Assembly: GCA_902801465.1 (NCBI GenBank)
Contig: CADCIH010000001.1
Span: 1-64,000 of the forward strand
Length of the DNA stretch: 64,000 nt
Direction of reading: 5' to 3'
Source of the DNA: an uncultured Bacteroidia bacterium
GTDB lineage: Bacteria > Bacteroidota > Bacteroidia > Bacteroidales > F082
Part shown: in pieces, positions 1-64,000 of the stretch
Layout of the letters: each line of letters opens with the position of its first letter
Numbering within the stretch: position 1 is the first letter of the stretch
Notes under the pieces: generated by a model
The model's database searches: none
What the model was told of the DNA's origin: nothing
The model's input: the letters and a program-made list of their open reading frames with translations, nothing else
Made by a program: the position numbers and the translations under genes

Positions 1-909
1 GATGTGGCTGCCGTTGAAGAACTCGTCGAGGGTGATGAAGTTGCCCAGCGACTTGCCCATCTTCTGTCCGCCGATGGTGATCATGTTGTTGTGCATCCAG
101 TAGGTGACAGGCTGTTTGCCGTTGGCAGCCACGCTCTGGGCGATCTCCGACTCGTGGTGGGGGAACATGAGGTCCATGCCACCGCCGTGGATGTCGAAGG
201 TCTCGCCGAGGTATTTGCAGCCCATGGCCGAGCATTCCATGTGCCAGCCCGGGAAGCCGTCGCTCCAAGGCGAAGGCCAGCGCATGATGTGCTTGGGTTC
301 GGCCTTTTTCCACAGGGCGAAGTCGACCGGGTTGTGCTTCTCTTCCTGGCCGCTCAGCTCACGGGTGGTGTTGAGCATCTCCTCGAAGTTGCGTCCCGAG
401 AGGATGCCGTAAGGATGCTCGCGGTTGTATTTCTCGATGTCGAAATACACGCTGCCGTTCTCCACGTATGCGTAGCCGTGGTCGAGGATCTTCTGCACCA
501 TGGCGATCTGTTCGATGATGTGCCCCGAGGCGTGCGGCTCGATCGAAGGACGCAGCACGTTCAGCTTGTCCATGGCGGCATGGTAACGGTTGGTGTAATA
601 CTGTGCCACCTCCATGGGCTCGAGGTTTTCAAGGCGAGCCTTCTTGGCGATCTTGTCCTCGCCTTCGTCGGCGTCATGTTCCAGATGGCCCACGTCGGTG
701 ATGTTGCGCACATAACGCACCTTGTATCCAAGATGTTTCAGATAACGGAACACCAGGTCGAAGGTGATGGCCGGACGGGCGTGACCCAGATGGGCGTCGC
801 CATAGACGGTGGGACCGCAGACGTACATGCCCACATGTGGGGCGTTCAGAGGTTTGAATGGTTGCTTGCAGCGCGAGAGGCTGTTGTAAATATATAAGGC
901 GTTTTCCAT
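1..909 (-). CDS. cysS: cysteinyl-tRNA synthetase, 5' part (runs off the left edge)
   Basis: Charges tRNA-Cys with cysteine in the cytoplasm. The reading frame starts at the ATG complementary to 907-909 and stays open to base 1, giving about 303 residues of a protein that is normally 460-500 long. It begins [13 protein letters not shown] and carries the class I HIGH-type motif HLGHARP, the early zinc-site Cys in YVCGPTVY, the HMECSAMG block and, near the edge, KMGKSLGN, the KMSKS-type loop; the Gly variant is known in this phylum. It is divergent from kbl across 100 bp. Identification is firm; the C-terminal anticodon-binding part is outside the window. Confidence 0.96.
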
Positions 910-938
910 GATTCGAGGTTGCTTTTAAAAAAACCGTG

Positions 939-976
939 CAAAATTAAACAATTTATCATTGCTTTTTGTAATTTTG
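939..976. promoter_or_regulatory. divergent -7 boxes for cysS and kbl
   Basis: TAATTTTG is found on the plus strand at 969-976 (34 bp before kbl) and on the minus strand at 946-939 (30 bp before cysS). Both fit the Bacteroidota -7 consensus TAnnTTTG. No convincing TTTG -33 element stands at the expected distance for either, so the exact promoters are uncertain. Confidence 0.45.
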
Positions 977-1009
977 CGGCCAAAGAAATCTTTTTAAAAC
1001 ATTTATACA

Positions 1010-2197
1010 ATGTACACAGACTTTCAAGAATATTTGAAGAAGGAATTGGCTCAGATCGAAGCCGATGGCCTTTACAAGCGTGAACGTATCATTGAAAGCG
1101 CTCAAGGCGCCGAAATCATGGTTGGTGGTAAGGTTTGCCTCAACTTCTGCGCAAACAACTACCTCGGCCTGGCCGACAATCCGGAGTTGATCCAAGCTGC
1201 CAAGGAAGGCATGGATGCCCGTGGTTATGGTATGGCTTCTGTGCGCTTCATCTGCGGTTGCCAGGACCTTCACAAGAAACTCGAAGCCAAGATCGCTGAG
1301 TTCTTCGGCACTGAGGACACCATCCTCTATGCCGCCTGCTTCGATGCCAACGGCGGTGTCTTCGAGCCCCTGCTCGGCCCCGACGACGCCATCATCTCCG
1401 ATGCACTGAACCACGCCTCCATCATCGACGGTGTGCGCCTCTGCAAAGCCCAGCGCTTCCGCTATGCCAACGCCGACATGGCTGACCTTGAGAAGCAACT
1501 GCAAGACGCTCAAGGCTGCCGCTTCCGCCTCGTCGTCACTGACGGCGTGTTCTCGATGGACGGCAACGTGTGCCCCCTTGACAAGATCTATGAACTTGCC
1601 CAGAAATACAACGCCATGGTCATGGTCGACGAGAGCCACTCCGCAGGTGTGGTCGGCCGTACGGGTCGTGGCGTGACCGAGCACTTCAACCTCCGTGGCA
1701 AGATAGAGATCCTCACCGGTACCCTCGGCAAGGCCTTCGGCGGCGCCATGGGTGGCTTCACCACTGGCCGTAAGGAAATCATCGACATGCTGCGTCAGCG
1801 TAGCCGTCCGTACCTCTTCTCCAACTCGATGGCTCCTGGCCTCGTCGCCGCTGGCATCCGTATGTTCGAGATGATGAGCGAGACCAATACGCTTCAGGAC
1901 AAGCTGCACGCCAACACCGAATACTTCATCAAGAAGATGACCGAGGCTGGCTTCGACTGCAAGCCCTCACAGTCGGCCATCTGCGCCGTGATGCTCTACG
2001 ACGCCCCGCTGTCGCAGAAGTTCGCCGCCAAGCTGCAGGAAGAAGGTATCTTCGTCACTGGATTCTACTATCCTGTGGTGCCGAAGGGACAAGCCCGTAT
2101 CCGTGTCCAGGTGAGCGCCGCCCACGAACGTGAGCACCTCGACAAGTGCATCGCCGCCTTCGTGAAGATTGGTAAGGAACTCGGTGTTTTGAAATAA
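1010..2197 (+). CDS. kbl: glycine C-acetyltransferase (2-amino-3-ketobutyrate CoA ligase)
   Basis: PLP enzyme that cleaves 2-amino-3-ketobutyrate with CoA to glycine and acetyl-CoA, the second step of threonine breakdown. The 395 residues match the family length. Visible marks are NFCANNYLGLADNP near the N-terminus, DALNHASIIDG, VDESHSAGVVGRTGRG with the PLP-ring Asp, and TLGKAFGGAMGG with the Schiff-base lysine at about residue 241. It is followed 106 bp downstream by an SDR-type threonine dehydrogenase, which makes its substrate, so the pair forms a complete threonine-to-glycine route. The intervening gap holds a heptamer-repeat element. Confidence 0.95.
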   Translation: MYTDFQEYLKKELAQIEADGLYKRERIIESAQGAEIMVGGKVCLNFCANNYLGLADNPELIQAAKEGMDARGYGMASVRFICGCQDLHKKLEAKIAEFFGTEDTILYAACFDANGGVFEPLLGPDDAIISDALNHASIIDGVRLCKAQRFRYANADMADLEKQLQDAQGCRFRLVVTDGVFSMDGNVCPLDKIYELAQKYNAMVMVDESHSAGVVGRTGRGVTEHFNLRGKIEILTGTLGKAFGGAMGGFTTGRKEIIDMLRQRSRPYLFSNSMAPGLVAAGIRMFEMMSETNTLQDKLHANTEYFIKKMTEAGFDCKPSQSAICAVMLYDAPLSQKFAAKLQEEGIFVTGFYYPVVPKGQARIRVQVSAAHEREHLDKCIAAFVKIGKELGVLK

Positions 2198-2203
2198 ATG
2201 TGG

Positions 2204-2289
2204 AATTTGGAATGCGGAATGATGAATGTCGCAATGCGACACTGGGCTTTCCCCTAATTCCTAATTCCGCATTCCGCATTCCTAATTAA
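2204..2289. repeat. heptamer-unit inverted repeat, kbl-tdh spacer
   Basis: The left arm has the 7-bp units AATTTGG, AATGCGG, AATGATG. The right arm (from 2256) has AATTCCT, AATTCCG, CATTCCG, CATTCCT. GGAATGCGGAAT at 2209-2220 is perfectly complementary to 2264-2275. The centre differs from the other copies and contains its own small palindrome, TCGCAATGCGA. It could fold as a hairpin in the mRNA between kbl and tdh. Confidence 0.8.
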
Positions 2290-2303
2290 ACTATGATATA
2301 GCA

Positions 2304-3251
2304 ATGAAGAAAATATTGATCGTTGGTTCCGGCGGACAGATCGGAACAGAATTGGTGAAGAAGCTCCGTGCTACCTACGGAAACGAGAATGTGGTGGCCT
2401 CGGATCTTCGCCCTTTGACCGGTGAAATCGTTGAGAACGGTCCTTTTGAGAGAATCGACTCGACACAAATCATGCAGATCGTCGATGTGGTGAAACGCTA
2501 CAACATCGATACCATCTATAACCTCGCAGCTATCCTCTCGGCTACGGCTGAGAAGAACCCCATGCTGGGTTGGAATGTCGGCATCGGCTCTTTGGTGAAC
2601 TGCCTTGAAACGGCCCGTATCTTCAACTGTGCCGTCTTCACGCCTTCATCCATCGGAGCTTTTGGTGCCAGCACCCCACACGACAATACGCCTCAAGATA
2701 CCATCCAGCGCCCGAACACCATCTACGGTGTGACCAAGGTCACGGGAGAGCTGCTGAGCGACTATTATTTCACCCGCTTCGGCGTGGACACTCGCAGCGT
2801 CCGTTTCCCGGGCTTGATCAGCAACCTGACCCTGCCTGGCGGTGGTACCACCGACTACGCTGTGGAGATTTACTACGCTGCCGTGAAGGGCGAGAAGTTC
2901 TATTGCCCCATCAGCAAGGGTACCTATATGGACATGATGTACATGCCCGACGCTCTGGATGCCATGGTCGACATCATGGAGGCTGACCCGAGCAAGCTGG
3001 TGCACCGCAACTCGTTCAACGTGACGGCCATGAGCTTCGACCCGGAGATCATCTACAACGCCATCAAGAAGTATTATCCCAACTTTGAGATGGAGTACAA
3101 ATTCGATCCCATCCGTCAGGCCATCGCTGACAGCTGGCCGAACAAGATGGACGACAGCTGCGCTCGCAAGGAGTGGGGCTGGAACCCGAAGTACGACCTC
3201 GACAAGATGACGGTCGACATGATCGAGACCTTGAAGAAGAAGCTGCTGTAA
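2304..3251 (+). CDS. tdh: L-threonine 3-dehydrogenase, SDR (NAD-epimerase-like) type
   Basis: Oxidises L-threonine to 2-amino-3-ketobutyrate with NAD+, feeding Kbl. The protein has 315 residues. It opens with the Rossmann motif GSGGQIGTEL (about residues 8-17) and has the SDR catalytic pair YGVTK (Tyr141, Lys145). The family is the extended-SDR threonine dehydrogenase of Bacteroidota and eukaryotes, not the zinc alcohol-dehydrogenase type of E. coli. From sequence alone it could be read as a generic epimerase; the kbl neighbour makes TDH the best call. Confidence 0.88.
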   Translation: MKKILIVGSGGQIGTELVKKLRATYGNENVVASDLRPLTGEIVENGPFERIDSTQIMQIVDVVKRYNIDTIYNLAAILSATAEKNPMLGWNVGIGSLVNCLETARIFNCAVFTPSSIGAFGASTPHDNTPQDTIQRPNTIYGVTKVTGELLSDYYFTRFGVDTRSVRFPGLISNLTLPGGGTTDYAVEIYYAAVKGEKFYCPISKGTYMDMMYMPDALDAMVDIMEADPSKLVHRNSFNVTAMSFDPEIIYNAIKKYYPNFEMEYKFDPIRQAIADSWPNKMDDSCARKEWGWNPKYDLDKMTVDMIETLKKKLL

Positions 3252-3276
3252 TCACAAGGCAGTTTGTTTGATATAG

Positions 3277-3310
3277 AATAGCGGGGATGGCTTGTCTCCG
3301 CTATTTTTTA
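3277..3310. terminator. rho-independent terminator, probably bidirectional
   Basis: AATAGCGG at 3277-3284 pairs with CCGCTATT at 3298-3305, followed by a T run. It lies between the convergent tdh and barrel-receptor genes and overlaps the stop codon of the latter. Confidence 0.8.
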
Positions 3311-5410
3311 TAGCATCCTGTAAACCAGCTCCAGACTCACGTACCTGCTATTCGCCTTGTAGGAACTATAAGAGATGTAATAGGGATTAAACGTGTAGTT
3401 GTCCTCCTTGTTCCAGTTGAAGATGTCGTAGGCGTTCAGCAGCACAGAGAGTCGCTTTCCGAGGAAGTCGGCACGGAGACCGCAGTCGATGCCGTAGGCG
3501 GTCTGTTGGGTGGCAAAAAGCGTTTGGGTGGGCGAGTTGTAATAAGCCGTGGCATGAATCTCCAGCTTGTCCCAAAGCTTTGCCCAGGTGCTTAGGCGCA
3601 AGTTGTAAGCCCAAAGGCTGCTGACAATGACGCTGTCCTGAGTCTTGTCGTACAAGGTCTCGATATAGGAGTCAAAAACGTTGGCATCCAAGCGTACGTT
3701 GAAGGTGGCATTGGGCCGATAGGTGAGGTTGAACTCACCGCCTGCTTCATAGTATTTGTTCAGGTTGACTGGTTTGGAGTAAGGCACCACGCGCCCGAAA
3801 AACGCGTCATAGGCCACATCGCTCACCTGGTTGATGGCGTGGATGGAATTGTTGTAATAGCCTTTGATGTTCACTGAGCCAAGGCCTTCCCAATATTTCG
3901 ACCAGGACAGCTCAAAGACATCAATCAAGGTGGGTTTTAACAAGGGGTTGCCGGTGGTGAAGCTCTCTTCCTCATAGTTGATGCGCCGTGTGAAGTAGCG
4001 CATCCAGGGATAATCGGTCTTGCGGGTGTAGCTGAAGCCGAAGTTGTGTTGCGAGTCGGTGCGGTAGGAGAGGTGCAGCGAGGGAAGCAAGTGGCCGAAA
4101 ACCATCAGGGTGTCGTACTCAGGCGTGTCGAAATAGCGTGCCTTGAGAAAGACAGTTTCGTAACTGAGTCCAGGCTTTATGGTCAACTTTTCGAAATGGT
4201 GTTGGACCATGACCACCGCAGATACGTAGTCGCGGCTGAACTTGCGATGTTCGGAACGCATCCAGTCGGTGACGTAGCCATCCGTGCCTAAAGTGTCGTA
4301 TATACCGAGGTTGTTGTCGGGGTTGAAAGTGTTGCTCAGGCTGGCATAAAGCTCTCCGTTGGGGTGGTAGGGATAGGTGTATTCCAACTTGGCCTCGTTG
4401 CCGATATCGACAAAATCGTTGGTCTGCCGGATGTTGCGGTTCAAGAAGGGCTGCTCTTTGAAGGTGCGGATCTCTTTGGCAGTGTTGCCTCCAAAGTCAT
4501 AGTCCGAATTGAGTTGGAATCCTAGTGTATGGCCAGGCTGTTGGAAGCGATGAAGCCAACTCATCCCTGCTGAACCGTATGACATGAGCTGGCGGTTGTC
4601 GTTAAAGATGCTGTATTCGTATTCCCCGATTTCGTGGAGGTACTCTTTTCGATAGGTGTTTGAGAGTGAGGCCGTCTTTTGGAGATTCGGGATGATGTTG
4701 AAATACACCATGAAGTCGTTGCTCTCATCGGGATGGTATTCGCCCTTAAGGAAAACCTCCACGCTGTAGTAACGAGCAGTATCGTCATCGGAGACCCGTT
4801 TGTAGCTGGCGGTGTCCATCACGCCAGCTCTGGAATCCTGATGGTCCACGAAAGCGTAGCTGTAACTGTCGGTGTGCTTTGTGGTGTTGGAGTAGGAGGC
4901 CTTGAGGTTGGCGGTGAAGGAGAATCTATCGTTGTTCCAGATGTAGGATACCCAAGGGGATACCACGGGCTGTGTGTTGGTTTGGATTCCGATGCTGAGA
5001 TGTCGTTCTGAAAAACCATCGTTGTTCGTGACTATGTTGATGACCCCAGTGTCGGTAGCGGTGGTGAAGCGTGCCGAAGGATTGGTCATCACCTCGATGT
5101 GGTCGATGGTCGTTGCGGACACCTGTTGCAGATAATTCTTTTGGCTCTCTTCGTCGAAATGCGAAGGCTTCCCGTTGATGAAGATCTCCACCTGACTCAC
5201 ACCACGCAAGCTGACGTGCCCTTCGGTGTCGACTTTCACACCTGGCACATTTTGTAGTGCGTCCGACACCGTGCCTTTTTGTCCTTGGGGATCACGGCTC
5301 AGGTGATACACCACCGTTTCTCCCTCGTTGACGAAGACGGGGCCTTCTTGGGCAAATACGGCAAGCCCGAGAAGACAAAGCGACAATACAAAGAAAAGGC
5401 GACGGAGCAT
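3308..5410 (-). CDS. TonB-dependent-receptor-type outer-membrane beta-barrel protein
   Basis: Protein of 700 residues with a signal peptide (MLRRLFFVLSLCLLGLAVFA). A plug-like domain follows from about residue 30: VSDALQNVPGVKVDTEGHVSLRG, INGKPS, and then the IEVMTNPSARF segment typical of the outer-membrane beta-barrel family. The remainder is a long series of aromatic-rich strands ending in an outer-membrane-type tail (SLELVYRML). The carboxypeptidase-like N-terminal domain often found in Bacteroidota members is absent. No SusD partner or TonB gene lies next to it, so the substrate is unknown. It is divergent from the yitT-type gene. Confidence 0.85.
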   Translation of the reverse strand: MLRRLFFVLSLCLLGLAVFAQEGPVFVNEGETVVYHLSRDPQGQKGTVSDALQNVPGVKVDTEGHVSLRGVSQVEIFINGKPSHFDEESQKNYLQQVSATTIDHIEVMTNPSARFTTATDTGVINIVTNNDGFSERHLSIGIQTNTQPVVSPWVSYIWNNDRFSFTANLKASYSNTTKHTDSYSYAFVDHQDSRAGVMDTASYKRVSDDDTARYYSVEVFLKGEYHPDESNDFMVYFNIIPNLQKTASLSNTYRKEYLHEIGEYEYSIFNDNRQLMSYGSAGMSWLHRFQQPGHTLGFQLNSDYDFGGNTAKEIRTFKEQPFLNRNIRQTNDFVDIGNEAKLEYTYPYHPNGELYASLSNTFNPDNNLGIYDTLGTDGYVTDWMRSEHRKFSRDYVSAVVMVQHHFEKLTIKPGLSYETVFLKARYFDTPEYDTLMVFGHLLPSLHLSYRTDSQHNFGFSYTRKTDYPWMRYFTRRINYEEESFTTGNPLLKPTLIDVFELSWSKYWEGLGSVNIKGYYNNSIHAINQVSDVAYDAFFGRVVPYSKPVNLNKYYEAGGEFNLTYRPNATFNVRLDANVFDSYIETLYDKTQDSVIVSSLWAYNLRLSTWAKLWDKLEIHATAYYNSPTQTLFATQQTAYGIDCGLRADFLGKRLSVLLNAYDIFNWNKEDNYTFNPYYISYSSYKANSRYVSLELVYRML

Positions 5411-5439
5411 ACTGTAAAAACTTATTTTGGCAAAGATAG

Positions 5440-5477
5440 CAAAATTAAATTTGGAAGCGAAATAATTCGTAATTTTG
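5440..5477. promoter_or_regulatory. divergent promoter region, barrel receptor / YitT gene
   Basis: Plus strand: TAATTTTG at 5470-5477, 21 bp before the YitT start, with TTTG at 5450-5453 (16 bp spacer, a little short). Minus strand: TAATTTTG at 5447-5440, 30 bp before the receptor start. Confidence 0.5.
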
Positions 5478-5497
5478 CCGCTTCAAAACCACTTATT

Positions 5498-6442
5498 ATG
5501 AAAAACGAAAAACTGAAGCAGCAGATTATTGCCTATTTGTACCTGGTGCTGGGCTCTGCCCTTTTCGCCATAGGCGACGTGATGTTTGTGAACCCCTACC
5601 ACATGGCTCCTGGCGGTGTGTATGGTCTAGCCAACGTGTTCAATGCCATGTGGGGATGGAAGATCTCTCTGGCAGGCGTCTGCATGGATATCCCGCTGCT
5701 GATTATCGGTACAATCATATTGGGACCTAGATTTGGCGTGAAGACGGTGATTTCGGTGATCCTGATTCCTGTTTTCACCTTCATCGTCGAGACCTGGTGG
5801 GGCTATGCGCCCCTTATCCATGACGGTCCCTTCTTCGATGCCGCCACCCAGTCGTCGCTTTTCTTCATGGAAGGCGAGGTGCAGCGTTTCTTCATGCCCG
5901 ACTTCTTCCTTAACACTGTGGTATCAGGCTTGATCTACGGCGTGGCCATCGGCGTGATCTTCCGCTCGGGCGCCACCTCTGGAGGTTCCGATATCATCGC
6001 TATGATTGCCCATAAATACACTAAGATCAGTTTGGGTACCTTGGTGTTGATCGTCGATAGCATCATCTCGCTGACCACACTCGTGGCTTTCGAGGACATC
6101 CGACTCCCAATCTATTCCATCATCCTCATCTTCATCGAGAGCAAGATCATCGACCTTGTGGTGGAAGGCGTGAAAAGCTATAAGACGGCATTCGTGGTCA
6201 CCGACAAGGTGGATGAGGTGCGCAACTTCATCATCAAGGACCTCGACCGCAGCGGTACCGTGTTCGCCGGCAGCGGACTCTATCAGGGCGCCGAGCGTAA
6301 GATGATCTATGTGACCTTGAACCGCTCCGATTTGGTGAAGTTGAAAGCCAATTTGAGATTCCTCGACCCGAACGCTTTCGTCAACGTCATTGAGAGCTCC
6401 GAAATCATGGGCAACGGTTTTAAGGCTTTGCCGACAGAATAA
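5498..6442 (+). CDS. YitT family membrane protein (DUF161 + DUF2179)
   Basis: Integral membrane protein of 314 residues and unknown transport role. An N-terminal helix bundle (YLVLGSALFAIGDVMFVNPYHMAPGG, then four or five more hydrophobic segments with the family mark GATSGGSDIIAM) is followed by a soluble C-terminal domain (KTAFVVTDKVDEV to the end) that fits DUF2179. The frame is open further upstream into the receptor gene, but ATG 5498 was chosen because it follows the -7 box and begins the family-like sequence. The stop is directly followed by the ATG of the next gene, so the two are probably cotranscribed. Confidence 0.85.
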   Translation: MKNEKLKQQIIAYLYLVLGSALFAIGDVMFVNPYHMAPGGVYGLANVFNAMWGWKISLAGVCMDIPLLIIGTIILGPRFGVKTVISVILIPVFTFIVETWWGYAPLIHDGPFFDAATQSSLFFMEGEVQRFFMPDFFLNTVVSGLIYGVAIGVIFRSGATSGGSDIIAMIAHKYTKISLGTLVLIVDSIISLTTLVAFEDIRLPIYSIILIFIESKIIDLVVEGVKSYKTAFVVTDKVDEVRNFIIKDLDRSGTVFAGSGLYQGAERKMIYVTLNRSDLVKLKANLRFLDPNAFVNVIESSEIMGNGFKALPTE

Positions 6443-7147
6443 ATGAAAAACCTTATGAAGAAGACTGTTCTTATAGCATTTCTGGCCTTGATTGTCGTGG
6501 CCTGCCAACAGACGGATTGCACCGTGGAGGCGGTACGGCAGAGTGTCGAGAGGATGATGTTAAGCGACTCCGACACCATTTTCACCGCCGAGATGCGTGC
6601 GATTCAGAAAGTGGCGGAGGGTATTCATTACGATGGCTATTATTTCATGGAGTTCGATTGGACTACGGGCGTATTTGATGCTTGCTCGGAGAATGCCGGA
6701 CCGACCATTGTCGAGGTGAGGCCTGTCGATTCCATCCATAGCCAAGTCGATATGCGCTATGTGGATGAAGGCTGCTGTTATGACATCCCCTACGTCTTGC
6801 ACCTGCTTCGCGAAGATGGGCAATGGAGAATTGATGATGTGACCTTTGAGACGGGGAACACCTTAAGAGGCGACTGTGAGGCATTCTGTAAAGAAGTGAA
6901 TGAGTTGTATTGCAGTGAGCCTGCCGAGGAGATCGTGGCTTTTTTGTTGGATGAGGAACCTTGGGAAGAGTCTTATACCGACCCAGCCACCATCTTCTAC
7001 AACAACCCTCAACGTATTCGCGAGTATGCGGAGGAATTGCGAAACTGCCATAAGCTGTTTTCGCTCAACCCTGGTTATACCGAGGAATACGGACAGCAGA
7101 TTGAAGCGATGATCGAGCGCATTGAGAGCCATTGCGACTCACATTAA
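6443..7147 (+). CDS. lipoprotein of unknown function
   Basis: Protein of 234 residues with a lipoprotein signal peptide: a basic start, a hydrophobic core, and a lipobox ending in VVAC at about residue 21. The mature part is acidic, rich in Glu, Cys and Tyr, and includes YVLHLLREDGQWRIDDVTFE, a segment that resembles SnoaL/DUF3828-type exported domains. That resemblance is weak and no function is claimed. It starts immediately after the YitT stop codon and overlaps the convergent purN stop by four bases. Confidence 0.75.
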   Translation: MKNLMKKTVLIAFLALIVVACQQTDCTVEAVRQSVERMMLSDSDTIFTAEMRAIQKVAEGIHYDGYYFMEFDWTTGVFDACSENAGPTIVEVRPVDSIHSQVDMRYVDEGCCYDIPYVLHLLREDGQWRIDDVTFETGNTLRGDCEAFCKEVNELYCSEPAEEIVAFLLDEEPWEESYTDPATIFYNNPQRIREYAEELRNCHKLFSLNPGYTEEYGQQIEAMIERIESHCDSH

Positions 7148-7710
7148 CTCCAGAATAACAACTGTTGAATGGTAACAGGGAAATAAGCCTGTTCCAGCTT
7201 ATGTATCTTTGCCGCCAGTGAGTCGGGGGTTTCGTCCTCGCTAAGAGTGACGTAGGCTTGTAGGATGATTTCCCCGCTGTCGTATACCTCATTCACATAA
7301 TGGATGGTGATGCCTGAAAAGGGCTCCTTGGCGGCTACCACGGCCTCATGCACATGCTCGCCGTAAAAGCCTTTGCCTCCATAGTTGGGCAGCAGAGCAG
7401 GGTGGATGTTCACAATCTTTCTTGGATAAGCCTGAATCAAACTTGCCGGAACCTTCCATAAGAAGCCTGCCAGAACAATAAGGTCGAGGTTCAAGTCGGC
7501 CATCTCCTGGGTGAACTCGGGAGTGTTGAACTCGGTCTTGCCGACCATGCGAACGGGGATGCCCAGGTTCTTGGCCCTTTCGATGGCGTATGCTTGTGGG
7601 TTGTTGCAAACCACGTTGACAATCTCAACATCGGGATTGTTGGCAAAATATTCTGCGATTCTTTGAAGGTTAGTTCCATTTCCGGACACAAAAACCGATA
7701 TCCTTTTCAT
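7144..7710 (-). CDS. purN: phosphoribosylglycinamide formyltransferase
   Basis: Transfers a formyl group from 10-formyl-THF to GAR in de novo purine synthesis. The 188 residues match the family. Visible marks are VSGNGTNLQ (phosphate binding), VLAGFLWKVP, the catalytic block IVNIHPALLP (Asn and His), and YDSGEIILQ with the catalytic Asp. It lies alone among genes of other functions; a heptamer-repeat element stands directly before its start codon. Confidence 0.95.
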   Translation of the reverse strand: MKRISVFVSGNGTNLQRIAEYFANNPDVEIVNVVCNNPQAYAIERAKNLGIPVRMVGKTEFNTPEFTQEMADLNLDLIVLAGFLWKVPASLIQAYPRKIVNIHPALLPNYGGKGFYGEHVHEAVVAAKEPFSGITIHYVNEVYDSGEIILQAYVTLSEDETPDSLAAKIHKLEQAYFPVTIQQLLFWS

Positions 7711-7713
7711 TTG

Positions 7714-7791
7714 AATTTAGAATTGATAATTTAGAATTTAGAGGGTTTTGTCGCCATCTCCCTCTAAATTCTAAATTCTTAATTGTTAATT
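7714..7791. repeat. heptamer-unit inverted repeat upstream of purN
   Basis: Left arm units AATTTAG, AATTGAT, AATTTAG, AATTTAG (7714-7741); right arm units CTAAATT, CTAAATT, CTTAATT, GTTAATT (7764-7791). The centre contains CTCCCT, as in the copy at 26675-26764. The stop codon and last residues of the adjacent secreted-protein gene (stop at 7779-7781) fall inside the right arm. Confidence 0.9.
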
Positions 7792-10208
7792 ATTCTTATT
7801 AGTACATTGTCATTTGGCTCAAGGTTAAACCAGATATAATAGTGGTCGCCCGACTTTCGGAAGTCATAATAGCGGTTGTCTTCGAAGCGAATGGGAGAGG
7901 GACAAAGCAAGGTGAAGCCTTTAACCTTCTTGCCGGTGTTATGTAGCAGGATGTGTTCTGCGTCAATAATCTCATAGCTTACGTTGAGTAATCCGCTGTA
8001 ATAGTCTAAATAGGTTTTGACGGTCATGGGAAGCATCTTGTGCTCGTCGCGGAGTTTGGCAATACGTGCGAAGGCACGGTTCATGCCGGGCAATGCCACA
8101 ATGGTGCTGTCGGCATCGTAGGTCCAGAAGGTCCTTCCAGGTCGCACCCAGGCGGGGTAGACGTGGGTGATGTGGACATCGTGGTTGTCGACAATGCGTT
8201 GAAGTCGCTGCTCGCTATAGTAGAAGTCCCAATCGTCGTCGGTGACAGCCTCGAGGGTCGAAGGGGTGCACCAAGTGAGGAACGGAAAACTGAAAACTGA
8301 GAACGGAGAATTTTCCGTTTTACCTCCCTCTGGTCGGTGAGGGCTTCGCCGTTCGGGATTCCGTTCTCCGTTTTCCGTTATCGTGGTAATCTGTCGGTTG
8401 GGAAGAGCGTCGCCGAAGCCAGGATAAGGCTGCATCAGGTTGTTGTCGAAATGCCATTGTTCCATGCGGTTCTCTTCGTAATAAGCATTCCAAAGGTATT
8501 TGATGCCGTGACTTTGCCATTGGTAGCCGGCGTAGTTTTCTGACTCATGGTCCAATCCGTCGCATACCATGTCCTCCCGGTTGTGAATCGGGCCGTTGTT
8601 GTAACCGTGATCGATCCAAGTGGTGGATTTGAAATGCCTCTGCATATAGTCCAAAGCCTCTTTGAGATTACTCGGTGTGGTAGTGTATTGCTCAGGGGTA
8701 TGCAGGCAAATATCGAAATCTAATTTATATAACTGTTTTAGTAGTTTATCAAACTCACGATCTGTTTTGATGGTGGTGTGCAGCCCTTTGAAAGTGCCAC
8801 GGCTGATGGCATCGTTGGTTATTTGATCGGGGTTGTTGTAGAAGACGCTTTTGGTGACTGGGATGCCGTAATACACGAAGCCTCCGATGGCATCTTTCGC
8901 TTTGGTGATCTTCTCGCTGCCGAAGAGTACGGCGCGGTGTGTGCGGATGTCGGTCCAGTCGGCGTGCTCAGTAAAGATGATGCCTGACTCATAGCCGTAT
9001 GGAATAGGCATGATTCGAGGTAGGTTCTGAACGTCATTGCCGTTATAGAGGACGATGTAATGACTCCATTCCATGCCTTGATAGACGTGTCGGCTGGAGC
9101 AATCTTCGAAATGGTTTTCCAGGGTGTCGCTCAGTGGATAATGGATCATGGGATGGTCTCGCCAATAGTCGATGTTGAAGTAGGCAACTCGGTTGGTAGC
9201 ATCGAACTGAGTAGAGGAGATGCCTGTTTGGTGGTAGGAGATGACGGTGCGTTGGCCTTCGCCTATCTTGAAGCCTTCACGATCCAAATAATACTCATTT
9301 TCCGTTATCCGTTCTCCGTTTTCCGTTTTCAGGTTTCTTCGATAGACGGTCAGAGTGCTGTCGACAAAGGGTACAACTATGCTCTTCCTCAACAGTTTTG
9401 CTTTTTTTGTGAATATGGTTCTGATATCGAAATTCGCACCTGGATAGTCTGTTGTCGAAGGGATATAAGTGGTGTCGATAGCTGAAACAGCGATGAATTC
9501 AAAAAGATAGTTTTTGGTATCTTTTGGCTTTTTGAAGAGTTGATACTCCGTTACCGTGTCTCCATTTAGAATGTATTCGGTCAGCATGCCGATGGGGTAG
9601 GTGACTGGCGTTTGCAGGGAATCGTCCGGTCTGAGGACAAAACTGTCTTCGGTAATACTGTCGCGTTGGATTGCTGGCAAGAAGCTCGGCATGGTCCAAG
9701 GTGTCAGTTCGATCTCGGCGTTGTCGACAAATACGCGGCTATGGTATCTGTTCCAGAGAAACAGTTTGGTGAGGCCGCCTTCCAAGTAGTCGTTGGGAAG
9801 GTTGGCCTCGATGTTGACGTGAAACCATCGTGCGCTGTCGGCGGCATAGTCGGAGAGTGGGTAACTGACCCAATAGCGGGTCTCGTTGCCTTTGGTGATG
9901 GTAAGGGCAATCTCACCCGTCCCCACCGTGTCGGGGAAACGAAAGTCCGCGTCGAAACGCAGTCGAAGGTTGTTTTTCCCAAGACTGTCGTTGAAAGTGC
10001 TTTTGAACTCCAGTCCGAACTCTCTTGTGGAGTCGCAAATGCATACCAGCCCTCTTTCTGGGTGAGTGCTGTCTGCGGCAAGTACGAGGTTTTCCCAAGG
10101 CGGATACCAGATATAGCCGTTGTCAAAGTCATTGCGATACAGCTGAGCCCTTGAAGTGAGCCCAGCTGTCAGCAACAATAACAATGCTATGAGTCGAATG
10201 CTACGCAT
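7779..10208 (-). CDS. secreted protein, possibly polysaccharide-deacetylase-like
   Basis: Exported protein of 809 residues (signal peptide MRSIRLIALLLLLTAGLTSRA). The first part of the mature protein (LYRNDFDNG, FHVNIEANLP, FVDNAEIELTP) looks like a jelly-roll carbohydrate-binding fold. The region near residues 400-560 has FTEHADWTD, DICLHTPEQ and WIDHGYNNGP, which resemble the Asp/His motifs of NodB-type polysaccharide deacetylases, but this is only a visual resemblance. Two heptamer-repeat segments sit in frame inside it, and its last residues come from a third. Its ATG shares a base with the ftsZ stop (TAATG), so it is probably translated with ftsZ at the end of the division cluster. Confidence 0.6.
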   Translation of the reverse strand: MRSIRLIALLLLLTAGLTSRAQLYRNDFDNGYIWYPPWENLVLAADSTHPERGLVCICDSTREFGLEFKSTFNDSLGKNNLRLRFDADFRFPDTVGTGEIALTITKGNETRYWVSYPLSDYAADSARWFHVNIEANLPNDYLEGGLTKLFLWNRYHSRVFVDNAEIELTPWTMPSFLPAIQRDSITEDSFVLRPDDSLQTPVTYPIGMLTEYILNGDTVTEYQLFKKPKDTKNYLFEFIAVSAIDTTYIPSTTDYPGANFDIRTIFTKKAKLLRKSIVVPFVDSTLTVYRRNLKTENGERITENEYYLDREGFKIGEGQRTVISYHQTGISSTQFDATNRVAYFNIDYWRDHPMIHYPLSDTLENHFEDCSSRHVYQGMEWSHYIVLYNGNDVQNLPRIMPIPYGYESGIIFTEHADWTDIRTHRAVLFGSEKITKAKDAIGGFVYYGIPVTKSVFYNNPDQITNDAISRGTFKGLHTTIKTDREFDKLLKQLYKLDFDICLHTPEQYTTTPSNLKEALDYMQRHFKSTTWIDHGYNNGPIHNREDMVCDGLDHESENYAGYQWQSHGIKYLWNAYYEENRMEQWHFDNNLMQPYPGFGDALPNRQITTITENGERNPERRSPHRPEGGKTENSPFSVFSFPFLTWCTPSTLEAVTDDDWDFYYSEQRLQRIVDNHDVHITHVYPAWVRPGRTFWTYDADSTIVALPGMNRAFARIAKLRDEHKMLPMTVKTYLDYYSGLLNVSYEIIDAEHILLHNTGKKVKGFTLLCPSPIRFEDNRYYDFRKSGDHYYIWFNLEPNDNVLIRIINN
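8284..8382. repeat. heptamer-unit inverted repeat inside a coding sequence
   Basis: Left arm GGAAAAC, TGAAAAC, TGAGAAC, GGAGAAT (8284-8311); right arm CCGTTCT, CCGTTTT, CCGTTAT (8361-8381). The middle contains CTCCCTC, as in the intergenic copies. It is read in frame as ENGERNPERR..., with no stop, in the secreted-protein gene. Confidence 0.85.
9297..9330. repeat. heptamer-unit repeat, single arm, inside a coding sequence
   Basis: Four consecutive units CCGTTAT, CCGTTCT, CCGTTTT, CCGTTTT at 9302-9329, translated on the minus strand as KTENGERITEN within the same secreted protein that carries the copy at 8284-8382. Confidence 0.8.
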
Positions 10209-11803
10209 TAGTCGACGTCCTGGTGAAGAAACGAGTTTTCGGAAGAGATGCCTTCGCTGTTAGCGGTATAGGGGGAGACCTCCTCGTCGGCGATAGTTTC
10301 CTCATAATTGCTGTCGCGTCGCATGTAGGCGGGGACGCGTTCCAGCTCCTCGAGTCCTTTTTGGGTCTTGAAGTTGAGGCTCAAGGCTCTCAGGCGGTTG
10401 CGCTTCAGTTCTTCTTTTGGGTCATAGGGTTTCTCTTCGGGTCTTTCCTCCACGATGGTCTCCACTTCGACGGATTCATGCATGGTGCTGGTTTGTGCGG
10501 TGACATGGCTGCCGATGTGGCTGGTGATTTCGAATCCATCGTCGTCATGATTGCCTCCGGCAAAGGGGTTGTCGAATACCTTGGTGGGTACTGGCTCGTC
10601 GATGGAATGAATGGTTGGTGTGTGTGGAGTGGGGTCGCTTGTGGGTGCTGTTGGCTCAACGGCGATGGGCTCTGCGGCGACGGGTTCGGGTCTTGTGGCG
10701 ACAGGTTCCGGTTCGGGCTCTGGCTTGGGTTCCGGCTTGGGCTCCTGTTGTCGATCCTCGTTGAGGCCGTGTACGATGCGGGGCTTTGCTGCGGGCTGTG
10801 CTGTGGTTGTGGGTTGGATGGTCTCCACAACCTTCTTACTGTCGAATCCAGTGGCGATGAGGGTCACGCTGATGGCGTCGCCGAGCGACTCGTCCACGCC
10901 GTTGCCCCAGATCACGTCGGAGCAGTTGCCGCAGATGCTTTGCGCGTATTCGGTGATTTCCACCACTTCGTCGAGCGACACCTCGTCGGTGCCGGAAGTG
11001 ATATAGAGAAGGATGTTCTTGGCGCCTTCGATGTTGTTGTCGTTGAGCAAAGGCGAGTTGATGGCCAATTTGATGGCTTCTTCGGCGCGGTTCTCGCCGC
11101 TGGCGCGACCAGTACCCATGATGGCCTTGCCGCTGTCTTTCATGACGGTCTTGACATCCTCGAAGTCGACGTTGACGTAACCTGTCACGGTGATGATCTC
11201 GGCGATGCCCTTGGCTGCGGTAGTCAGCACGTCGTCGGCTTTCTTGAAGGCCTCGGTGAGCTTCATGTTGCCGTACTCGTCGCGTAGCTTGTCGCTGCTG
11301 ATGACGATGAGGGTGTCAACGTGCTTCCTTAGTTCTTCGATGCCTGCCTGTGCCTGTTGCTTGCGGCGGCGTCCTTCGCATTCGAAGGGGATGGTGACGA
11401 TGCCCACGGTGAGCATGCCTTTGTCCTTGGCGATGCGTGCCACTACGGGTGCTGCGCCTGTGCCGGTGCCTCCTCCCATGCCTGCGGTCACGAACACCAT
11501 CTTGGTGTGCTCGTCCATCAGTTTGTCGATTTCCTCTTCGCTGCTGAGAGCGGCCTCACGGCCCACAGCAGGGTCGTTGCCTGCGCCCAGTTCGCGCTTT
11601 CCCAGATGCACCTTGCTAGGGACGGTGCTGCGCAACAGGGCCTGATAGTCGGTGTTGCATAATACGAAGTCAACACCTTGAATGCCCTCCTCGAGCATGT
11701 GGTTCACGGCATTGCCTCCGCCGCCTCCGACGCCGATCACTTTGATGTAGTTTGCCGGTTTCTCCAGATTCGGCTTGAACATATCACTGTTAAAGATATC
11801 CAT
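10208..11803 (-). CDS. ftsZ: cell division GTPase FtsZ
   Basis: Tubulin homologue that forms the cytokinetic ring. The protein has 531 residues, long for FtsZ because of an extended C-terminal linker. The GTPase core shows IGVGGGGGNAV and the tubulin signature GGGTGTGA at residues 110-117, then SGENRAEEA and the T7-loop region. From about residue 330 a Pro/Glu/Lys-rich linker (PEPKPEPEPEP) leads to a basic segment near KEELKRNRLRALSLN, typical of Bacteroidota FtsZ. It follows ftsA by 21 bp, the usual end of the dcw cluster. Confidence 0.98.
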   Translation of the reverse strand: MDIFNSDMFKPNLEKPANYIKVIGVGGGGGNAVNHMLEEGIQGVDFVLCNTDYQALLRSTVPSKVHLGKRELGAGNDPAVGREAALSSEEEIDKLMDEHTKMVFVTAGMGGGTGTGAAPVVARIAKDKGMLTVGIVTIPFECEGRRRKQQAQAGIEELRKHVDTLIVISSDKLRDEYGNMKLTEAFKKADDVLTTAAKGIAEIITVTGYVNVDFEDVKTVMKDSGKAIMGTGRASGENRAEEAIKLAINSPLLNDNNIEGAKNILLYITSGTDEVSLDEVVEITEYAQSICGNCSDVIWGNGVDESLGDAISVTLIATGFDSKKVVETIQPTTTAQPAAKPRIVHGLNEDRQQEPKPEPKPEPEPEPVATRPEPVAAEPIAVEPTAPTSDPTPHTPTIHSIDEPVPTKVFDNPFAGGNHDDDGFEITSHIGSHVTAQTSTMHESVEVETIVEERPEEKPYDPKEELKRNRLRALSLNFKTQKGLEELERVPAYMRRDSNYEETIADEEVSPYTANSEGISSENSFLHQDVD

Positions 11804-11824
11804 ATTAATATTGTTTTATTTTGT

Positions 11825-13192
11825 TTATTCCTTGATTTCGTTTTCTTCGGAGAAGAACTTGGTGATGATACGGGTGATGTCGAATCCTCTCTTTTCACCT
11901 TTCTCTTTCTTTTCCCTGCGTGTAGGCTTTCTGCTGCCGCCATCGTCCGTAGCAGGCTGAGCAGGCTCTTCGGGTTCAACGGGGACGGGTTTGACAAAGG
12001 GCACATCTTTGTGCTTCCGGCGTTCCATCCTTTCTTGGTATTCGGCGCGGGCGATGCCTTCGATCACGAGGCCGATGCCGGTGGCATACATGGGGCTGGC
12101 CATCTCTTTGGCGGTGTCTTCGGTGAGATGCTCGTTGGGATAGCCGATACGTACGTCGAGTCCGGTCTTGAATGAAGCCAGCTGCTGGATGTGTTTCATC
12201 AGCGAGCCGCCGCCAGTGAGCACGATGCCCGCGATAAGGGTGTGCTGCGAGTTGACCTTTTGGATTTCGTAGTTGACCATCTCAAAGATCTCTTCCATGC
12301 GTGCTTGGATGATGCTAGCCAGGTTCTTGAAGGAGATCTCTTTGGACGCTCTGCCTCTGATGCCTGGGATCGAGACCCACTCGTCTTCACGGTTCTCGTC
12401 GGCCAATGCTGATCCAAACTTGACTTTTACCTCCTCGGCGTTGCGTCGGAGTATGGTGCAGCCCTTGCTGATATCCTCGGTGATGATATTGCCTCCCAGA
12501 GGGATGACAGCTGAATGGTAGATCTTGTTTTCGTAAAAAATGGCGATGTCGGTGGTTCCGCCGCCGATGTCGACCAAGGCCACACCGGCTTCCATCTCTT
12601 CCTCGTCGAGGACAGCCTCTGCTGATGCGATGGGCTCCAGTATCATGTGGTTCATTTCCAGTCCCGCGCGCTCGATGCATTTCTTGATGTTCATGGCCGC
12701 AGCGGTCTGGCCGATGATGACATGGAAGTTGGCTTCCAGCTTGCTGCCGAGCATTCCCTTGGGAGTGGTGCCGATTTCACCGTCAACGAAGTACTCTTGA
12801 GGTATGACATCGATGATTTCCTCGCCAGGGACCATGTTGATCTTGAAGGTGTCCATGCGCAGTTTCTCGAGTTCCTCTTCGGTGATCTCAGTGTTTCGGT
12901 TGTCACGCATCAGGACGCCACGGTGCTGCAAGCTCTTGATGTGCTGGCCTGCGATGCCCACGTCAACCGACTTGATGTCAACATTCGATTGGGCTGCGGC
13001 TTCGTCAACCGCCGTCTTGATGGCGTTCACGGTTTCTTCGATGTTGGTGACGATGCCACGGCTCACACCCGTTGAAGCGGCTTTTCCATAACCTAAAATC
13101 TCAATTCTTCCGTTGGCACCCTTTCTGCCGACGATGCAGGCAATCTTGGTGGTGCCGATGTCTAGTCCGACAATGATTTTTCCTTCACTCAT
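11825..13192 (-). CDS. ftsA: cell division protein FtsA
   Basis: Actin-like membrane tether for FtsZ. The 455-residue protein shows the actin-fold phosphate loops VGLDIGTTKI (start) and VDIGGGTTDIAIF, and the late adenosine motif VLTGGGS. The C-terminus is an amphipathic helix (FDITRIITKFFSEE) after a basic linker, which fits the membrane-targeting sequence. It is four bases after ftsQ. Confidence 0.97.
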   Translation of the reverse strand: MSEGKIIVGLDIGTTKIACIVGRKGANGRIEILGYGKAASTGVSRGIVTNIEETVNAIKTAVDEAAAQSNVDIKSVDVGIAGQHIKSLQHRGVLMRDNRNTEITEEELEKLRMDTFKINMVPGEEIIDVIPQEYFVDGEIGTTPKGMLGSKLEANFHVIIGQTAAAMNIKKCIERAGLEMNHMILEPIASAEAVLDEEEMEAGVALVDIGGGTTDIAIFYENKIYHSAVIPLGGNIITEDISKGCTILRRNAEEVKVKFGSALADENREDEWVSIPGIRGRASKEISFKNLASIIQARMEEIFEMVNYEIQKVNSQHTLIAGIVLTGGGSLMKHIQQLASFKTGLDVRIGYPNEHLTEDTAKEMASPMYATGIGLVIEGIARAEYQERMERRKHKDVPFVKPVPVEPEEPAQPATDDGGSRKPTRREKKEKGEKRGFDITRIITKFFSEENEIKE

Positions 13193-13196
13193 AGTT

Positions 13197-13931
13197 TTAT
13201 TTTTTTGTACACACGATTTGATTTTTATATTTTAAGTCCAAAGTCTTATAACCGATAAGCTCTTCGGTGTTGTTGTATTTTTCCAAGAGGGCTTTAAGCC
13301 TTGACAACTTGTCGTCGATACCCATGGTGTCGCCCACGATGACCTTTGCAGGCAAGTTGTTGACGGTCACCTCAAACTCGTTGTTCTGGTTCAGATAAAT
13401 CTGGCCGATATGTTCGGCAAGGTACTCGTCCCTGTTGATTGCCTTGGCAATGGCCAACGCCTCGGGGATGCCCGCCTCCTCCTCGAAATAACCGCTTGCA
13501 ATCATCAGATGTGGCGTATAGATGGGACTCGACGGAATGATGACGCCCTCGTAGGTGACATATACGGAACGGCCGTCATTGCCAAACACGCGCAACATGG
13601 GCTCGTATTCCTTCGCTTCAAGGTATAACGTGTCGTTAAGGTCGATGAAAGCGCTACCCGACTCGATCCAAGGGTTGCCGGACAACAACTTGTTCACCTG
13701 GACCATATTAATGTCGGCAATCTTGTTCTGGTGCGCTATGTCGCAAACGGCTTGGACATGCGCCAAAAGACTATCCTGATCCACAAAACCGTTGCTGTGG
13801 ATACGCTTCAGGTTTATCTCGACCCCTTTCAAGGGAGTCTCCAGATACTTGCTTCGGCCAAAAGAGAAAAGCACGATGAGCGCCCCACCCGTGATGACCC
13901 ATAATACGATGCTCAAAACTTTCTTTACCAT
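13197..13931 (-). CDS. ftsQ: cell division protein FtsQ
   Basis: Divisome membrane protein of 244 residues. A short cytoplasmic start is followed by one membrane helix (VLSIVLWVITGGALIVLFSF), then a periplasmic POTRA-like and beta region (LKGVEINL, NPWIESGSAFIDLNDTLYLEAKEYEPMLRVF). Sequence conservation is low, as usual for FtsQ; the position between murC and ftsA supports the call. Its start overlaps the murC stop by seven bases. Confidence 0.9.
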   Translation of the reverse strand: MVKKVLSIVLWVITGGALIVLFSFGRSKYLETPLKGVEINLKRIHSNGFVDQDSLLAHVQAVCDIAHQNKIADINMVQVNKLLSGNPWIESGSAFIDLNDTLYLEAKEYEPMLRVFGNDGRSVYVTYEGVIIPSSPIYTPHLMIASGYFEEEAGIPEALAIAKAINRDEYLAEHIGQIYLNQNNEFEVTVNNLPAKVIVGDTMGIDDKLSRLKALLEKYNNTEELIGYKTLDLKYKNQIVCTKK

Positions 13932-15211
13932 TGGCTGATCATTTTTTCAATCGGTTCAACAAAACGGTCAATATCGCCTGCGCCCATGGTGACCAGAAGT
14001 TCCGGACGGCGTTGTTCGAGGTTGGCCATAAGCTCGGCCTTTGAGCACAGGCACTTGTCTTCAATCTGTACTTTGTCCAACAGCACTTGGGAAGTGATAC
14101 CCTCGATGGGCTTCTCCCGGGCTGGGTAGATGTCGAGTAAAATCAGGCTGTCGGCCATCGCCAAACTCTTGGCGAAGTCTTCCATGAAATCGCGTGTACG
14201 AGTGAAGAGGTGCGGCTGGAAGACCACCGTGACCCGTTTTGAGGGGAACGATGTTTTAATGGCCGACAAACAAGATTTTATCTCCTCTGGATGATGTGCA
14301 TAATCATCTATATATATGTAGTTGTTGGTTCTGATTCTTATGTCGAAACGGCGCTTTACCCCTTTAAAGGAGGCCAACGCATTGATGATGTTTTTGGGTG
14401 ATATGCCAATTTCCAAGGCGGCGATGTAGGCGGCGGTAGCGTTCAGCAGGTTGTGCTTTCCGGGAATGGGCATTTCGATCCCGAGCTGGTCGGCTCGGTA
14501 GTCGCAGCTTTTGTCAAGACCGAAAGTGATTTTGTTCCTCACATCGATCTCCAGTCCTTCCTTCACGATGACGCATTGCTTGGTGAGTCTGGCGAATTCG
14601 TTGAAGCTGTCTACCAGGTGCTGACGGTCGCCATAGATGTCGAGATGGTCGGCGTCGATGGAGTTGACGATGCTGATGTCGGGGTCGAGATAAAGGAACG
14701 AGCGGTCGAACTCATCAGCCTCGACTACCAAAATGGCCTTGTCGGTAGTGCCTAGGTGAAGGTTGCTGCCGAAGTTGTTGGCGATGCCGCCGATGAAGGC
14801 GGTCATGTCGATTCCGCTTTCCTTGAGGATGTGGGCTACCATGGCGGTGGTGGTGGTCTTGCCATGGGTGCCTGCTACAGCGATGGTGAAGTGTTCTTTT
14901 GAGATGGCTCCAAGGGCCTCGGCGCGTTTCATCATGGGGAGACCGCGGCGTTTGATTTCTGCAATCTCGTTCAAGTCTTTTGGTACGGCGGGGGTGTAGA
15001 TCACCTTGTCGATGAGGTCGGGCAATAACCGCGGGTCGTCTTCATAATGGATGGACATGCCCTCGTCTTCCAACTGCTTGGTAAGCGGAGAACTGGTGCG
15101 GTCATAACCGGCCACGATCCAGCCACGGCTGTGGTAATACCTCGCCAAGGCGCTCATCCCTATGCCGCCTATGCCTAAAAAGTAAACCGTGTTCATTCCG
15201 CTTTTATTCAT
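13925..15211 (-). CDS. murC: UDP-N-acetylmuramate--L-alanine ligase, shortened central domain
   Basis: Adds L-Ala to UDP-MurNAc. The 428 residues are shorter than the usual 450-490. The UDP-binding GIGGIGMSALA, the ATP loop VAGTHGKTTTT, VEADEFDRSFL, DADHLDIYG, and the C-terminal YAHHPEE and FQPHLFTRTRDF are all present, so the enzyme looks active. Between CDYRAD and MPIPGKHN only about five residues remain where E. coli MurC has about 27, so a stretch of the central domain is missing. ATG 15196 (MNTVYFLG) is an alternative start. murG, normally just upstream, is absent. Confidence 0.95.
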   Translation of the reverse strand: MNKSGMNTVYFLGIGGIGMSALARYYHSRGWIVAGYDRTSSPLTKQLEDEGMSIHYEDDPRLLPDLIDKVIYTPAVPKDLNEIAEIKRRGLPMMKRAEALGAISKEHFTIAVAGTHGKTTTTAMVAHILKESGIDMTAFIGGIANNFGSNLHLGTTDKAILVVEADEFDRSFLYLDPDISIVNSIDADHLDIYGDRQHLVDSFNEFARLTKQCVIVKEGLEIDVRNKITFGLDKSCDYRADQLGIEMPIPGKHNLLNATAAYIAALEIGISPKNIINALASFKGVKRRFDIRIRTNNYIYIDDYAHHPEEIKSCLSAIKTSFPSKRVTVVFQPHLFTRTRDFMEDFAKSLAMADSLILLDIYPAREKPIEGITSQVLLDKVQIEDKCLCSKAELMANLEQRRPELLVTMGAGDIDRFVEPIEKMISQW

Positions 15212-15232
15212 TGTTTTGTTTTTTTAGTTTCG

Positions 15233-16531
15233 TTATGCTTCTCCCTCTTCACTTTCCACTTTAAACTCTCCACTTTCCACTCCCATCTCCTCGTCCTCCA
15301 CGCTTCTTGTGACACTTAAGATGATTCCCACCGCCACACCAGTCATCAGCATCGACGAGCCGCCCTTGCTCACGAAGGGTAGTTGCTGTCCGGTGACGGG
15401 TAACAATCCTGTGGAAACGCCCATGTTGATCATCGCCTGCACGATGAGGATGAAGGCGATGCCAAACGCCATCAAGGCGCCGAAACTGAGGGGACGTCTC
15501 TTCATTATGCGGATGGCTCGGGTAAACAGGATGATGTAGAGCAACATCACAAAGAGGCCTCCCACCAATCCGTATTCCTCGATGATGATGGCGTAGATGC
15601 AGTCGGAGAAGGGCTGGGGCAGGAAGTTGCGCTGGGTGCTCTTTCCTGAGCCCTTGCCGAATAATCCACCGCGTGCCACGGCAATCTTGGCGTAGGTCTT
15701 TTGTGCGTTGCGGTCGTCGATTTGCAAAGGTGCCTTCTCGCCACCATTGGACTGTTTGGCTTCCTTTTCCATCTTCATGGCTTCGATACGGCCTTCCCAA
15801 GTCTTTACTCGGCTCACCCTAGGCTTGCGCATGGCTCTCTCTTGCAACTTGACATCCTCGGGGTGTTCTTGAGCCAGTTGCACGGTCCGCTCATAACGTT
15901 TCTGGGCGCGGGTGGCAAAAATGTCGTCGGTCAGGATGTACAAGCCCATGCCCGCCACAATGATGCCTATGAGTGCCAGGATGTAGTTGATCTTGATCTG
16001 TCCGATGAACATCATTACAATGCATACCAGGAACAGCATGGCTGCGGTGGAGAGGTTCTCGGGGAAAATGGGCGCCACGATCAGTATGATGGGCAGGAAG
16101 AGATGAATGAACAAGTCTTTGAATTTGTAGTCGCGCTGGTTCCAAACCACGATGTGTTTGGCAAGATAGACGATGAGCACGATCTTGGCCAACTCGCTGG
16201 TCTGGAAGCCCATGATGCTTCTCGATGCGCCGTTGATGCGGCTCCCGAAGAAGTAGGTGAAGACGAGCAGCAGACAGCACAAAAGCAGCATGATCTCAAT
16301 GGCGCGTGAATAACGCCGGTAATCGAGCCTTGAAGCCAGGAAGATCATCACAAACCCGGCCAGCAAGGTGGTGGCATGCTTCAGCAACACCTTGTCGTTG
16401 TAAACCCCGAAGCGGACATGTGCTTCGGAGCTGGTGGCGCTGTAAACCGCCAGCAGTGAGATCACACCGAGGATGAACATCACCACCCAGATGACCCTGT
16501 CGCCTTTCAATATCTTGTTAATCCAACTCAC
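15233..16531 (-). CDS. ftsW: peptidoglycan glycosyltransferase FtsW
   Basis: SEDS-family polymerase that makes septal glycan from lipid II with its partner FtsI. The 432 residues have about ten hydrophobic helices, the family motifs GFQTSELAKI and NMGVSTGLLPVTGQQLPFVSKGG, and the large hydrophilic loop between residues of roughly 210 and 300 that is usual in Bacteroidota. The last 15 or so residues (GVESGEFKVESEEGEA) are encoded by a heptamer-repeat element. Confidence 0.96.
   Translation of the reverse strand: MSWINKILKGDRVIWVVMFILGVISLLAVYSATSSEAHVRFGVYNDKVLLKHATTLLAGFVMIFLASRLDYRRYSRAIEIMLLLCCLLLVFTYFFGSRINGASRSIMGFQTSELAKIVLIVYLAKHIVVWNQRDYKFKDLFIHLFLPIILIVAPIFPENLSTAAMLFLVCIVMMFIGQIKINYILALIGIIVAGMGLYILTDDIFATRAQKRYERTVQLAQEHPEDVKLQERAMRKPRVSRVKTWEGRIEAMKMEKEAKQSNGGEKAPLQIDDRNAQKTYAKIAVARGGLFGKGSGKSTQRNFLPQPFSDCIYAIIIEEYGLVGGLFVMLLYIILFTRAIRIMKRRPLSFGALMAFGIAFILIVQAMINMGVSTGLLPVTGQQLPFVSKGGSSMLMTGVAVGIILSVTRSVEDEEMGVESGEFKVESEEGEA
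15251..15285. repeat. heptamer-unit repeat forming the ftsW 3' end
   Basis: Five consecutive 7-bp units: ACTTTCC, ACTTTAA, ACTCTCC, ACTTTCC, ACTCCCA. They encode the C-terminal tail of FtsW. No opposite arm is evident. Confidence 0.8.
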
Positions 16532-16542
16532 TTTATTGCTAA

Positions 16543-17088
16543 TTATGCCAGTTTCTTCACCTCGTCGATAAACATGTTGCCACGCTCCTCATAACCGATC
16601 TCCTGGTCTTTGCAGGCGGGGGAGAAGAGCACCAGGTCGTTCTCCTCGGCGATGATCGACGCCACCCTCACAGCCTCCACAATGTCGGAAGCTTCATAAA
16701 TCTCATTCACGACACCTCTGAAGGTCATCTCGATGTTCTCTTTTTCCGCGCCCAGGCTGACGATGGCTTTTACCTTCTGCTTGGCCGTCTCGATGAGTTC
16801 GCTGTAATTGTTGTGCCCGTTGCCACCCACAATCCACACCACTGGGTTGACGATGTTCTCGAAGGTGAACCAGGTGGCGTTGACGCTCTCGGCTTGGGCA
16901 TCGTCGTAGTAAAGCACACCGTCGATGGTGTCGATGTAATGTTGGCGGTGACACAACGTGGTGAAGTCGCCCATGCAGTTCTTGATGCTCTCCTTGCGGA
17001 TCTCCAAAACCTTGGCGGTGATGCTCGATGCCATGTTCTCAGGCTTGCGTTCCTTGGCTTTTTTCGGTGATTCAAATAAGTATCTCAT
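16543..17088 (-). CDS. orphan MurD C-terminal domain (no ligase core)
   Basis: Protein of 181 residues in the usual murD position between mraY and ftsW. From about residue 16 it aligns by eye only with the end of the MurD central domain (ENMASSITAKVLEIRKESI) and the whole C-terminal domain: CHRQHYIDTIDGVLYYDD, NATWFTFENI, VVWIVGG, VKAIVSLG, LFSPAC, YEERG. The UDP-binding domain, the GTNGK-type ATP loop and the carbamylated-lysine region are missing. Expected DSKATN reads DAQAES, and the ASFDLF/ASLDQF stretch after SPAC is shortened to KDQEIG, so substrate-contact residues are lost. Upstream only a 26-bp gap remains, leaving no room for the rest of murD. It cannot be a ligase alone; a regulatory or structural role, or decay, is possible. 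Confidence 0.82.
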   Translation of the reverse strand: MRYLFESPKKAKERKPENMASSITAKVLEIRKESIKNCMGDFTTLCHRQHYIDTIDGVLYYDDAQAESVNATWFTFENIVNPVVWIVGGNGHNNYSELIETAKQKVKAIVSLGAEKENIEMTFRGVVNEIYEASDIVEAVRVASIIAEENDLVLFSPACKDQEIGYEERGNMFIDEVKKLA

Positions 17089-17091
17089 AAC

Positions 17092-17119
17092 TTTTATCTT
17101 TTATCTCTTATCTTTTATC
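17092..17119. repeat. heptamer-unit repeat between mraY and the MurD fragment
   Basis: Four consecutive units TTTTATC, TTTTATC, TCTTATC, TTTTATC. The mraY stop codon (17115-17117) lies in the last unit. A related copy is at 49070-49104. Confidence 0.8.
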
Positions 17120-18392
17120 TAATCTTGAATGTCAGAAGCGTAAACGCCGCCAACAAAATGGTCACAATCCAGAATCGAATGGTGATCTTCACCTCATGGT
17201 GGACGGTGTTGTATCCTTCGCCATGGCCTTTGAAAGTGACTGTCGAGTTGGGCCAGGCTTTTTTGAAGTCGCTGTAGCTTGTCCTGAAGTGGTCGTGCAA
17301 CGGGGCTTTCTTCCAGATACGGTGTTTCTTGCCGTGTTTCACAAAATGTCCGACATCGAAGTTGGCGAAGATCTCGAAGAGGAACACACCGCAGAGCAGG
17401 GGTAGCAACAGTTCCTTGTGCATGATGATGGCCGATACTGCGATGATGCCGCCGATGGTCAGGCTTCCAGTGTCGCCCATGAAGATTTGGGCGGGATAGG
17501 AGTTGAACCACAGGAAACCGATGAGGGCTCCAACGAATGCGGCCAAGAACACTACAAGTTCTTCGCTTCCAGGGATGTACATCAGATTGAGGTAGCTGGC
17601 GCTGACTGCATTACTGGAGATGTATGCCAAGATGAGCATCGTTAAACCTATGATTGCGGAGTTGCCCGAAGCCATGCCGTCCATGCCGTCGTTGAGGTTG
17701 GAGCCGTTGCTGACGGCTGCCACGATGAAGACGGTGAGAAGCACAAGGAATACCCATGCCAAGTTGTACATCCACTTGGGACCTGCCCATTTGAAGAGGT
17801 CTGCATAGTTGAGGTCGTGGCTCTTCACGAACGGGATTGTGGTACGGGTCGACTTTACGTCGGGACTCTTTACCACTATTTCTTTGTTGTTCTCGATTTT
17901 CAGCTGCACCGACTCGTTGATTTGCACGGCGGGACTCATACGCAGCGTGAGTCCGACAATGAGTCCGAGCAAGACCTGTCCGCCCAGTTTCACTTTCGGT
18001 TTCAGGCCTTCCTTGTTGTGCTTGAAGGTCTTGATGTAGTCGTCGGCAAAACCCAATATTCCGAGAATCAGCGTGGTGACAATCATCAGCAGGGTGTAGA
18101 CACTGTGGAGTTTTCCCACCAGTAGAACTGGGATGAGGATGGATGCGATGATGATGACGCCTCCCATGGTGGGTACGCCCACTTTCTTGGTGTTATATGG
18201 GTCGATGCTGGCGTCGCGCTGGGTCTCGGTGACTTTCTTGTGTTTCAGCATCTTGATGAACCAGTTGCCAAACCATACCGATACGATGAGCGACAGGATG
18301 ATGGCAATGGCGGCTCGTGAGGTGACGTAATTGAATGCGCCCGCTCCGGGGAAGTTGATTTCTTGCAGATACTGAAACAGGTAGTATAACAT
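17115..18392 (-). CDS. mraY: phospho-N-acetylmuramoyl-pentapeptide transferase
   Basis: Ten-helix membrane enzyme that makes lipid I from UDP-MurNAc-pentapeptide and undecaprenyl phosphate. The 425 residues include the family marks FADDYIK (catalytic Asp pair), NLNDGMDGMA, FMGDTGSLTIGG and the late HHxE-like PLHDHFR region. An extra loop between residues of about 150 and 200 is common in Bacteroidota. It is four bases after murE. Confidence 0.97.
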   Translation of the reverse strand: MLYYLFQYLQEINFPGAGAFNYVTSRAAIAIILSLIVSVWFGNWFIKMLKHKKVTETQRDASIDPYNTKKVGVPTMGGVIIIASILIPVLLVGKLHSVYTLLMIVTTLILGILGFADDYIKTFKHNKEGLKPKVKLGGQVLLGLIVGLTLRMSPAVQINESVQLKIENNKEIVVKSPDVKSTRTTIPFVKSHDLNYADLFKWAGPKWMYNLAWVFLVLLTVFIVAAVSNGSNLNDGMDGMASGNSAIIGLTMLILAYISSNAVSASYLNLMYIPGSEELVVFLAAFVGALIGFLWFNSYPAQIFMGDTGSLTIGGIIAVSAIIMHKELLLPLLCGVFLFEIFANFDVGHFVKHGKKHRIWKKAPLHDHFRTSYSDFKKAWPNSTVTFKGHGEGYNTVHHEVKITIRFWIVTILLAAFTLLTFKIR

Positions 18393-18395
18393 GGC

Positions 18396-19895
18396 TTATT
18401 TCTCCTCTAATGCTTTTGATAGTTCTTCTTTGTCGTCGAAATGGCGTTTTTCGCCTTTGATGATCTGATAGTCCTCATGGCCCTTGCCAGCCAGCAGGAT
18501 GATGTCGCCTTTCTTGGCCAGCGCCACCGCGGTGCGTATGGCTTCCCGGCGGTCGGTGATCGAGAGCACCTTTGACATGTCTTTGGGCTCGAGGCCGGCT
18601 TTCATCTGGCGGATGATCTCTTCTGGGTCCTCATTGCGGGGATTGTCGCTGGTGAGGATGACACGGTCGCTGAGACTTACTGCCACGGCGGCCATCTCAG
18701 GACGCTTGGTGGTGTCACGGTTGCCGCCACAACCCACCACGGTGATGACGAGCGGAGAACTGAGAACGGAGAACGGAGAACTTTCCGTTTTCCGTTTTCC
18801 GTTTTCCGTTTTCACCTCGTTGATGGTCTTGAGTACGTTCTCCAACGCATCTGGGGTGTGTGCGTAGTCCACGATCCCTACGATGCCGGTGTCGCTATGA
18901 ACCATGTCGAACCTGCCATTGGCACCTTGCAACTTGCTGAGTTCCACGAGGAGTTCGTCCTTGTCGAACCCTAGGCTGATGGCTGCACCGTAGATGGCGA
19001 GGATGTTGCTGGCATTGAAGCCGCCCACCAAGCGGGTAAAGAGCTCCGTTCCGTTGATCTTCATCAACATGCCGTCGAAGTGGCTTTCCATCACCAATCC
19101 TTTGAAGTCGGCCTCGTGTTTCAAAGCGTAGCTCAACTTCTTTGCGTTGGTGTTTTGCAGCATCACCGCCCCGTTTTTGTCGTCGAGGTTGGTGAGGGCA
19201 AAGGCACTGGCCGGAAGGTCGTCAAAAAATTTCTTCTTGGCGTTTCGGTAGTTGGCCATGGTTTTATGATAGTCGAGATGGTCGTGTGTCAGGTTGGTGA
19301 AGATGCCTCCCGCGAAATGCAGACCAGCGATACGGTGCTGGTCGATGGAGTGGGAGCTGACTTCCATGAAAGCGTATTCGCAGCCATGGTCCACCATCTT
19401 GCGGAGCAAGGCGTTGAGCTCTACGGGGTCAGGGGTGGTGTGGGTGGCGGGGATGACTTCATGGTCGATGATGTTCTCTATAGTGGATAACAGTCCGCAG
19501 GCGTAACCGGCATCGGTGAACAATCTGTAGAGTAATGTGGCGATGGTCGTCTTGCCATTGGTGCCTGTCACTCCTGTGAGCTTTAGCGACCTTGAGGGAT
19601 TGCCGTAGAAGTTGGAGGCTCCCACGCCTAACACGTAGGCGCTGTTGTCGACACGGATGTAGGTGACGTTGGGGCTCAGTGTCTTGGGCATCTTCTCGCA
19701 GATGATGGCGCTGGCGCCTTGCTCCACGGCCTTGTCAATATAGTCATGGCCGTCGGTCTGGGTGCCTCTTATCGCGAAAAACAAGGTGCCTGGCTCCACT
19801 TGGCGTGAGTCGAACGACACTTTGGTGATGTCGAGGTCTTTGTCACCCACCAGTTCCAGCAAGTTGCAGTTGACGATGATATCTTTGATTTTCAT
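18396..19895 (-). CDS. murE: UDP-MurNAc-tripeptide synthetase with in-frame repeat insertion
   Basis: Adds the third stem-peptide residue to UDP-MurNAc-dipeptide. The 499-residue protein shows the ATP loop [33 protein letters not shown] and, near residue 410, SDNPRNEDP. The DNPR form marks meso-diaminopimelate as substrate. Residues of about 361-381 ([20 protein letters not shown]) are not part of the fold: they are encoded by a heptamer-repeat element lying between the central and C-terminal domains, just before [12 protein letters not shown]. It overlaps ftsI by four bases. Confidence 0.97.
18754..18815. repeat. heptamer-unit inverted repeat inside murE
   Basis: Left arm GGAGAAC, TGAGAAC, GGAGAAC, GGAGAAC (18754-18781); right arm TTTCCG and then TTTTCCG three times (18782-18808). 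It is open in the murE frame and lengthens the protein by about 21 residues at a domain boundary. Confidence 0.9.
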
Positions 19896-21949
19896 TTCTT
19901 TTCCAGTGTTAATTCGATTAAACCTCCCGGCCGCAGCGAGTCGCCCGCGGGTACCGATTGATGGACGACTTGTCCGTAGCCTTCGAAAGTGGTGGTCCAG
20001 CCCATGTTCTCAAGCAAATACACGGCGTCGCTGATGTTCATCCCTTGCACGTTGGGGACGCGCATCGGGTCGTATAGTATGGGGTTGGTGTCGTAATGGT
20101 ATTCGGCGTCCCTGATGGTGAGGGGCTCTGTCTCGATCAAGCCTTTGATCTTGGTGGCATAAACCCGGTCGGCAATCTCCTTGAAGGCTGGCGCGGCCAC
20201 CTTGCCTGCGGAATAGAACCTGCCTTTGGCTTTGCTGATCACCACGATGCAGCTGTAGACCGGATGCTCGGCGGGGAAGAACCCGACGAAGGTGACGTTG
20301 TAGTCGCGTTCCCATCTGCCTTCAGCGTTGATCCACTTGTAGGCTTTCTTCTCCACGTTGTAAAGCTGTGCCGTTCCGGTCTTTCCGGCGATGCCGTATT
20401 CGGTGCCCTTCAAGGCCTTGGCCGTGCCGCGGAGGACGACACCTTTCATCATGCTCTGCAAGGTGTCGATGGTTTTTTTCGAGGCGATATGTTCGTTAAG
20501 GACGACGGGCTCGATGGTCTCGAGGGTGACGCCTTCCTTTCGGATCTCTTTGACAAACTGGGGTTTCATCATCCTGCCTCCGTTGGCGACTGCGTTGTAG
20601 AGTGTGAGGATTTGCAATGGGGGCAGTCTGAGTTCGTAGCCGATCGACATCCAAGGGAGAGAGGTCTTTGACCAATTGTTCTTGTTGAAAACGGGGTGTT
20701 TGATATACGGCTTCGCCTCGCCCGCCATTCCTGTCCCCAACGGTGTGTTCAAGCCCATTGCGTAGAGGCCGTTGATGTAGCGTTCGGGGGCGTTCCCGAA
20801 GTAGTCGGTGATGAGTTTGGCGGTGCCTTTGTTGGAGGATTGTTCGAACACCTCGCGTATGGTTACCCTGCCGTCTTCGTTGACGGGGTGGTCGTCGTAC
20901 ATCTTCTTGTTGGAGAAGGTGAGGGGGGTATGGGCGCGCCCGATGTTGAGGTTGCGGGTGTTGACGTTAAGCTCAGGATAGGTCTCGAGCAGCACGAGCA
21001 TGGAGGCGAGTTTGAAAGTCGATCCGGGCTCTATGCCTACGCCCAGAGCGAAGTTGTAGCCTTCGAAGCACTGGTTGGTTTTCTTGTCGCGTTGCAGGTT
21101 GGTGATGGCTTTCACTTCGCCGGTAGCCACTTCCATGACGATGGCGCAGCCTTGTTCGGCGACGTTGTCGACGACGGCGTTGCGAAGCGCGCGTTCCGCG
21201 ATATCTTGGATGCTGATGTCGATGGTGGTTACCACGTCGTTGCCGTTGATGGCGTCGATGTTGTTGACGTCTTCAACAGGAATCCAGGTGCCGTGGTGGA
21301 GGTGACGTTGCTTGTGGCGTCCGTTACTTCCGCGGAGTATGCTGTCGCAGGCACTTTCGAGTCCTACGAGTTTGTCGTCGCTCACATAGCCTATGGTGCG
21401 TTCGGCCAGGGTGCCGTAAGGGTGGTTGCGTTTGAATTTGGGTTGCGACATGCAGAGACCTCCCTTGAGACTTCCTTTGTTGAGGATGGCGAAGGTCTTC
21501 ATCTCCTGGCACTGGCCCAAGGTGACGTTGAGGTCGACGAGGAAGTATCTCTTGTTGTTGGTCTTGGCTTCGACGAGGCCTTTCTTCCATGTCTTGGCGT
21601 CGCGTTTTGGGAACATGGTGGCGAGTTGTTGGCTGAGTTGGTCGATGCCGGCGTAGAAGGCGGTGTCATCGATGACTGACGGGTCGATGCCTACTTCATA
21701 GATGGGGACGTCGGTTGCCAGAACGCTGCCGTCGGAGGCGAGGATGTCGCCGCGCGATGCCCACAGCGTGTCGAAACGGGTCTCCACCTGCTCGGCGAGG
21801 GCTCTCAGCTCGTCACCCTCTCTGGTCTGCACCAGCAAAGCCTTGATGATGATGGTAGCCCCTACCGCCAACACCCCGATATATACCAGGAATGTCCTGA
21901 TCATGCAACTCGTTTTAGGCTCTCTTTTCATCTCTTTCTCCTTTTTCAC
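19892..21949 (-). CDS. ftsI: septal penicillin-binding protein FtsI with PASTA domain
   Basis: Class B transpeptidase that cross-links septal peptidoglycan. The 685 residues begin with a short basic tail and one membrane helix ([20 protein letters not shown]). A dimerisation region follows, then the transpeptidase domain with GSTFKLAS (catalytic Ser), SSNKGTAK and GKTGTAQ. A single C-terminal PASTA domain ([20 protein letters not shown]...) is usual in this phylum. ATG 21931 (MKREPKTS) is an alternative start. Confidence 0.97.
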
Positions 21950-22311
21950 TCCTCATTTCTGACTTCAAACTCCTCGTTCTCAGTAAATACTGTCCTTGTC
22001 TCCAGCGATTCTTTCAAGCCTTGCTCCTTGAGTTTCTCGATTAATACTTTTTGTGTTGACTCTTTGGTATAGGCTGATTTGGCATAGGTATATTCCACGC
22101 GGAGGTCGCGTAGCCTGTTGGAGTTGTTCTTGATGGCGCGGCTGGTGCTCTCTGCGATGTAGGCGTTGGTGATGATGAGCATCAGCAGTATGGTGAGGTA
22201 CACGAGGAATGGGAATATCTTGGAGAAATCCTCGCGTGTGAGGAAGCTGCCTCCCAGAATGTTCATGACCATTCCGCCCTTCGATGTCTTTTCTTTGCGT
22301 TCTCTTTTCAT
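21946..22311 (-). CDS. ftsL: FtsL-like cell division protein
   Basis: Small divisome protein of 121 residues: a basic cytoplasmic start, one membrane helix (FPFLVYLTILLMLIITNAYI), then a predicted coiled coil (TSRAIKNNSNRLRDLRVEYTYAKSAY). Sequence similarity to other FtsL is weak, as always; the position between rsmH and ftsI and the architecture support it. The tail [11 protein letters not shown] is encoded by heptamer-repeat units. Confidence 0.85.
   Translation of the reverse strand: MKRERKEKTSKGGMVMNILGGSFLTREDFSKIFPFLVYLTILLMLIITNAYIAESTSRAIKNNSNRLRDLRVEYTYAKSAYTKESTQKVLIEKLKEQGLKESLETRTVFTENEEFEVRNEE
21948..21982. repeat. heptamer-unit repeat forming the ftsL 3' end
   Basis: Five 7-bp units ACTCCTC, ATTTCTG, ACTTCAA, ACTCCTC, GTTCTCA, encoding the acidic C-terminus of FtsL. 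The units are more degenerate than in the other copies. Confidence 0.6.
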
Positions 22312-22312
22312 G

Positions 22313-23206
22313 TCATTTCCTTTCTGCGATTCTGAGTTTGGCGCTCCGTGCCCGGCTGTTGAGGGCGATTTCCTCCTCGGAGGGCACGATGGGCTTCCTG
22401 TTTATTATTATATAAGGTGTGATGGGGTTGCCAAAGAAGTCTTTTTCTTCTTTTCCCTCGGCGTTGCCCGTGCGGGTGAAGTTCTTCACCAGACGGTCTT
22501 CGAGCGAGTGGTAGGAGAGGACCACCAGCCGTCCGCCAGGTTTCAGCACGTAGGCGCATTGGCTGAGGAAGTTGGTGAGTGCCTCCATCTCGTGGTTCAC
22601 CTCGATGCGTAGGGCTTGGAAAACCTGGGCCAGCACTTTGTTCTCGCGGCCTCGTGGGAGTCTTCCTTGGACTGACTGCTTGAGCTGTTCTGTGGTCTCG
22701 ATAGGCTCAGCGTCACGTGCCATGATGATGTCGGTGGCAATCTGCCGGGCGTTGGGCAACTCCCCATAAAGACTCAGCACCCTGGCCAGGTCATCGAGGC
22801 CGTAGGTGTTGACAACGGTGGCGGCGTCGAGAGGGTTCGATTGGCTCATGCGCATGTCGAGTCTTCCGTCGAAACGTGTGGAGAATCCTTTCTCGGGGGT
22901 GTCGAACTGATGCGAGGAGACCCCGAGGTCGGCGATGACTCCGTCGAGTTGGCCGTTGTGGTATAGTTGGATGAAGTTCTTGAAGTAGCTGAAGTTTTGC
23001 GGGATGAAGGTGAACCGCTCGTCGTCGATGACGTTGGCCGCCGCGTCCTCATCCTGGTCGAAGGCATAGAGATGGCCGGTGCTGAGCTGCTCCATGATGG
23101 CGCGCGAATGCCCGCCGCCGCCGAAAGTGACGTCGGCATAACATCCTTCGGGCTTGATATTCAGGCCTTTGATGCATTCGCTCAATAACACCGGTTGATG
23201 GTACAT
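22313..23206 (-). CDS. rsmH: 16S rRNA (cytosine1402-N4)-methyltransferase
   Basis: Methylates C1402 in the decoding centre of 16S rRNA with SAM. The 297 residues include the start HQPVLLSECIKGL, the SAM loop YADVTFGGGGHSRAIM, AFDQDEDA, LGVSSHQFD, GFSTRFDGRLDMRM and the C-terminal LSYHSLEDRLVKNF. It is the second gene of the dcw cluster, one base before ftsL. Confidence 0.98.
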   Translation of the reverse strand: MYHQPVLLSECIKGLNIKPEGCYADVTFGGGGHSRAIMEQLSTGHLYAFDQDEDAAANVIDDERFTFIPQNFSYFKNFIQLYHNGQLDGVIADLGVSSHQFDTPEKGFSTRFDGRLDMRMSQSNPLDAATVVNTYGLDDLARVLSLYGELPNARQIATDIIMARDAEPIETTEQLKQSVQGRLPRGRENKVLAQVFQALRIEVNHEMEALTNFLSQCAYVLKPGGRLVVLSYHSLEDRLVKNFTRTGNAEGKEEKDFFGNPITPYIIINRKPIVPSEEEIALNSRARSAKLRIAERK

Positions 23207-23241
23207 TTTTTTCTTCCCTTTTTAGATTAAAAATCGTAACT

Positions 23242-23706
23242 TTACACCCCGAAACTGAAATTTGCAAACAGCTCCGCGATACCCTTTGACAACTCTTCGC
23301 TGCTGAGGCTGCCGACGTTGGCGTCGTAAAGCTCCTTGTCCCAGATTTCCATGCTGGTGACCATTGAGTTGATCACGACGTCCTTGCTCAGCTTGCCTCG
23401 TTCGAGCAGCTCTTTGGGGATCAGGATTCTGCCGCTTGCGTCGAGTTTGGCCCGCTTGCTTCCGTCGGTATAAGCCCTCACCATCTGCTGGGTGCGCTTG
23501 TCGAAACGGTTCAGCTTCTTGAAGATCTCCTCCTGCTGCAACCAGTCGCGCATGGTGTAGAGCTCCAAGTATGTGCCGTGAAGCCCGGGACGCATGACGA
23601 AATACTCGTCGGCCAGCTCGCCAAGCTGCTCCCTGAAGTCAGAGGGGAACGACAGACGGCCTTTCGCGTCAAGCTTGCAGGTGAATGTTCCGATGGGATT
23701 GCTCAT
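23242..23706 (-). CDS. mraZ: transcriptional regulator MraZ
   Basis: DNA-binding regulator of the dcw operon, 154 residues with two AbrB-like MraZ domains: FTCKLDAKGRLSFPSDFR near the start and KRAKLDASGRILIPKELL in the second half. The frame is open further upstream, but the start MSNPIGTF at 23706 was chosen because it begins the conserved fold and stands 20 bp after the -7 box. Phased MraZ boxes overlap the promoter. Confidence 0.96.
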   Translation of the reverse strand: MSNPIGTFTCKLDAKGRLSFPSDFREQLGELADEYFVMRPGLHGTYLELYTMRDWLQQEEIFKKLNRFDKRTQQMVRAYTDGSKRAKLDASGRILIPKELLERGKLSKDVVINSMVTSMEIWDKELYDANVGSLSSEELSKGIAELFANFSFGV

Positions 23707-23726
23707 ATCTTTGGGTGATTTTGATG

Positions 23727-23734
23727 CAAAGATA
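23727..23734 (-). promoter_or_regulatory. -7 box of the dcw promoter
   Basis: TATCTTTG on the minus strand, a perfect TAnnTTTG match 20 bp before the mraZ start. The -33 position falls in the MraZ box array, so MraZ binding would be expected to compete with RNA polymerase. Confidence 0.7.
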
Positions 23735-23744
23735 GGAATAATCT

Positions 23745-23769
23745 CCCCACTTTGTCCCACTTTGCCCCA
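23745..23769 (-). promoter_or_regulatory. mraZ: MraZ operator: three phased TGGGN boxes
   Basis: On the minus strand TGGGG (23769-23765), TGGGA (23759-23755) and TGGGG (23749-23745), each separated by CAAAG, so repeats recur exactly every 10 bp. TGGGN-N5 repeats upstream of mraZ are the known MraZ binding pattern in other bacteria; autoregulation is inferred from this. Confidence 0.85.
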
Positions 23770-23807
23770 CTTTTTTGGGCAAAAATGGGTATTATTTATC
23801 AAAAAAG

Positions 23808-23881
23808 TTATCAACAGGTGTGTTGATATGTGTGAATTTGTTGATAATCAACATGTTATAAATTTTTTAGTGTGTTGATAA
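23808..23881. promoter_or_regulatory. cluster of DnaA-box-like 9-mers
   Basis: TTATCAACA occurs at 23808-23816 (plus), 23847-23839 (minus) and 23881-23873 (minus), with ATATCAACA at 23829-23821 (minus). A 15-bp palindrome (TGTTGAT-A-ATCAACA) spans 23839-23853. TTATCAACA differs by one base from the TTATCCACA consensus. The stretch is AT-rich and lies between the outward-facing mraZ and acyltransferase genes. It may be a replication-origin element or a DnaA-controlled promoter; neither is proven. Confidence 0.45.
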
Positions 23882-23902
23882 CCATGATTTTAAAACTTTT
23901 TC

Positions 23903-23910
23903 TACCTTTG
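23903..23910 (+). promoter_or_regulatory. -7 box for the acyltransferase operon
   Basis: TACCTTTG, 18 bp before the ATG at 23929. It supports that start over in-frame upstream codons that lie before the box. Confidence 0.55.
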
Positions 23911-23928
23911 TCGGCAAATTTGATTATC

Positions 23929-24795
23929 ATGGAGGATAAGTACGGTAATCTAATCGATCTCAAAAAGATATTGGCAGCCAAGGCACCAAAGCTGTTGAAG
24001 CACCCTTGGCTTGTCCGCCGTATCCAGAAGCTTTTGCACGAAGATGACATCAACCGCATCTTAAGCACCTACGGTCACCTTCAAGGGGTGGAGTTTGTCC
24101 AGGCTGTCGTAAAAGACTTCAACCTGAACGTCATAGTGCAAGGCGAGGAGAACCTGAAATCCGTGGAACGTCCCCTGGTGGCCTCCAACCATCCGCTTGG
24201 CGGACTCGACGGTATCGCCCTTATCGGCACGGTGGGAAATTACTTCAAGGAACCACTCACTCCGGTAAACGATTTCCTCATGTTCATCAAGAACCTCCAG
24301 CCTATCTTCATCCCAGTCAACAAAGCGGGTAAAAGCGTAGCCAACAAAGAGGAGAACTACCGCCTCTTCAACGAGACCTTCGCAGGCGACCATGCCGTCT
24401 GCTATTTTCCCTTTGGACTTTGCTCGCGCAAGACCAAAGGAGGAAAGATCATGGACCTCGACTGGAAAAAGACCTTCATCGCCAAGGCCAAGGAATACCA
24501 CCGCGACATCGTCCCAACCCATATTGACGGACGCAACAGCAATTTTTTCTATAACCTAGCGCGACTGCGTAAATGGCTCAAGATTAAAGTCAATATCGAG
24601 ATGGCTTTCCTCCCTGACGAGTTCTTCAAACAACGTAACAAAACACTCACTATCACCTTCGGGAAACCCATCCCATGGCAAACCTTTGACAGTCGCTTCA
24701 CCGATGCCCAATGGGCTGAGAAACTGCGCTGCTACTCGTATAACCTGCCTTCCGACGTTCCTTTCAACCCGGAGATGGATTATCAAATCCCATGA
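23929..24795 (+). CDS. glsA: PlsC-type acyltransferase, probable glycine-lipid O-acyltransferase
   Basis: Protein of 288 residues with the lysophospholipid-acyltransferase signature VASNHPLGGLDGIA (HxxxxD motif) near residue 80, and PFGLCSRKTKGG as the second acceptor block. The hemolysin-type GNAT gene follows 20 bp downstream. In Bacteroides such a pair (GlsB N-acyltransferase, GlsA O-acyltransferase) makes glycine lipids, so that role is inferred here. An ornithine-lipid or general phospholipid role cannot be excluded from sequence alone. Confidence 0.72.
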   Translation: MEDKYGNLIDLKKILAAKAPKLLKHPWLVRRIQKLLHEDDINRILSTYGHLQGVEFVQAVVKDFNLNVIVQGEENLKSVERPLVASNHPLGGLDGIALIGTVGNYFKEPLTPVNDFLMFIKNLQPIFIPVNKAGKSVANKEENYRLFNETFAGDHAVCYFPFGLCSRKTKGGKIMDLDWKKTFIAKAKEYHRDIVPTHIDGRNSNFFYNLARLRKWLKIKVNIEMAFLPDEFFKQRNKTLTITFGKPIPWQTFDSRFTDAQWAEKLRCYSYNLPSDVPFNPEMDYQIP

Positions 24796-24815
24796 TATTT
24801 TAAACTGTTTCGTCC

Positions 24816-25772
24816 ATGAAAAATATCATCGACCCCATACCGGTTAATAAACTCCTCGAGGAACTTACCTTGGAGCGTTTCGTCCGCTTGACCAATAACG
24901 GCAAGAACGAGATCTATGTTGTCAATGCCTTCAACGCTCCCAATGTCATGCGTGAGATCGGTCGTCTGCGTGAGATCAGCTTCCGAGACTCGGGCGGTGG
25001 TACGGGCCTCGACTGCGACCTCGATGCGTTCGACGTCAACCCCGACAACTACTTCGAACAACTTATCGTATGGAACCCATACGACAAAGCCATTGTGGGC
25101 GGATACCGCTATTTGTTCTGCGACCGCCTGAAATCGGAAGGCGAGGGTCGTATCGACACCCCTACGGGAGAACTCTTCCGCTATTCGGAGAAGTTCATCA
25201 ATGAATACCTGCCTTATACCATCGAACTGGGCCGCTCCTTCGTCCAACCGGAATACCAACCCTCCAAATCGTTATCCAAAGGCATGTACTCGCTCGATAA
25301 CCTGTGGGACGGACTGGGCTCCTTGTGCAAGACCATCCCTCAGGCAAAATACTTCTTTGGAAAAGTGACCATGTATCCCCAACTGGAACGGGCTTCTCGT
25401 GACATGATCCTCTATTTCATGAAGACCAACTTCCCCGACCCCGACCGCCTGGTGGAACCTTGGCCGGAAATGAGACTTCCTATCGTTACCGATGAAAATG
25501 AGCTGAAAGCCACCTTCACAGGGAAAGACTATAATGAGAACTATCGCATCCTGGTCAAGAACGTCCGTGAACATGGTGCCGCCGTACCTCCACTGGTCAA
25601 CGCCTACATGAACCTCTCCAGCACCATGCGTTCCTTCGGTACCGCTCTCAACGCCCCCTTCGGCAACGTGGAGGAAACAGGTATCCTTGTCACCATCGCC
25701 GACATCTTCCGCAGCAAGATTGAACGCTATACGACCTATGACCCCGACGAAAAACCCTTACACCTGAGCTGA
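24816..25772 (+). CDS. glsB: hemolysin-like GNAT N-acyltransferase, probable GlsB
   Basis: Protein of 318 residues of the OlsB/hemolysin-like acyltransferase family: REISFRDSGGGTGLDCDLDAFD, then IVGGYRYLFCDRL, and ELGRSFVQPEYQPSKSL. These enzymes N-acylate an amino acid with an acyl-ACP. With the PlsC-type gene upstream it forms the two-step glycine-lipid pathway known in Bacteroides. It sits in a run of plus-strand genes ending with engB, whose ATG follows after only three bases. Confidence 0.75.
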   Translation: MKNIIDPIPVNKLLEELTLERFVRLTNNGKNEIYVVNAFNAPNVMREIGRLREISFRDSGGGTGLDCDLDAFDVNPDNYFEQLIVWNPYDKAIVGGYRYLFCDRLKSEGEGRIDTPTGELFRYSEKFINEYLPYTIELGRSFVQPEYQPSKSLSKGMYSLDNLWDGLGSLCKTIPQAKYFFGKVTMYPQLERASRDMILYFMKTNFPDPDRLVEPWPEMRLPIVTDENELKATFTGKDYNENYRILVKNVREHGAAVPPLVNAYMNLSSTMRSFGTALNAPFGNVEETGILVTIADIFRSKIERYTTYDPDEKPLHLS

Positions 25773-25775
25773 ACC

Positions 25776-26399
25776 ATGATTATCAAAGACGCACATTTCG
25801 TTTCTAGCAACTCCAAAATCGACAGACTGCCCAAGGATAACATTCCTGAGTATGCCTTCATCGGACGCTCTAACGTTGGAAAGTCGTCGCTGATCAATAC
25901 CCTGGTGCAACGTCGCGCATTGGCCAAGACCTCGGCCACACCAGGCAAGACCATCGCCATTAACCACTTCATGGTCAACGATAGCTGGTATCTGGTGGAC
26001 CTTCCTGGCTATGGCTACGCCCAACGCTCCAAGAAAGCCCGCGAGGAATGGCGCGTGATGCTGGCCAACTACATCCGCCGCCGCCGCAACCTGATCTGTA
26101 CCTTCGTGCTCGTCGACTCACGCATCGAACCGCAAAACAGCGACATCGGCTTCATGGAATGGCTGGGCGAAAACCAAGTCCCGTTCTGTATTGTGTTTAC
26201 AAAGGTGGATAAAATCAGTAAAGTAGAATTAGATAAAAATATAGAAATATATAAGTCTAAACTTCTCGAAGAATGGGAGGAACTTCCACAAATGTTTATT
26301 ACTTCCTCCGAGACGAAACAAGGACGTGACGAACTGCTTGACTATATCGAACAACAAAATGCCGAGTTGGAAAAATACTTGAAAACCAACGGCCTATAA
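25776..26399 (+). CDS. engB: ribosome biogenesis GTP-binding protein EngB/YsxC
   Basis: TRAFAC GTPase for late 50S assembly. The 207 residues show G1 [10 protein letters not shown], the G2 region TPGKT, G3 [10 protein letters not shown]4 FTKVDK and G5 TSSETKQG, in normal order. It is three bases after the GNAT gene and probably cotranscribed. Confidence 0.97.
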
Positions 26400-26426
26400 A
26401 TTCTAAATTATTAATTCTAAATTGTT
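26399..26426. repeat. heptamer-unit repeat, engB to YeaQ-type gene
   Basis: Four units AATTCTA, AATTATT, AATTCTA, AATTGTT directly after the engB stop and 4 bp before the next ATG. No second arm is seen. Confidence 0.7.
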
Positions 26427-26430
26427 AGTT

Positions 26431-26676
26431 ATGGGAGGAATCTTAGTATCATTGCTCATCGGAGCACTCGCCGGATGGCTTGCCGGCAAAATCATGAAAA
26501 AAGGCATGGGCCTGTTAGTGTGCATCATCGTCGGCGTGGTCGGCGGCTTCCTGGGTAGCTGGGTGTTCGGTCTCCTGGGACTGAGCGGTAGTGGCTCATT
26601 CTGGGGCCAACTGCTGGTCGGCACCCTCGGCGCCGTGCTGCTGCTCTTCATTCTTTCACTGTTCCGGAAGAAATAA
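26431..26676 (+). CDS. GlsB/YeaQ/YmgE-family small membrane protein
   Basis: Protein of 81 residues with three hydrophobic, Gly-rich helices (ILVSLLIGALAGWLAGKIM, GLLVCIIVGVVGGFLGSWVFG, LLVGTLGAVLLLFILSLF) and a basic end (RKK). This matches the transglycosylase-associated/YeaQ family, whose function is unknown though often stress-linked. The family name GlsB here is unrelated to the glycine-lipid gene upstream. ATG 26431 was chosen over an in-frame TTG at 26422. Confidence 0.85.
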   Translation: MGGILVSLLIGALAGWLAGKIMKKGMGLLVCIIVGVVGGFLGSWVFGLLGLSGSGSFWGQLLVGTLGAVLLLFILSLFRKK

Positions 26677-26764
26677 TTTGTAATTGAGAATTAAGAATTT
26701 AGAATTTAGAGGATTTGCCCCAACTCCCTCTAAATTCTAAATTCTTAATTCTTAATTCTTAATT
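26675..26764. repeat. heptamer-unit inverted repeat between YeaQ-type gene and mutS2
   Basis: Left arm AATTTGT, AATTGAG, AATTAAG, AATTTAG, AATTTAG (26675-26709); right arm CTAAATT twice, then CTTAATT three times (26730-26764). It is the longest copy, and its centre resembles that of 7714-7791. It lies between convergent genes, overlaps both stop codons and may serve as a transcription end. Confidence 0.9.
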
Positions 26765-29156
26765 ATCTCAGGGTTACCCTAGTAATTCCCGCGCCTCCGG
26801 TTTCCAACGAGGCGTCGGCAAAACTGGCCACGTCGTGGTCGCGGCTTAAGTATTCTCGTATTAGTTTGCGAAGAATGCCGTTGCCTTTGCCGTGAAGGAT
26901 GCTTACCTCCTTGATGCTCAACAGCTTGGTCTCATCGAGGTACTTGGCCACAGTGTCCAAGGCTTCCTCGGCGCGTTTGCCTCTCACATCCAAGGTCAAA
27001 TCGAAATGCTCAGCCTTCTCGCTGAGATCGTCGGCGATTTCTGACTGCCATTTGCGTTGGACTTTGCGGCCCTCGGCGCGACTCACCTTGCGGAGCTTGT
27101 CGGGCGTGGTGCGCAACTTCACAGTGTCGAACATAATGGTTGCGTCAGTGTCGCTGATGGCCACAATCTCGCCTACAATCTCCATCTCGTCGATGCACAC
27201 CGTGTCGCCGACTTTCAAATCACCCGTGGTCTCCGGTTTGGGCTTCTTGGGCTCAGTGGCTTTCTTCCCCGTCTCGGCAATCTCCTCCTTGGTCTTCCTC
27301 AGTTCCTGACGTACCTCCTTGGTGCGTTCCCTTTCAGCTTGCGCCTCCTTGATCTCACGGATGGTGCGTTCGATCTGGCTGTTGGCCCTGTCGATGAGCT
27401 CCTGAGCCTCGGCTGCGGCTTCGCGCATCAGCTGTTTCTTCTTGGCTTCCAACTCGCTGAGCAGTCTCTTGTATTTTTCCACCACCTCGGTCAGTAAGGC
27501 GTCGGCAACCTGGAGCTCGCGCTCCTTCTTGCGGATGGCTTTCTTGTCGACTTCGAGTTGCTGCAGCTGTTGCTCGAATCTCAGGTGCTGCTCGCCGGTG
27601 ATGTGCGAGGCCTCGTCGAGGATGTCCTTGGGGAAGCCGATCTTCCGCGCAATCTCAAAGGCGAACGAACTCCCGGGCTTGCCGGTGACCATGATGTACA
27701 TGGGTTGCATGAACTTGGTGTCGAACAGCATGGCACCATTAATAATACCCTCGTGATGGTCGGCCAGCAGTTTCAGGTTGGCGTAGTGGGTGGTGACGAT
27801 GCCGAACACCTTTTTCTTGTTCAGTTCCAAAAGGATGGCCTCGGCGATGGCGCCGCCCAACTGGGGCTCTGTGCCGGTGCCGAACTCATCGATGAGGAAC
27901 AGGGAACGCTCGTCGGCATTCTCGAGCAACACCTTCATGTTGCGGAGATGTGAGCTGTAGGTCGAGAGGTCATCGAGGATGCTCTGCTCATCGCCGATGT
28001 CGATAAACAGACTGTCGAACAGCCCGCATTCCGAGTCGATGTGCATGGGCACGCAGAGTCCGCATTGCAGCATGTATTGGATAAGTCCTGTAGTCTTGAG
28101 GCAGACGGATTTGCCGCCGGCGTTGGGACCGGAGATGACCAGGATACGGTTTCCTTCGTCGAGATTGAGGTCCAAGGGAACGATGTATTTCCCCTCAGCC
28201 TTGAGCTTCTGCTCCAGCACGGGGTGACGGGCTTGGATCCAACGAAAACAGGACGCTTCGCGGATGACTGGCTTCACGGCGCCGATGCTTTGGCCGTAAA
28301 GCGCCTTGGCTCGGATGAAGTCAAGCTGTCCGAGCAGGTCCCAAGCCTTTAGCAGGTCGGGTAGGGAAGGCCTAATACAATCAGTGAACTGAGTCAAGAT
28401 ACGCTGTATCTCGCGGCGTTCGGCATATTCCAACTCTTTGATCTCGTTTGAGGTCTCCACAATCTCGGCGGGCTCGATATACACCGTTTGTCCCGTCGCC
28501 GACTCGTCATGAACGAAGCCTTTGATGGCACGTTTGTCGCCGGCGTGGACAGGTATGACCATGCGTCCGTCACGGATGGTGAGCTCGGCCTTTGGATCGA
28601 CCCAGCCCGAGGTCTTGGCATCGCTCATGATCTGCCGGATACGCCGCTCGATACCTCCCGACTTTCGATGGATGTCGCGGCGGATCTCAGCCAGTTCAGG
28701 CGAGGCGTTGTCGGGCATCTCTCCTTTGTCGTCGACGAGGCGGTTGGCTTCACTGAACACAATCGGTTCCACCATGATGCCGTCGGTGAGGGCGCATAAC
28801 TCTGGAAAATCTTCACGAGCATCGCTCTGTCCGAACTTAAGGATGTAGCCCAAGGCATTCAAAGATGGCTTCAAGGCAAAGAGGTCCTCGAGACTGATGC
28901 TCGTTCCGGGAATCCGAATATGTTGGAACGCCTCGCGCAGGTCGTGGTAATCCCTCACGGGGAACGGCACGCCGTTTTGGAGCAATGTCATGAACTCCAC
29001 GGTCTGGTCGAGGCTGCGTTCAATGGCTTCCTTGTCGCTACCGAACTCCATCCGGTTGACACGTTCCAGTCCCATGGCGCTGATACAGTGCCCTTTGACG
29101 GCTTCCCTCACATGGCTGAAACCGATTTTCTGTTCGAAGCGTTCCGGATAAATCAC
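26763..29156 (-). CDS. mutS2: endonuclease MutS2
   Basis: MutS-family ATPase with a C-terminal Smr domain, linked to recombination suppression or ribosome rescue. The 797 residues show the start VIYPERFEQKIGF, the clamp region, Walker A ISGPNAGGKSV, IDEFGTGTEP, a long coiled coil, and the Smr domain LDVRGKRAEEA...ILHGKGNGILRKLI. The start is taken as GTG at 29156: earlier in-frame codons would run into the divergent cutC gene and its promoter, and the -7 box stands 20 bp upstream of this GTG. Confidence 0.94.
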   Translation of the reverse strand: MIYPERFEQKIGFSHVREAVKGHCISAMGLERVNRMEFGSDKEAIERSLDQTVEFMTLLQNGVPFPVRDYHDLREAFQHIRIPGTSISLEDLFALKPSLNALGYILKFGQSDAREDFPELCALTDGIMVEPIVFSEANRLVDDKGEMPDNASPELAEIRRDIHRKSGGIERRIRQIMSDAKTSGWVDPKAELTIRDGRMVIPVHAGDKRAIKGFVHDESATGQTVYIEPAEIVETSNEIKELEYAERREIQRILTQFTDCIRPSLPDLLKAWDLLGQLDFIRAKALYGQSIGAVKPVIREASCFRWIQARHPVLEQKLKAEGKYIVPLDLNLDEGNRILVISGPNAGGKSVCLKTTGLIQYMLQCGLCVPMHIDSECGLFDSLFIDIGDEQSILDDLSTYSSHLRNMKVLLENADERSLFLIDEFGTGTEPQLGGAIAEAILLELNKKKVFGIVTTHYANLKLLADHHEGIINGAMLFDTKFMQPMYIMVTGKPGSSFAFEIARKIGFPKDILDEASHITGEQHLRFEQQLQQLEVDKKAIRKKERELQVADALLTEVVEKYKRLLSELEAKKKQLMREAAAEAQELIDRANSQIERTIREIKEAQAERERTKEVRQELRKTKEEIAETGKKATEPKKPKPETTGDLKVGDTVCIDEMEIVGEIVAISDTDATIMFDTVKLRTTPDKLRKVSRAEGRKVQRKWQSEIADDLSEKAEHFDLTLDVRGKRAEEALDTVAKYLDETKLLSIKEVSILHGKGNGILRKLIREYLSRDHDVASFADASLETGGAGITRVTLR

Positions 29157-29175
29157 GTTGATTGTTTTGGGGCTG

Positions 29176-29203
29176 CAAAAATACGGAATAATTGCTATCT
29201 TTG
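29176..29203. promoter_or_regulatory. divergent -7 boxes for mutS2 and cutC
   Basis: Minus strand TATTTTTG at 29183-29176 (20 bp before mutS2 GTG) and plus strand TATCTTTG at 29196-29203 (17 bp before cutC ATG). Both are perfect TAnnTTTG matches. Confidence 0.6.
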
Positions 29204-29220
29204 CACAAAATCTTAAACTT

Positions 29221-29952
29221 ATGATCCGTCTCGAAATCTGTGCCAATGGCATCAAAAGTCTGCGCAACGCCATGGATGGCTGCGCCCAATGTGTTGAACT
29301 CTGTGAAGCCCTCGAAGTGGGCGGCCTTACGCCATCATTCGGAACCCTGGCAAAAGCCATCGACATCTCCTTCATCCCCATCAGGGTGCTCATCCGTCCC
29401 CGGCCTGGAAACTATATCTACGACGAAGAGGAAGTCGACCAGATGAAGACCGACATCATGCTTTGTAAGAAGCTGGGTTTCGAAGGCGTGGTGATCGGCG
29501 CCTTGAACAACGAAGGCATGCCTGACCTGGAAGCCTTGAAAGCCTTGATGGAAGCAGGCGAGGGAATGAAGTTTACCTTCCACCGCGCCATCGACGCCAG
29601 CGTGAAACCTCTCGAGGCTATGGAACAAATCATCGAGTTGGGGTTCGACAAAGTGTTGACCTCGGGTGGCAAACCCACCGCCGAAGAAGGCATCCCGATG
29701 ATTGCCGAAATGCAGCTTCGTTTCGGTGACCGCATCGCCATCATGCCTGGCGGTGGCGTCAACCTCGCCAACGTGATGGACATCCTCAACCAGACAGGGG
29801 TGGTCAACATTCACGCCTCATTGGGCCACTGGGTGCCTCGTTTCAATGAAAAACTCTACCCCGGCCAAAAAGACGCCACAGGCGCCTCCATGGTTTGGAC
29901 CGAGTCGAATTACGACATCATCTATGAGATGGAGAAACTGATTAATCCTTGA
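29221..29952 (+). CDS. cutC: CutC family protein (copper homeostasis)
   Basis: TIM-barrel protein of 243 residues with the family marks LEICANGIKSL, RPGNYIYDEEEVDQM, GFEGVVIGALN, FHRAID, VLTSGGKPTAEEG and IMPGGGVN. CutC was named for copper tolerance in E. coli, but its biochemical role is still uncertain. The beta-mannosidase gene begins at or just after its stop, so the two may be cotranscribed. Confidence 0.92.
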   Translation: MIRLEICANGIKSLRNAMDGCAQCVELCEALEVGGLTPSFGTLAKAIDISFIPIRVLIRPRPGNYIYDEEEVDQMKTDIMLCKKLGFEGVVIGALNNEGMPDLEALKALMEAGEGMKFTFHRAIDASVKPLEAMEQIIELGFDKVLTSGGKPTAEEGIPMIAEMQLRFGDRIAIMPGGGVNLANVMDILNQTGVVNIHASLGHWVPRFNEKLYPGQKDATGASMVWTESNYDIIYEMEKLINP

Positions 29953-29956
29953 TGAA

Positions 29957-29981
29957 AATTAATAATTTAGAATTTGGAATT
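29957..29981. repeat. heptamer-unit repeat before the beta-mannosidase start
   Basis: AATTAAT, AATTTAG, AATTTGG and a partial unit, ending at the ATG at 29982. It has no stop in the downstream frame, so an earlier in-frame ATG (29952) could be used, with the repeat translated. Confidence 0.65.
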
Positions 29982-32252
29982 ATGAGGGATTGGCGACACA
30001 TCATTCTTGTCTTTTCTTTGACCATTCTTTTTGTTTCCTGCTCCAAACACCAAAATGTCGTCGAACAAGCCTTGTCACAAGGCTGGACCCTTACGGGCGA
30101 CACACTGGATATTAATCTGCCAGTCAATGTGCCATCGGTGGTGCAACAAAACCTATACGACGCGGGACTGATTCCGCATCCATATTTGGGCACCGTGGAA
30201 GAGACTCTGCTTTGGATCTCCGATCACCCATGGACCTACGCCACCCATTTCAACGTGGATCAAAATATGCTCGAAAAAGACGTGGTGGAATTGGTGTTTG
30301 AAGGAATCGACACCTACGCGTCAGTGACTCTCAATGGACAGAAACTGTTTGACGCCGACAACCAATTCCGTATCTGGAGAACTGATGTGAAGCCGCTGCT
30401 AAAAGACCAAGACAACCTTTTGGTGCTGGACTTCCCGCGTTACGACAGCCTCCAACTCGCACTTTACAACGACCATCAACCTCGTCTGCCTGAGAAATAC
30501 GCCGTTACCCGCAAAGCACCTTACCAACATGGTTGGGATTGGGCACCTAAATATAAAAACGTGGGCATCTGGAAACCTGTGAGTCTCGTGGCCTGGTCCA
30601 ACGCCAGACTCGATAACGCCTACATCGTCACCAATGAGGTTGAGGAAGAACAGGCAAAACTGACACTGCATCTCGATGTGGAAAGCACCGCCCCGGGCGA
30701 CTATACGGTTGAAATTCTTAGCAACCGTAAAGTGCTCCAAAAGTTTCCACTTCAGGCCGATCAAGGTAACCAACATAAAATGTTCAGTTTCACCGTCGAG
30801 AATCCCCGTCTTTGGTGGCCCAACGAGATGGGTGAGCAATACCTTTATGATTTTGAAATCCGATTGAAATCATCAGATAAGATATTGGACTCAAAACAGA
30901 TAAAAACGGGTGTCAAGACAGTCCAAATCGTTCAGGAACCTGACGCAAAAGGCTTTTCGTTCTATTTTAAGGTGAACGGAGTGCCTATGTATGCCAAGGG
31001 CGCCAATTACGTTCCTGAGGAGATGATAGAGACCTGGATCAAGCCCGAAAACACCCAAAAGCTCTTGAAAATGGCCCAAGAGGCGCATTTCAATATGCTG
31101 CGTGTCTGGGGTGGAGGCATCTATCCCTCCGACGACTTCTTCAATATCTGCGACACCTTGGGCATCTTGGTCTGGGAGGACTTCATGTATGCTGGCACGA
31201 TGTACCCTTACGACGAGGCTTTCCTTGAAAACGCCAAGATCGAAGCCTTGGAGCAGGTGAAACGCCTGGCATCGCATCCCTCACTGGGCCTGTGGTGTGG
31301 CGGCAATGAGATTTCTGAAGGCTATTACAACTGGGGCTGGCAACAGTCCTTGGACTGGTCGGAAGAGGACGACCAAGCCATCAAAGCGGGTTACGACCGC
31401 CTCTTTGAGACCATCCTGCCCAATGTGGTCGAGATTTTTGACGGCACCCGTCCCTATTGGCCGAGCTCGCCTTCGAAAGGCTGGGGACGACCCGAGAGCT
31501 TGACCCAAGGCGATGTGCATTACTGGGGCGTGTGGTGGGGAGAACAACCATACGAGATGTATCGTGAGAAAGTGGGGCGATTCAATAGCGAATACGGCTA
31601 TCAGAGCTATCCCGATTACTCCACGTTGGAGAAGATAGCCCAAGGCGAACCGCTTTCAAAAGATGCCAAAGTGATTGCGGCACACCAGAAACATGCCCGT
31701 GGTACCCAACTGATCGACGACTTCATCCAACGGTATTATCCCGAAGCCCAGCCAAATGACTTTGAAGAATATGTGTATCTGAGCCAACTGTCGCAAGCCT
31801 ACGGCATGGAGATCGCCATTGAGGCGCACCGTACAGCCAAACCTTACAACATGGGTACGCTCTATTGGCAACTCAACGATGCATGGCCGGTGACCTCCTG
31901 GTCATCAGTCGACTATTATGGCAACCCCAAAGTCTTTCATGAAAAGCTGAAAACCCTCTTCGCTCCCGTGCTGCTTTCACTGGATCGGAGGGACTATCAA
32001 GTATATGTGACGTCAGACTTGATGCGTAATATCGATGGAACGCTGACAGTCACAGTGAACGATGTGGATGGGGCTTGCCTGTTTGAACAAAAAGCGAAGG
32101 TCTCGATGAAAGCGAACCAGAACAGCAAGTTCCACGTGGAAGGACTCCGCGAGTTCTTGTGGAACACGGATCCGCAAACCATCACGATCAACATGCAATT
32201 GACGGAAGGCGACAGCGTAACGGCCGAGCGACACTTACCGGGAAGCCACTAA
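29982..32252 (+). CDS. GH2 beta-mannosidase, lipoprotein
   Basis: Hydrolyses terminal beta-mannosides, probably at the periplasmic face of a membrane. The 756 residues start with a lipoprotein signal (ILVFSLTILFVSCSK). The sugar-binding jelly roll (GWTLTGDTLDINLPVNVPS), the Ig-like domain and the TIM barrel follow in GH2 order. WCGGNE supplies the acid/base Glu at about residue 443 and FNSEYGYQS the nucleophile Glu at about residue 537. ATG 29982 was chosen because it begins a normal lipoprotein signal; in-frame ATG 29952 and TTG 29949 would add repeat-encoded residues. It overlaps the convergent anti-sigma gene by 18 bases. Confidence 0.93.
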   Translation: MRDWRHIILVFSLTILFVSCSKHQNVVEQALSQGWTLTGDTLDINLPVNVPSVVQQNLYDAGLIPHPYLGTVEETLLWISDHPWTYATHFNVDQNMLEKDVVELVFEGIDTYASVTLNGQKLFDADNQFRIWRTDVKPLLKDQDNLLVLDFPRYDSLQLALYNDHQPRLPEKYAVTRKAPYQHGWDWAPKYKNVGIWKPVSLVAWSNARLDNAYIVTNEVEEEQAKLTLHLDVESTAPGDYTVEILSNRKVLQKFPLQADQGNQHKMFSFTVENPRLWWPNEMGEQYLYDFEIRLKSSDKILDSKQIKTGVKTVQIVQEPDAKGFSFYFKVNGVPMYAKGANYVPEEMIETWIKPENTQKLLKMAQEAHFNMLRVWGGGIYPSDDFFNICDTLGILVWEDFMYAGTMYPYDEAFLENAKIEALEQVKRLASHPSLGLWCGGNEISEGYYNWGWQQSLDWSEEDDQAIKAGYDRLFETILPNVVEIFDGTRPYWPSSPSKGWGRPESLTQGDVHYWGVWWGEQPYEMYREKVGRFNSEYGYQSYPDYSTLEKIAQGEPLSKDAKVIAAHQKHARGTQLIDDFIQRYYPEAQPNDFEEYVYLSQLSQAYGMEIAIEAHRTAKPYNMGTLYWQLNDAWPVTSWSSVDYYGNPKVFHEKLKTLFAPVLLSLDRRDYQVYVTSDLMRNIDGTLTVTVNDVDGACLFEQKAKVSMKANQNSKFHVEGLREFLWNTDPQTITINMQLTEGDSVTAERHLPGSH

Positions 32253-33020
32253 CTGATCTTTCGCCTCATTGATGCGGTAGTCGGCCGTGTAATACACGTC
32301 CATGACCACCTTGGCAGTCCTTCTGTACAGTTCCTTGGTTGCTTGGCCGACATTGCCGAAGAGAGACCCCCGTACATCGATGTCAAAAGGTACATCGGCG
32401 AGAGGACCTATCATTGAAAGACGCTCGCCCAACTCCATGTCCATCCTGATCTCGGTGTCGTCGTAGGCAAGGTCGTTGCTCCATTCCAAAGGCTTGGGTT
32501 CAACGGAAGGGACGGTAGCGATTAGTTCGATGGGCTCGAAGGTCTCAATTGCTTCAACTGGTTCGGTGATTGCTTCAACTGGTTCGGCTCTTGAGCTCTT
32601 CTTTGGCGATGACATGGGTTTTACGTCACTCTTCCTTAGCTCTTGAATGTCTTGTTGTACGCTGATAGGCTGGGCTGCGATGGGGGAGAGTTCGGCCAAC
32701 ATGGGCTGCTGTTCCAGGCTTTGATGCGGCTTCAGAAACCGGATGCCGATACTGATAAGCAATGCGACACAGGCAGCCGCGGCCACGACTCTCACAAACA
32801 GAGGTCGAATCACCGTACCCGTTTTCATCAGACTTTCTTTCTTGGTATAGACAACATTGGTGTCGGGTTCCAACTTGGTGCTGCAAAACAGCTTGAAGTC
32901 CTCCTCCAACTCGGGATGCTGCGCCACGAAAGTTTCCACTTCTCGCATCTCGTCGGCGTCGAGCAACCCCTCCATGTAGTCCACAAAGCGTTCTTCGTAG
33001 TTTTCCAGATTTGTTTTCAT
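32235..33020 (-). CDS. probable membrane anti-sigma factor
   Basis: Protein of 261 residues: a short cytoplasmic N-terminus (FVDYMEGLLDADEMREVETFVAQHPELEEDF, the usual anti-sigma helix pattern), one membrane helix (VVAAAACVALLISIGIRFL at about residue 80), and an outer part of low complexity. No ZAS zinc motif is visible. It overlaps the ECF sigma gene by four bases (ATGA), the classic arrangement of such pairs. The outer part contains a duplicated EPVEAIT/EPVEAIE segment encoded by a 21-bp tandem repeat. Confidence 0.75.
   Translation of the reverse strand: MKTNLENYEERFVDYMEGLLDADEMREVETFVAQHPELEEDFKLFCSTKLEPDTNVVYTKKESLMKTGTVIRPLFVRVVAAAACVALLISIGIRFLKPHQSLEQQPMLAELSPIAAQPISVQQDIQELRKSDVKPMSSPKKSSRAEPVEAITEPVEAIETFEPIELIATVPSVEPKPLEWSNDLAYDDTEIRMDMELGERLSMIGPLADVPFDIDVRGSLFGNVGQATKELYRRTAKVVMDVYYTADYRINEAKDQLVASR
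32548..32589. repeat. 21-bp tandem duplication within the anti-sigma gene
   Basis: ATTGCTTCAACTGGTTCGG(TG/CT) occurs twice in direct succession (32548-32568 and 32569-32589), encoding the repeated EPVEAI of the extracytoplasmic part. The second copy is followed by a sequence encoding SSRAEPVEA when read together. Confidence 0.75.
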
Positions 33021-33523
33021 GACTCGATATCAATTAAGTTGTCCATGCTTTTCAAATAGTTTTTCAGGGCGGTGCGTCCCCTGAAGATATAGACTTTCAC
33101 CTGCGACTCGCTCAGGTTCAGTATGCGTCCTATCTCCTCGTATGAATAGCCTTCATAGTCGCGAAGCAGGATGGCTGAAGCCTGAACTTCAGGCAGGGTG
33201 GCGATTGCTTGGTGGAGCACCTCCTGCACGTCGGGGTAGTGCGGGTTCCCGCCTTGTGCGTTGATGAAAGAAGCAGCCTCCTCTGAGACGAAGGCTGTGT
33301 TTTCTTTCTTCCGTGTCTGGTCGATCAGTGCGTGGTAGGCAGTGGTGAAAAGGTAGGGCTTGGCTTTCTCCATGGGGATGGCGTCGCGTCGCTCCCATAT
33401 TTTCAAGAAACTCTCCTGCACAATGTCCTCGGCCATTTCGCGGTTGCGTATATTGGAAAGGACGAACCTGAACAGTCCGTCTGAAAAGTGTTGAACGCAC
33501 TTGTTGTATTCGTCCTTCGTCAT
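33017..33523 (-). CDS. ECF-type RNA polymerase sigma factor
   Basis: Sigma-70 family protein of 168 residues. Region 2 is FRFVLSNIRNREMAEDIVQESFLKIWERRD and region 4 is LPEVQASAILLRDYEGYSYEEIGRILNLSESQVKVYIFRGR, a clear helix-turn-helix. The start MTKDEYNKC at 33523 avoids the 3' end of the upstream gene; an in-frame start at 33580 would overlap it and begin with a low-complexity Ser/Ala run. It is followed by its probable anti-sigma gene and preceded by the DUF2807 outer-membrane gene. Confidence 0.92.
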   Translation of the reverse strand: MTKDEYNKCVQHFSDGLFRFVLSNIRNREMAEDIVQESFLKIWERRDAIPMEKAKPYLFTTAYHALIDQTRKKENTAFVSEEAASFINAQGGNPHYPDVQEVLHQAIATLPEVQASAILLRDYEGYSYEEIGRILNLSESQVKVYIFRGRTALKNYLKSMDNLIDIES

Positions 33524-33539
33524 TATAAAAAAGGTATGT

Positions 33540-34706
33540 TTAGAAATTGATGCTGAAGCCGAAGCTGAGGCAGTGTGCATCCTGAGCCTTCTCTTTCACA
33601 AAGAAGGGTAGGAGGTTGAAGTTGGCAAAGAAGCCAAGGCCGTTGTTTTTTCCGGCACGCAATGAGGCGTCGAGCTTGAAACGGTTGATGTAGTAGTCCT
33701 TGTGGGTCTTGACCTTGAGTTCTTCAAACTTGATCTTGTTCCAAGCGTCGATACGGATGCCTCCAGTTACGCCGAAGGCGAAGAAGAACTTGCGGGTAGG
33801 TCTAACCTCAATCATTAAGGGAGCCTGGAGATAGAGCACGCCTAACTTGCTCTTCCTGACATGGCCTTCAACCGATTCGTCGATGAGGTTGCAGATGAGT
33901 TTGTCATCACCTTTTTCAAGGCGCACTGGGCTGTTGAAACGGAAGGTGTTCCAGCTCAGTCCGATACCCGTATAGATGCCGACACGGTGAGAGTGGGAGA
34001 AAGCCATTCCGATGTCGGAGATGTTGAAGTCGTAGACCCAGCTTTTTCCGGGACGTTGCTCCAACAGGGCGTATTCTCCTGTGAATTCCGTTCCCGATCC
34101 TGGTCCCAAGAGCATGTTCAGCCCAGCTTCAAAACCGCTCCAGTTGGGGTCGAACACCAAACTCTCGTGTCTGACGGGTCCTTCGGGTCTTGTGATGCTG
34201 ATTTCCTTGTTACGTGTCTCGGTGATGTTGACAGAGTCGGCGGTGAAATTGTCGATGTTCACATCGCCTAATCCAGTGACAGAAGCCTCGAAGTAACGGC
34301 AGTGTCCCGTGAGGTTCAAGTCGCCGACGCCAGTCAGGAGGGCGTTGATGGTGTCGCAGTCAACGTCGAGGATGGCGTCGCCCACACCAGTAATGACGAT
34401 GTTCAAGTTAGGGAACGTCAGGGTTCCGACGCTCCTAAGGTCGCCTGAACCGGTGACACGGATGGATTGCAAGGTGGGAAGGGTGATCTCATAGTCTTTG
34501 TAGGAGGTGAGCAGGATTTTCTCGTCATTCGAGAAGCTGAAAGGCTCTCCGTCGCATTTCACCTCAAGTGGTTCACCCTGTTTGAGGGTGACGTCACCCG
34601 CACCGGCCACAACCAATGTCTTAGGGGCAATTATGCCCGAGACTTGGGCCATCATGCCCGACATGCCGAGCATCAGTGCCATCATTGTAATAATTCCTTT
34701 TTTCAT
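33540..34706 (-). CDS. DUF2807 (auto-transporter-adhesin-like) protein with barrel-like C-terminus
   Basis: Exported protein of 388 residues. After the signal peptide (ending GMMAQ), residues of about 30-180 form short repeats with the pattern VTGSGDL, ITGVGDA, LTGVGDL, VTGLGDV, the beta-helix of the DUF2807 head-GIN family. The second half has alternating strands with aromatic residues and ends FGFSINF, typical of outer-membrane barrels. It lies 16 bp upstream of the ECF sigma gene and is probably in the same transcript. Its role is unknown. Confidence 0.8.
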   Translation of the reverse strand: MKKGIITMMALMLGMSGMMAQVSGIIAPKTLVVAGAGDVTLKQGEPLEVKCDGEPFSFSNDEKILLTSYKDYEITLPTLQSIRVTGSGDLRSVGTLTFPNLNIVITGVGDAILDVDCDTINALLTGVGDLNLTGHCRYFEASVTGLGDVNIDNFTADSVNITETRNKEISITRPEGPVRHESLVFDPNWSGFEAGLNMLLGPGSGTEFTGEYALLEQRPGKSWVYDFNISDIGMAFSHSHRVGIYTGIGLSWNTFRFNSPVRLEKGDDKLICNLIDESVEGHVRKSKLGVLYLQAPLMIEVRPTRKFFFAFGVTGGIRIDAWNKIKFEELKVKTHKDYYINRFKLDASLRAGKNNGLGFFANFNLLPFFVKEKAQDAHCLSFGFSINF

Positions 34707-34759
34707 ACGTTTATTATTTATTGATGTTGTTTGTTCTGAAAAACACCAATAAGACGCAC

Positions 34760-34805
34760 CAAAAATAAAAAAGTTACAGCTTTCTTGAAATATTCTTTAC
34801 TTTTG
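34760..34805. promoter_or_regulatory. divergent -7 boxes, DUF2807 operon and lgt
   Basis: Minus strand TATTTTTG at 34767-34760 (about 54 bp before the DUF2807 gene) and plus strand TACTTTTG at 34798-34805 (20 bp before lgt). Confidence 0.5.
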
Positions 34806-34824
34806 CCGACAAATTAATCTGACT

Positions 34825-35676
34825 ATGGTACTGAACTACATCTTCTGGGACGTTGATCCGGTGGCGTTTTCACTGGGTCCCTTGCAAGTCCGCTGGTATG
34901 GCATCTGCTGGGCGGTGGGTTTCCTGTTGGGATATCTGCTCATGAGCAAAGTATATAAAAAGGAAAAGATGCCAGATTGGTCGATGGACTCACTCCTTAT
35001 TTATATGTTGCTGTCGACAGTCATCGGTGCCCGTTTGGGTCATTGCCTGTTTTATGAGCCTGAATATTATCTCCCGCACCCCATTGAGATTCTCAAGGTC
35101 TGGGAAGGCGGTCTGGCCAGTCACGGAGGTGCCATAGGCATCCTGATAGGCCTGTGGCTCTATGTGCGTAGATTCAACAAGTCGACAAAGAAACAAAAAG
35201 GCGAAAAGCAGCACATCACCTACCTATGGCTGCTCGACCGCATCGTCATCCCGGTGTGCTTGGTCGGTGCTTTGATACGTCTTGGCAATGTGTTCAACTC
35301 CGAAATCTATGGCACCCCCACCACCTTACCATGGGGCTTCGTGTTCGTGCGTGGCAATGAGCAGTTTTTCGGTCCCGAAGGAGACCTCCTGCCATGTCAT
35401 CCCACGGGTCTTTATGAGGCTTTCTTCTGCCTGGTGGCCATGGCGTTGTTGCTGTGGATGTACTACAAGCGTGATTTGGGCGACAAACGACCTGGTATCA
35501 TGTTCGGCACTTTCCTGATCATCATCTTCGGATCACGCATAGGCATCGAGTTCCTGAAGAATGTTCAGGTCGCCTTTGAGAAAAACATGGTCTTCGACAT
35601 GGGACAATGGCTCAGCGTCCCATTCGTCATCTTGGGCATCGTGATGATCGTAAGGTCGTTACGTCATTCCAAGTAA
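34825..35676 (+). CDS. lgt: prolipoprotein diacylglyceryl transferase
   Basis: Inner-membrane enzyme that attaches diacylglycerol from phosphatidylglycerol to the lipobox Cys. The 283 residues have about seven membrane helices and the family motifs VRWYGICW, GGLASHGGAIGIL, and RLGNVFNSEIYG in place of the Lgt signature GRxGNFxNxE. It is needed for the many lipoproteins of this window. It overlaps the convergent DUF2723 gene by 13 bases. Confidence 0.95.
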   Translation: MVLNYIFWDVDPVAFSLGPLQVRWYGICWAVGFLLGYLLMSKVYKKEKMPDWSMDSLLIYMLLSTVIGARLGHCLFYEPEYYLPHPIEILKVWEGGLASHGGAIGILIGLWLYVRRFNKSTKKQKGEKQHITYLWLLDRIVIPVCLVGALIRLGNVFNSEIYGTPTTLPWGFVFVRGNEQFFGPEGDLLPCHPTGLYEAFFCLVAMALLLWMYYKRDLGDKRPGIMFGTFLIIIFGSRIGIEFLKNVQVAFEKNMVFDMGQWLSVPFVILGIVMIVRSLRHSK

Positions 35677-38600
35677 TACTTTTGCAAGTAATCCTTCACG
35701 ATGGGATCCAGTTTCGCCTTCATCTCCTGACGGTTGAACTGGTTCGCTACCGACAGCATCTGGTGTAGAATGCTGATTTGTTCGTCAATGTCCTCAGCGT
35801 AATAGTCCACGAACTTAGGCTCCATGTTGCCGTAATACTCTGCCTTGTCGCAGCAGTTCTTTACCAGCTTTTGCATGAAGGCGTCGCCTTTCTCCATCTC
35901 GCCGCATTGATAGTACATCTCGGCGAACTGGTACAGACGCAGCCCGTACGGGAACTTCTCGTTGGGGAAGAACTCCTGGAACTTGTCCATGACAACGATA
36001 GCTGAGTCAAACTCTTGGTGGTTGACGAGGCTCTGGGCAAGGCGCACGTATGACTGGCGGGCGAACTCGGAGTTGCGGACGCTCTCACGGTCGGGCACTA
36101 CGCCCTCCTCGTTCATGCTGCCCCACTTGGCTTTGTTCACCAACAAGTCGTAACTGCCATCACGGTAAACGCCGCCTAGGCCTTTGTAGTAGTCTTCAGC
36201 CTCTACAGGGATGAAACGGTAGGAGAGGCCTTCCATGTGCAGGTATTTTTCGATGCCGAGCACACTCGACATGTCGCTAAACGAAGTGAAATACACTGGA
36301 CGTTCCCAATTGTTCGACGCCATGAAGTCGAGCAGCAACAGGCCGTTCTTATATACATAGCCGTCCTTGACCTCCCAACGGATTTCGTCCACGATCTGGT
36401 CTTTCATGCTCTCGGGAACGATGCCGTTGCGAACACAGGCTTCCTTGTCGACAGTGAGTTTCAGGGTGCGGACAGGGAGATAGTGGGTGGTGGAGCCGTT
36501 GGTGTATCTGAGTACCGTCTTGGGGTTGTGGATGAAATCGATGACGTCTTTCAGCTCCACGTACTTGCCTTTCAGGCTTTCTTCCTCGTTCACCTTGATC
36601 GACTCGTTGACACCGTTGTCGTATTCTTTGGGATTCAATGTCAGTGGCAGACGTTCAGAGTCGTACACCTTGCGTCCCATCTGGTGGGCATACCAATAGC
36701 CTCCGGAGAGCATGTAGTTCACCACGCGGACATCGGTGCGGAAGCCCTCCACCTCTTGGATATACCACAAGGGGAAGGTGTCGTTGTCGCCTCGGGTGAA
36801 GATGACCGCGTTGGGCGGCAGCTGTGCCAAGTACATCCTGGCCCAGTCGTGCGCAGAGGTCTTGCCACCACGATTGTGCTCGTCCCAGCCTTGCGAGGCC
36901 ATGAGACAAGGAACGGCGACAAAACACAGCACTCCGACAAGCACGGTGGTCACCAGGTTCTTGCTCTTGGTGAGCCGCTCGATCCAGTCGGTGATGGCCA
37001 GCACGCCAAGGCCAATCCAGATGGCGAAGGCGTAGAACGATCCGGCATAGGAGTAGTCGCGTTCACGAGGCTGGTAAGGAGTCTGGTTCAGATATACAAC
37101 GATGGCGATGCCAGTCAAGACAAACAGAAGGAAGATGATCCAGCTCGACTTCAAGTCCTTGCGCAACAGCCAGAACAGGCCACAAAGTCCCAAGATGAGG
37201 GGCAAGAAATAGTATGTCGTGCGTCCTGGGTTCTTCAAAGCGTCAGGGATGTTCTTCTGGTCGCCGAGACGGGCGCTGTCGATGAAGTTGATGCCGCTGA
37301 TCCAGTTGCCGTGCTCCAACTCGCCTTGGCTCTCAATGTCGTTCTGACGGCCTACAAAGTTCCACATGAAATAGCGCCAGTACATCCAGTTGCACTGATA
37401 GCTGACAAAGAACTTGAGGTTCTGCCCGAAGGTGGGTTTGTTGACCACCTGCACGGAGCCGTCGATGGTGCGCGTCGAGACTTTGTTTCCGGTAATCACG
37501 CCACGGCGGTTCTTGCGGTAGGTCTCATACATTGAGACGTGCTTCGGCTGGTTGCTCCACATGCGGGGAAACAGGGTCTTCATCTCAGGTGCGTATTCAG
37601 CCACGGCGAGTCTCTTGTCGTCAGTGATGACATAACGACCTTTTTCCTTGTCTTTCACATAGATGGGCTTGCCGTCGATACCTTTGGCAACGGGTGCGTT
37701 GTAATAGGCCCCATAAAGCAAAGGCCAAGAACCGTATTGCTCACGGTTTAGATAGGCGAGCATCGACAGGGCGTCCTTGGGCTCATTTTCATTAATAGGT
37801 GTATTCGTGTTGGCGCGGATCACCAGCATGAAGAACGAAGAATAACCAATCAGGATGAACATGAACGAAAGAACGGCGATATTGCCGATGACTTTTTTGC
37901 GTTTGGTAGTGAACATGATCCCCCATACGATGAGACCAATCAACAGGGCGAAATAGATGATGGTTCCCAGGTTGAACGGGGCTCCGAGGCTGTTTACGAA
38001 AAACAGCTCGAACTTGCCGGCGAGGTTTACAATCTGGGGGATGAGGAACATATTGAGCAGCCATAGCAGTGCCAATGACACCAAGCCAGCCACCAGGAAA
38101 CCCTTGAAAGTGGTCTTGGGCCATTTCTTGAAATACACTACATACACGAATGCGGGGATGCACAACAGGTTGAGCAAGTGCACGCCAATGGAAAGGCCGA
38201 TGAGATATGCGATCAAGATAATCCACTTGCTGCTGTCAGGCTCGTCAGCCACACGCTCCCACTTCAAGATAGCCCAGAAAGTGACGGCTGTGAAGAACGA
38301 TGACATGGCGTAGACCTCGCCTTCTACAGCGTTGAACCAGAACGACTCGGTGAAGGTGTAGGCCATGGCGCCGACAAAAGCGGCGACCAACACGCCAATC
38401 TTGTTTCTCGTCGGAGCGTCTTCTCCTTCTTTCATCCATAGCTTGCGGGCAATCATCGTGATGCTCCAAAACAGGAAAGTAATGGTCAACCCACTGCAAA
38501 TGGCCGACATCGCGTTGACCATCATGGCCACCCTGGTGACATCGCCGAATGCAAACAAGGTGAAGAACCTGGCGATCAACTGGAACAAAGGTGCCCCAGG

Positions 38601-38750
38601 CGGGTGCCCCACTTGCAGTTTATATGAGGTGGAGATGTACTCTCCACAGTCCCACCAACTTACCGTTGGCTCCATGGTGATGAAATATACTGCCGTGGCG
38701 ATGATACCCACCGACCACCCGATGATGTTGTTCAGTTTCTTGAAATTCAT
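35664..38750 (-). CDS. DUF2723 membrane protein (GT-C-like)
   Basis: Integral membrane protein of 1028 residues. The N-terminal half has about a dozen hydrophobic helices and the DUF2723 start IIATAVYFITMEPTVSWWDCGEYISTSYKLQVGHPPGAPLF, where the Asp resembles the catalytic loop of GT-C glycosyltransferases. The C-terminal half is soluble, with FTRGDNDTFPLWYIQEVEGFR and helical TPR-like repeats near the end. A protein O-glycosylation role is often suggested for this family but not shown here. The ATG at 38750 was chosen; the open frame continues upstream through the tRNA-Gln gene and is not coding there. Confidence 0.88.
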   Translation of the reverse strand: MNFKKLNNIIGWSVGIIATAVYFITMEPTVSWWDCGEYISTSYKLQVGHPPGAPLFQLIARFFTLFAFGDVTRVAMMVNAMSAICSGLTITFLFWSITMIARKLWMKEGEDAPTRNKIGVLVAAFVGAMAYTFTESFWFNAVEGEVYAMSSFFTAVTFWAILKWERVADEPDSSKWIILIAYLIGLSIGVHLLNLLCIPAFVYVVYFKKWPKTTFKGFLVAGLVSLALLWLLNMFLIPQIVNLAGKFELFFVNSLGAPFNLGTIIYFALLIGLIVWGIMFTTKRKKVIGNIAVLSFMFILIGYSSFFMLVIRANTNTPINENEPKDALSMLAYLNREQYGSWPLLYGAYYNAPVAKGIDGKPIYVKDKEKGRYVITDDKRLAVAEYAPEMKTLFPRMWSNQPKHVSMYETYRKNRRGVITGNKVSTRTIDGSVQVVNKPTFGQNLKFFVSYQCNWMYWRYFMWNFVGRQNDIESQGELEHGNWISGINFIDSARLGDQKNIPDALKNPGRTTYYFLPLILGLCGLFWLLRKDLKSSWIIFLLFVLTGIAIVVYLNQTPYQPRERDYSYAGSFYAFAIWIGLGVLAITDWIERLTKSKNLVTTVLVGVLCFVAVPCLMASQGWDEHNRGGKTSAHDWARMYLAQLPPNAVIFTRGDNDTFPLWYIQEVEGFRTDVRVVNYMLSGGYWYAHQMGRKVYDSERLPLTLNPKEYDNGVNESIKVNEEESLKGKYVELKDVIDFIHNPKTVLRYTNGSTTHYLPVRTLKLTVDKEACVRNGIVPESMKDQIVDEIRWEVKDGYVYKNGLLLLDFMASNNWERPVYFTSFSDMSSVLGIEKYLHMEGLSYRFIPVEAEDYYKGLGGVYRDGSYDLLVNKAKWGSMNEEGVVPDRESVRNSEFARQSYVRLAQSLVNHQEFDSAIVVMDKFQEFFPNEKFPYGLRLYQFAEMYYQCGEMEKGDAFMQKLVKNCCDKAEYYGNMEPKFVDYYAEDIDEQISILHQMLSVANQFNRQEMKAKLDPIVKDYLQKYYLE

Positions 38751-38798
38751 ATCTGCGTTTATTGAAAGTGCAAAAATACAAAAAATATCAAAAAAATA

Positions 38799-38829
38799 CT
38801 TGCAGATAACAAAAAAAGCCGTATCTTTG
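38799..38829 (+). promoter_or_regulatory. promoter of tRNA-Gln
   Basis: CTTG (-33) at 38799-38802, a 19-bp spacer, and a perfect -7 box TATCTTTG at 38822-38829. The tRNA begins 25 bp after the -7 box. Confidence 0.7.
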
Positions 38830-38853
38830 CACCCGCATTCAATCGAATGAAGG

Positions 38854-38924
38854 TGTCGAGTGGTGTAATGGCAGCACTGCAGATTTTGGTTCTGCCTGTC
38901 AAGGTTCGAATCCTTGCTCGACAA
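38854..38924 (+). tRNA. tRNA-Gln (anticodon UUG)
   Basis: Acceptor stem TGTCGAG (38854-38860) pairs with CTCGACA (38917-38923). The anticodon stem GCAGA/TCTGC encloses the loop TTTTGGT with anticodon TTG. The T arm is CAAGG-TTCGAAT-CCTTG. It is 71 nt long and CCA is not encoded. Confidence 0.96.
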
Positions 38925-38941
38925 CTTAGTGTGGAAATGGA

Positions 38942-38972
38942 AAACCTGCTACGAATGTAACAGGTTTTTTTA
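38942..38972 (+). terminator. rho-independent terminator after tRNA-Gln
   Basis: AAACCTG (38942-38948) pairs with CAGGTTT (38961-38967), followed by a T run. Confidence 0.85.
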
Positions 38973-38981
38973 TTGTTAAAA

Positions 38982-39034
38982 CCGCCCCGTAGGGGCAAAA
39001 GCAAATGGCCCAGGGCAACGCCCTGTGGTCTTGA
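38982..39034. repeat. GC-rich double-hairpin repeat before rimP
   Basis: Two small palindromes, GCCCCGTAGGGGC and CCAGGGCAACGCCCTGTGG, separated by a short A-rich spacer. This resembles a dispersed intergenic repeat seen in many Bacteroidota genomes; that link is from memory and untested. Confidence 0.55.
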
Positions 39035-39043
39035 GAGTAGAAA

Positions 39044-39499
39044 ATGATTAATAAAGAACAAATATCGAAATTAGTTGAAGAATCCATACAGGATACCGAC
39101 CTGTTCCTGGTGGAAGTAAAAGTCAAACCCTCCAACGTCATCGAAGTCTTTATCGACTCCGATACAGCGGTGAACATCGACCAATGCGTGGCCGTGAGCC
39201 GTTATGTCGAAAGCAAGATGGACCGCGATGCCGAGGATTTCGAACTGAGCGTGCTTTCTTGGGGACTCAGCGGCGCCTTGAAACTCGACCGTCAACTGCA
39301 AAAGTATGTCGGCAAGGACGTGGAAGTGAAGAACAAGGAACAAGGCAAACTCCAAGGCAAACTCGTGAGCTTCAACGCCGAGAAGGTGGAAATAGCTCCC
39401 GCTCCCAAGAAGTCTTCGAAAAAGAAACCCGCCGAAGAGCCTGCCAACCTGCTTCTGGATCGTAAAAACACAGAAATCAAACCTGCAATAATATTTTAA
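39044..39499 (+). CDS. rimP: ribosome maturation factor RimP
   Basis: Needed for 30S subunit maturation. The 151 residues show the two-domain RimP pattern: DTDLFLVEVKVKPSNVIEVFIDSD, INIDQCVAVSRYVESKMD-like text, and FELSVLSWGLSGALK (family form SPGLxRPL), then the Sm-like C-terminus. It starts the rimP-nusA-infB operon, 11 bp before nusA. Confidence 0.95.
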   Translation: MINKEQISKLVEESIQDTDLFLVEVKVKPSNVIEVFIDSDTAVNIDQCVAVSRYVESKMDRDAEDFELSVLSWGLSGALKLDRQLQKYVGKDVEVKNKEQGKLQGKLVSFNAEKVEIAPAPKKSSKKKPAEEPANLLLDRKNTEIKPAIIF

Positions 39500-39510
39500 A
39501 TACATATATA

Positions 39511-40767
39511 ATGGAAAATTACAAATTAGTTGAAACTTTCTCCGAATTCAAGGAGTTTAAAAACATCGACCGTGAGGCCATGATGCGTATTATCGAAGAC
39601 GTTTTCAGAGGCATGCTGAACAAGAAGTTTGACACCGATACCGAGGATTTCATCGATATCATCGTCAACGTCGACAAGGGCGACTTCGAAATCTACCATA
39701 ACCGCACCGTGGTCGAAGACGACGCCTTGGAAGACCCGCGCCGTCAGATCAAACTCTCCGACGCCATCCTCATCGAGCCCGACTTCGAGGTGGGCGACGA
39801 GGTCTCTGAGATCCTCCGTATCGAGAGCTTTGGCCGCCGCGACATCCTGGCCCTGCGCCAAAACCTCCAGACCAAGATCAGCGAGTACCAGAAGGAAAAC
39901 ATCTTCCAAAAATACAAGGATAAAGTGGGTGAGATCATCAACGCCGAAGTGAACCACGTGTGGAAACGCGAGATCGTCGCTGTTGACGACGAGTCTATCG
40001 AACTCATCCTGCCTCGCGCCGAACAAATCCCGTCGGATATTTATAAAAAAGGTGACAGCGTCCGCGCCATCGTGAAGAGCGTCGAGAACGTCAACGGTTC
40101 ACCCGTCATCACCCTCTCGCGTACCTCTGAGGTGTTTCTGCAACGTCTGTTCGAAGCCGAGGTCCCCGAGGTCTTCGACGGCCTGATCACCATTAAGAAG
40201 ATCGTCCGTGAACCTGGCCAGCGCGCCAAGATTGCCGTTGAGTCGTACGACGACCGTATCGACCCCGTCGGCGCCTGCGTCGGCATGAAGGGCTCCCGTA
40301 TCCACGGCATCGTCCGCGAACTGCGCAACGAGAATATCGACGTCATCAATTGGACCACCAACCCGGTGCTCTTCATCACTCGCGCCCTTAGCCCCGCCAA
40401 AATCACCAGCGTGGTCCTCGACGATGAAAACATGCTCGCCAACGTCTATATGGACGCCGACCAAGTCAGCCTCGCCATCGGCAAAGGCGGATATAACATC
40501 AAACTCGCAGGCAAACTGACGGGTTATAACATCGACGTGTATCGCAACAGCGAGATCACCCCCGACGAGGAAGACGTTGACCTCCAAGAGTTCAACGACG
40601 AGATCGAACAGTGGATCATCGACGCCCTCGAAGGCATCGGCTGCGACACCGCCAAACAAGTGCTGGCCATCTCCCCCGAGGAAGTGGCTCGCCGCGCCGA
40701 CCTGGAGATCGAAACCGTCAACAACGTGTTCCGTGTCCTCAAGGCTGAATTCGAAAACGATAACTAA
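39511..40767 (+). CDS. nusA: transcription termination/antitermination factor NusA
   Basis: RNA-polymerase-bound elongation factor. The 418 residues have the N-terminal domain, an S1 domain ([29 protein letters not shown]), and two KH domains ([19 protein letters not shown] and [18 protein letters not shown]). The short acidic C-terminus lacks the repeats of the E. coli protein. It lies in the conserved rimP-nusA-infB order. Confidence 0.97.
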
Positions 40768-40781
40768 AGAAGGAGGAAACC

Positions 40782-43631
40782 ATGTCAGAAGATTCAAATT
40801 TTACCATTAGACTGTCGAAAGCGGCCAAAGAGTTCAACGTGGGCATGGGCACCATCCTGGATTTCCTTGCCAAGAAGGGATTCCAAGTGGATTCGTCGCC
40901 CAACACGAAACTCACCGCCGAGATGTATGCACTGCTCGTCAAGGAATACCAAGGTGAGCGTGAAGTGAAGAATGAAGCTAAGAAACTTGGCGACCTCTCC
41001 TACAAAGGTGGCTCGGTGTCGGTTGACTCAACCCCGCAGACCTCAGGCTCCCAAGAGGAAGATGAAGATGCCGAAGTGGTGATTCGTACCACCACCATCA
41101 GCCCCTCCACACCCAAACCGGCCAAGGAAACGAAACCCGAACCGGCCAAAGAGACCACACCTAAACCGGAACCTGCCAAACCCGAAGAGACAGAACTGGA
41201 ACCTGTGAAAGAGGAACCCGTAAAGGAAGAACCGATTCCCGAAGGCACCATTAAAGTGGTGGGTAAAATCGACCTTGAGAGCCTCAACCCTAAGAAAAAA
41301 GACAAAAAGAAAGAAGATAAAGGCCAGAAACCCGAAGGCCAAGAGCCCAAGAAACAGGAACCGAAGAAAAAAGAGGAAAGAAAACCGGAACCGAAAAAAC
41401 CGGAACCCAAGAAGCCTGAAGAGAAAAAACCGGAGCCTAAGAAACCCGAACAACCTGCCGAACCGAAGTTCATCAAGACCGAGGTGCAGAAACTCGAAGG
41501 CCCTAAGATCCTCGACAAGATCGAACTTCCTGAAGAACGCAAACGCTCCAAGCAACAGCCGGTGGCCTCTTCTGAAGGCGGCGAAGGAAAGAAGAAAAAA
41601 CGCAAACGTATCAGCGGAAAGCCTGAAAACGGCAGCGGAAAACCCTCAGAACAACCTCAAGGCAAACAGAAACCTAAAAAGGATAAGGGCAAACAACAGC
41701 CCAAACAAGAAGAGAAAGTCGAACTGTCAGACGAAGAAGTGTCGAAGCAGATCAGAGACACTCTGGCACGCCTGTCACCCATGGGTAAGTCGAAGACCTC
41801 GAAACACCGTCGTGAGAAACGCCAACAGGTGGCTGGCAGCATGATGGAGGAACAACTGCGCCAACAGGAGGAACAATCCGTCCTGAAGGTGACTGAGTTC
41901 GTTACCGCCAACGACCTGGCCGTGATGATGGGTGTCCCAGTGACTAAAGTCATCGCCACCTGCATGGGTCTGGGTATGCCCGTGTCCATCAACCAGCGTC
42001 TCGATGCCGAAGCCCTGTCGGTCGTGGCAAGCGAGTTCGGCTATCAAGTTGACTTCGTGAGCGCCGACGTTCAAGAAGCCATCGCCGAGACCGAAGAGGT
42101 GGACCGCGAGGAAGATCTGGTGCCCCGCGCTCCCGTCGTCACCGTCATGGGTCACGTCGACCATGGTAAGACCAAACTCCTCGACTATATCCGTAACACC
42201 AACGTCGTGGCTGGCGAGGCTGGCGGTATCACCCAGCACATCGGTGCCTACGAGGTGACCACCTCCAGCGGCAAGAAGATCACCTTCCTCGACACCCCTG
42301 GCCACGAGGCCTTCACCGCCATGCGAGCCCGTGGTGCCAAGATGACGGACGTCGCCATCATCGTCATCGCCACCGACGACAACGTGATGCCCCAGACCGT
42401 CGAGGCCATCAACCACGCCCAAGCTGCAGGAGTCCCCATCGTGTTCGCCCTCAACAAGATCGATAAGCCTACCGCCAACCCCGACAAGATCCGTGAACAA
42501 CTTTCCAAGATGAACATCCTCGTCGAGAGCTGGGGCGGTAAGTACCAGGAACAGGAAATCGCCGCCAAGACTGGTCTCAACGTGGAAGAACTGCTCGAAA
42601 AGGTGCTGCTCGAGGCCGAATTCCTCGACCTGAAAGCCAACCCCAACCGTCTGGCCAAAGGCACCGTCATCGAATCGGCCCTCGACAAAGGCCGTGGCTT
42701 TGTGGCCAAGATCCTGGTACAGAACGGCACCCTCCGCATCGGCGACATGGTGCTGGCAGGTACTAACTTCGGCAAGGTGAAAGCCATGTTCAACGACCAC
42801 AACCAGAAGATCAAAGAGGCTGGCCCATCCACACCGGTGTTGCTTCTCGGTCTCAACGGCGCCCCGCAACCTGGCGACACCTTCAATGTGATGACCGACG
42901 AGCGTGAGGTGAAGGACATCGCCACTCGCCGTGAACAACTGCAACGCGAACAAGCACGCCGTACCAGCCCGCACATCACTTTGGACGAGATCGGACGCCG
43001 TATTGCCATCGGCGACTTCAAGGAACTCAACATCATCGTCAAGGCCGACGTGGACGGCTCCGTGGAGGCTCTTTCCGACTCCCTGCTCAAGCTCTCCACT
43101 GAAGAGGTGCAAGTCAATGTCATCCACAAGTCAGTGGGTGCCATCAGCGAGTCCGACATCATGCTGGCCTCGGCTTCCAACGCCGTCATCGTGGGCTTCA
43201 ACGTGCGTCCTACCGTGCAAGCACGCAAGCTGGCTGAACAGGAAAAGATCGATATCCGCATCTATTCCATCATCTACACAGCCATCGAAGAGATCAAAGC
43301 CGCTATCGAAGGCATGCTCGCCCCCGAGATCGAGGAAGTGGTTACCTGCAACCTCGAGATCCGTGAGACCTTCAAGATCAGCAAGGTCGGCACCATCGCA
43401 GGCTGCATGGTCCTGGACGGCAAGATCACCCGTAACACGAAGATCCGTATCATCCGCGACGGCATCGTGATCTACACCGGCACGCTCGGCTCCCTGAAAC
43501 GCTTCAAGGACGATGTGAAGGAAGTGCCTGCCGGCATGGACTGCGGCTTGAACATCGAGAACTTCAACGATATCAAAGTCGGCGACATCATCGAGGGCTA
43601 TACCGAAAAAGAAGTCGCACGTAAGCTCTGA
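40782..43631 (+). CDS. infB: translation initiation factor IF-2
   Basis: GTPase that places initiator tRNA on the 30S subunit. The 949 residues begin with an IF2_N-like segment ([30 protein letters not shown]). A long, highly charged Lys/Glu/Pro linker follows (residues of about 100-350), then a second N-domain and the G domain with [16 protein letters not shown] and NKIDK. It ends with domains II-IV. The linker length is usual for Bacteroidota. A purine-rich stretch (GAAGGAGG) precedes the start, a rare Shine-Dalgarno-like site here. It is followed by a strong terminator. Confidence 0.98.
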
Positions 43632-43664
43632 TACTCATCCCAGTATAACACTGGATAAATATGA

Positions 43665-43702
43665 GTCGACCCACCCTGAATCCTGGGTGGGTCGACTTTT
43701 TT
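43665..43702 (+). terminator. rho-independent terminator of the rimP-nusA-infB operon
   Basis: GTCGACCCACCC (43665-43676) pairs perfectly with GGGTGGGTCGAC (43685-43696), followed by TTTTTT. Confidence 0.93.
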
Positions 43703-43712
43703 GTCTTTTTCA

Positions 43713-43744
43713 CTTGCGAGAAATGCAAAAGTGTTGTATTTTTG
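43713..43744 (+). promoter_or_regulatory. promoter of the candidate small RNA
   Basis: CTTG (-33) at 43713-43716, a 20-bp spacer, and the -7 box TATTTTTG at 43737-43744. This is among the best promoter matches of the window and has no coding gene behind it. Confidence 0.65.
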
Positions 43745-43750
43745 TTCCGT

Positions 43751-43997
43751 CAAGCCGAAGCCCTCACGGGTAAAGGTCGAGACAATGAACTTACTGAAAA
43801 CGTTGAACTGACGTTTTATCTGCGGCTCTTGGAATCTCGCAAATTCAAAAACATCGTCCGCAAGGTAAAGCAATGGTTGACGTTCATGTTGTATTCAAAA
43901 TACAGCGTGGGCTTCGGCATTGCTTATCCGTAGACGATGGGCGATGCGAGAGCCTTAAGAGCAGGGTAAGCAAGAGTTTGGATTCCCACGCTTTTTT
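43751..43997 (+). ncRNA. candidate small RNA of unknown class
   Basis: About 247 nt between a good promoter and an intrinsic terminator, with no convincing protein. The 3' part is a long hairpin: GCGTGGG (43905-43911) with CCCACGC (43985-43991) and TTGCTTA (43920-43926) with TAAGCAA (43967-43973), followed by six T. The 5' part has AAAACGT/ACGTTTT and other helices. No SRP, tmRNA or RNase P landmark was seen; 6S-like or a lineage-specific RNA remains possible. A frame open across the region gives 90 codons, but its only early ATG lies within the infB terminator. Confidence 0.5.
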
Positions 43998-44027
43998 ATC
44001 CCCCCTCTTGTCCATAACGAACTTGGC

Positions 44028-46541
44028 CTATCTGGCAAACTTCAATAATTGCTCTCCCAAGCCTATCGTATAGCCCTGTTTTAAAAACACCACCTCGTTG
44101 CTGCCGTTCACGACGATGAAAAGAGGTAACGTTTTCCCGTTGATTTTCAGGCTATCAGAGATGTCTTTCCAGAGATGCCCGTCCTCATCGATATAAGGTG
44201 TGACATTGTCTGGTATATCGTTAAAATCTTTTAACAAAAATTTCTCGAATTCGTCGTCGCTCTCGAAAGCGAAAAACATCGGGATGCCGATGGTCTCAAA
44301 GTCCTTGCGGAAAGTGGCAATGTCCTGCATGGCATGGGTGGTTGGCTCGCTGCCCTGGTCAAGGTAGCCTAGGATGTAGGCACCATCCTCCTCCACGAAC
44401 TCGGGCTTGGTGTGGAGCAGACCCAGGACTTCAACGGTGGCTTGAGGTTGACGAAGCACGAGATTCACCTTGGTGGTCTTTCCAGCCTTGATGGTAAAGA
44501 ACTCGCTATGGGTCAAGGCAGTACCATCTTCCATACGGGTTCCCGTGGTGAGGATGTAAAAGCCTTCATCCAAGGGGGTGGGATGGTCGAAAGAGGACAG
44601 GAGCATGCCATCGTCGATGCCGGGGTCTTTGGCGTCGTAGGCCAATAGCGTAAAGCTGCTGCCATTGTACTTCTTGATGCTGAAATGGGTGTAATACTTA
44701 GGGTCAGCAATGGAAGGAATGGGCTTGTATTGCAAATCGAGATAGCCCGTTGCATTGTGTTTGGCCTCAGTAGCTTCGAAATCAGCGACCCATTGGTTGT
44801 CGCAGTAGTATTGCACATTGCCGTTTACGGGGTTGATTTGTGCGGCGATGCCCATGCTGCGGGCCATGGCTACGAAGAAGATGTCGCGAGAATGGCGATC
44901 GGCTTTTCTTACATTCAAAACGCCTAGGGGCGAGATGGGGGTGCGTTGCGGGTTCAGGTCGTCGTTGATCTCGATGTTCTGTTTCACCCATTCTACCAAT
45001 AAAGCAGGGCTCTCATGGTATTTCGCTTTTTCTTCTTCAGGGAAGAATCCGGTAAGGGCCTTTCGCCAAGGGACGATCATTTCGTTGCTGATGCGGGGAC
45101 TAAGGATGTATTGCGCATAGTGCTCTGGAGGCATGGAGACAATGGACGAGGTGAGGTCGGGTGTGTTGTTGAGATGGTCTTTCAACACGTCAAGGCCGAT
45201 GTCACGAAGGTCTTTGTCGGTGATGTTTTGCAATAGGTTCACTGCTTTTACTTCCATGCCTTGCTCTTGTGCGTATCTCACGAAGTCGGCAATAGTTTGG
45301 TAATTGCCCCATGTCTTTTCGTAAATCCTGCACAAGGTCTTGTTTCCCGTGCTCATGATGATCTCCTGCTGGGCTTTCTTGCAGTCGGCGATATAGGCGT
45401 TCCTTATGGAGTCCTCGCAATTGATGCGGCGGTCGTTTTCGGCACGCATTTCAGGGGTTACTTCGGGGATGTTGGCAGATGGGGCAGGAGGTATCATGTT
45501 GAACTCAAAACTGTCATCGCAGCCTTCTTGATGGTCCAAAACAATGGTCACCTCCTCTTGCTCGCCGCCTTTGAAGACTTGGAACCCATACATTCCGTCT
45601 TTGGCGGCGTAGGCCATCATGCATCCCAGGCCTGAGGTGATCCACGTCTGTCCGTTTTCGTCGGTGGTCTTTTGCACCACGGTGCAGAACTCGGCATAAT
45701 TGTAAATCTTGAATTCCACCGTAATGCCAGGCTGCGGTTGTTTGTCGGCGTTTACCACGGTGAAAGTGGTCTTGGCCGTCTCCCCGTACTGATCGACTAC
45801 ATTAATCTCAGTGTAGTAAGGGTTGCGGCTGATGACCTCCTCCGGTCCGTCGTAGTCGCCGAACACCCTTGTGTGGAGGAGCAGGGTCCTTGAGGCGGGC
45901 TCGTTGAACCATCCTAGGTCAAGCACGGGTTCGGGCTCGCAGGCGCCCAAGAAATGCCAGTTGCCATCCACCCAAGCCTCCACCCAGGCATGGTTGTCGT
46001 CGCAATGGGCCCAACGTGGGGTATAGACTTGCCGGGCAGGAATGCCAACGGTGCGCAAAGCCGTGACCAGCAGGGTGGACTCTTCGCCGCATCGCCCCCA
46101 TGAGGTCTTGATGGTGGCCATGGGTGCGGAGGTGCGGCTGTCGGATCCTTTGTAATTCACGTGTTCGTGGCACCAGTGGTTCACTTCCAACACCGCGTCA
46201 TACAAAGAAAGGCCTTGCACCCGGTCTCTCAGCTCCTCATAATAGGTGGCTCTAAACCGGTCGAGGTTCTCATTGTTCACCCTTGGAGGCAATACAAAAT
46301 GCTTGAACTCCCTTTCCGGAATGTCTTTTCCCCAAGGCAATTCTTCCTTGGCCAAGAAAGCATAATGGATGCACTCTCGGTAATAATCCTCCGTGTAGTC
46401 AACACTGTCGCCAAGCGGCAAATAGTTGTAAAGAAACTCCAAGGCCGCTTCCTCGGTAAAGTCTTTCTGGTTGTTTTCTTCGCCGCAGCCAGTCAATAAC
46501 AGCGCTGCGATGACCAGTGAAAAGAAAGTATGAATTCTCAT
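44028..46541 (-). CDS. lipoprotein with two transglutaminase-like domains
   Basis: Protein of 837 residues with a lipoprotein signal (LLLTGC). The first transglutaminase-like domain has Cys151 in SWGRCGEEST and His184 in DDNHAWVEAW, so it may be an active protease or transferase. A second copy near residues 530-610 (RKADRHSRDIFFVAMARSMGIAAQI, then NQWVADFE) aligns with the first, but the Cys position is Arg, so it is probably inactive. Between them is an Ig-like region; the C-terminus (PLFIVVNGSNEVVFLKQGYTIG) resembles a thioredoxin fold without CxxC. ATG 46541 follows a perfect -7 box; an earlier ATG lies within that box. Confidence 0.8.
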   Translation of the reverse strand: MRIHTFFSLVIAALLLTGCGEENNQKDFTEEAALEFLYNYLPLGDSVDYTEDYYRECIHYAFLAKEELPWGKDIPEREFKHFVLPPRVNNENLDRFRATYYEELRDRVQGLSLYDAVLEVNHWCHEHVNYKGSDSRTSAPMATIKTSWGRCGEESTLLVTALRTVGIPARQVYTPRWAHCDDNHAWVEAWVDGNWHFLGACEPEPVLDLGWFNEPASRTLLLHTRVFGDYDGPEEVISRNPYYTEINVVDQYGETAKTTFTVVNADKQPQPGITVEFKIYNYAEFCTVVQKTTDENGQTWITSGLGCMMAYAAKDGMYGFQVFKGGEQEEVTIVLDHQEGCDDSFEFNMIPPAPSANIPEVTPEMRAENDRRINCEDSIRNAYIADCKKAQQEIIMSTGNKTLCRIYEKTWGNYQTIADFVRYAQEQGMEVKAVNLLQNITDKDLRDIGLDVLKDHLNNTPDLTSSIVSMPPEHYAQYILSPRISNEMIVPWRKALTGFFPEEEKAKYHESPALLVEWVKQNIEINDDLNPQRTPISPLGVLNVRKADRHSRDIFFVAMARSMGIAAQINPVNGNVQYYCDNQWVADFEATEAKHNATGYLDLQYKPIPSIADPKYYTHFSIKKYNGSSFTLLAYDAKDPGIDDGMLLSSFDHPTPLDEGFYILTTGTRMEDGTALTHSEFFTIKAGKTTKVNLVLRQPQATVEVLGLLHTKPEFVEEDGAYILGYLDQGSEPTTHAMQDIATFRKDFETIGIPMFFAFESDDEFEKFLLKDFNDIPDNVTPYIDEDGHLWKDISDSLKINGKTLPLFIVVNGSNEVVFLKQGYTIGLGEQLLKFAR

Positions 46542-46559
46542 GATGCCGATGTTTTTCGG

Positions 46560-46567
46560 CAAAGATA
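46560..46567 (-). promoter_or_regulatory. -7 box of the transglutaminase-like gene
   Basis: TATCTTTG on the minus strand, 19 bp before the chosen ATG (46541). It shows that this gene has its own promoter despite the closeness of the ATP-grasp gene. Confidence 0.6.
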
Positions 46568-46572
46568 ATCAT

Positions 46573-47724
46573 TTATGCAATAAACTCCTCTAAGGTGGAG
46601 TGTAAAATCTCTTGCAGCTCTTCGTGGTGGGCCGGGTCGGTCTTGGTAAACAGGAACCCCCAGATGCTCATTGCAGAGTTCTGGATGTCGCGGGTTTCCA
46701 GCACTCCATGGAAGTGTTTCTTGATGGCCTCAAAATCCAATGGCCTTGTGGTCTCGTATGGCTTGTCCAACACCACAAAGCTGAACACATCTTCCTCGAT
46801 GCCTTTCCACATGGTGGCATAATCGGGATGGCTGCCCTCGAAGAAGGCCTTCACTGGCAGCAGTCCACAAGTGTGACGGGTGAGGTCGTTCAGGCACATG
46901 CCGGCGAAACGTAAGGGGTTCACCTCGATAGGGATGGCCCTTCCTGAATGTTTGTCCACACGGAACTCCACGTGCATCGGAAAGTTTTTGAGTCCGAGCA
47001 CACCATTCAAGTCGATGCAGAACTGGTTAAAAGCAGGATAGTTGGTCTCGAAGATTTGTTTGCTCATGCAATAGAGGCGGTCGCTCACGTCAGACTCGTT
47101 CTTGAAGATATGGTGGAAAATATTGATGATGTTGGGCTTGCCGTCGGCATCGTAATAGGCGTCAACAGCATATTCCTCTCCTTCGATGAACTGTTCCAGC
47201 ACGAAATTCTCGCTGCGGACTACGGTCTCGGGAAACACAGCGCATTGCTTGGCGAAGTTCTTGTCGATGTCGTCCAAGGCGGCCTGCCATTCTTCCTTGC
47301 TGCGCACGATATAAACGCCTACGCTGAGAAATCCGACAGAGGGCTTCAACACCAACGGAAGGGGCAATTCATCGGGATTAATATTATGGAGGGATTTCAT
47401 CTCCACCTCTTTGTAATAGAAGTCGGGGTAGATCTGTTGGCAGATCCGTCTAAAGGCTGCCTTGTCTTTCAAGATCTTGACTTTCTTCACCAACTCCGAC
47501 TCTGGCAACTGGGCATATAGCCACACCAGGGCGTTTTCCGATACGGCATAAAGCTTGCCGCTCTGTTGGTAATGTTCAACGAACTGGTTGTCGCTCAAAA
47601 GGTTAAGCCTATGGCCTTGCTTGGTAAGTACCTCGGCCATGTCGTTGCGCAAAACTGGAATCTGTTTCTCTTCAAGGTAAGCGACCAACGGCGCCGATAC
47701 ATACGGTTTCTCTAATATGATCAT
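46573..47724 (-). CDS. ATP-grasp ligase of unknown substrate
   Basis: Protein of 383 residues. The ATP-grasp fold is seen from KILKDKAAFRRICQQI, PLPLVLKPSVGFLSVGVYIV (the nucleotide-binding lysine), VLEQFIEGEEYAVDAYYD, to IPIEVNPLRFAGM (metal-binding Glu/Asn). Such enzymes join a carboxylate to an amine or thiol. The N-terminal part (KPYVSAPLVAYLEEKQIPVLRND) is a pre-ATP-grasp domain. It follows purA by 29 bp and probably belongs to the rsh-fur-purA transcript. No known pathway can be named. Confidence 0.85.
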   Translation of the reverse strand: MIILEKPYVSAPLVAYLEEKQIPVLRNDMAEVLTKQGHRLNLLSDNQFVEHYQQSGKLYAVSENALVWLYAQLPESELVKKVKILKDKAAFRRICQQIYPDFYYKEVEMKSLHNINPDELPLPLVLKPSVGFLSVGVYIVRSKEEWQAALDDIDKNFAKQCAVFPETVVRSENFVLEQFIEGEEYAVDAYYDADGKPNIINIFHHIFKNESDVSDRLYCMSKQIFETNYPAFNQFCIDLNGVLGLKNFPMHVEFRVDKHSGRAIPIEVNPLRFAGMCLNDLTRHTCGLLPVKAFFEGSHPDYATMWKGIEEDVFSFVVLDKPYETTRPLDFEAIKKHFHGVLETRDIQNSAMSIWGFLFTKTDPAHHEELQEILHSTLEEFIA

Positions 47725-47731
47725 GATATCT

Positions 47732-47752
47732 CTAAATTCTAAATTCTAAATC
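47732..47752. repeat. heptamer-unit repeat between purA and the ATP-grasp gene
   Basis: Three units CTAAATT, CTAAATT, CTAAATC in the 29-bp gap. Confidence 0.7.
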
Positions 47753-47753
47753 T

Positions 47754-49061
47754 TCACTCCCTAACAATATTCTCCGTCCTATCAGGCCCGTACGAAACGA
47801 ACTTGATGGGCACCCCAACGTAATCTTCAATAAACTTGATATAGGCTTCCAATTTTTCCGGAATGCTTGTTTCTTGGTTCTCACTTCTGTCACCTATCTT
47901 CTGTCTCCAGCCTTCCAGTTCGGTGTAGACGGGTTCCATGGTCTCAGTGCAGGCGGCAAAAGGCAGGTGTTTGGTTTCGACACCGTTGTAGCGATAGGCA
48001 ATGGCGACCTTGATGGTCTCGAATTCGTCCATCACGTCGGATTTCATCATCATCAGGTCGGTGACGCCGCTGAGCATCACGGCATATTTCAATGCGGGCA
48101 GGTCGAGCCAGCCGCAACGACGGGGACGACCGGTGGTGGCGCCGAACTCGTGTCCGTTCTGACGAAGGGTCTCACCGGTGGCATCGAACAACTCGGTAGG
48201 GAAGGGGCCGGTGCCAACCCTGGTGCAGTATGCCTTGAAGATGCCATACACCCTTCCGATCCTACTCGGGGCCACGCCCAGACCGGAACAGACGCCGGCG
48301 GCAATCACATTGGAGGAGGTGACGAAAGGATAGCTGCCGAAATCCACATCGAGCATTGATCCCTGAGCGCCTTCGGCCAAGACTTTCTTGCCGGCGTCAA
48401 GAGCGTCGTTAAGGTAGTATTCGCTATCGACAAACTGGAACTGCTTCAGGTATTCTACCCCTTCGAACCATAATTTCTCGTATTCTTCAAAGCCCATGCC
48501 GTCGAGCTGTAATCCGTTTAAATCAAAGTCAACGGCAGCCATTTGACGTAGGTGGTGCTGCTTCAGCACATCGTAGCGCCCGCGGAAGTCGGGACTTGCT
48601 ATGTCGCCGATGCGCAGGCCTTTTCGAGCAGTCTTGTCGGTATAGGTAGGACCGATGCCTTTCAATGTTGTGCCTACCTTCATCTTGCCGAGAGCCTTCT
48701 CGTTGGCCGCATCCAAGGCGCGGTGGCTGGGCAGAATCAGATGAGCGCGATTGGCAATCAGAAGGGTCTGACGCAAGTCGAATCCTGCCTTGCTCAGGTT
48801 CTCGATCTCACCCTTTAAAATATGTGGGTCGATGATGACACCGTTGCCAATGAGGTTGACGCAGCCGGGTGTTAACACCCCTGAAGGGATGTTGTGCAAC
48901 ACGAACTTCTTGCCTTCAAACTCAATGGTGTGACCGGCATTGGGGCCACCCTGAAAACGAGCTACAATGTCGTAATTTGGAGTGAGGGCATCGACAACCT
49001 TGCCTTTGCCTTCATCACCCCATTGTAATCCTAATAGGATGTCTATCTTATTTTGATTCAT
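47754..49061 (-). CDS. purA: adenylosuccinate synthetase
   Basis: Joins IMP and aspartate with GTP, the first step to AMP. The 435 residues contain the P-loop GLQWGDEGKGKVVD, NAGHT, VGTTLKGIGPTYTDK, the aspartate loop VGTGPFPTEL, TTGRPRRCGWLD and the C-terminal YGPDRTENIV. A segment near residues 382-394 (GDRSENQETS) is encoded by degenerate 7-bp units (AGACAGA, AGATAGG, TGACAGA, AGTGAGA at about 47872-47908), possibly another small repeat insertion. It lies downstream of fur in an rsh-fur-purA series. Confidence 0.97.
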   Translation of the reverse strand: MNQNKIDILLGLQWGDEGKGKVVDALTPNYDIVARFQGGPNAGHTIEFEGKKFVLHNIPSGVLTPGCVNLIGNGVIIDPHILKGEIENLSKAGFDLRQTLLIANRAHLILPSHRALDAANEKALGKMKVGTTLKGIGPTYTDKTARKGLRIGDIASPDFRGRYDVLKQHHLRQMAAVDFDLNGLQLDGMGFEEYEKLWFEGVEYLKQFQFVDSEYYLNDALDAGKKVLAEGAQGSMLDVDFGSYPFVTSSNVIAAGVCSGLGVAPSRIGRVYGIFKAYCTRVGTGPFPTELFDATGETLRQNGHEFGATTGRPRRCGWLDLPALKYAVMLSGVTDLMMMKSDVMDEFETIKVAIAYRYNGVETKHLPFAACTETMEPVYTELEGWRQKIGDRSENQETSIPEKLEAYIKFIEDYVGVPIKFVSYGPDRTENIVRE

Positions 49062-49069
49062 CTTTGAAC

Positions 49070-49104
49070 TTTTATCTTTTATCTATTAACTCTTATCTTT
49101 TCTT
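49070..49104. repeat. heptamer-unit repeat between fur and purA
   Basis: Units TTTTATC, TTTTATC, TATTAAC, TCTTATC and a partial unit. The fur stop codon (49086-49088) and its last residues KDKS lie within it. Related to 17092-17119. Confidence 0.75.
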
Positions 49105-49538
49105 TTGTGTCCATAAAAAATCAATGAATGATGCGTTATCTCCACCCCAAGTTCCTCTTCGATGGTCTTCTGGATCTCCAGCAACCTTGGGTCACAGTAT
49201 TCCATCACCTGTCCCGTCTCCAGATCCACAAAGTGGTCGTGCTGGCGGAACTTGTAAGAGCGTTCGTACTGGGCGCAATTGTGCCCGAACTGGTGCTTGA
49301 TCACCAAGTTGCAGTCGAGCAGTAACTCGATGGTGTTGTATAGTGTGGCGCGGCTTACCCTGTATTTTCGATCTTTCATCCGGTTGTAAAGTTCCTCAAT
49401 GTCGAAATGGCCGTTTGAAGAGTAGATTTCTTGGAGTATGGCATACCGCTCCGGGGTCTTGCGTAGATTGTGGTCTTGAAGGTATTCAGTGAATATCTTT
49501 CTGACAGTCAGTGCGATGCTTTCGTTGTTATCTTTCAT
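49086..49538 (-). CDS. Fur-family regulator without the structural CxxC sites
   Basis: Winged-helix metal-dependent repressor of 150 residues: [43 protein letters not shown] (recognition helix), and [19 protein letters not shown] with the metal-binding HDH. The structural-zinc CxxC pairs of many Fur proteins are missing: the text reads DLETG where CxxCG is expected, and the end ([10 protein letters not shown]) lacks the second pair. It overlaps the rsh stop by four bases. Whether it senses iron, zinc, manganese or peroxide cannot be told. Confidence 0.9.
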
Positions 49539-51727
49539 GACAGTTTTACGCGTACAACTTTTTTGACTTCCTTCATTTTGCTGAGTTTCTCAACGAGCAA
49601 GTTGAGTTCCGTTGTGCTGTGCACATAGACAGAGATGGCGGCTTCCACGATGTCTTGCTTCGACTCCATCTGCAAGGAATGAAGGTTGAGTTTCATCTGG
49701 TTCGATAGTAGGTCGGTCATCTTGTTGAGCAACCCTACGTTGTCGATAGCGGTGATCTTTAGTGTAGCCAGGAAGGCGATCTCGCTCTTGGGCTGCCATT
49801 TGGCCTTGACGATGTTGTTGCCGAAATGCGACATCATGTTGATGGCTTTGGGACAGTCCGAACGGTGAATCTGCAGAGGCTCGCCGGGGAAATTGAAGGC
49901 TACCACCTCGTCGCCAGGGATGGGGTTGCAGCAGGTGGCTACGTTGAAGTCGAAATCGCCCGACAATCCCAAAGCGTCGATGTCTTCTTTCGAGTCACCG
50001 CCAATCAGTCCGAAGGTAAGGCGTTTCAAGAAACTCCCGCTACTGCTGCTTTGGGGTTTCAGGATTCTGGTTATATGGTGTTCTGTGATTTTCCCTTGGC
50101 TTATAAGATAGAAGAAATCCACGGCACTGGTAAGGCGTTGCGACTCCATCACCTTGGCGCGGTTGGCTTTGGACGGCTCCAACCCGAGTTTTTTCATGAT
50201 GTCGTTGAACAGCTCTTCACCCTTCTCACGGAAACCGCGGCGATATTCCTTGATGCCGGCTTTGAGTTTCGACTTGGCGAAGGCGGTGTTGAGGAACTCG
50301 AACCATTTTTCCTGGGGGTGCTGCGCCTCTGAGGTGATGATCTCCACCTGGTCCCCTGTCTTGAGCTTGTGGTCGAGTTGCACCAACTGGTTGTTCACAT
50401 GGGCGGCGATGCTATGGTTGCCTATCTCGGAGTGGATGCTGTAGGCGAAGTCGAGTGCGGTGGAGTGTTTGGGAAGTGTGATGGCTTTGCCTTGCGGGGT
50501 GAACACCTTGATCTCGTCGGAAAACAGATCGTTGGTGAAGGTGTCCACAAAGTCGATGGTCGAATCGCTCTCTGAGCCAAGAAGATCGTTAATGCGTTTC
50601 AGCCACTCGTCGAAGCCGCTCTCCCCTTGGTTGTCGGTGCGGTATTGCCAATAGGCAGCAAAGCCTTTCTCGTCAATCTCATTCATGCGCTTGCTGCGAA
50701 TCTGCACCTCTACCCAGTTGCCTTCGTGGCTCATGAAAAGGGCATGGATCGACTCGTAACCGTTCATCTTCGGGTTGGAGATCCAATCCTTTAGCCGTGC
50801 TGCATTAGGGGTGTAGACATCGGTGAGGATGGCGTAGACCTTCCAACACTCGATCTTTTCCATGTCGCGCGGACAGTCGGTGATGAGTCTCACGTTGAAA
50901 TTGCCATACAACTCCTCGAAGGTGAGTTGCTTTTTCTGCATCCGTTTCCAGATCGAGTAGGTGGAACGCTCGATGATTTGTGACTGGACCGCAATGCCGC
51001 GTTTCTTGAATGCTTCCTCGGCAGGTCCCAGAAAACGGCGTAACTGTTCTGTTTTCTCCTCCCTGATGCCGTCCATCTGTCGCTTGATGCTCTCATAGAC
51101 AGCCGGGTCACGGTATTTCAGGGAAAGGTCCTCCAACTCGTTCTTGATGGCATGAAGTCCGAGACGATAGGCGAGGGGAGCGTAGATATAGGATGTCTCC
51201 GAGGCGATTTTAAGCTGTTTGTGAGGCGGCATGGAGCTCAAGGTGCGCATGTTGTGCAATCTGTCGGCCAACTTGATGAGCACCACCCGTACATCCTGAT
51301 TGAGGGTGCTGATGATCTTCTTGAAGTTCTCAGCCTGAAGGCTCTCCGCGTCGTCGACCTTGTCGAGCTTGGTCAACCCATCGATGACGACCTCGACTTT
51401 TTCGCCGAACTTCTGCCTGATGTCCTCTAGCGTGAATTCGGTGTCTTCCACCACATCGTGAAGCAAGGCACATACGATGGACGTCCGGCCCAACCCGATG
51501 TCGTCAGCCGCGATGGTGGCCACGGCGATGGGATGGTAGATGTAAGGCTCTCCCGAACGGCGGCGTTGTTTGCTGTGTGCATTGGCGGCGAAATAAAAAG
51601 CCTCTTCCACCATCTGCAAGTCTTGCGCCTCTTTCCGTGTTTTCCAGACGCTCAGCAAATGCTGATACCGTCGCAGTATCTCTTCCTGCTCCTCTTTGTT
51701 GTAATCATCGGGTAAAACGTGTTCCAT
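49535..51727 (-). CDS. rsh: RelA/SpoT homologue; hydrolase intact, synthetase site degenerate
   Basis: Long RSH enzyme for (p)ppGpp turnover, 730 residues. The HD hydrolase domain is complete: YIYHPIAVA with His65, LLHDVVEDT with His90-Asp91, and [10 protein letters not shown]. In the synthetase domain the GRPK-type ATP motif before YSIW reads IIER, and the catalytic Asp of the LFDVRAVR block is replaced (LYGNFNVR). NGYESIH and VEVQIRS are kept. TGS ([14 protein letters not shown]) and C-terminal ACT domains are present. It is best read as a hydrolase-only, SpoT-like enzyme. It is the first gene of the rsh-fur-purA-ATP-grasp series. Confidence 0.93.
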
Positions 51728-51747
51728 GTCATGTTTTTTTTAAATCG

Positions 51748-51783
51748 CAAAGTTACCAAAAAAATAATTATTGTTTACCTTTG
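51748..51783. promoter_or_regulatory. divergent -7 boxes, rsh operon and T9SS surface protein
   Basis: Minus strand TAACTTTG at 51755-51748 (21 bp before rsh); plus strand TACCTTTG at 51776-51783 (20 bp before the ATG at 51803). Confidence 0.55.
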
Positions 51784-51802
51784 CAATTCAAAAAATAACT
51801 GT

Positions 51803-54112
51803 ATGCGTAAACTTTTTTTCATGGCTTTCCTGCTCTTGCTGGCGTTGCCCGCATGGGCTACCCATCAACGTGCCGCTGAGATCACATACGAGTGGAAGGG
51901 CGGCAATGCATACGAGTTTACGCTTACCTGTTATACCTACACCCCCAGTCTGGCAGGCATGCAACGCGACTCGCTCTTGGTGATGTGGGGCGACGGCTTC
52001 GGAGACTATGTTCCGCGCGTAGTCTACCAAAACCTCGGCGACGACTATACCTTAAACGTGTATCGTATGGTTCACAATTACTCATCGTCAGGCTCTTATG
52101 TGATCAGCATGGAGGACCCCGACCGCAACTACGGCGTGGTCAACGTGCCTAACTCTGTCAGCGTACCCATGTATATCGAGACGGAACTCGTCGTCAACCC
52201 CTTCCTGGGTTACAACAACTCGGTACAACTGCTCAACCCACCTGTCGACAAGGGCTGTGTGGGCAAACCGTTCTACCACAACCCTTCGGCATACGACCCT
52301 GATGGCGACAGCCTTAGCTATCGCCTAGTGCCTTGCAAGGGCGTCAACGGAGAGGACATCCCTGGATATGCTTACCCCCAGACGTCGAGCCTTTTCGATA
52401 TCGATCCCGTCACGGGCGTGCTGCAATGGGAAAACCCCATGCTTCAAGGAGAATACAACGTGGCCATACTCATCGAAGAGTGGCGCCATGGCGTGAAGAT
52501 CGGATCAGTCATCCGTGATATGCAGATATTAATTAATGCCTGTAACAACAACCTTCCTCAAATTAATATGATTAGCGACACTTGTGTTGTTGCAGGTAGC
52601 ACGATTGATTTCGTTGTCACCGGCTCTGATCCTGATGGCAACCAAGTGACATTGGAGGCTTCCGGCGCGCCTTTCCAACTGGCTGTCAGCCCAGCTGTGA
52701 TGACACCGCCTACCGATCATGGCCTAAACCCTGCTTTTGAGTTCACCTGGCAAACCCAATGCAGCCACATCCGTAAGATGCCATATCAGGTGGTTATCCA
52801 TGCCAAAGACGACTCGTTCCCCATCCCGCTCTCGAATGTCCGTGCAGTCAATATCACAGTGATCGGTCCCGCGGTGGAGAACCTCCTAGTTGAAAACGGA
52901 AAACGTAAAACGGATAGTTCTCCGTTCTCCGTTATCAGTTTTCAACTTTCCTGGTCTCCCTATGCCTATTGTGCCAATGCCAAAGCGATGCGTGTGTATC
53001 GCCGTATGGGATCCAACCCATACGAACCGGATTATTGTGAGACGGGTGTGCGTCCTGGCTATCAGCTCATCGCCGAACTCCCCGCCAACGCTACGTCATA
53101 TATCGACGACAATGGAGGAATCGCCTTCGAACAAGGAGTGGATTACTGCTATCGTGTGGTGGCGCTCTTTAACGATGGCGCCGAGAGCCGCCCGAGCAAT
53201 GAGGCCTGCGTGATGATTCCGAATAACCAACCGCTGGTGACGCGCGTCTCTAACGACGAGGGGGACCTTCTCAATGGTACAATGCTGGTTGAATGGACAA
53301 AACCTCAGGAAATCGATCCCCAATTCGTTGAACCTTATACCTATCGCCTGATCCGTAACCTCGATGGGGTGGAAAGCACTGTCTATTCAGGCCAGGAAGC
53401 CTCCTATCATGATACGGAAGTGAATCTTGCCGATGTGCAATCGCTCTCGTATAAAGTGGAAATGAAAGACGCGAACCAGACCGTGATGGGTACGAGTACT
53501 CCTGCCGGAGCAGTGCTTCTTGCTGGTGTCGGTGGCGACAAGACGGCATTGTTGAATTGGACCGAAACGGTTCCCTGGGTGATCGACAGCACCGAGGTGT
53601 TCAAAAAAATCGATACAGTCTTTGTGAAAATGGCAAGCACTACAGCGATGGAATACACCGATGTCCATGTCGTGAACGAAGTCACCTATCAGTATTATGT
53701 GCGTACTTTTGGACACTACACGTTGGAAGGTCTGCCCCGTCCACTGGTGAATTATTCTGCCATCGTCGAGGTGAAACCCACCGAGGAAGAGCCGGAGCCA
53801 GAACCTGATGAGCCCGTGTATGTGTTGCCCAATGTGTTCACCCCGAACGGCGATGGGATTAATGATGTGTTCGTCCCCAAAGAGATCACGCCTGATTTGA
53901 TCAACCGTGTGGAGATGCATATCTTCAACCGTTGGGGTCGTTTCGTGTACAACACCAACGACATCTTCATCAATTGGGACGGACGTGCCTCTGGTAGTGG
54001 ACAGCCCTGCTCCCCGGGAACTTATTTCTATGTCTGCGACGTGGAAATGCAAACCCCCGAAGGGCCTGTCTCCAAGCGACTTCAGGGAAGCGTTATGATA
54101 ATTAGGAATTAA
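51803..54112 (+). CDS. secreted protein with T9SS type B (gliding-associated) C-terminal domain
   Basis: Protein of 769 residues with signal peptide MRKLFFMAFLLLLALPAWA. The mature part has several Ig/cadherin-like repeats (YDPDGDSLSYRLVPC, GSDPDGNQVTLEA) and fibronectin-like segments. The end, VLPNVFTPNGDGINDVFVP...MHIFNRWGRFVY...WDGRASG...GTYFYVCDV, is the CHU_C/type B sorting signal of the type IX secretion system, so it should be exported to the cell surface. A heptamer-repeat insertion is translated in frame near residues 364-381. No T9SS machinery gene is in the window. Confidence 0.9.
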   Translation: MRKLFFMAFLLLLALPAWATHQRAAEITYEWKGGNAYEFTLTCYTYTPSLAGMQRDSLLVMWGDGFGDYVPRVVYQNLGDDYTLNVYRMVHNYSSSGSYVISMEDPDRNYGVVNVPNSVSVPMYIETELVVNPFLGYNNSVQLLNPPVDKGCVGKPFYHNPSAYDPDGDSLSYRLVPCKGVNGEDIPGYAYPQTSSLFDIDPVTGVLQWENPMLQGEYNVAILIEEWRHGVKIGSVIRDMQILINACNNNLPQINMISDTCVVAGSTIDFVVTGSDPDGNQVTLEASGAPFQLAVSPAVMTPPTDHGLNPAFEFTWQTQCSHIRKMPYQVVIHAKDDSFPIPLSNVRAVNITVIGPAVENLLVENGKRKTDSSPFSVISFQLSWSPYAYCANAKAMRVYRRMGSNPYEPDYCETGVRPGYQLIAELPANATSYIDDNGGIAFEQGVDYCYRVVALFNDGAESRPSNEACVMIPNNQPLVTRVSNDEGDLLNGTMLVEWTKPQEIDPQFVEPYTYRLIRNLDGVESTVYSGQEASYHDTEVNLADVQSLSYKVEMKDANQTVMGTSTPAGAVLLAGVGGDKTALLNWTETVPWVIDSTEVFKKIDTVFVKMASTTAMEYTDVHVVNEVTYQYYVRTFGHYTLEGLPRPLVNYSAIVEVKPTEEEPEPEPDEPVYVLPNVFTPNGDGINDVFVPKEITPDLINRVEMHIFNRWGRFVYNTNDIFINWDGRASGSGQPCSPGTYFYVCDVEMQTPEGPVSKRLQGSVMIIRN
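52891..52944. repeat. heptamer-unit inverted repeat inside the T9SS protein gene
   Basis: Left arm TGAAAAC, GGAAAAC, GTAAAAC, GGATAGT (52891-52918); right arm CCGTTCT, CCGTTAT, CAGTTTT (52922-52942). Translated as ENGKRKTDSSPFSVISFQ, nearly the same peptide as in murE ([16 protein letters not shown]). Confidence 0.88.
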
Positions 54113-54189
54113 GAATTAGGAATTCGGAATGTAGAGAGTTCTCGCTATAGATCTTTTAATTCCGAATTCCGAATTCCTAATTCTTAATT
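54101..54189. repeat. heptamer-unit inverted repeat between the T9SS gene and gapA
   Basis: Left arm ATTAGG, AATTAAG, AATTAGG, AATTCGG, AATGTAG; right arm AATTCCG, AATTCCG, AATTCCT, AATTCTT. The stop codon of the upstream gene (54110-54112) lies in the left arm. It stands between convergent genes and may act as a transcription end. Confidence 0.85.
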
Positions 54190-54193
54190 CAAA

Positions 54194-55201
54194 TCAGTAT
54201 TTCATCATCTCAATGAGGTCCACCATTCTGTTGGAGTAGCCCCATTCGTTGTCGTACCACGACATGATCTTCACCATCTTGCCCATCACCATGGTGCTTT
54301 GGGCGTCGAAGATGCTGCTGTGTGGGTTGTGGATGACATCGCAGCTGACGATCGGGTCCTCAGTGTATTCGAGCACACCTTTCATCGGGCCTTCGGCGGC
54401 TTCCTTCATGGCGGCGTTGATCTCTTCCTTGGTGGCTTCGGTCTTCAAGGTGCAGACGAGGTCGACCAGAGAACCGGTGGGTGTAGGAACACGCACGGCG
54501 ATGCCGTCAAGCTTGCCGTTGAGGTCGGGGATGACGATGCCTACTGCCTTGGCAGCACCAGTGGTGGTGGGTATCTGCGACATGGCGGCGCTACGGGCGC
54601 GGCGGAGGTCGCTATGCGGACCGTCGAGGATCACCTGGTCGTTGGTGTAGCTGTGGATGGTGGTGATGTAACCCTGCTCGATGCCGAAGCGGTCGTTCAG
54701 GACCTTGGCCACAGGAGCCAGGCAGTTGGTGGTGCATGAGGCGTTGCTCACGCACTCAATGTCGTCGGTGAGTTCATGGTTGTTCACGCCGACCACGATG
54801 GTGGCATCGATGGCATCCTTAGAAGGGGCGGAGAGGATGACCTTCTTGGCACCGTTCTTCAGGTGGTCGCCATAGCCGCCCTTGCTGCTTTCCTTCGAGC
54901 GGAACACGCCAGTGGATTCAACCACCACGTCGGGGGTCTTGCCCCACTTGATGTTCAAAGGAGAGCGTTCGGCAGTGACAGGAACTCTCACGCCGTTGAC
55001 AATCAGCGCGGTCTCGTCGTACTCCACAGTGCCAGGAAACTTACCCTGGGTGGAGTCGTATTTCAACAGGTGGGCCAACACCTTGGTGCTCGTCAGGTCG
55101 TTGACGCCCACGATTTCAAGATTCGGACGTTCGCAGATGATGCGGAACACGTTGCGGCCGATACGGCCGAAACCATTGATACCTACTTTAATCTTTTCCA
55201 T
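54194..55201 (-). CDS. gapA: glyceraldehyde-3-phosphate dehydrogenase
   Basis: Glycolytic enzyme that makes 1,3-bisphosphoglycerate with NAD+. The 335 residues begin KIKVGINGFGRIGRNVFRI and include the catalytic block SNASCTTNCLAP near residue 150 and SYDNEWGYS-type WYDNEWGYSNRMVDLI at the end. The start at 55201 was chosen over an in-frame one 13 codons upstream, since the conserved domain begins at MEKIK. Confidence 0.98.
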   Translation of the reverse strand: MEKIKVGINGFGRIGRNVFRIICERPNLEIVGVNDLTSTKVLAHLLKYDSTQGKFPGTVEYDETALIVNGVRVPVTAERSPLNIKWGKTPDVVVESTGVFRSKESSKGGYGDHLKNGAKKVILSAPSKDAIDATIVVGVNNHELTDDIECVSNASCTTNCLAPVAKVLNDRFGIEQGYITTIHSYTNDQVILDGPHSDLRRARSAAMSQIPTTTGAAKAVGIVIPDLNGKLDGIAVRVPTPTGSLVDLVCTLKTEATKEEINAAMKEAAEGPMKGVLEYTEDPIVSCDVIHNPHSSIFDAQSTMVMGKMVKIMSWYDNEWGYSNRMVDLIEMMKY

Positions 55202-55282
55202 TTTTGTAAATTTATGATTTCTAATTTTTAAGTTGTCCACGTATTTCTTCTATCAAACATGGCTTCCATAGGATATTTTTTG

Positions 55283-55440
55283 CAAAACTACGATTTTTTT
55301 TGCGAAAAAAATTGCTTTATTGCGAAATTTCCTTTTTATTACGTTCTGAATGGAAGACAATATATGCTTGTTTTGGGAAGTAATTCCACTATGGTTTTTT
55401 CGCTTAAAAAGATGCTTGTGTATGTTTTTTTGTAATTTTG
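55283..55440. promoter_or_regulatory. promoters between gapA and the AraC-type gene
   Basis: Minus strand TAGTTTTG at 55290-55283 for gapA, leaving an 81-nt leader. Plus strand TAATTTTG at 55433-55440 for the AraC-type gene, 22 bp before its ATG. The 261-bp gap is otherwise AT-rich with T and A runs and holds no recognisable gene. Confidence 0.45.
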
Positions 55441-55462
55441 CCGCTTCAAAATTAAAAAAACA

Positions 55463-56614
55463 ATGAATAGTGTTGGTGATTTACTTTATATCATGCTCTA
55501 TGGTGGAGCGACCATGGCATCACTCATCGCCTGCCTCTATTTGTTGCTGCGCAAAGGCAATGCCTTCGCGCCCGATGTCACGCCACCACTGACGTTGCGT
55601 CGCTGGGCTGCGGCATTCTTTGCCGTGTCATGTCTGGGCCATTTTTGGTGGCTTCTTTTGTACTTCTATTCCAGGCATCTCAACATGATTGGCGTTATGG
55701 TGGCTTCTGTGCTCGATATCAGGCATTTCAACATGATTGGCGTTATGGTGGCTTCTGTGCTCGACTGCGTGGGGATGCTCACCACGATTACAGGCACGCT
55801 GTTAGCCATGCTCCAAGACCGCAAGCGGCCTCTCTGGCCTGTCGTCATAGCGACTATGCCATACGCGGTACTATGGGCGTTGCACCTTGCCTATCCTGAT
55901 GGCCTTTTCCTCGACATGGCCATCGCATACATGGTGTTGTCCTGTGTGCTCTTAACCGTTTATCTGGTGTTTGCCGCCTGGCGATACAGGCACTGGCTGT
56001 GCGACAACTATGCCGACTTGGAGCATAAGGAGATAAGGTCGAGCTATATAATGATCTTCATCACCGTACTGCTGCTCATCCTCTTTTTCGGGTTCGAAAG
56101 CCGCTACAAGGTCATCGGCTTTATCGTGCAATTCCTCGAGATTCCTTTCTTCGGTCTCATGCTGTGGAGGGTGGAGACGCTGCAACAATTGGATGGCATG
56201 ACTGGCGTCGACACGGAAGATCCCCTTCCTGCCGAACCTGAAGAAACGGCTCCATTAGCCACGCTCTCCGGCATAGGAGCCCTGCTTAAGCGACATTGTG
56301 AGGATGCCCAACTTTACTTGAAGCAAGACCTTTCACTTTCCCAACTCTCGCAGACCATTGGCACCAATCACTATTACCTCAGCCAGTATTTCACCCAGCA
56401 GGGCCTGACCTACAACGCCTACATCAACGGTCTGCGCATCAACCATTTTATCAACCTTTACCATGAAGCCGTCGCCACGCAACGTTCTTTCACTGCCCAG
56501 CAGCTGGCCTCCGAGAGCGGCTTCCGAAGCTACAGCACCTTCAGTGCGGCCTTCAAACAACGCATTGGACAGACCGTGACGGCCTGGATGCGCGACACCA
56601 CTGGCGTGGAATAA
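55463..56614 (+). CDS. membrane-anchored AraC-family regulator with internal duplication
   Basis: Protein of 383 residues. The N-terminal part has six or seven hydrophobic helices (LYIMLYGGATMASLIACLYLL to FLEIPFFGLMLW). The C-terminal domain is a double helix-turn-helix of AraC type: LSLSQLSQTIGTNHYYLSQYFTQQGLTYNAYINGLRI and QLASESGFRSYSTFSAAFKQRIGQTVTAW. The membrane part contains a perfect-length in-frame duplication of 16 residues (RHLNMIGVMVASVLDI / RHFNMIGVMVASVLDC). The gene stands before a region with phased direct repeats and two exported-protein genes, which are likely targets. Confidence 0.87.
   Translation: MNSVGDLLYIMLYGGATMASLIACLYLLLRKGNAFAPDVTPPLTLRRWAAAFFAVSCLGHFWWLLLYFYSRHLNMIGVMVASVLDIRHFNMIGVMVASVLDCVGMLTTITGTLLAMLQDRKRPLWPVVIATMPYAVLWALHLAYPDGLFLDMAIAYMVLSCVLLTVYLVFAAWRYRHWLCDNYADLEHKEIRSSYIMIFITVLLLILFFGFESRYKVIGFIVQFLEIPFFGLMLWRVETLQQLDGMTGVDTEDPLPAEPEETAPLATLSGIGALLKRHCEDAQLYLKQDLSLSQLSQTIGTNHYYLSQYFTQQGLTYNAYINGLRINHFINLYHEAVATQRSFTAQQLASESGFRSYSTFSAAFKQRIGQTVTAWMRDTTGVE
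55673..55768. repeat. 48-bp tandem duplication in the AraC-type gene
   Basis: 55673-55720 and 55721-55768 are near-identical, differing at about four positions. It keeps the frame (16 codons) and doubles a hydrophobic segment of a membrane helix. Confidence 0.92.
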
Positions 56615-56647
56615 CAGCCCCCAATTACCTTCTTGTTTGACTTTCAA

Positions 56648-56740
56648 AATCCGCAAAGTCCGATCTGTAGAATCTGCAAAAACGGTTTCAGAATCTGCAA
56701 TTATTGCTGATTTTGCAAAACTTGTTTTGGGATTTGCAAA
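56648..56740 (+). promoter_or_regulatory. five phased direct repeats, probable regulator binding sites
   Basis: AATCCGCAAA (56648), AATCTGCAAA (56671), AATCTGCAAT (56692), ATTTTGCAAA (56710) and GATTTGCAAA (56731) recur at 18-23 bp, about two helical turns. They lie upstream of the -7 box at 56776, directly after the AraC-type gene. Binding by that regulator is an inference. Confidence 0.6.
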
Positions 56741-56775
56741 ACCTTCGGAAGGAGGTTTTGGGTTGGGTCAAATGG

Positions 56776-56783
56776 ACTATTTT
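56776..56783 (+). promoter_or_regulatory. -7 box for the exported-protein genes
   Basis: TATTTTTG, with TTTG at 56757-56760 as a possible -33 (15-bp spacer, short). It is followed by a leader of about 85 nt. Confidence 0.45.
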
Positions 56784-56803
56784 TGCAGCATCAAAAAAAC
56801 ATG

Positions 56804-56854
56804 ATTATTTAATTTTTATTAACATTTTATTTAATTTTTATTAACATTTTATTT
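56804..56854. repeat. 22-bp AT-rich tandem repeat in the leader
   Basis: TATTTAATTTTTATTAACATTT occurs at 56804-56825 and 56826-56847, with a partial third copy (TATTTAA). It is in the 5' leader of the exported-protein gene. Confidence 0.85.
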
Positions 56855-56873
56855 AAAACAAATTTTCAAACCA

Positions 56874-57227
56874 ATGTTCAAAAACACAAAAAAGCGGAAA
56901 GCCGCAGTGCTTTTCCTCGGATTGGCAGCCTTGATGGTGCCGTCCACTACGCTGATGGCCCAATACGATGGCAATGGCGGATTGTTTGGCTTGGGTAACA
57001 AGGCGGAGAGCGGCGTGCAGCGCGACGGAGGCCTTTTAGGCAGCTCATCGGGCACCGGCACTGGCTTCAACATCTCGGTCGAACAGTTCGGCGGCGAGAA
57101 TGGCGGTGGCCAGGGAGGCTTCAACATCGGCACCGAGCAATTTGGCGCCCCGCTTGGCAGCGGACTTTTCATCATGGCTGCGGCTGGCGCGGCCTACGCA
57201 TTTTCAAAAAAACGTAAAAAAAAGTAA
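56874..57227 (+). CDS. small exported Gly-rich protein with C-terminal anchor
   Basis: Protein of 117 residues, family not recognised. It has a signal peptide ending near LMAQ, a Gly/Asn/Gln-rich middle with two similar units (GFNISVEQFGGENG and GFNIGTEQFGAPLG), then a hydrophobic segment (SGLFIMAAAGAAYAF) and a basic tail (SKKRKKK). This tripartite end resembles C-terminal anchoring or sorting signals. It is 26 bp upstream of the lipoprotein gene and probably cotranscribed under the AraC-type regulator. Confidence 0.7.
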   Translation: MFKNTKKRKAAVLFLGLAALMVPSTTLMAQYDGNGGLFGLGNKAESGVQRDGGLLGSSSGTGTGFNISVEQFGGENGGGQGGFNIGTEQFGAPLGSGLFIMAAAGAAYAFSKKRKKK

Positions 57228-57253
57228 ACAACAAAAAATTGCATCAATCTACA

Positions 57254-58948
57254 ATGAAGAAACTTAGTACAATCATCATGGCTTTGGCTCTCGTGCTTGG
57301 TATGAGCCAATGCAAGAAAGAGCAAACGCCCACCACGGACAACACCACGCCTACCAACCCGGGGGTTCACATCACCGTGAACGTGGGCGACCAGGACGGC
57401 AAGGACGGCAAGGACAATAACGGCGAAAAACACAACATCGCCCCAGAATACGGTCTGTTTGCCTTCTCCAACGATGACGTCCTCTATGTGGGCCACAACG
57501 GCCAATATGTGGGTTCGCTGACGTTCAACAACGGCTTTTTCAGTGGCACCATCTACCCGGACCCAAACGTCACCAACAAGCCCCTGCACTTCTACTTCGT
57601 AGGCAACGCGGCGGTTACCGGAACGCCTGTGGAGAATGAAACCACTTCGCTCAGCATCAGCATTGCTGACCAACACGAGAACCTGCCCGTGCTTTCCTAC
57701 GGCGCTTCCACCAAGCCTTTTACCAGCACAGGTACCACCTATTCCGCCACGCTGAAGAACAAGTGTGCCTTGGTGAAGTTATCTCTCTCGAATCCGACAA
57801 CAGAAACTGTTACCCTGTCGGACGTGCCTACTGTGGCAACCGTCAACTTTGCCGATTCTACTAATGCCATCGTGGCTACTAACCTCGAAGATCTTCATGA
57901 CATTACCCTTAGATACGACGCGAATTGGAATGAAAACCTTAGATGGGTCATCCTGCTGCCTGGCACTAACCTTTCTAACTGCGGTGTGACTTGGCAAGGT
58001 GAGGGCAACATGCCTGCCATGGAGAACAACACCTATGTCAACGCTAATCTCCAACTCAACAATCCTGCTCCCGTGCCTGATGCGCCTGATGCCCAGTATG
58101 CTGTCAAGACAAGTGGTGGCGAATTGACCCAATTCTCGGTGAGTGCGAACAAGAAGGTCTATTTCTCGAGGGCCAACTTGAAGTGTGACGCAGCTAACAC
58201 CAGTGATTTGGTGTGGGGCTTCCACGAAAACCAGACTGACGAGTGCCCTTCTAATGGTGACAATACTACGGGTAATACTACAAGTGGGGTTAATTTAGAT
58301 GGTGGCACTGTAATGGATCGATTCACCTGGGGATTAAATGACCTTACTAAAGTAACAGAAACCGATTGGGTGGACGGATCAAGGAACCTGAGCCGGGCTG
58401 ATGGAAATGACTGGGGGTGTGCACTCATAGGGACTGGCTATGGCGACAATTGGCGTACGCTGACGGCAGACGAATGGGAATACCTTCTCAAATCGAGAAC
58501 AGGTAAACGTTTCTTGAAGGTAACTTGGAAGCAGATGGGCGGATTTTCTAATTACGGCGAATATGACTTAGTGACGGTAAATGGCATCTTTATAGCGCCT
58601 GATGACTATAACGGCGGATCCGCTTCTTCTTTGACATGGAACAATGAAACTACAGCTACATTTATAAAGATCGCTGTGGTGAATGCTCTTCTTGCTGACG
58701 GATGTGTGTTCCTGCCTGCTAACGGCTACCGTTATAATAATTATTACTATGAGTACAATTACCATTATGAGAATGGCGACTGGATGACAGGTAATTATTG
58801 GTCGACCACTGGTGGGACACAGCAACCTGGTTCGACGCAAGTTCCACAAGCGACGGCTTTCCGCTTTGAAAAATGGTCAATTCCTTATAAGAGTTACCCA
58901 CAACGCGATCGTGGCATGTGTGTCCGTTTGGTGTGGGATGCCAACTAA
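57254..58948 (+). CDS. lipoprotein with fimbrillin-like and C-terminal FSU/lectin-like domains
   Basis: Protein of 564 residues with a lipoprotein signal (ALALVLGMSQC). The first part (residues of about 30-270) looks like a fimbrillin-type beta domain: YGLFAFSNDD, LHFYFVGNA, CALVKLSLSNPTTETVTLS, LRWVILLPGTN. From QFSVSANKKVYFSRANLKC onward it resembles the Bacteroidota/Fibrobacter major paralogous domain, a C-type-lectin-like fold: WRTLTADEWEYLLKSR, GNYWSTTGG, AFRFEKW, RGMCVRLVWD. The role is probably surface binding or assembly. A Tyr/Asn-rich segment (NNYYYEYNYHYENGDW) lies at the predicted exposed loop. Confidence 0.72.
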   Translation: MKKLSTIIMALALVLGMSQCKKEQTPTTDNTTPTNPGVHITVNVGDQDGKDGKDNNGEKHNIAPEYGLFAFSNDDVLYVGHNGQYVGSLTFNNGFFSGTIYPDPNVTNKPLHFYFVGNAAVTGTPVENETTSLSISIADQHENLPVLSYGASTKPFTSTGTTYSATLKNKCALVKLSLSNPTTETVTLSDVPTVATVNFADSTNAIVATNLEDLHDITLRYDANWNENLRWVILLPGTNLSNCGVTWQGEGNMPAMENNTYVNANLQLNNPAPVPDAPDAQYAVKTSGGELTQFSVSANKKVYFSRANLKCDAANTSDLVWGFHENQTDECPSNGDNTTGNTTSGVNLDGGTVMDRFTWGLNDLTKVTETDWVDGSRNLSRADGNDWGCALIGTGYGDNWRTLTADEWEYLLKSRTGKRFLKVTWKQMGGFSNYGEYDLVTVNGIFIAPDDYNGGSASSLTWNNETTATFIKIAVVNALLADGCVFLPANGYRYNNYYYEYNYHYENGDWMTGNYWSTTGGTQQPGSTQVPQATAFRFEKWSIPYKSYPQRDRGMCVRLVWDAN

Positions 58949-58961
58949 GCGGTTCTCAAGG

Positions 58962-59052
58962 AGGCGGGATTTCCGATTCCGCCAGCCGGGGGAAGGGAGA
59001 TTTGCCATTCCCGCATGAAGATTGTAGAGACGTCACAGTGTGGCGTCTCTAC
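58962..59052. repeat. palindromes after the lipoprotein gene
   Basis: Near-palindrome GGCGGGA-7 nt-TTCCGCC around 58963-58983, and GTAGAGACG (59024-59032) paired with CGTCTCTAC (59044-59052). The latter resembles a dispersed repeat known from many Bacteroidota genomes (untested memory). Confidence 0.55.
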
Positions 59053-59056
59053 CATT

Positions 59057-59107
59057 CCGTCCTCCCGCTCCCTGCCAATCCTCGGAGCGGGAGGACGGAT
59101 TTTTTTG
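59057..59107 (+). terminator. strong rho-independent terminator
   Basis: CCGTCCTCCCGCTCC (59057-59071) pairs with GGAGCGGGAGGACGG (59084-59098), followed by ATTTTTTT. Confidence 0.92.
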
Positions 59108-59149
59108 TGTGGTCATTTCCTGGCGGTGAGGCTGGAGGAATAAGCATTT

Positions 59150-60289
59150 TTAAAAGATTTCTCCGTCCCAAAGCATTTTAAAAAAGTCTGTCACATAAAG
59201 GAGCTCTATGTCATCGGAGATCCGAGTGATGGGGTCAAGAGAAACAAGAATCAAGCGTGCGTCAGGATGCTCTTCCTTGAAGGCTTTCAATCCCGATTTG
59301 TGTTTGGTTTTCACTTCCTCGCACGATTTGATTTCGACAGCCACTTTCGCGTCACCAATGATAATGTCCACCTCTATATGGGTATAAGTGTGCCAATAGG
59401 AGATGATTTCCCTGGAGCGGCTGTAACCTTTATATGCAATAATTTCCTGAATCACATAATGTTCAAAGGCGTGTCCATAATCGGCAGTTCCCCTTTTCAG
59501 GGAGTTACGGCCCAATAAATAATTCGTCAGTCCCACATCGAAATAATAAAATCGAGGTGCTTGTACCAGCCGACGTTTGATCACTTTCCTGTATGCAGGA
59601 ATCTCATAGCCGATAAGGGTGTCTTTCAGGATCTGGAAATAGGCCTTCACGGTTTTAGCGGCAATGCCGCAGTCGGATGCGATGTTTTCATAGTTGATCA
59701 TCTCTCCGTCGGAGATAGCAGCCACTTCCATGAAGCGGCTGAAAACATCGATATCCTGTACCAAAGCCTCTTCTTGGATTTCTTCTTTCAGATAGACATC
59801 GACATAGCCTTCTATTCGGTCGGTGGCATCGGCGACCATATAATGACGCGGAATCATCCCATTCTGCACTGCACGGTCAATCTCGAAGTCATCGACCTCG
59901 GGCCATACCAAGGGGAACAAGGTTCTGGGTTCGGCTCTTCCTCCCAAGGTGTTGGCACCGCTTCGTTTCAGTTTACGGGCACTTGAGCCACTAAGAATAA
60001 AGAAAAGACCTTTGTTTACCATCAGCCAATGGACTTCGTCAAGCAAGTCGGGCACTTTCTGTATCTCATCCACGACGACCAGTGTGCCAGCTGGCTTTGA
60101 AGCAAGTGCCTCGCGGAAAGTCTCCGGGTTGCGTTTCAACCGCCTTCTGACATTGGATTTCAACAAATCATAGTAAATAGCGTGGGGGAAGCGTTCTTTA
60201 AGCAGTGTGGATTTTCCCACCTGACGGGCACCGAAAAGGAACATACCCTCGTCCAACTGTTCTTCGATATTGAATACTCTGTGATACAT
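59150..60289 (-). CDS. AAA ATPase with DUF4143 domain
   Basis: Protein of 379 residues. The P-loop is FLFGARQVGKSTLL and Walker B LVVVDEIQKVPDLLDEVHWL, followed by the sensor FILSGSSARKLKR. The C-terminal DUF4143 domain has YYFDVGLTNYLLG and the nuclease-like EVDIIIG...VAVEIKSCEEV, a PD-(D/E)xK-like pattern. Such ATPases are frequent and highly mobile in gut Bacteroidales, with unknown roles. It stands alone, opposite in direction to both neighbours. Confidence 0.9.
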   Translation of the reverse strand: MYHRVFNIEEQLDEGMFLFGARQVGKSTLLKERFPHAIYYDLLKSNVRRRLKRNPETFREALASKPAGTLVVVDEIQKVPDLLDEVHWLMVNKGLFFILSGSSARKLKRSGANTLGGRAEPRTLFPLVWPEVDDFEIDRAVQNGMIPRHYMVADATDRIEGYVDVYLKEEIQEEALVQDIDVFSRFMEVAAISDGEMINYENIASDCGIAAKTVKAYFQILKDTLIGYEIPAYRKVIKRRLVQAPRFYYFDVGLTNYLLGRNSLKRGTADYGHAFEHYVIQEIIAYKGYSRSREIISYWHTYTHIEVDIIIGDAKVAVEIKSCEEVKTKHKSGLKAFKEEHPDARLILVSLDPITRISDDIELLYVTDFFKMLWDGEIF

Positions 60290-60641
60290 ATTTTTATTTA
60301 AAATCAGGATTAAGAAGTCGGATTTTCAATGAAAATCGGAATAGCGATGCAAAAATAATCATGTTTTCTATATTCCGCAAATGTTTTATTGTTTTTTTCT
60401 TTTTGACATAGTTCAACGACACCCCAGACAACGACGACGACTTCGCGTGACAATGAGAACAGCCTGAAATACGGTATCCACAGCTGCATCTTCCAGCAAG
60501 TAGTGACACTTGACTGCCTGTTTGAACAATAAAGATGGGTCCTCGGAGTGACCAGGAGAACGTTTTTTGTGGGTATTTTTCATTAAAAATGAGGCAATGT
60601 TGGGGATTTTGGTTATTTTTGCCCTTATTTATTAAAACATC
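60290..60641. other. 352-bp intergenic region, possible gene remnant
   Basis: Mostly AT-rich. At about 60414-60532 (plus) short open stretches in two frames read FNDTPDNDDDFA-stop and then DNENSLKYGIHSCIFQQ...LFEQ-stop, which look like the decayed end of a coding sequence; nothing recognisable was found. TATTTTTG at 60614-60621 is the likely -7 box for the next gene, 20 bp before its ATG. Confidence 0.35.
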
Positions 60642-63600
60642 ATGTCCGAACCCTTCAAGTCACAAGCTCTAGAGGCCAACCTCGAGCAAACACGATACAA
60701 AAACATTTTCATCCCTGAAGAACATCAACAATTTATTTCCCTGTCAGCCAAATACTTCGGCATCAACAAACGCGCCAAGGAATGTATCACTGAATACCAT
60801 CATCCACTCTCAAACCACACCTTCGTCACCGAGGAACTCCGCAAGATGCTGATGGACGACCTTTGGTTTTATACCCGCGAGGATGTCCCTGCCGATGCCC
60901 TGCTCATCCCTATTGAGATGATGCACAGCCTGCTGAAGCCCGAAGTGCCTAAGAAATTGAGGCTGAGCATTGTAAATACGTTGCTTGAGTTCGTAAAACT
61001 GATTTATGAGAAATACCCCAATCACCATCATCTGATCGATCAAGTGTTTGCGGATTTGAACGACAAGTTCGACACGAACCGCGATTGCTATATTTTGGCT
61101 TCGAAATATGCCATCAAGTATCTCGACAGACTCGCCTCCGATGAAAAATATCACGCCGAGGTGATGCATTTGGTGAAGACCATCTTGATGGAAAATTACC
61201 GTTTTTGGAGGGAGACCACCATGGTGGAAAACTGGCTCGACGAGAAGCAAAGCATTGTCACAGAGGAAGAAAGGACGACCTTGATTGCCACCATTGGTAA
61301 ACCTTATTTCGATCAGTTGAAAGCTGATGTTGAGACCAACACCTGGGAGAAACTCTCCGATATGCCAGTCTTTGACCAAATCGCCAGCCGCTTCACCAAG
61401 TCGGAAGAGACCTTCCCGCATTTCATCACCAAGTTCCATTATGTGTTTTACTTGCTCCACCTCCCAGGCATGGAGAGCCAGCGCGAACGCCTCATCTGGA
61501 ACATGAACCGGATGCTCCGCGACGCTGTCGACGAGATGTCGCAGGAACAAATCATGCCCTTTATCGACACTATCTTCGACCTCGCCCAAGAACTGCGAAA
61601 AGACTATATGTCGGCCGTGCTCGACTTCCAACTGACCCTCGGCCTCAAGATCATCGACATCGACCAGACCGAACAAAAAGAAATCGTCAACTACTTCGAG
61701 AAGAAACTCATTAACTTCGGCTTTGTCACCCCAGGCAAAGTTTTCGTCAACGAGGACTGGCAACTCTCTGTAGATGAGAATCATATCAAAAATATCCGGG
61801 TTTGGCTCGAGTTGATTGAACACTCTAAGTTCCCCATGGAGAAACTGCTCTCCTCCTTGATCGTAAACCTCAAACTGGGCGGCATCTTCCTCAGCGACAC
61901 CGATCTCTTCCAACGCGAGATCACCAAGATACTGAACTCCAATATTAGTCCCTATTATAAGAAGGTGAAGCAACTCACCCGCATCTTCCCGGTCTATTTC
62001 AATGAAATCGGCGCAGAAGGCGAGATCCGCAACGTGACCACCAACATGGACGAGATCTCGGGCCGCGAGGACAAATTGGTGCACTTCCTTCGCAAACAAG
62101 TGCATACCGAAAGCAATAATACACTCATAGGCCTCACTCTCAGTGTGTTCAAGTTCTGGAGCGACGGAGTCAAGGAAAACCTGCGTTCTATCCTTCCAAA
62201 CAACGTTTATGACAGCATCGACGTCAATAGCGAATGGTTCACCTATATCCATGACATCAGCGTTACCATGAGCGAGATCAGCTGTCTCGATCCCGAGGAC
62301 CTGCTTATGCTCTCTCGTGAAGACTTCGACAAACTCATCGTCCGCGCTGTCGAGAAACTTGAACTCGACCCGACCATCGGCAGCCGGGAGCATGCACGCC
62401 TCATGGATACCCGCGACCTCTATGCCTTCCTCCGTGAGAAATATTCGTTCGAAAGCGTCAACATCTTCAACTCGCTCCGAAGCTGCCCCTTCCTTGCGGA
62501 CAAGGATATCGATGAGTTTGAGAACGCCTACAAAAACAAAGAAATTGGGAAGTCGTTGAAGTTAATCTATATGTTTATGGAAAAACTAAAACAGATTATC
62601 TTCAATCCTGAAGAAAGCGAGGGCTGGGAAAACATATACCACAAACGCCATATCGCCATAGGTATCCCTTCGATGTACGGGACCTACCGTGAGAACAAGT
62701 TTGAGGCCATGGGATTGACCTTCCGTCTCGAGCGTGTCGCTACCCAGTTGATGGAACAGGTGGTGCAGGGCATCAACCTAGAATACATCTCCGCCCGTAC
62801 ACTCGAAGTGATATACGACATCCTCGAATACTTCCGCGAAGGCTTGGAACTCGATGGCATCACCAACCAAGGCCTTAACTCGAAACTCAAGATGCTCAAA
62901 TATGCTTTGACCTCACGAAGCTTCTCGTTCGACCAATACATCAACATCTTCCAGTTTATTTCGGAAGATGTCAAGCGTATCGTCATCAGTTACTTCCTGA
63001 AATCGTATGAGTATCCCTTGAAAGTCATCGTTCCCCAACTCTTTGACCCCGAAGGTAAGCTTGACGAGCGTGAGACCGCTGCCTTGATTAGCAAGAAATC
63101 AGAGGAGTTCCATCGTGACCTTCTGTCGGATGCTTTCCTGATGCAGCCTTTGGACAATTTCATCACTCGCATTTTGAAATCTTTGAGAGGCATGGCCGCC
63201 GACCTTGACGATAAACTCATTAGGGATATCATGTCGTACAACTCCGAGATGCTGATCAGCCCCTTCTGGGAGGCCACGCCCAAGATGGACAACCAAGTGT
63301 TTATCGGCAACAAGGCCTATCATCTGAAAAACCTTTATCTGAATGGCCTTCCCGTACCTCCGGGCTTCGTGATCACCACCGAGACCTTCCGCCGCAACGA
63401 GACCATCAACACCATTCCTGAGCTGCGTTCCGAGATCCACGGGATGATACGTAAGTACATCAACGGATTGGAGGAAATTACCAAACGGAAGTTCGGCGAC
63501 CCGTCGAATCCGCTGCTTCTTTCTGTCCGTTCCGGAACGGCCATCTCCATGCCGGGAGCAATGGATACCCTCTTGAATGTCGGCTTGAACGACGAGATTG

Positions 63601-64000
63601 CTGATGCGGTGGCTCAAGAACCCGGCAAGGGCTGGGCCATCTGGGACTCGTACCGACGCCTGCTTCAAAGTTGGGGCATGGCCAAGGGCATCGAGCGCGA
63701 TGTGTTCGACGATGAGATCAACGCCTATAAACAAAAGACAAACGTGGTCATGAAAGCCGACTTCACCGCGGAACAGATGCGTGAGATCGCCATGGCCTAC
63801 AAACGTATCCTCGACGAACACCAGGTGGTGTTTGAGCAGGATTCGTTCAAACAACTTATCGAGTGCGTCAACATGGTCATCGACTCCTGGAACAGCGAGC
63901 GGGCCCTGGCTTACCGCCGTCATCTCGGCATCTCCGAAAACTGGGGTACTGCCGTCATCGTGCAACAGATGATCTTCGGCAACCGCAGCGCCACCTCGGG
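60642..64000 (+). CDS. PPDK-type PEP/pyruvate-binding protein with very long N-terminal region (runs off the right edge)
   Basis: An open frame of at least 1119 residues. Residues 1 to about 880 are mostly helical, charged and without a family I recognise. Near residue 890 the PPDK nucleotide-binding domain begins: NKAYHLKNLYLNGLPVPPGFVITTE, then LLLSVRSGTAISMPGAMDTLLNVGLN at about 956-983, very close to the PPDK form VSMPGMMDTILNLGLN. Ordinary PPDK is about 900 residues in all, with this domain at the N-terminus. So this is a fused or extended dikinase-like protein; the phosphohistidine and PEP domains, if present, lie outside the window. No stop or frameshift was seen. Confidence 0.8.
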   Translation, partial: MSEPFKSQALEANLEQTRYKNIFIPEEHQQFISLSAKYFGINKRAKECITEYHHPLSNHTFVTEELRKMLMDDLWFYTREDVPADALLIPIEMMHSLLKPEVPKKLRLSIVNTLLEFVKLIYEKYPNHHHLIDQVFADLNDKFDTNRDCYILASKYAIKYLDRLASDEKYHAEVMHLVKTILMENYRFWRETTMVENWLDEKQSIVTEEERTTLIATIGKPYFDQLKADVETNTWEKLSDMPVFDQIASRFTKSEETFPHFITKFHYVFYLLHLPGMESQRERLIWNMNRMLRDAVDEMSQEQIMPFIDTIFDLAQELRKDYMSAVLDFQLTLGLKIIDIDQTEQKEIVNYFEKKLINFGFVTPGKVFVNEDWQLSVDENHIKNIRVWLELIEHSKFPMEKLLSSLIVNLKLGGIFLSDTDLFQREITKILNSNISPYYKKVKQLTRIFPVYFNEIGAEGEIRNVTTNMDEISGREDKLVHFLRKQVHTESNNTLIGLTLSVFKFWSDGVKENLRSILPNNVYDSIDVNSEWFTYIHDISVTMSEISCLDPEDLLMLSREDFDKLIVRAVEKLELDPTIGSREHARLMDTRDLYAFLREKYSFESVNIFNSLRSCPFLADKDIDEFENAYKNKEIGKSLKLIYMFMEKLKQIIFNPEESEGWENIYHKRHIAIGIPSMYGTYRENKFEAMGLTFRLERVATQLMEQVVQGINLEYISARTLEVIYDILEYFREGLELDGITNQGLNSKLKMLKYALTSRSFSFDQYINIFQFISEDVKRIVISYFLKSYEYPLKVIVPQLFDPEGKLDERETAALISKKSEEFHRDLLSDAFLMQPLDNFITRILKSLRGMAADLDDKLIRDIMSYNSEMLISPFWEATPKMDNQVFIGNKAYHLKNLYLNGLPVPPGFVITTETFRRNETINTIPELRSEIHGMIRKYINGLEEITKRKFGDPSNPLLLSVRSGTAISMPGAMDTLLNVGLNDEIADAVAQEPGKGWAIWDSYRRLLQSWGMAKGIERDVFDDEINAYKQKTNVVMKADFTAEQMREIAMAYKRILDEHQVVFEQDSFKQLIECVNMVIDSWNSERALAYRRHLGISENWGTAVIVQQMIFGNRSATS

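Follow-up and report, generated by a model that had tools for sequence, protein, structure and literature searches.

Dispersed heptamer arrays of several unit families in a Bacteroidales genome, with possible copying between loci

Short arrays of tandem 7-bp units are dispersed through a Bacteroidales genome, and at orthologous sites in related species, including one in frame inside murE, we found arrays of other unit families or no array. We consider it an even bet that these arrays are non-coding heptamers whose behaviour resembles that of tiny mobile-type repeats, with families copied between loci and sites refilled. They belong to the known dispersed heptamer repeats of bacteria; what differs is their multi-family makeup.

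Heptamer arrays and their unit families

The sequence consisted of a 64-kb window (the whole stretch of DNA analysed) and 400 kb of the same genome, 464 kb in total (the “own” sample); relatives' loci carry L numbers and genomes carry G numbers (G037 is the genome of L008, and G038 that of L009). A repeat detector run at a score of at least 10 gave 18 period-7 arrays for the window, grouped into 11 elements, compared with a mean of 0.06 and a maximum of 1 in 50 first-order Markov shuffles and with 0 to 3 arrays at any other period between 3 and 13. At a score of at least 12, the 464-kb sample contained 100 period-7 arrays, compared with 0 in each of five shuffles and 0 to 4 arrays at any other period between 4 and 13. 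The 7-bp unit is therefore far above chance in both, contrary to the outcome (counts no higher than in shuffled sequence) that the initial annotation had named as refuting its view. That annotation had listed 15 short tandem 7-bp elements, and Tandem Repeats Finder reported period-7 arrays at 13 of these sites; the other two, 21948 and 29957, went unreported by that program, although related heptamers can be read there. The elements in the window are as follows.

2197..2282, no strand: two-arm element, GAATGCG/GAATTNG units, between two plus-strand genes
7713..7791, no strand: two-arm element, GAATTTA units, inner ends AGAGGG...CCCTCT, between two minus-strand genes
8281..8379, no strand: two-arm element, GGAAAAC/GGAGAAC units, inside ORF 7779-10208
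9298..9337, minus (the purine strand): single array, GGAAAAC units, inside ORF 7779-10208
15250..15281, minus: weak array, GGAAAGT-type units, 3' end of ftsW-like ORF 15233-16531
17091..17120, minus: single array, AGATAAA units, between ORF 17115-18392 (putative mraY by gene order) and ORF 16543-17088
18755..18813, no strand: two-arm element, GGAGAAC/GGAAAAC units, in frame inside murE (18396-19895, minus), where it reads as a peptide of 21 residues
21935..21985, no strand: degenerate array at gene junction 21946/21949
26397..26427, minus: array, GAATTTA/GAATTAA units, 3' end of ORF 25776-26399
26682..26764, no strand: two-arm element, GAATTTA/GAATTAA units, 3' end of mutS2-like ORF 26763-29393
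29957..29988, plus: degenerate array, AATTTAG-type units, near the start of ORF 29949-32252
47731..47751, minus: single array, GAATTTA units, between minus-strand genes
49062..49095, minus: single array, AGATAAA/AGTTAAA units, between minus-strand genes
52892..52944, no strand: two-arm element, GGAAAAC/GGAGAAC units, inside ORF 51719-54112 (CHU_C domain)
54100..54190, no strand: two-arm element, GAATTAG/GAATTCG units, between convergent genes

The 464-kb sample holds 85 dispersed elements, or ~18 per 100 kb; the majority (58/85) are single-armed, and 29/85 lie within genes as called, like all gene contexts of elements here, by a crude longest-ORF rule. Median copies per array are 4.4 in families A, B and C and 3.7 in D, a preference for about four units like that of Rehm-type heptamers, with the lower limit fixed by the detector threshold. 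A distant genome of the same phylum (G371) yielded 11 arrays in 400 kb at a score of at least 12. Relatives' loci were divided into heptamer-rich and heptamer-poor groups only after array densities had been seen; outside these groups stand L132, L133 and L136, none of which has an array, as well as the overlapping L081-L110, L138 and L140.

Four unit families cover 111/113 arrays, and variation within a family is narrow. GGAAAAC, GGAGAAC, TGAAAAC or GGAAAGT account for 180 of the 207 units of family A. All 207 have A at the third position and 206 have it at the fifth, whereas the fourth varies (142 A, 61 G, 4 T); among units one substitution away from GGAAAAC, 73/89 are of just two of the 21 possible kinds. 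GGG was absent from units seen at least three times in the own sample, also across unit borders, so we group the arrays with heptamer repeats in general rather than with the G4 subclass. Similar families (AAAACGG and AATTAAG) occur in 18 and 39 IMG/VR contig stretches, respectively, with many different sample numbers; these matches could mean that favoured heptamers arose convergently or were transferred widely, rather than that families were copied within a genome.

Short tandem units from a limited menu are also what RNA-templated heptamer addition by a telomerase-like reverse transcriptase would produce. We regard that explanation as highly improbable: a search restricted to 20 genomes of relatives (MAGs may be incomplete) detected no RVT_1 in 7, among them those of heptamer-rich L006 and L012, it is present in some heptamer-poor genomes, and its presence across the 20 relatives does not track heptamer density, so it was set aside as the templating enzyme.

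Two-arm layout and gene context

The inverted two-arm layout described in the initial annotation is real. The own sample contains 25 inverted same-family pairs, and in 25/25 the purine arm comes first; the same holds for 11/12 pairs in relatives. Polarity is not universal, since the single pair in the heptamer-poor group is reversed (0/1 purine-first) and, among 57 IMG/VR stretches fetched by pattern, only 20/28 pairs are purine-first, the three pairs with GTTTTCC or CCGTTTA units being pyrimidine-first; polarity therefore looks family- or lineage-specific. Nor is the layout general, as no same-family inverted pair occurs in the 400 kb of G371. Considered against the terminal-inverted-repeat criterion for MITEs, the inverted arms vary in length. 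The phase at which arrays begin and end is biased, but mixed units could produce this effect, and we gave it no weight.

Similar CTCCCT loops had been noted at 7714, 8284 and 26675. Those at 7714 and 26675 do share an inner end of AATTTAG-type elements, AGAGGG...CCCTCT, that recurs in L118, L124 and, in part, L130, but CTCCCT at 8284 has a separate origin, being part of a degenerate copy of a 31-bp insert that begins at 8322 in the loop of that element. This insert is nested in arrays, with TT on both sides in 39/40 copies, and removing it plus 2 bp best restores the 7-bp register in 26/26 arrays. Insert-bearing arrays lie at different loci in the own genome and G008 (12/13 own and 13/20 G008 copies compared), with one 37-bp flank match. 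When its ends were sought apart, we found 12, 3, 10, 1 and 1 left ends and 13, 3, 12, 1 and 1 right ends in G000, G013, G030, G032 and G037, respectively, and 22 left versus 18 right ends in G008. A longer element bounded by these ends was considered and rejected: in the six genomes the listed ends lie at the same short spacing, barring some that are unpaired, so no long element shows.

REP singlets and REPINs are dispersed, non-autonomous elements that occur in single and inverted-pair forms. The single and inverted-pair forms of fixed polarity seen here recall them, and Y1_Tnp, the domain of the RAYT transposase that would move such elements, is present in 17/21 genomes, own included. However, none of the 20 Y1 genes examined lies within 500 bp of a heptamer array (the smallest distance is 828 bp), and no REP-like conserved sequence was noticed across elements beyond each family's units. 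Moreover, Y1_Tnp was not found in G032, G033, G035 and G036 (MAGs may be incomplete), whose loci (L003, L004, L006 and L007) all hold arrays. With the Y1 genes examined not array-flanked, a REP/REPIN-type origin is not supported and seems very unlikely.

Equally slight is the probability that the elements are ordinary intrinsic terminators between genes, despite the intergenic palindromes and their enrichment between convergent genes in the own genome. None of the four intergenic two-arm elements (2197, 7713, 26682 and 54100) has the GC stem and T tract of a terminator in a scan that covered window positions 1-20000 and 24001-64000. Two calls overlapped elements (18762-18799 and 8302-8319), both inside genes, and the numbers of calls (18, 25 and 16) were within one sd of shuffles. 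The predominance of single-armed elements and their lack of fixation in relatives also argue against terminators.

Gene context also bears on selection as binding sites, in which a protein or RNA-binding domain, at gene ends for instance, would read a short core every 7 nt while leaving the degenerate unit positions unread. Unit positions are indeed either nearly invariant or variable, although one table of this variation is partly circular because arrays were picked for the core. The purine strand of single arrays in tandem spacers is mostly sense, 20:3 in the own sample and 27:12 in relatives, and 9/18 of the multi-array elements in own spacers are flanked by convergent genes, versus 63/368 neighbour pairs. 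For TAACTGA repeats, binders of the S1, Csp or Csr type were proposed by MacGregor (PMC4679880). On the other hand, four families occupy equivalent places in one genome, orthologous sites in relatives hold no array or another family, over a third of elements lie within genes by the crude ORF calling (29/85, as above), and the convergent enrichment is not seen in relatives (1/5 multi-array intergenic elements). Copying from founders would likewise confine variation to few positions. We view binding-site selection as unlikely to be the explanation, and there is probably no single gene-regulatory function for the arrays, which alter both untranslated regions and proteins.

The same sites in related genomes

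Comparison of orthologous loci, also proposed in the initial annotation, indicated that the elements are not fixed. The 3' end of mutS2 carries AATTTAG units in the own genome and L012, AGGAGTG in L008 and L009, AGGTGAA in L010, and no array in L001, L002, L003, L005 and L034. The array at 9298..9337 is missing from L002, the relative of highest DNA identity there, and the junction orthologous to 21946/21949, degenerate in the window, has clear arrays in L001, L004, L005, L008 and L009.

Arrays resemble each other more often within genomes than between them. Of 3933 random array pairs from the own sample, 24.5% reached a similarity of at least 0.85, as did 14.3% of 2879 pairs from G037, versus 4.9% of 3000 pairs between the two. 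In the murE region, similar pairs made up 18.3% of 180 from different sites in one genome and 5.3% of 1993 from different sites in different genomes. They also made up 25.5% of 220 pairs from the same site in different genomes, indicating that descent at a site matters too; the close pair L008/L009 was counted apart in this comparison.

G037 and G038, the closest pair compared (~90% DNA identity), gave 10 non-zero length differences, of which five were 7, 14, 14, 14 and 42 bp, showing that array length changes by units; the others were 8, 9, 18, 38 and 62 bp, the 18-bp difference being a replaced site and the 62-bp one a site that was not bridged. With one genome per species, these length changes are all between species. 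Near 54855 on G037 contig 13, an array has been swapped for unrelated sequence in G038. A script count of 15 orthologous G037 elements gave an array in G038 for 12 and none for three, two of which (36140 and 52867) were mapping failures, since the reverse comparison found arrays in both genomes (G038 contig 9, 32628 and 18322). No clean empty site in G038, and no copying event, was found among the 15. Target-site duplications, which the initial annotation had suggested mapping, were not found for the arrays in filled and empty sites at 75-81% and ~90% identity, which gave no clean junctions; TT repeats occur only around the nested insert.

These comparisons bear on pure local slippage, in which each array would arise from a chance 7-bp duplication, with a polymerase favouring 7-nt steps, and nothing would move. 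Lengths do change unit-wise, which slippage or unequal exchange would both fit, and no intergenic periodic repeat is commoner in prokaryotes than heptamers (PMC6344855). Mrazek (2007), as cited in PMC4679880 and PMC4692102, proposed a link between heptamers and the length of DNA contacted by polymerase. However, slippage alone is already strained by the restriction of 111/113 arrays to four families, and lineage-specific repertoires, the narrow choice of units within a family and differing families at one site among related species also count against it; we consider it quite improbable.

Origin of the arrays and relation to known heptamers

The single shared origin that the initial annotation envisaged is favoured insofar as one period, four families and one polarity in this genome set the arrays apart from unrelated low-complexity DNA. 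Of the two routes it named, slippage retains the unit-wise length change, and a mobile palindromic element the evidence of spread between loci, although the lack of array target duplications and of a clean empty site in the closest genome pair, and the failure to find a mobilising enzyme, weigh against the latter. In the copying model that we favour, an existing array lengthens or shortens by whole 7-bp units, as comparison of the one close genome pair shows. A few unit families would then be copied between loci of one genome, a step to which the restricted, lineage-specific families point, such that each lineage acquires its own repertoire and one family may displace another at a site over evolution. 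Copies would survive mainly where harm is small (gene ends, spacers and surface loops), so that a small set of sites would be filled again and again. The likeliest way of copying would be template switching, recombinational or replicative, between short matches; it might also yield the inverted two-arm form; a trans-acting enzyme is a possible alternative. A bolder reading, which we hold to be doubtful, is that the arrays are a distinct minimal mobile DNA, copied into new loci by a dedicated process and carrying smaller passengers such as the 31-bp insert with its TT repeats, whose families, set only by a 7-nt unit grammar, enter essential genes and displace each other at shared sites.

The relation to described heptamers is stated here from the portions of each report available. 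Rehm (2015) described GGGAATC and GGGGA(C/T)T heptamers in Xanthomonas and Nostoc, with convergent inverted pairs in 70 and 75 cases in two Xanthomonas (PMC4692102). Like ours, these are dispersed, mostly intergenic arrays of about four 7-bp units, degenerate at certain positions, with inverted pairs and with length and sequence that vary at conserved sites between species; they are of one G-quadruplex-forming unit type, whereas here there are several families per genome, no GGG in units seen at least three times, frequent within-gene arrays and different families at orthologous sites. MacGregor (2015, PMC4679880) described TAACTGA heptamers from Beggiatoaceae, Cyanobacteria and some Bacteroidetes; these too are direct repeats and lie mostly just upstream of start codons. 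The Beggiatoaceae genome has one favoured unit, with related heptamers rare as repeats and one inverted repeat in 170 sets, in contrast to the several families and many two-arm elements here. The TAACTGA unit, as AACTGAT, also occurs at 7810 in L008, where the gene junction is the orthologue of that at window 21948. In Geobacter metallireducens, 49 dispersed GGGACCG elements of four tandem heptamers lie between and inside genes, as here, but form a single unit family and were named predicted regulatory RNA elements (PMC2700814). Mori (2018) found heptamers to be the most abundant intergenic periodic repeat in 7006 prokaryote genomes, with no clear functional clue, in a survey whose available text holds no orthologous-site comparison (PMC6344855). 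No description of multi-family heptamer elements in Bacteroidales was recognised in our literature search, which covered few subscription journals.

This genus pulls apart possibilities that earlier cases left entangled: the heptamer layout needs no G-quadruplex, and unit sequence can change while site and period stay, the repertoire belonging to the lineage. If dedicated copying does occur, the widespread intergenic heptamers of prokaryotes would be products of such copying. The murE insertions illustrate a way in which repeats of this kind supply an essential enzyme with new stretches of peptide. The host is a gut bacterium, and the density of elements, together with many related genomes, makes gain, loss and replacement measurable, so that this group gives a way to study how heptamer arrays spread.

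Period-7 arrays in the source genome and in relatives

The initial annotation listed 15 heptamer sites in the window; TRF placed period-7 arrays at 13 of them, and those at 21948 and 29957 proved degenerate. The excess over shuffled sequence that it anticipated was found: a simple detector reported 18 arrays in the window, against an average of 0.06 over 50 shuffles, and the other periods between 3 and 13 yielded 0-3 arrays each. The source genome, of which the window is part, comprises 2.46 Mb in 34 contigs, and the named relatives closest to it are uncultured Bacteroidales whose isolate names point mostly to ruminants and other herbivores. We sampled 464 kb of it, made up of the window and 20 non-randomly chosen 20-kb stretches of contigs 1-4. 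At a score of at least 12, this sample contained 100 period-7 arrays and its 5 shuffles none; the remaining periods between 4 and 13 gave 0-4 arrays each. At a score of at least 10 it contained 85 elements (one or more neighbouring arrays), or 18 per 100 kb, so the whole genome would hold ~450 elements, provided that the sample is typical.

Other tandem repeats also occur in the window:
56805-56857: 22-bp array TTATTTAATTTTTATTAACATT, 2.4 copies, 100% matches (TRF)
55665-55764: 48-bp tandem duplication within ORF 55463-56614
41107-41451: repeats of 15, 24 and 30 bp, lysine/proline/glutamate-rich if read in ORF 40782-43631

In a survey of the genus that took a single stretch per genome, 12 of 17 genomes had arrays, with further units that include TTAGCCT, AAAGTTT, TCAATTA, GCTGTTG and AGATAAT; no arrays were found in three genomes belonging to other families within the order (20 kb each). 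Array density per 100 kb was 21.6 in the source genome, 13.0 in rich relatives, 2.7 in poor relatives (the rich and poor groups having been drawn up after looking at the data) and 2.6 in other Bacteroidota, and 7 was the top period in every group. Across the 395 genomes of the phylum that were searched, 2 contained an exact AAAACGG triple, the source genome among them.

A reversed control pattern brought up GGCAAAA arrays in four genomes of the same phylum and a different class (G371, G386, G092 and G418; stretches L250-L279), with a run of >100 bp in G371. A second heptamer-rich lineage is represented by L072, a stretch of a Paludibacteraceae MAG with 7 arrays in 11.6 kb and its own units, AGGCGAC and AAGAAAC. 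Some IMG/VR contigs labelled viral (among L316-L372) are also dense in arrays (19 in L363; 17 in L323, 6.6 kb) with other units, such as AGGGATT; these dense contigs may be host fragments.

Unit families, polarity and gene context

Four unit families take in 111 of the 113 arrays of the source-genome sample, and two arrays fit none.

Unit families in the source-genome sample
Family A: GGAAAAC-like, 54 arrays
Family B: AGATAAA-like, 23 arrays
Family C: GAATTNN-like, 29 arrays
Family D: AGAAGNN-like, 5 arrays

Each family in the sample uses a short menu of units. The 207 family A units include GGAAAAC (90), GGAGAAC (54), TGAAAAC (19) and GGAAAGT (17); A occupies position 3 in all 207 units and position 5 in 206 of them, and position 4 varies (A 142, G 61, T 4). 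Random decay is expected to scatter substitutions across all unit positions. Of the 89 units that differ from GGAAAAC at a single position, 73 carry one of just two substitutions out of the 21 possible. Comparison of the units shows that the families are restricted, a pattern that could stem either from founder copying or from selection acting on the unit.

The two-arm inverted layout noted at the outset was also found in the sample: 25 of 28 adjacent array pairs were inverted and of the same family. The purine-rich arm came first in all 25, in 11/12 pairs of heptamer-rich relatives, 0/1 of the poor group and 2/2 of more distant genomes. Because a palindrome is identical from either strand, this arm order belongs to the element itself rather than to a transcript. 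Purine-first polarity is not universal: among 57 IMG/VR stretches selected by pattern, 20 of 28 pairs showed it, and all three pairs with GTTTTCC or CCGTTTA units there had the opposite order. For single arrays between same-direction genes, the purine strand was the sense strand in 20/23 cases in the source genome and 27/39 in relatives, with arrays of ambiguous composition (5 and 14, respectively) set aside. Many elements abut a start or stop codon or come very close to one. Of 18 multi-array spacer elements of the source genome, 9 lay between convergent genes, an arrangement seen in 63 of 368 neighbouring gene pairs; this enrichment was not replicated in relatives (1/5).

Orthologous sites and length change

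At two sites, relatives could be compared in several retrieved stretches (L-handles).

Elements at orthologous sites
mutS2-like gene 3' end (L004, L006, L007 and L011 left out as unreadable there)
Source genome, L012: two-arm AATTTAG element
L008, L009: two-arm AGGAGTG element
L010: two-arm AGGTGAA element
L001, L002, L003, L005, L034: only a 23-33-bp spacer
Junction 17091
Source genome, L001, L003, L004, L006, L008, L009, L034: AGATAAA units
L005: mixture passing into AGAAGTA
L012: AATTTAG-type array
L011: AACTNNN-type array
L002, L007, L010: little or nothing

These alignments show that different families can occupy a shared site. At 15250 and 9301 the array is absent from L002, the sole clean comparison with matching flanks; site 8281, which has matching flanks in no relative, lies outside the comparison. 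When array pairs were scored as similar at a similarity of at least 0.85, the similar share was 18.3% for two sites within one genome (180 pairs), 5.3% for non-corresponding sites of two genomes (1993 pairs), 25.5% for a shared site across genomes (220 pairs) and 12/12 in the close pair L008/L009. These proportions point to a genome-wide repertoire together with retention by descent.

An element also lies in frame within murE (Mur ligase domains found) at 18755-18813, where it adds a 21-residue peptide directly before a 12-residue stretch; where the peptide is added, the best PDB match shows a gap of 14 residues. Elements inside other genes are based on crude ORF calls.

murE loop among 80 named relatives
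L001: KTENGKW...
L003: KVESGKWKVE...
L005: KTENG... plus STLNSQL
L006, L008, L009: QLPT.NCQL
L011, L012, L026: STLN.QL
L002, L004, L007 and most others: short, without repeats

L008 and L009, from the closest pair of genomes compared (G037 and G038), are 95.6% identical across 21 kb, and their internal indels (7, 7, 4, 14, 9, 42 and 38 bp), except the 4-bp one, fall within heptamer arrays or next to them. Over aligned segments totalling 142 kb, this region included (identity 90.3%), the flanks of 15 of 16 G037 elements are present in G038, and length differs in 10 of the 15, by 7, 14, 14, 14, 42, 8, 9, 18, 38 and 62 bp. These alignments show that arrays change length unit-wise. A script found a G038 array for 12 of the 15; on reading, two of the other three were mapping failures, and near 54855 of joined contig 13 the G037 array is replaced in G038 by unrelated sequence resembling an array elsewhere in G037. 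In the reverse direction, G037 carries an array for each of the 13 G038 elements. Relatives (e.g. G037/G038 stretches L155-L172 and L234-L248) frequently contain a second repeat, GTCATTGCGAG...GCAATCC / GGATTGCCACG...CGCAATGAC, which lies next to a heptamer array at one of the sites compared; GTCATTGCGAG has 9 copies in 352 kb of G037 and none in 464 kb of the source genome.

A nested 31-bp insert and the origin of the arrays

Family A arrays harbour a 31-bp insert with the consensus ACCTCCCRTTCGGTCGGTGAGCCCTTCGGGG, a degenerate copy of which lies at 8322-8360 of the window; further copies are in stretches L186-L210 and L300-L315. Allowing up to 3 mismatches, we found 13 copies in the source genome and 20 in genome G008; another 19 genomes had none, and five of 16 more were positive (3, 10, 2, 1 and 1 copies), giving 50 copies in 7 of 37 genome handles searched, some of them the same species as earlier ones. 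TT stands on both sides in 39 of 40 distinct copies read. For the 26 inserts spanned by an array, we compared deletions of the insert along with 0 to 6 additional bp; taking out 2 additional bp restored the 7-bp register best in all 26. Other copies likewise break into ...GGATT/GCCACG... and GTCATT/GCGAG... sequences, and flanks are non-homologous between the 12 source-genome and 13 G008 copies compared, save one 37-bp match. The TT repeats, register restoration and non-homologous flanks together show that it is a very small insertion, bordered by TT repeats and lodged in arrays that already existed. It may insert itself or be carried along with the arrays, because in arrays the insert comes after the last T of a run.

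For the arrays themselves, we infer copying of units between loci, and likewise the route that such copying would take. Dispersed heptamers with convergent inverted pairs in Xanthomonas (PMC4692102), heptamer repeats upstream of genes in Beggiatoaceae (PMC4679880) and the general abundance of heptamers (PMC6344855) have been published. What sets this genome and its relatives apart from those cases is the coexistence of several families, the presence of different families at orthologous sites, an in-frame element in an essential gene, and the nested insert.
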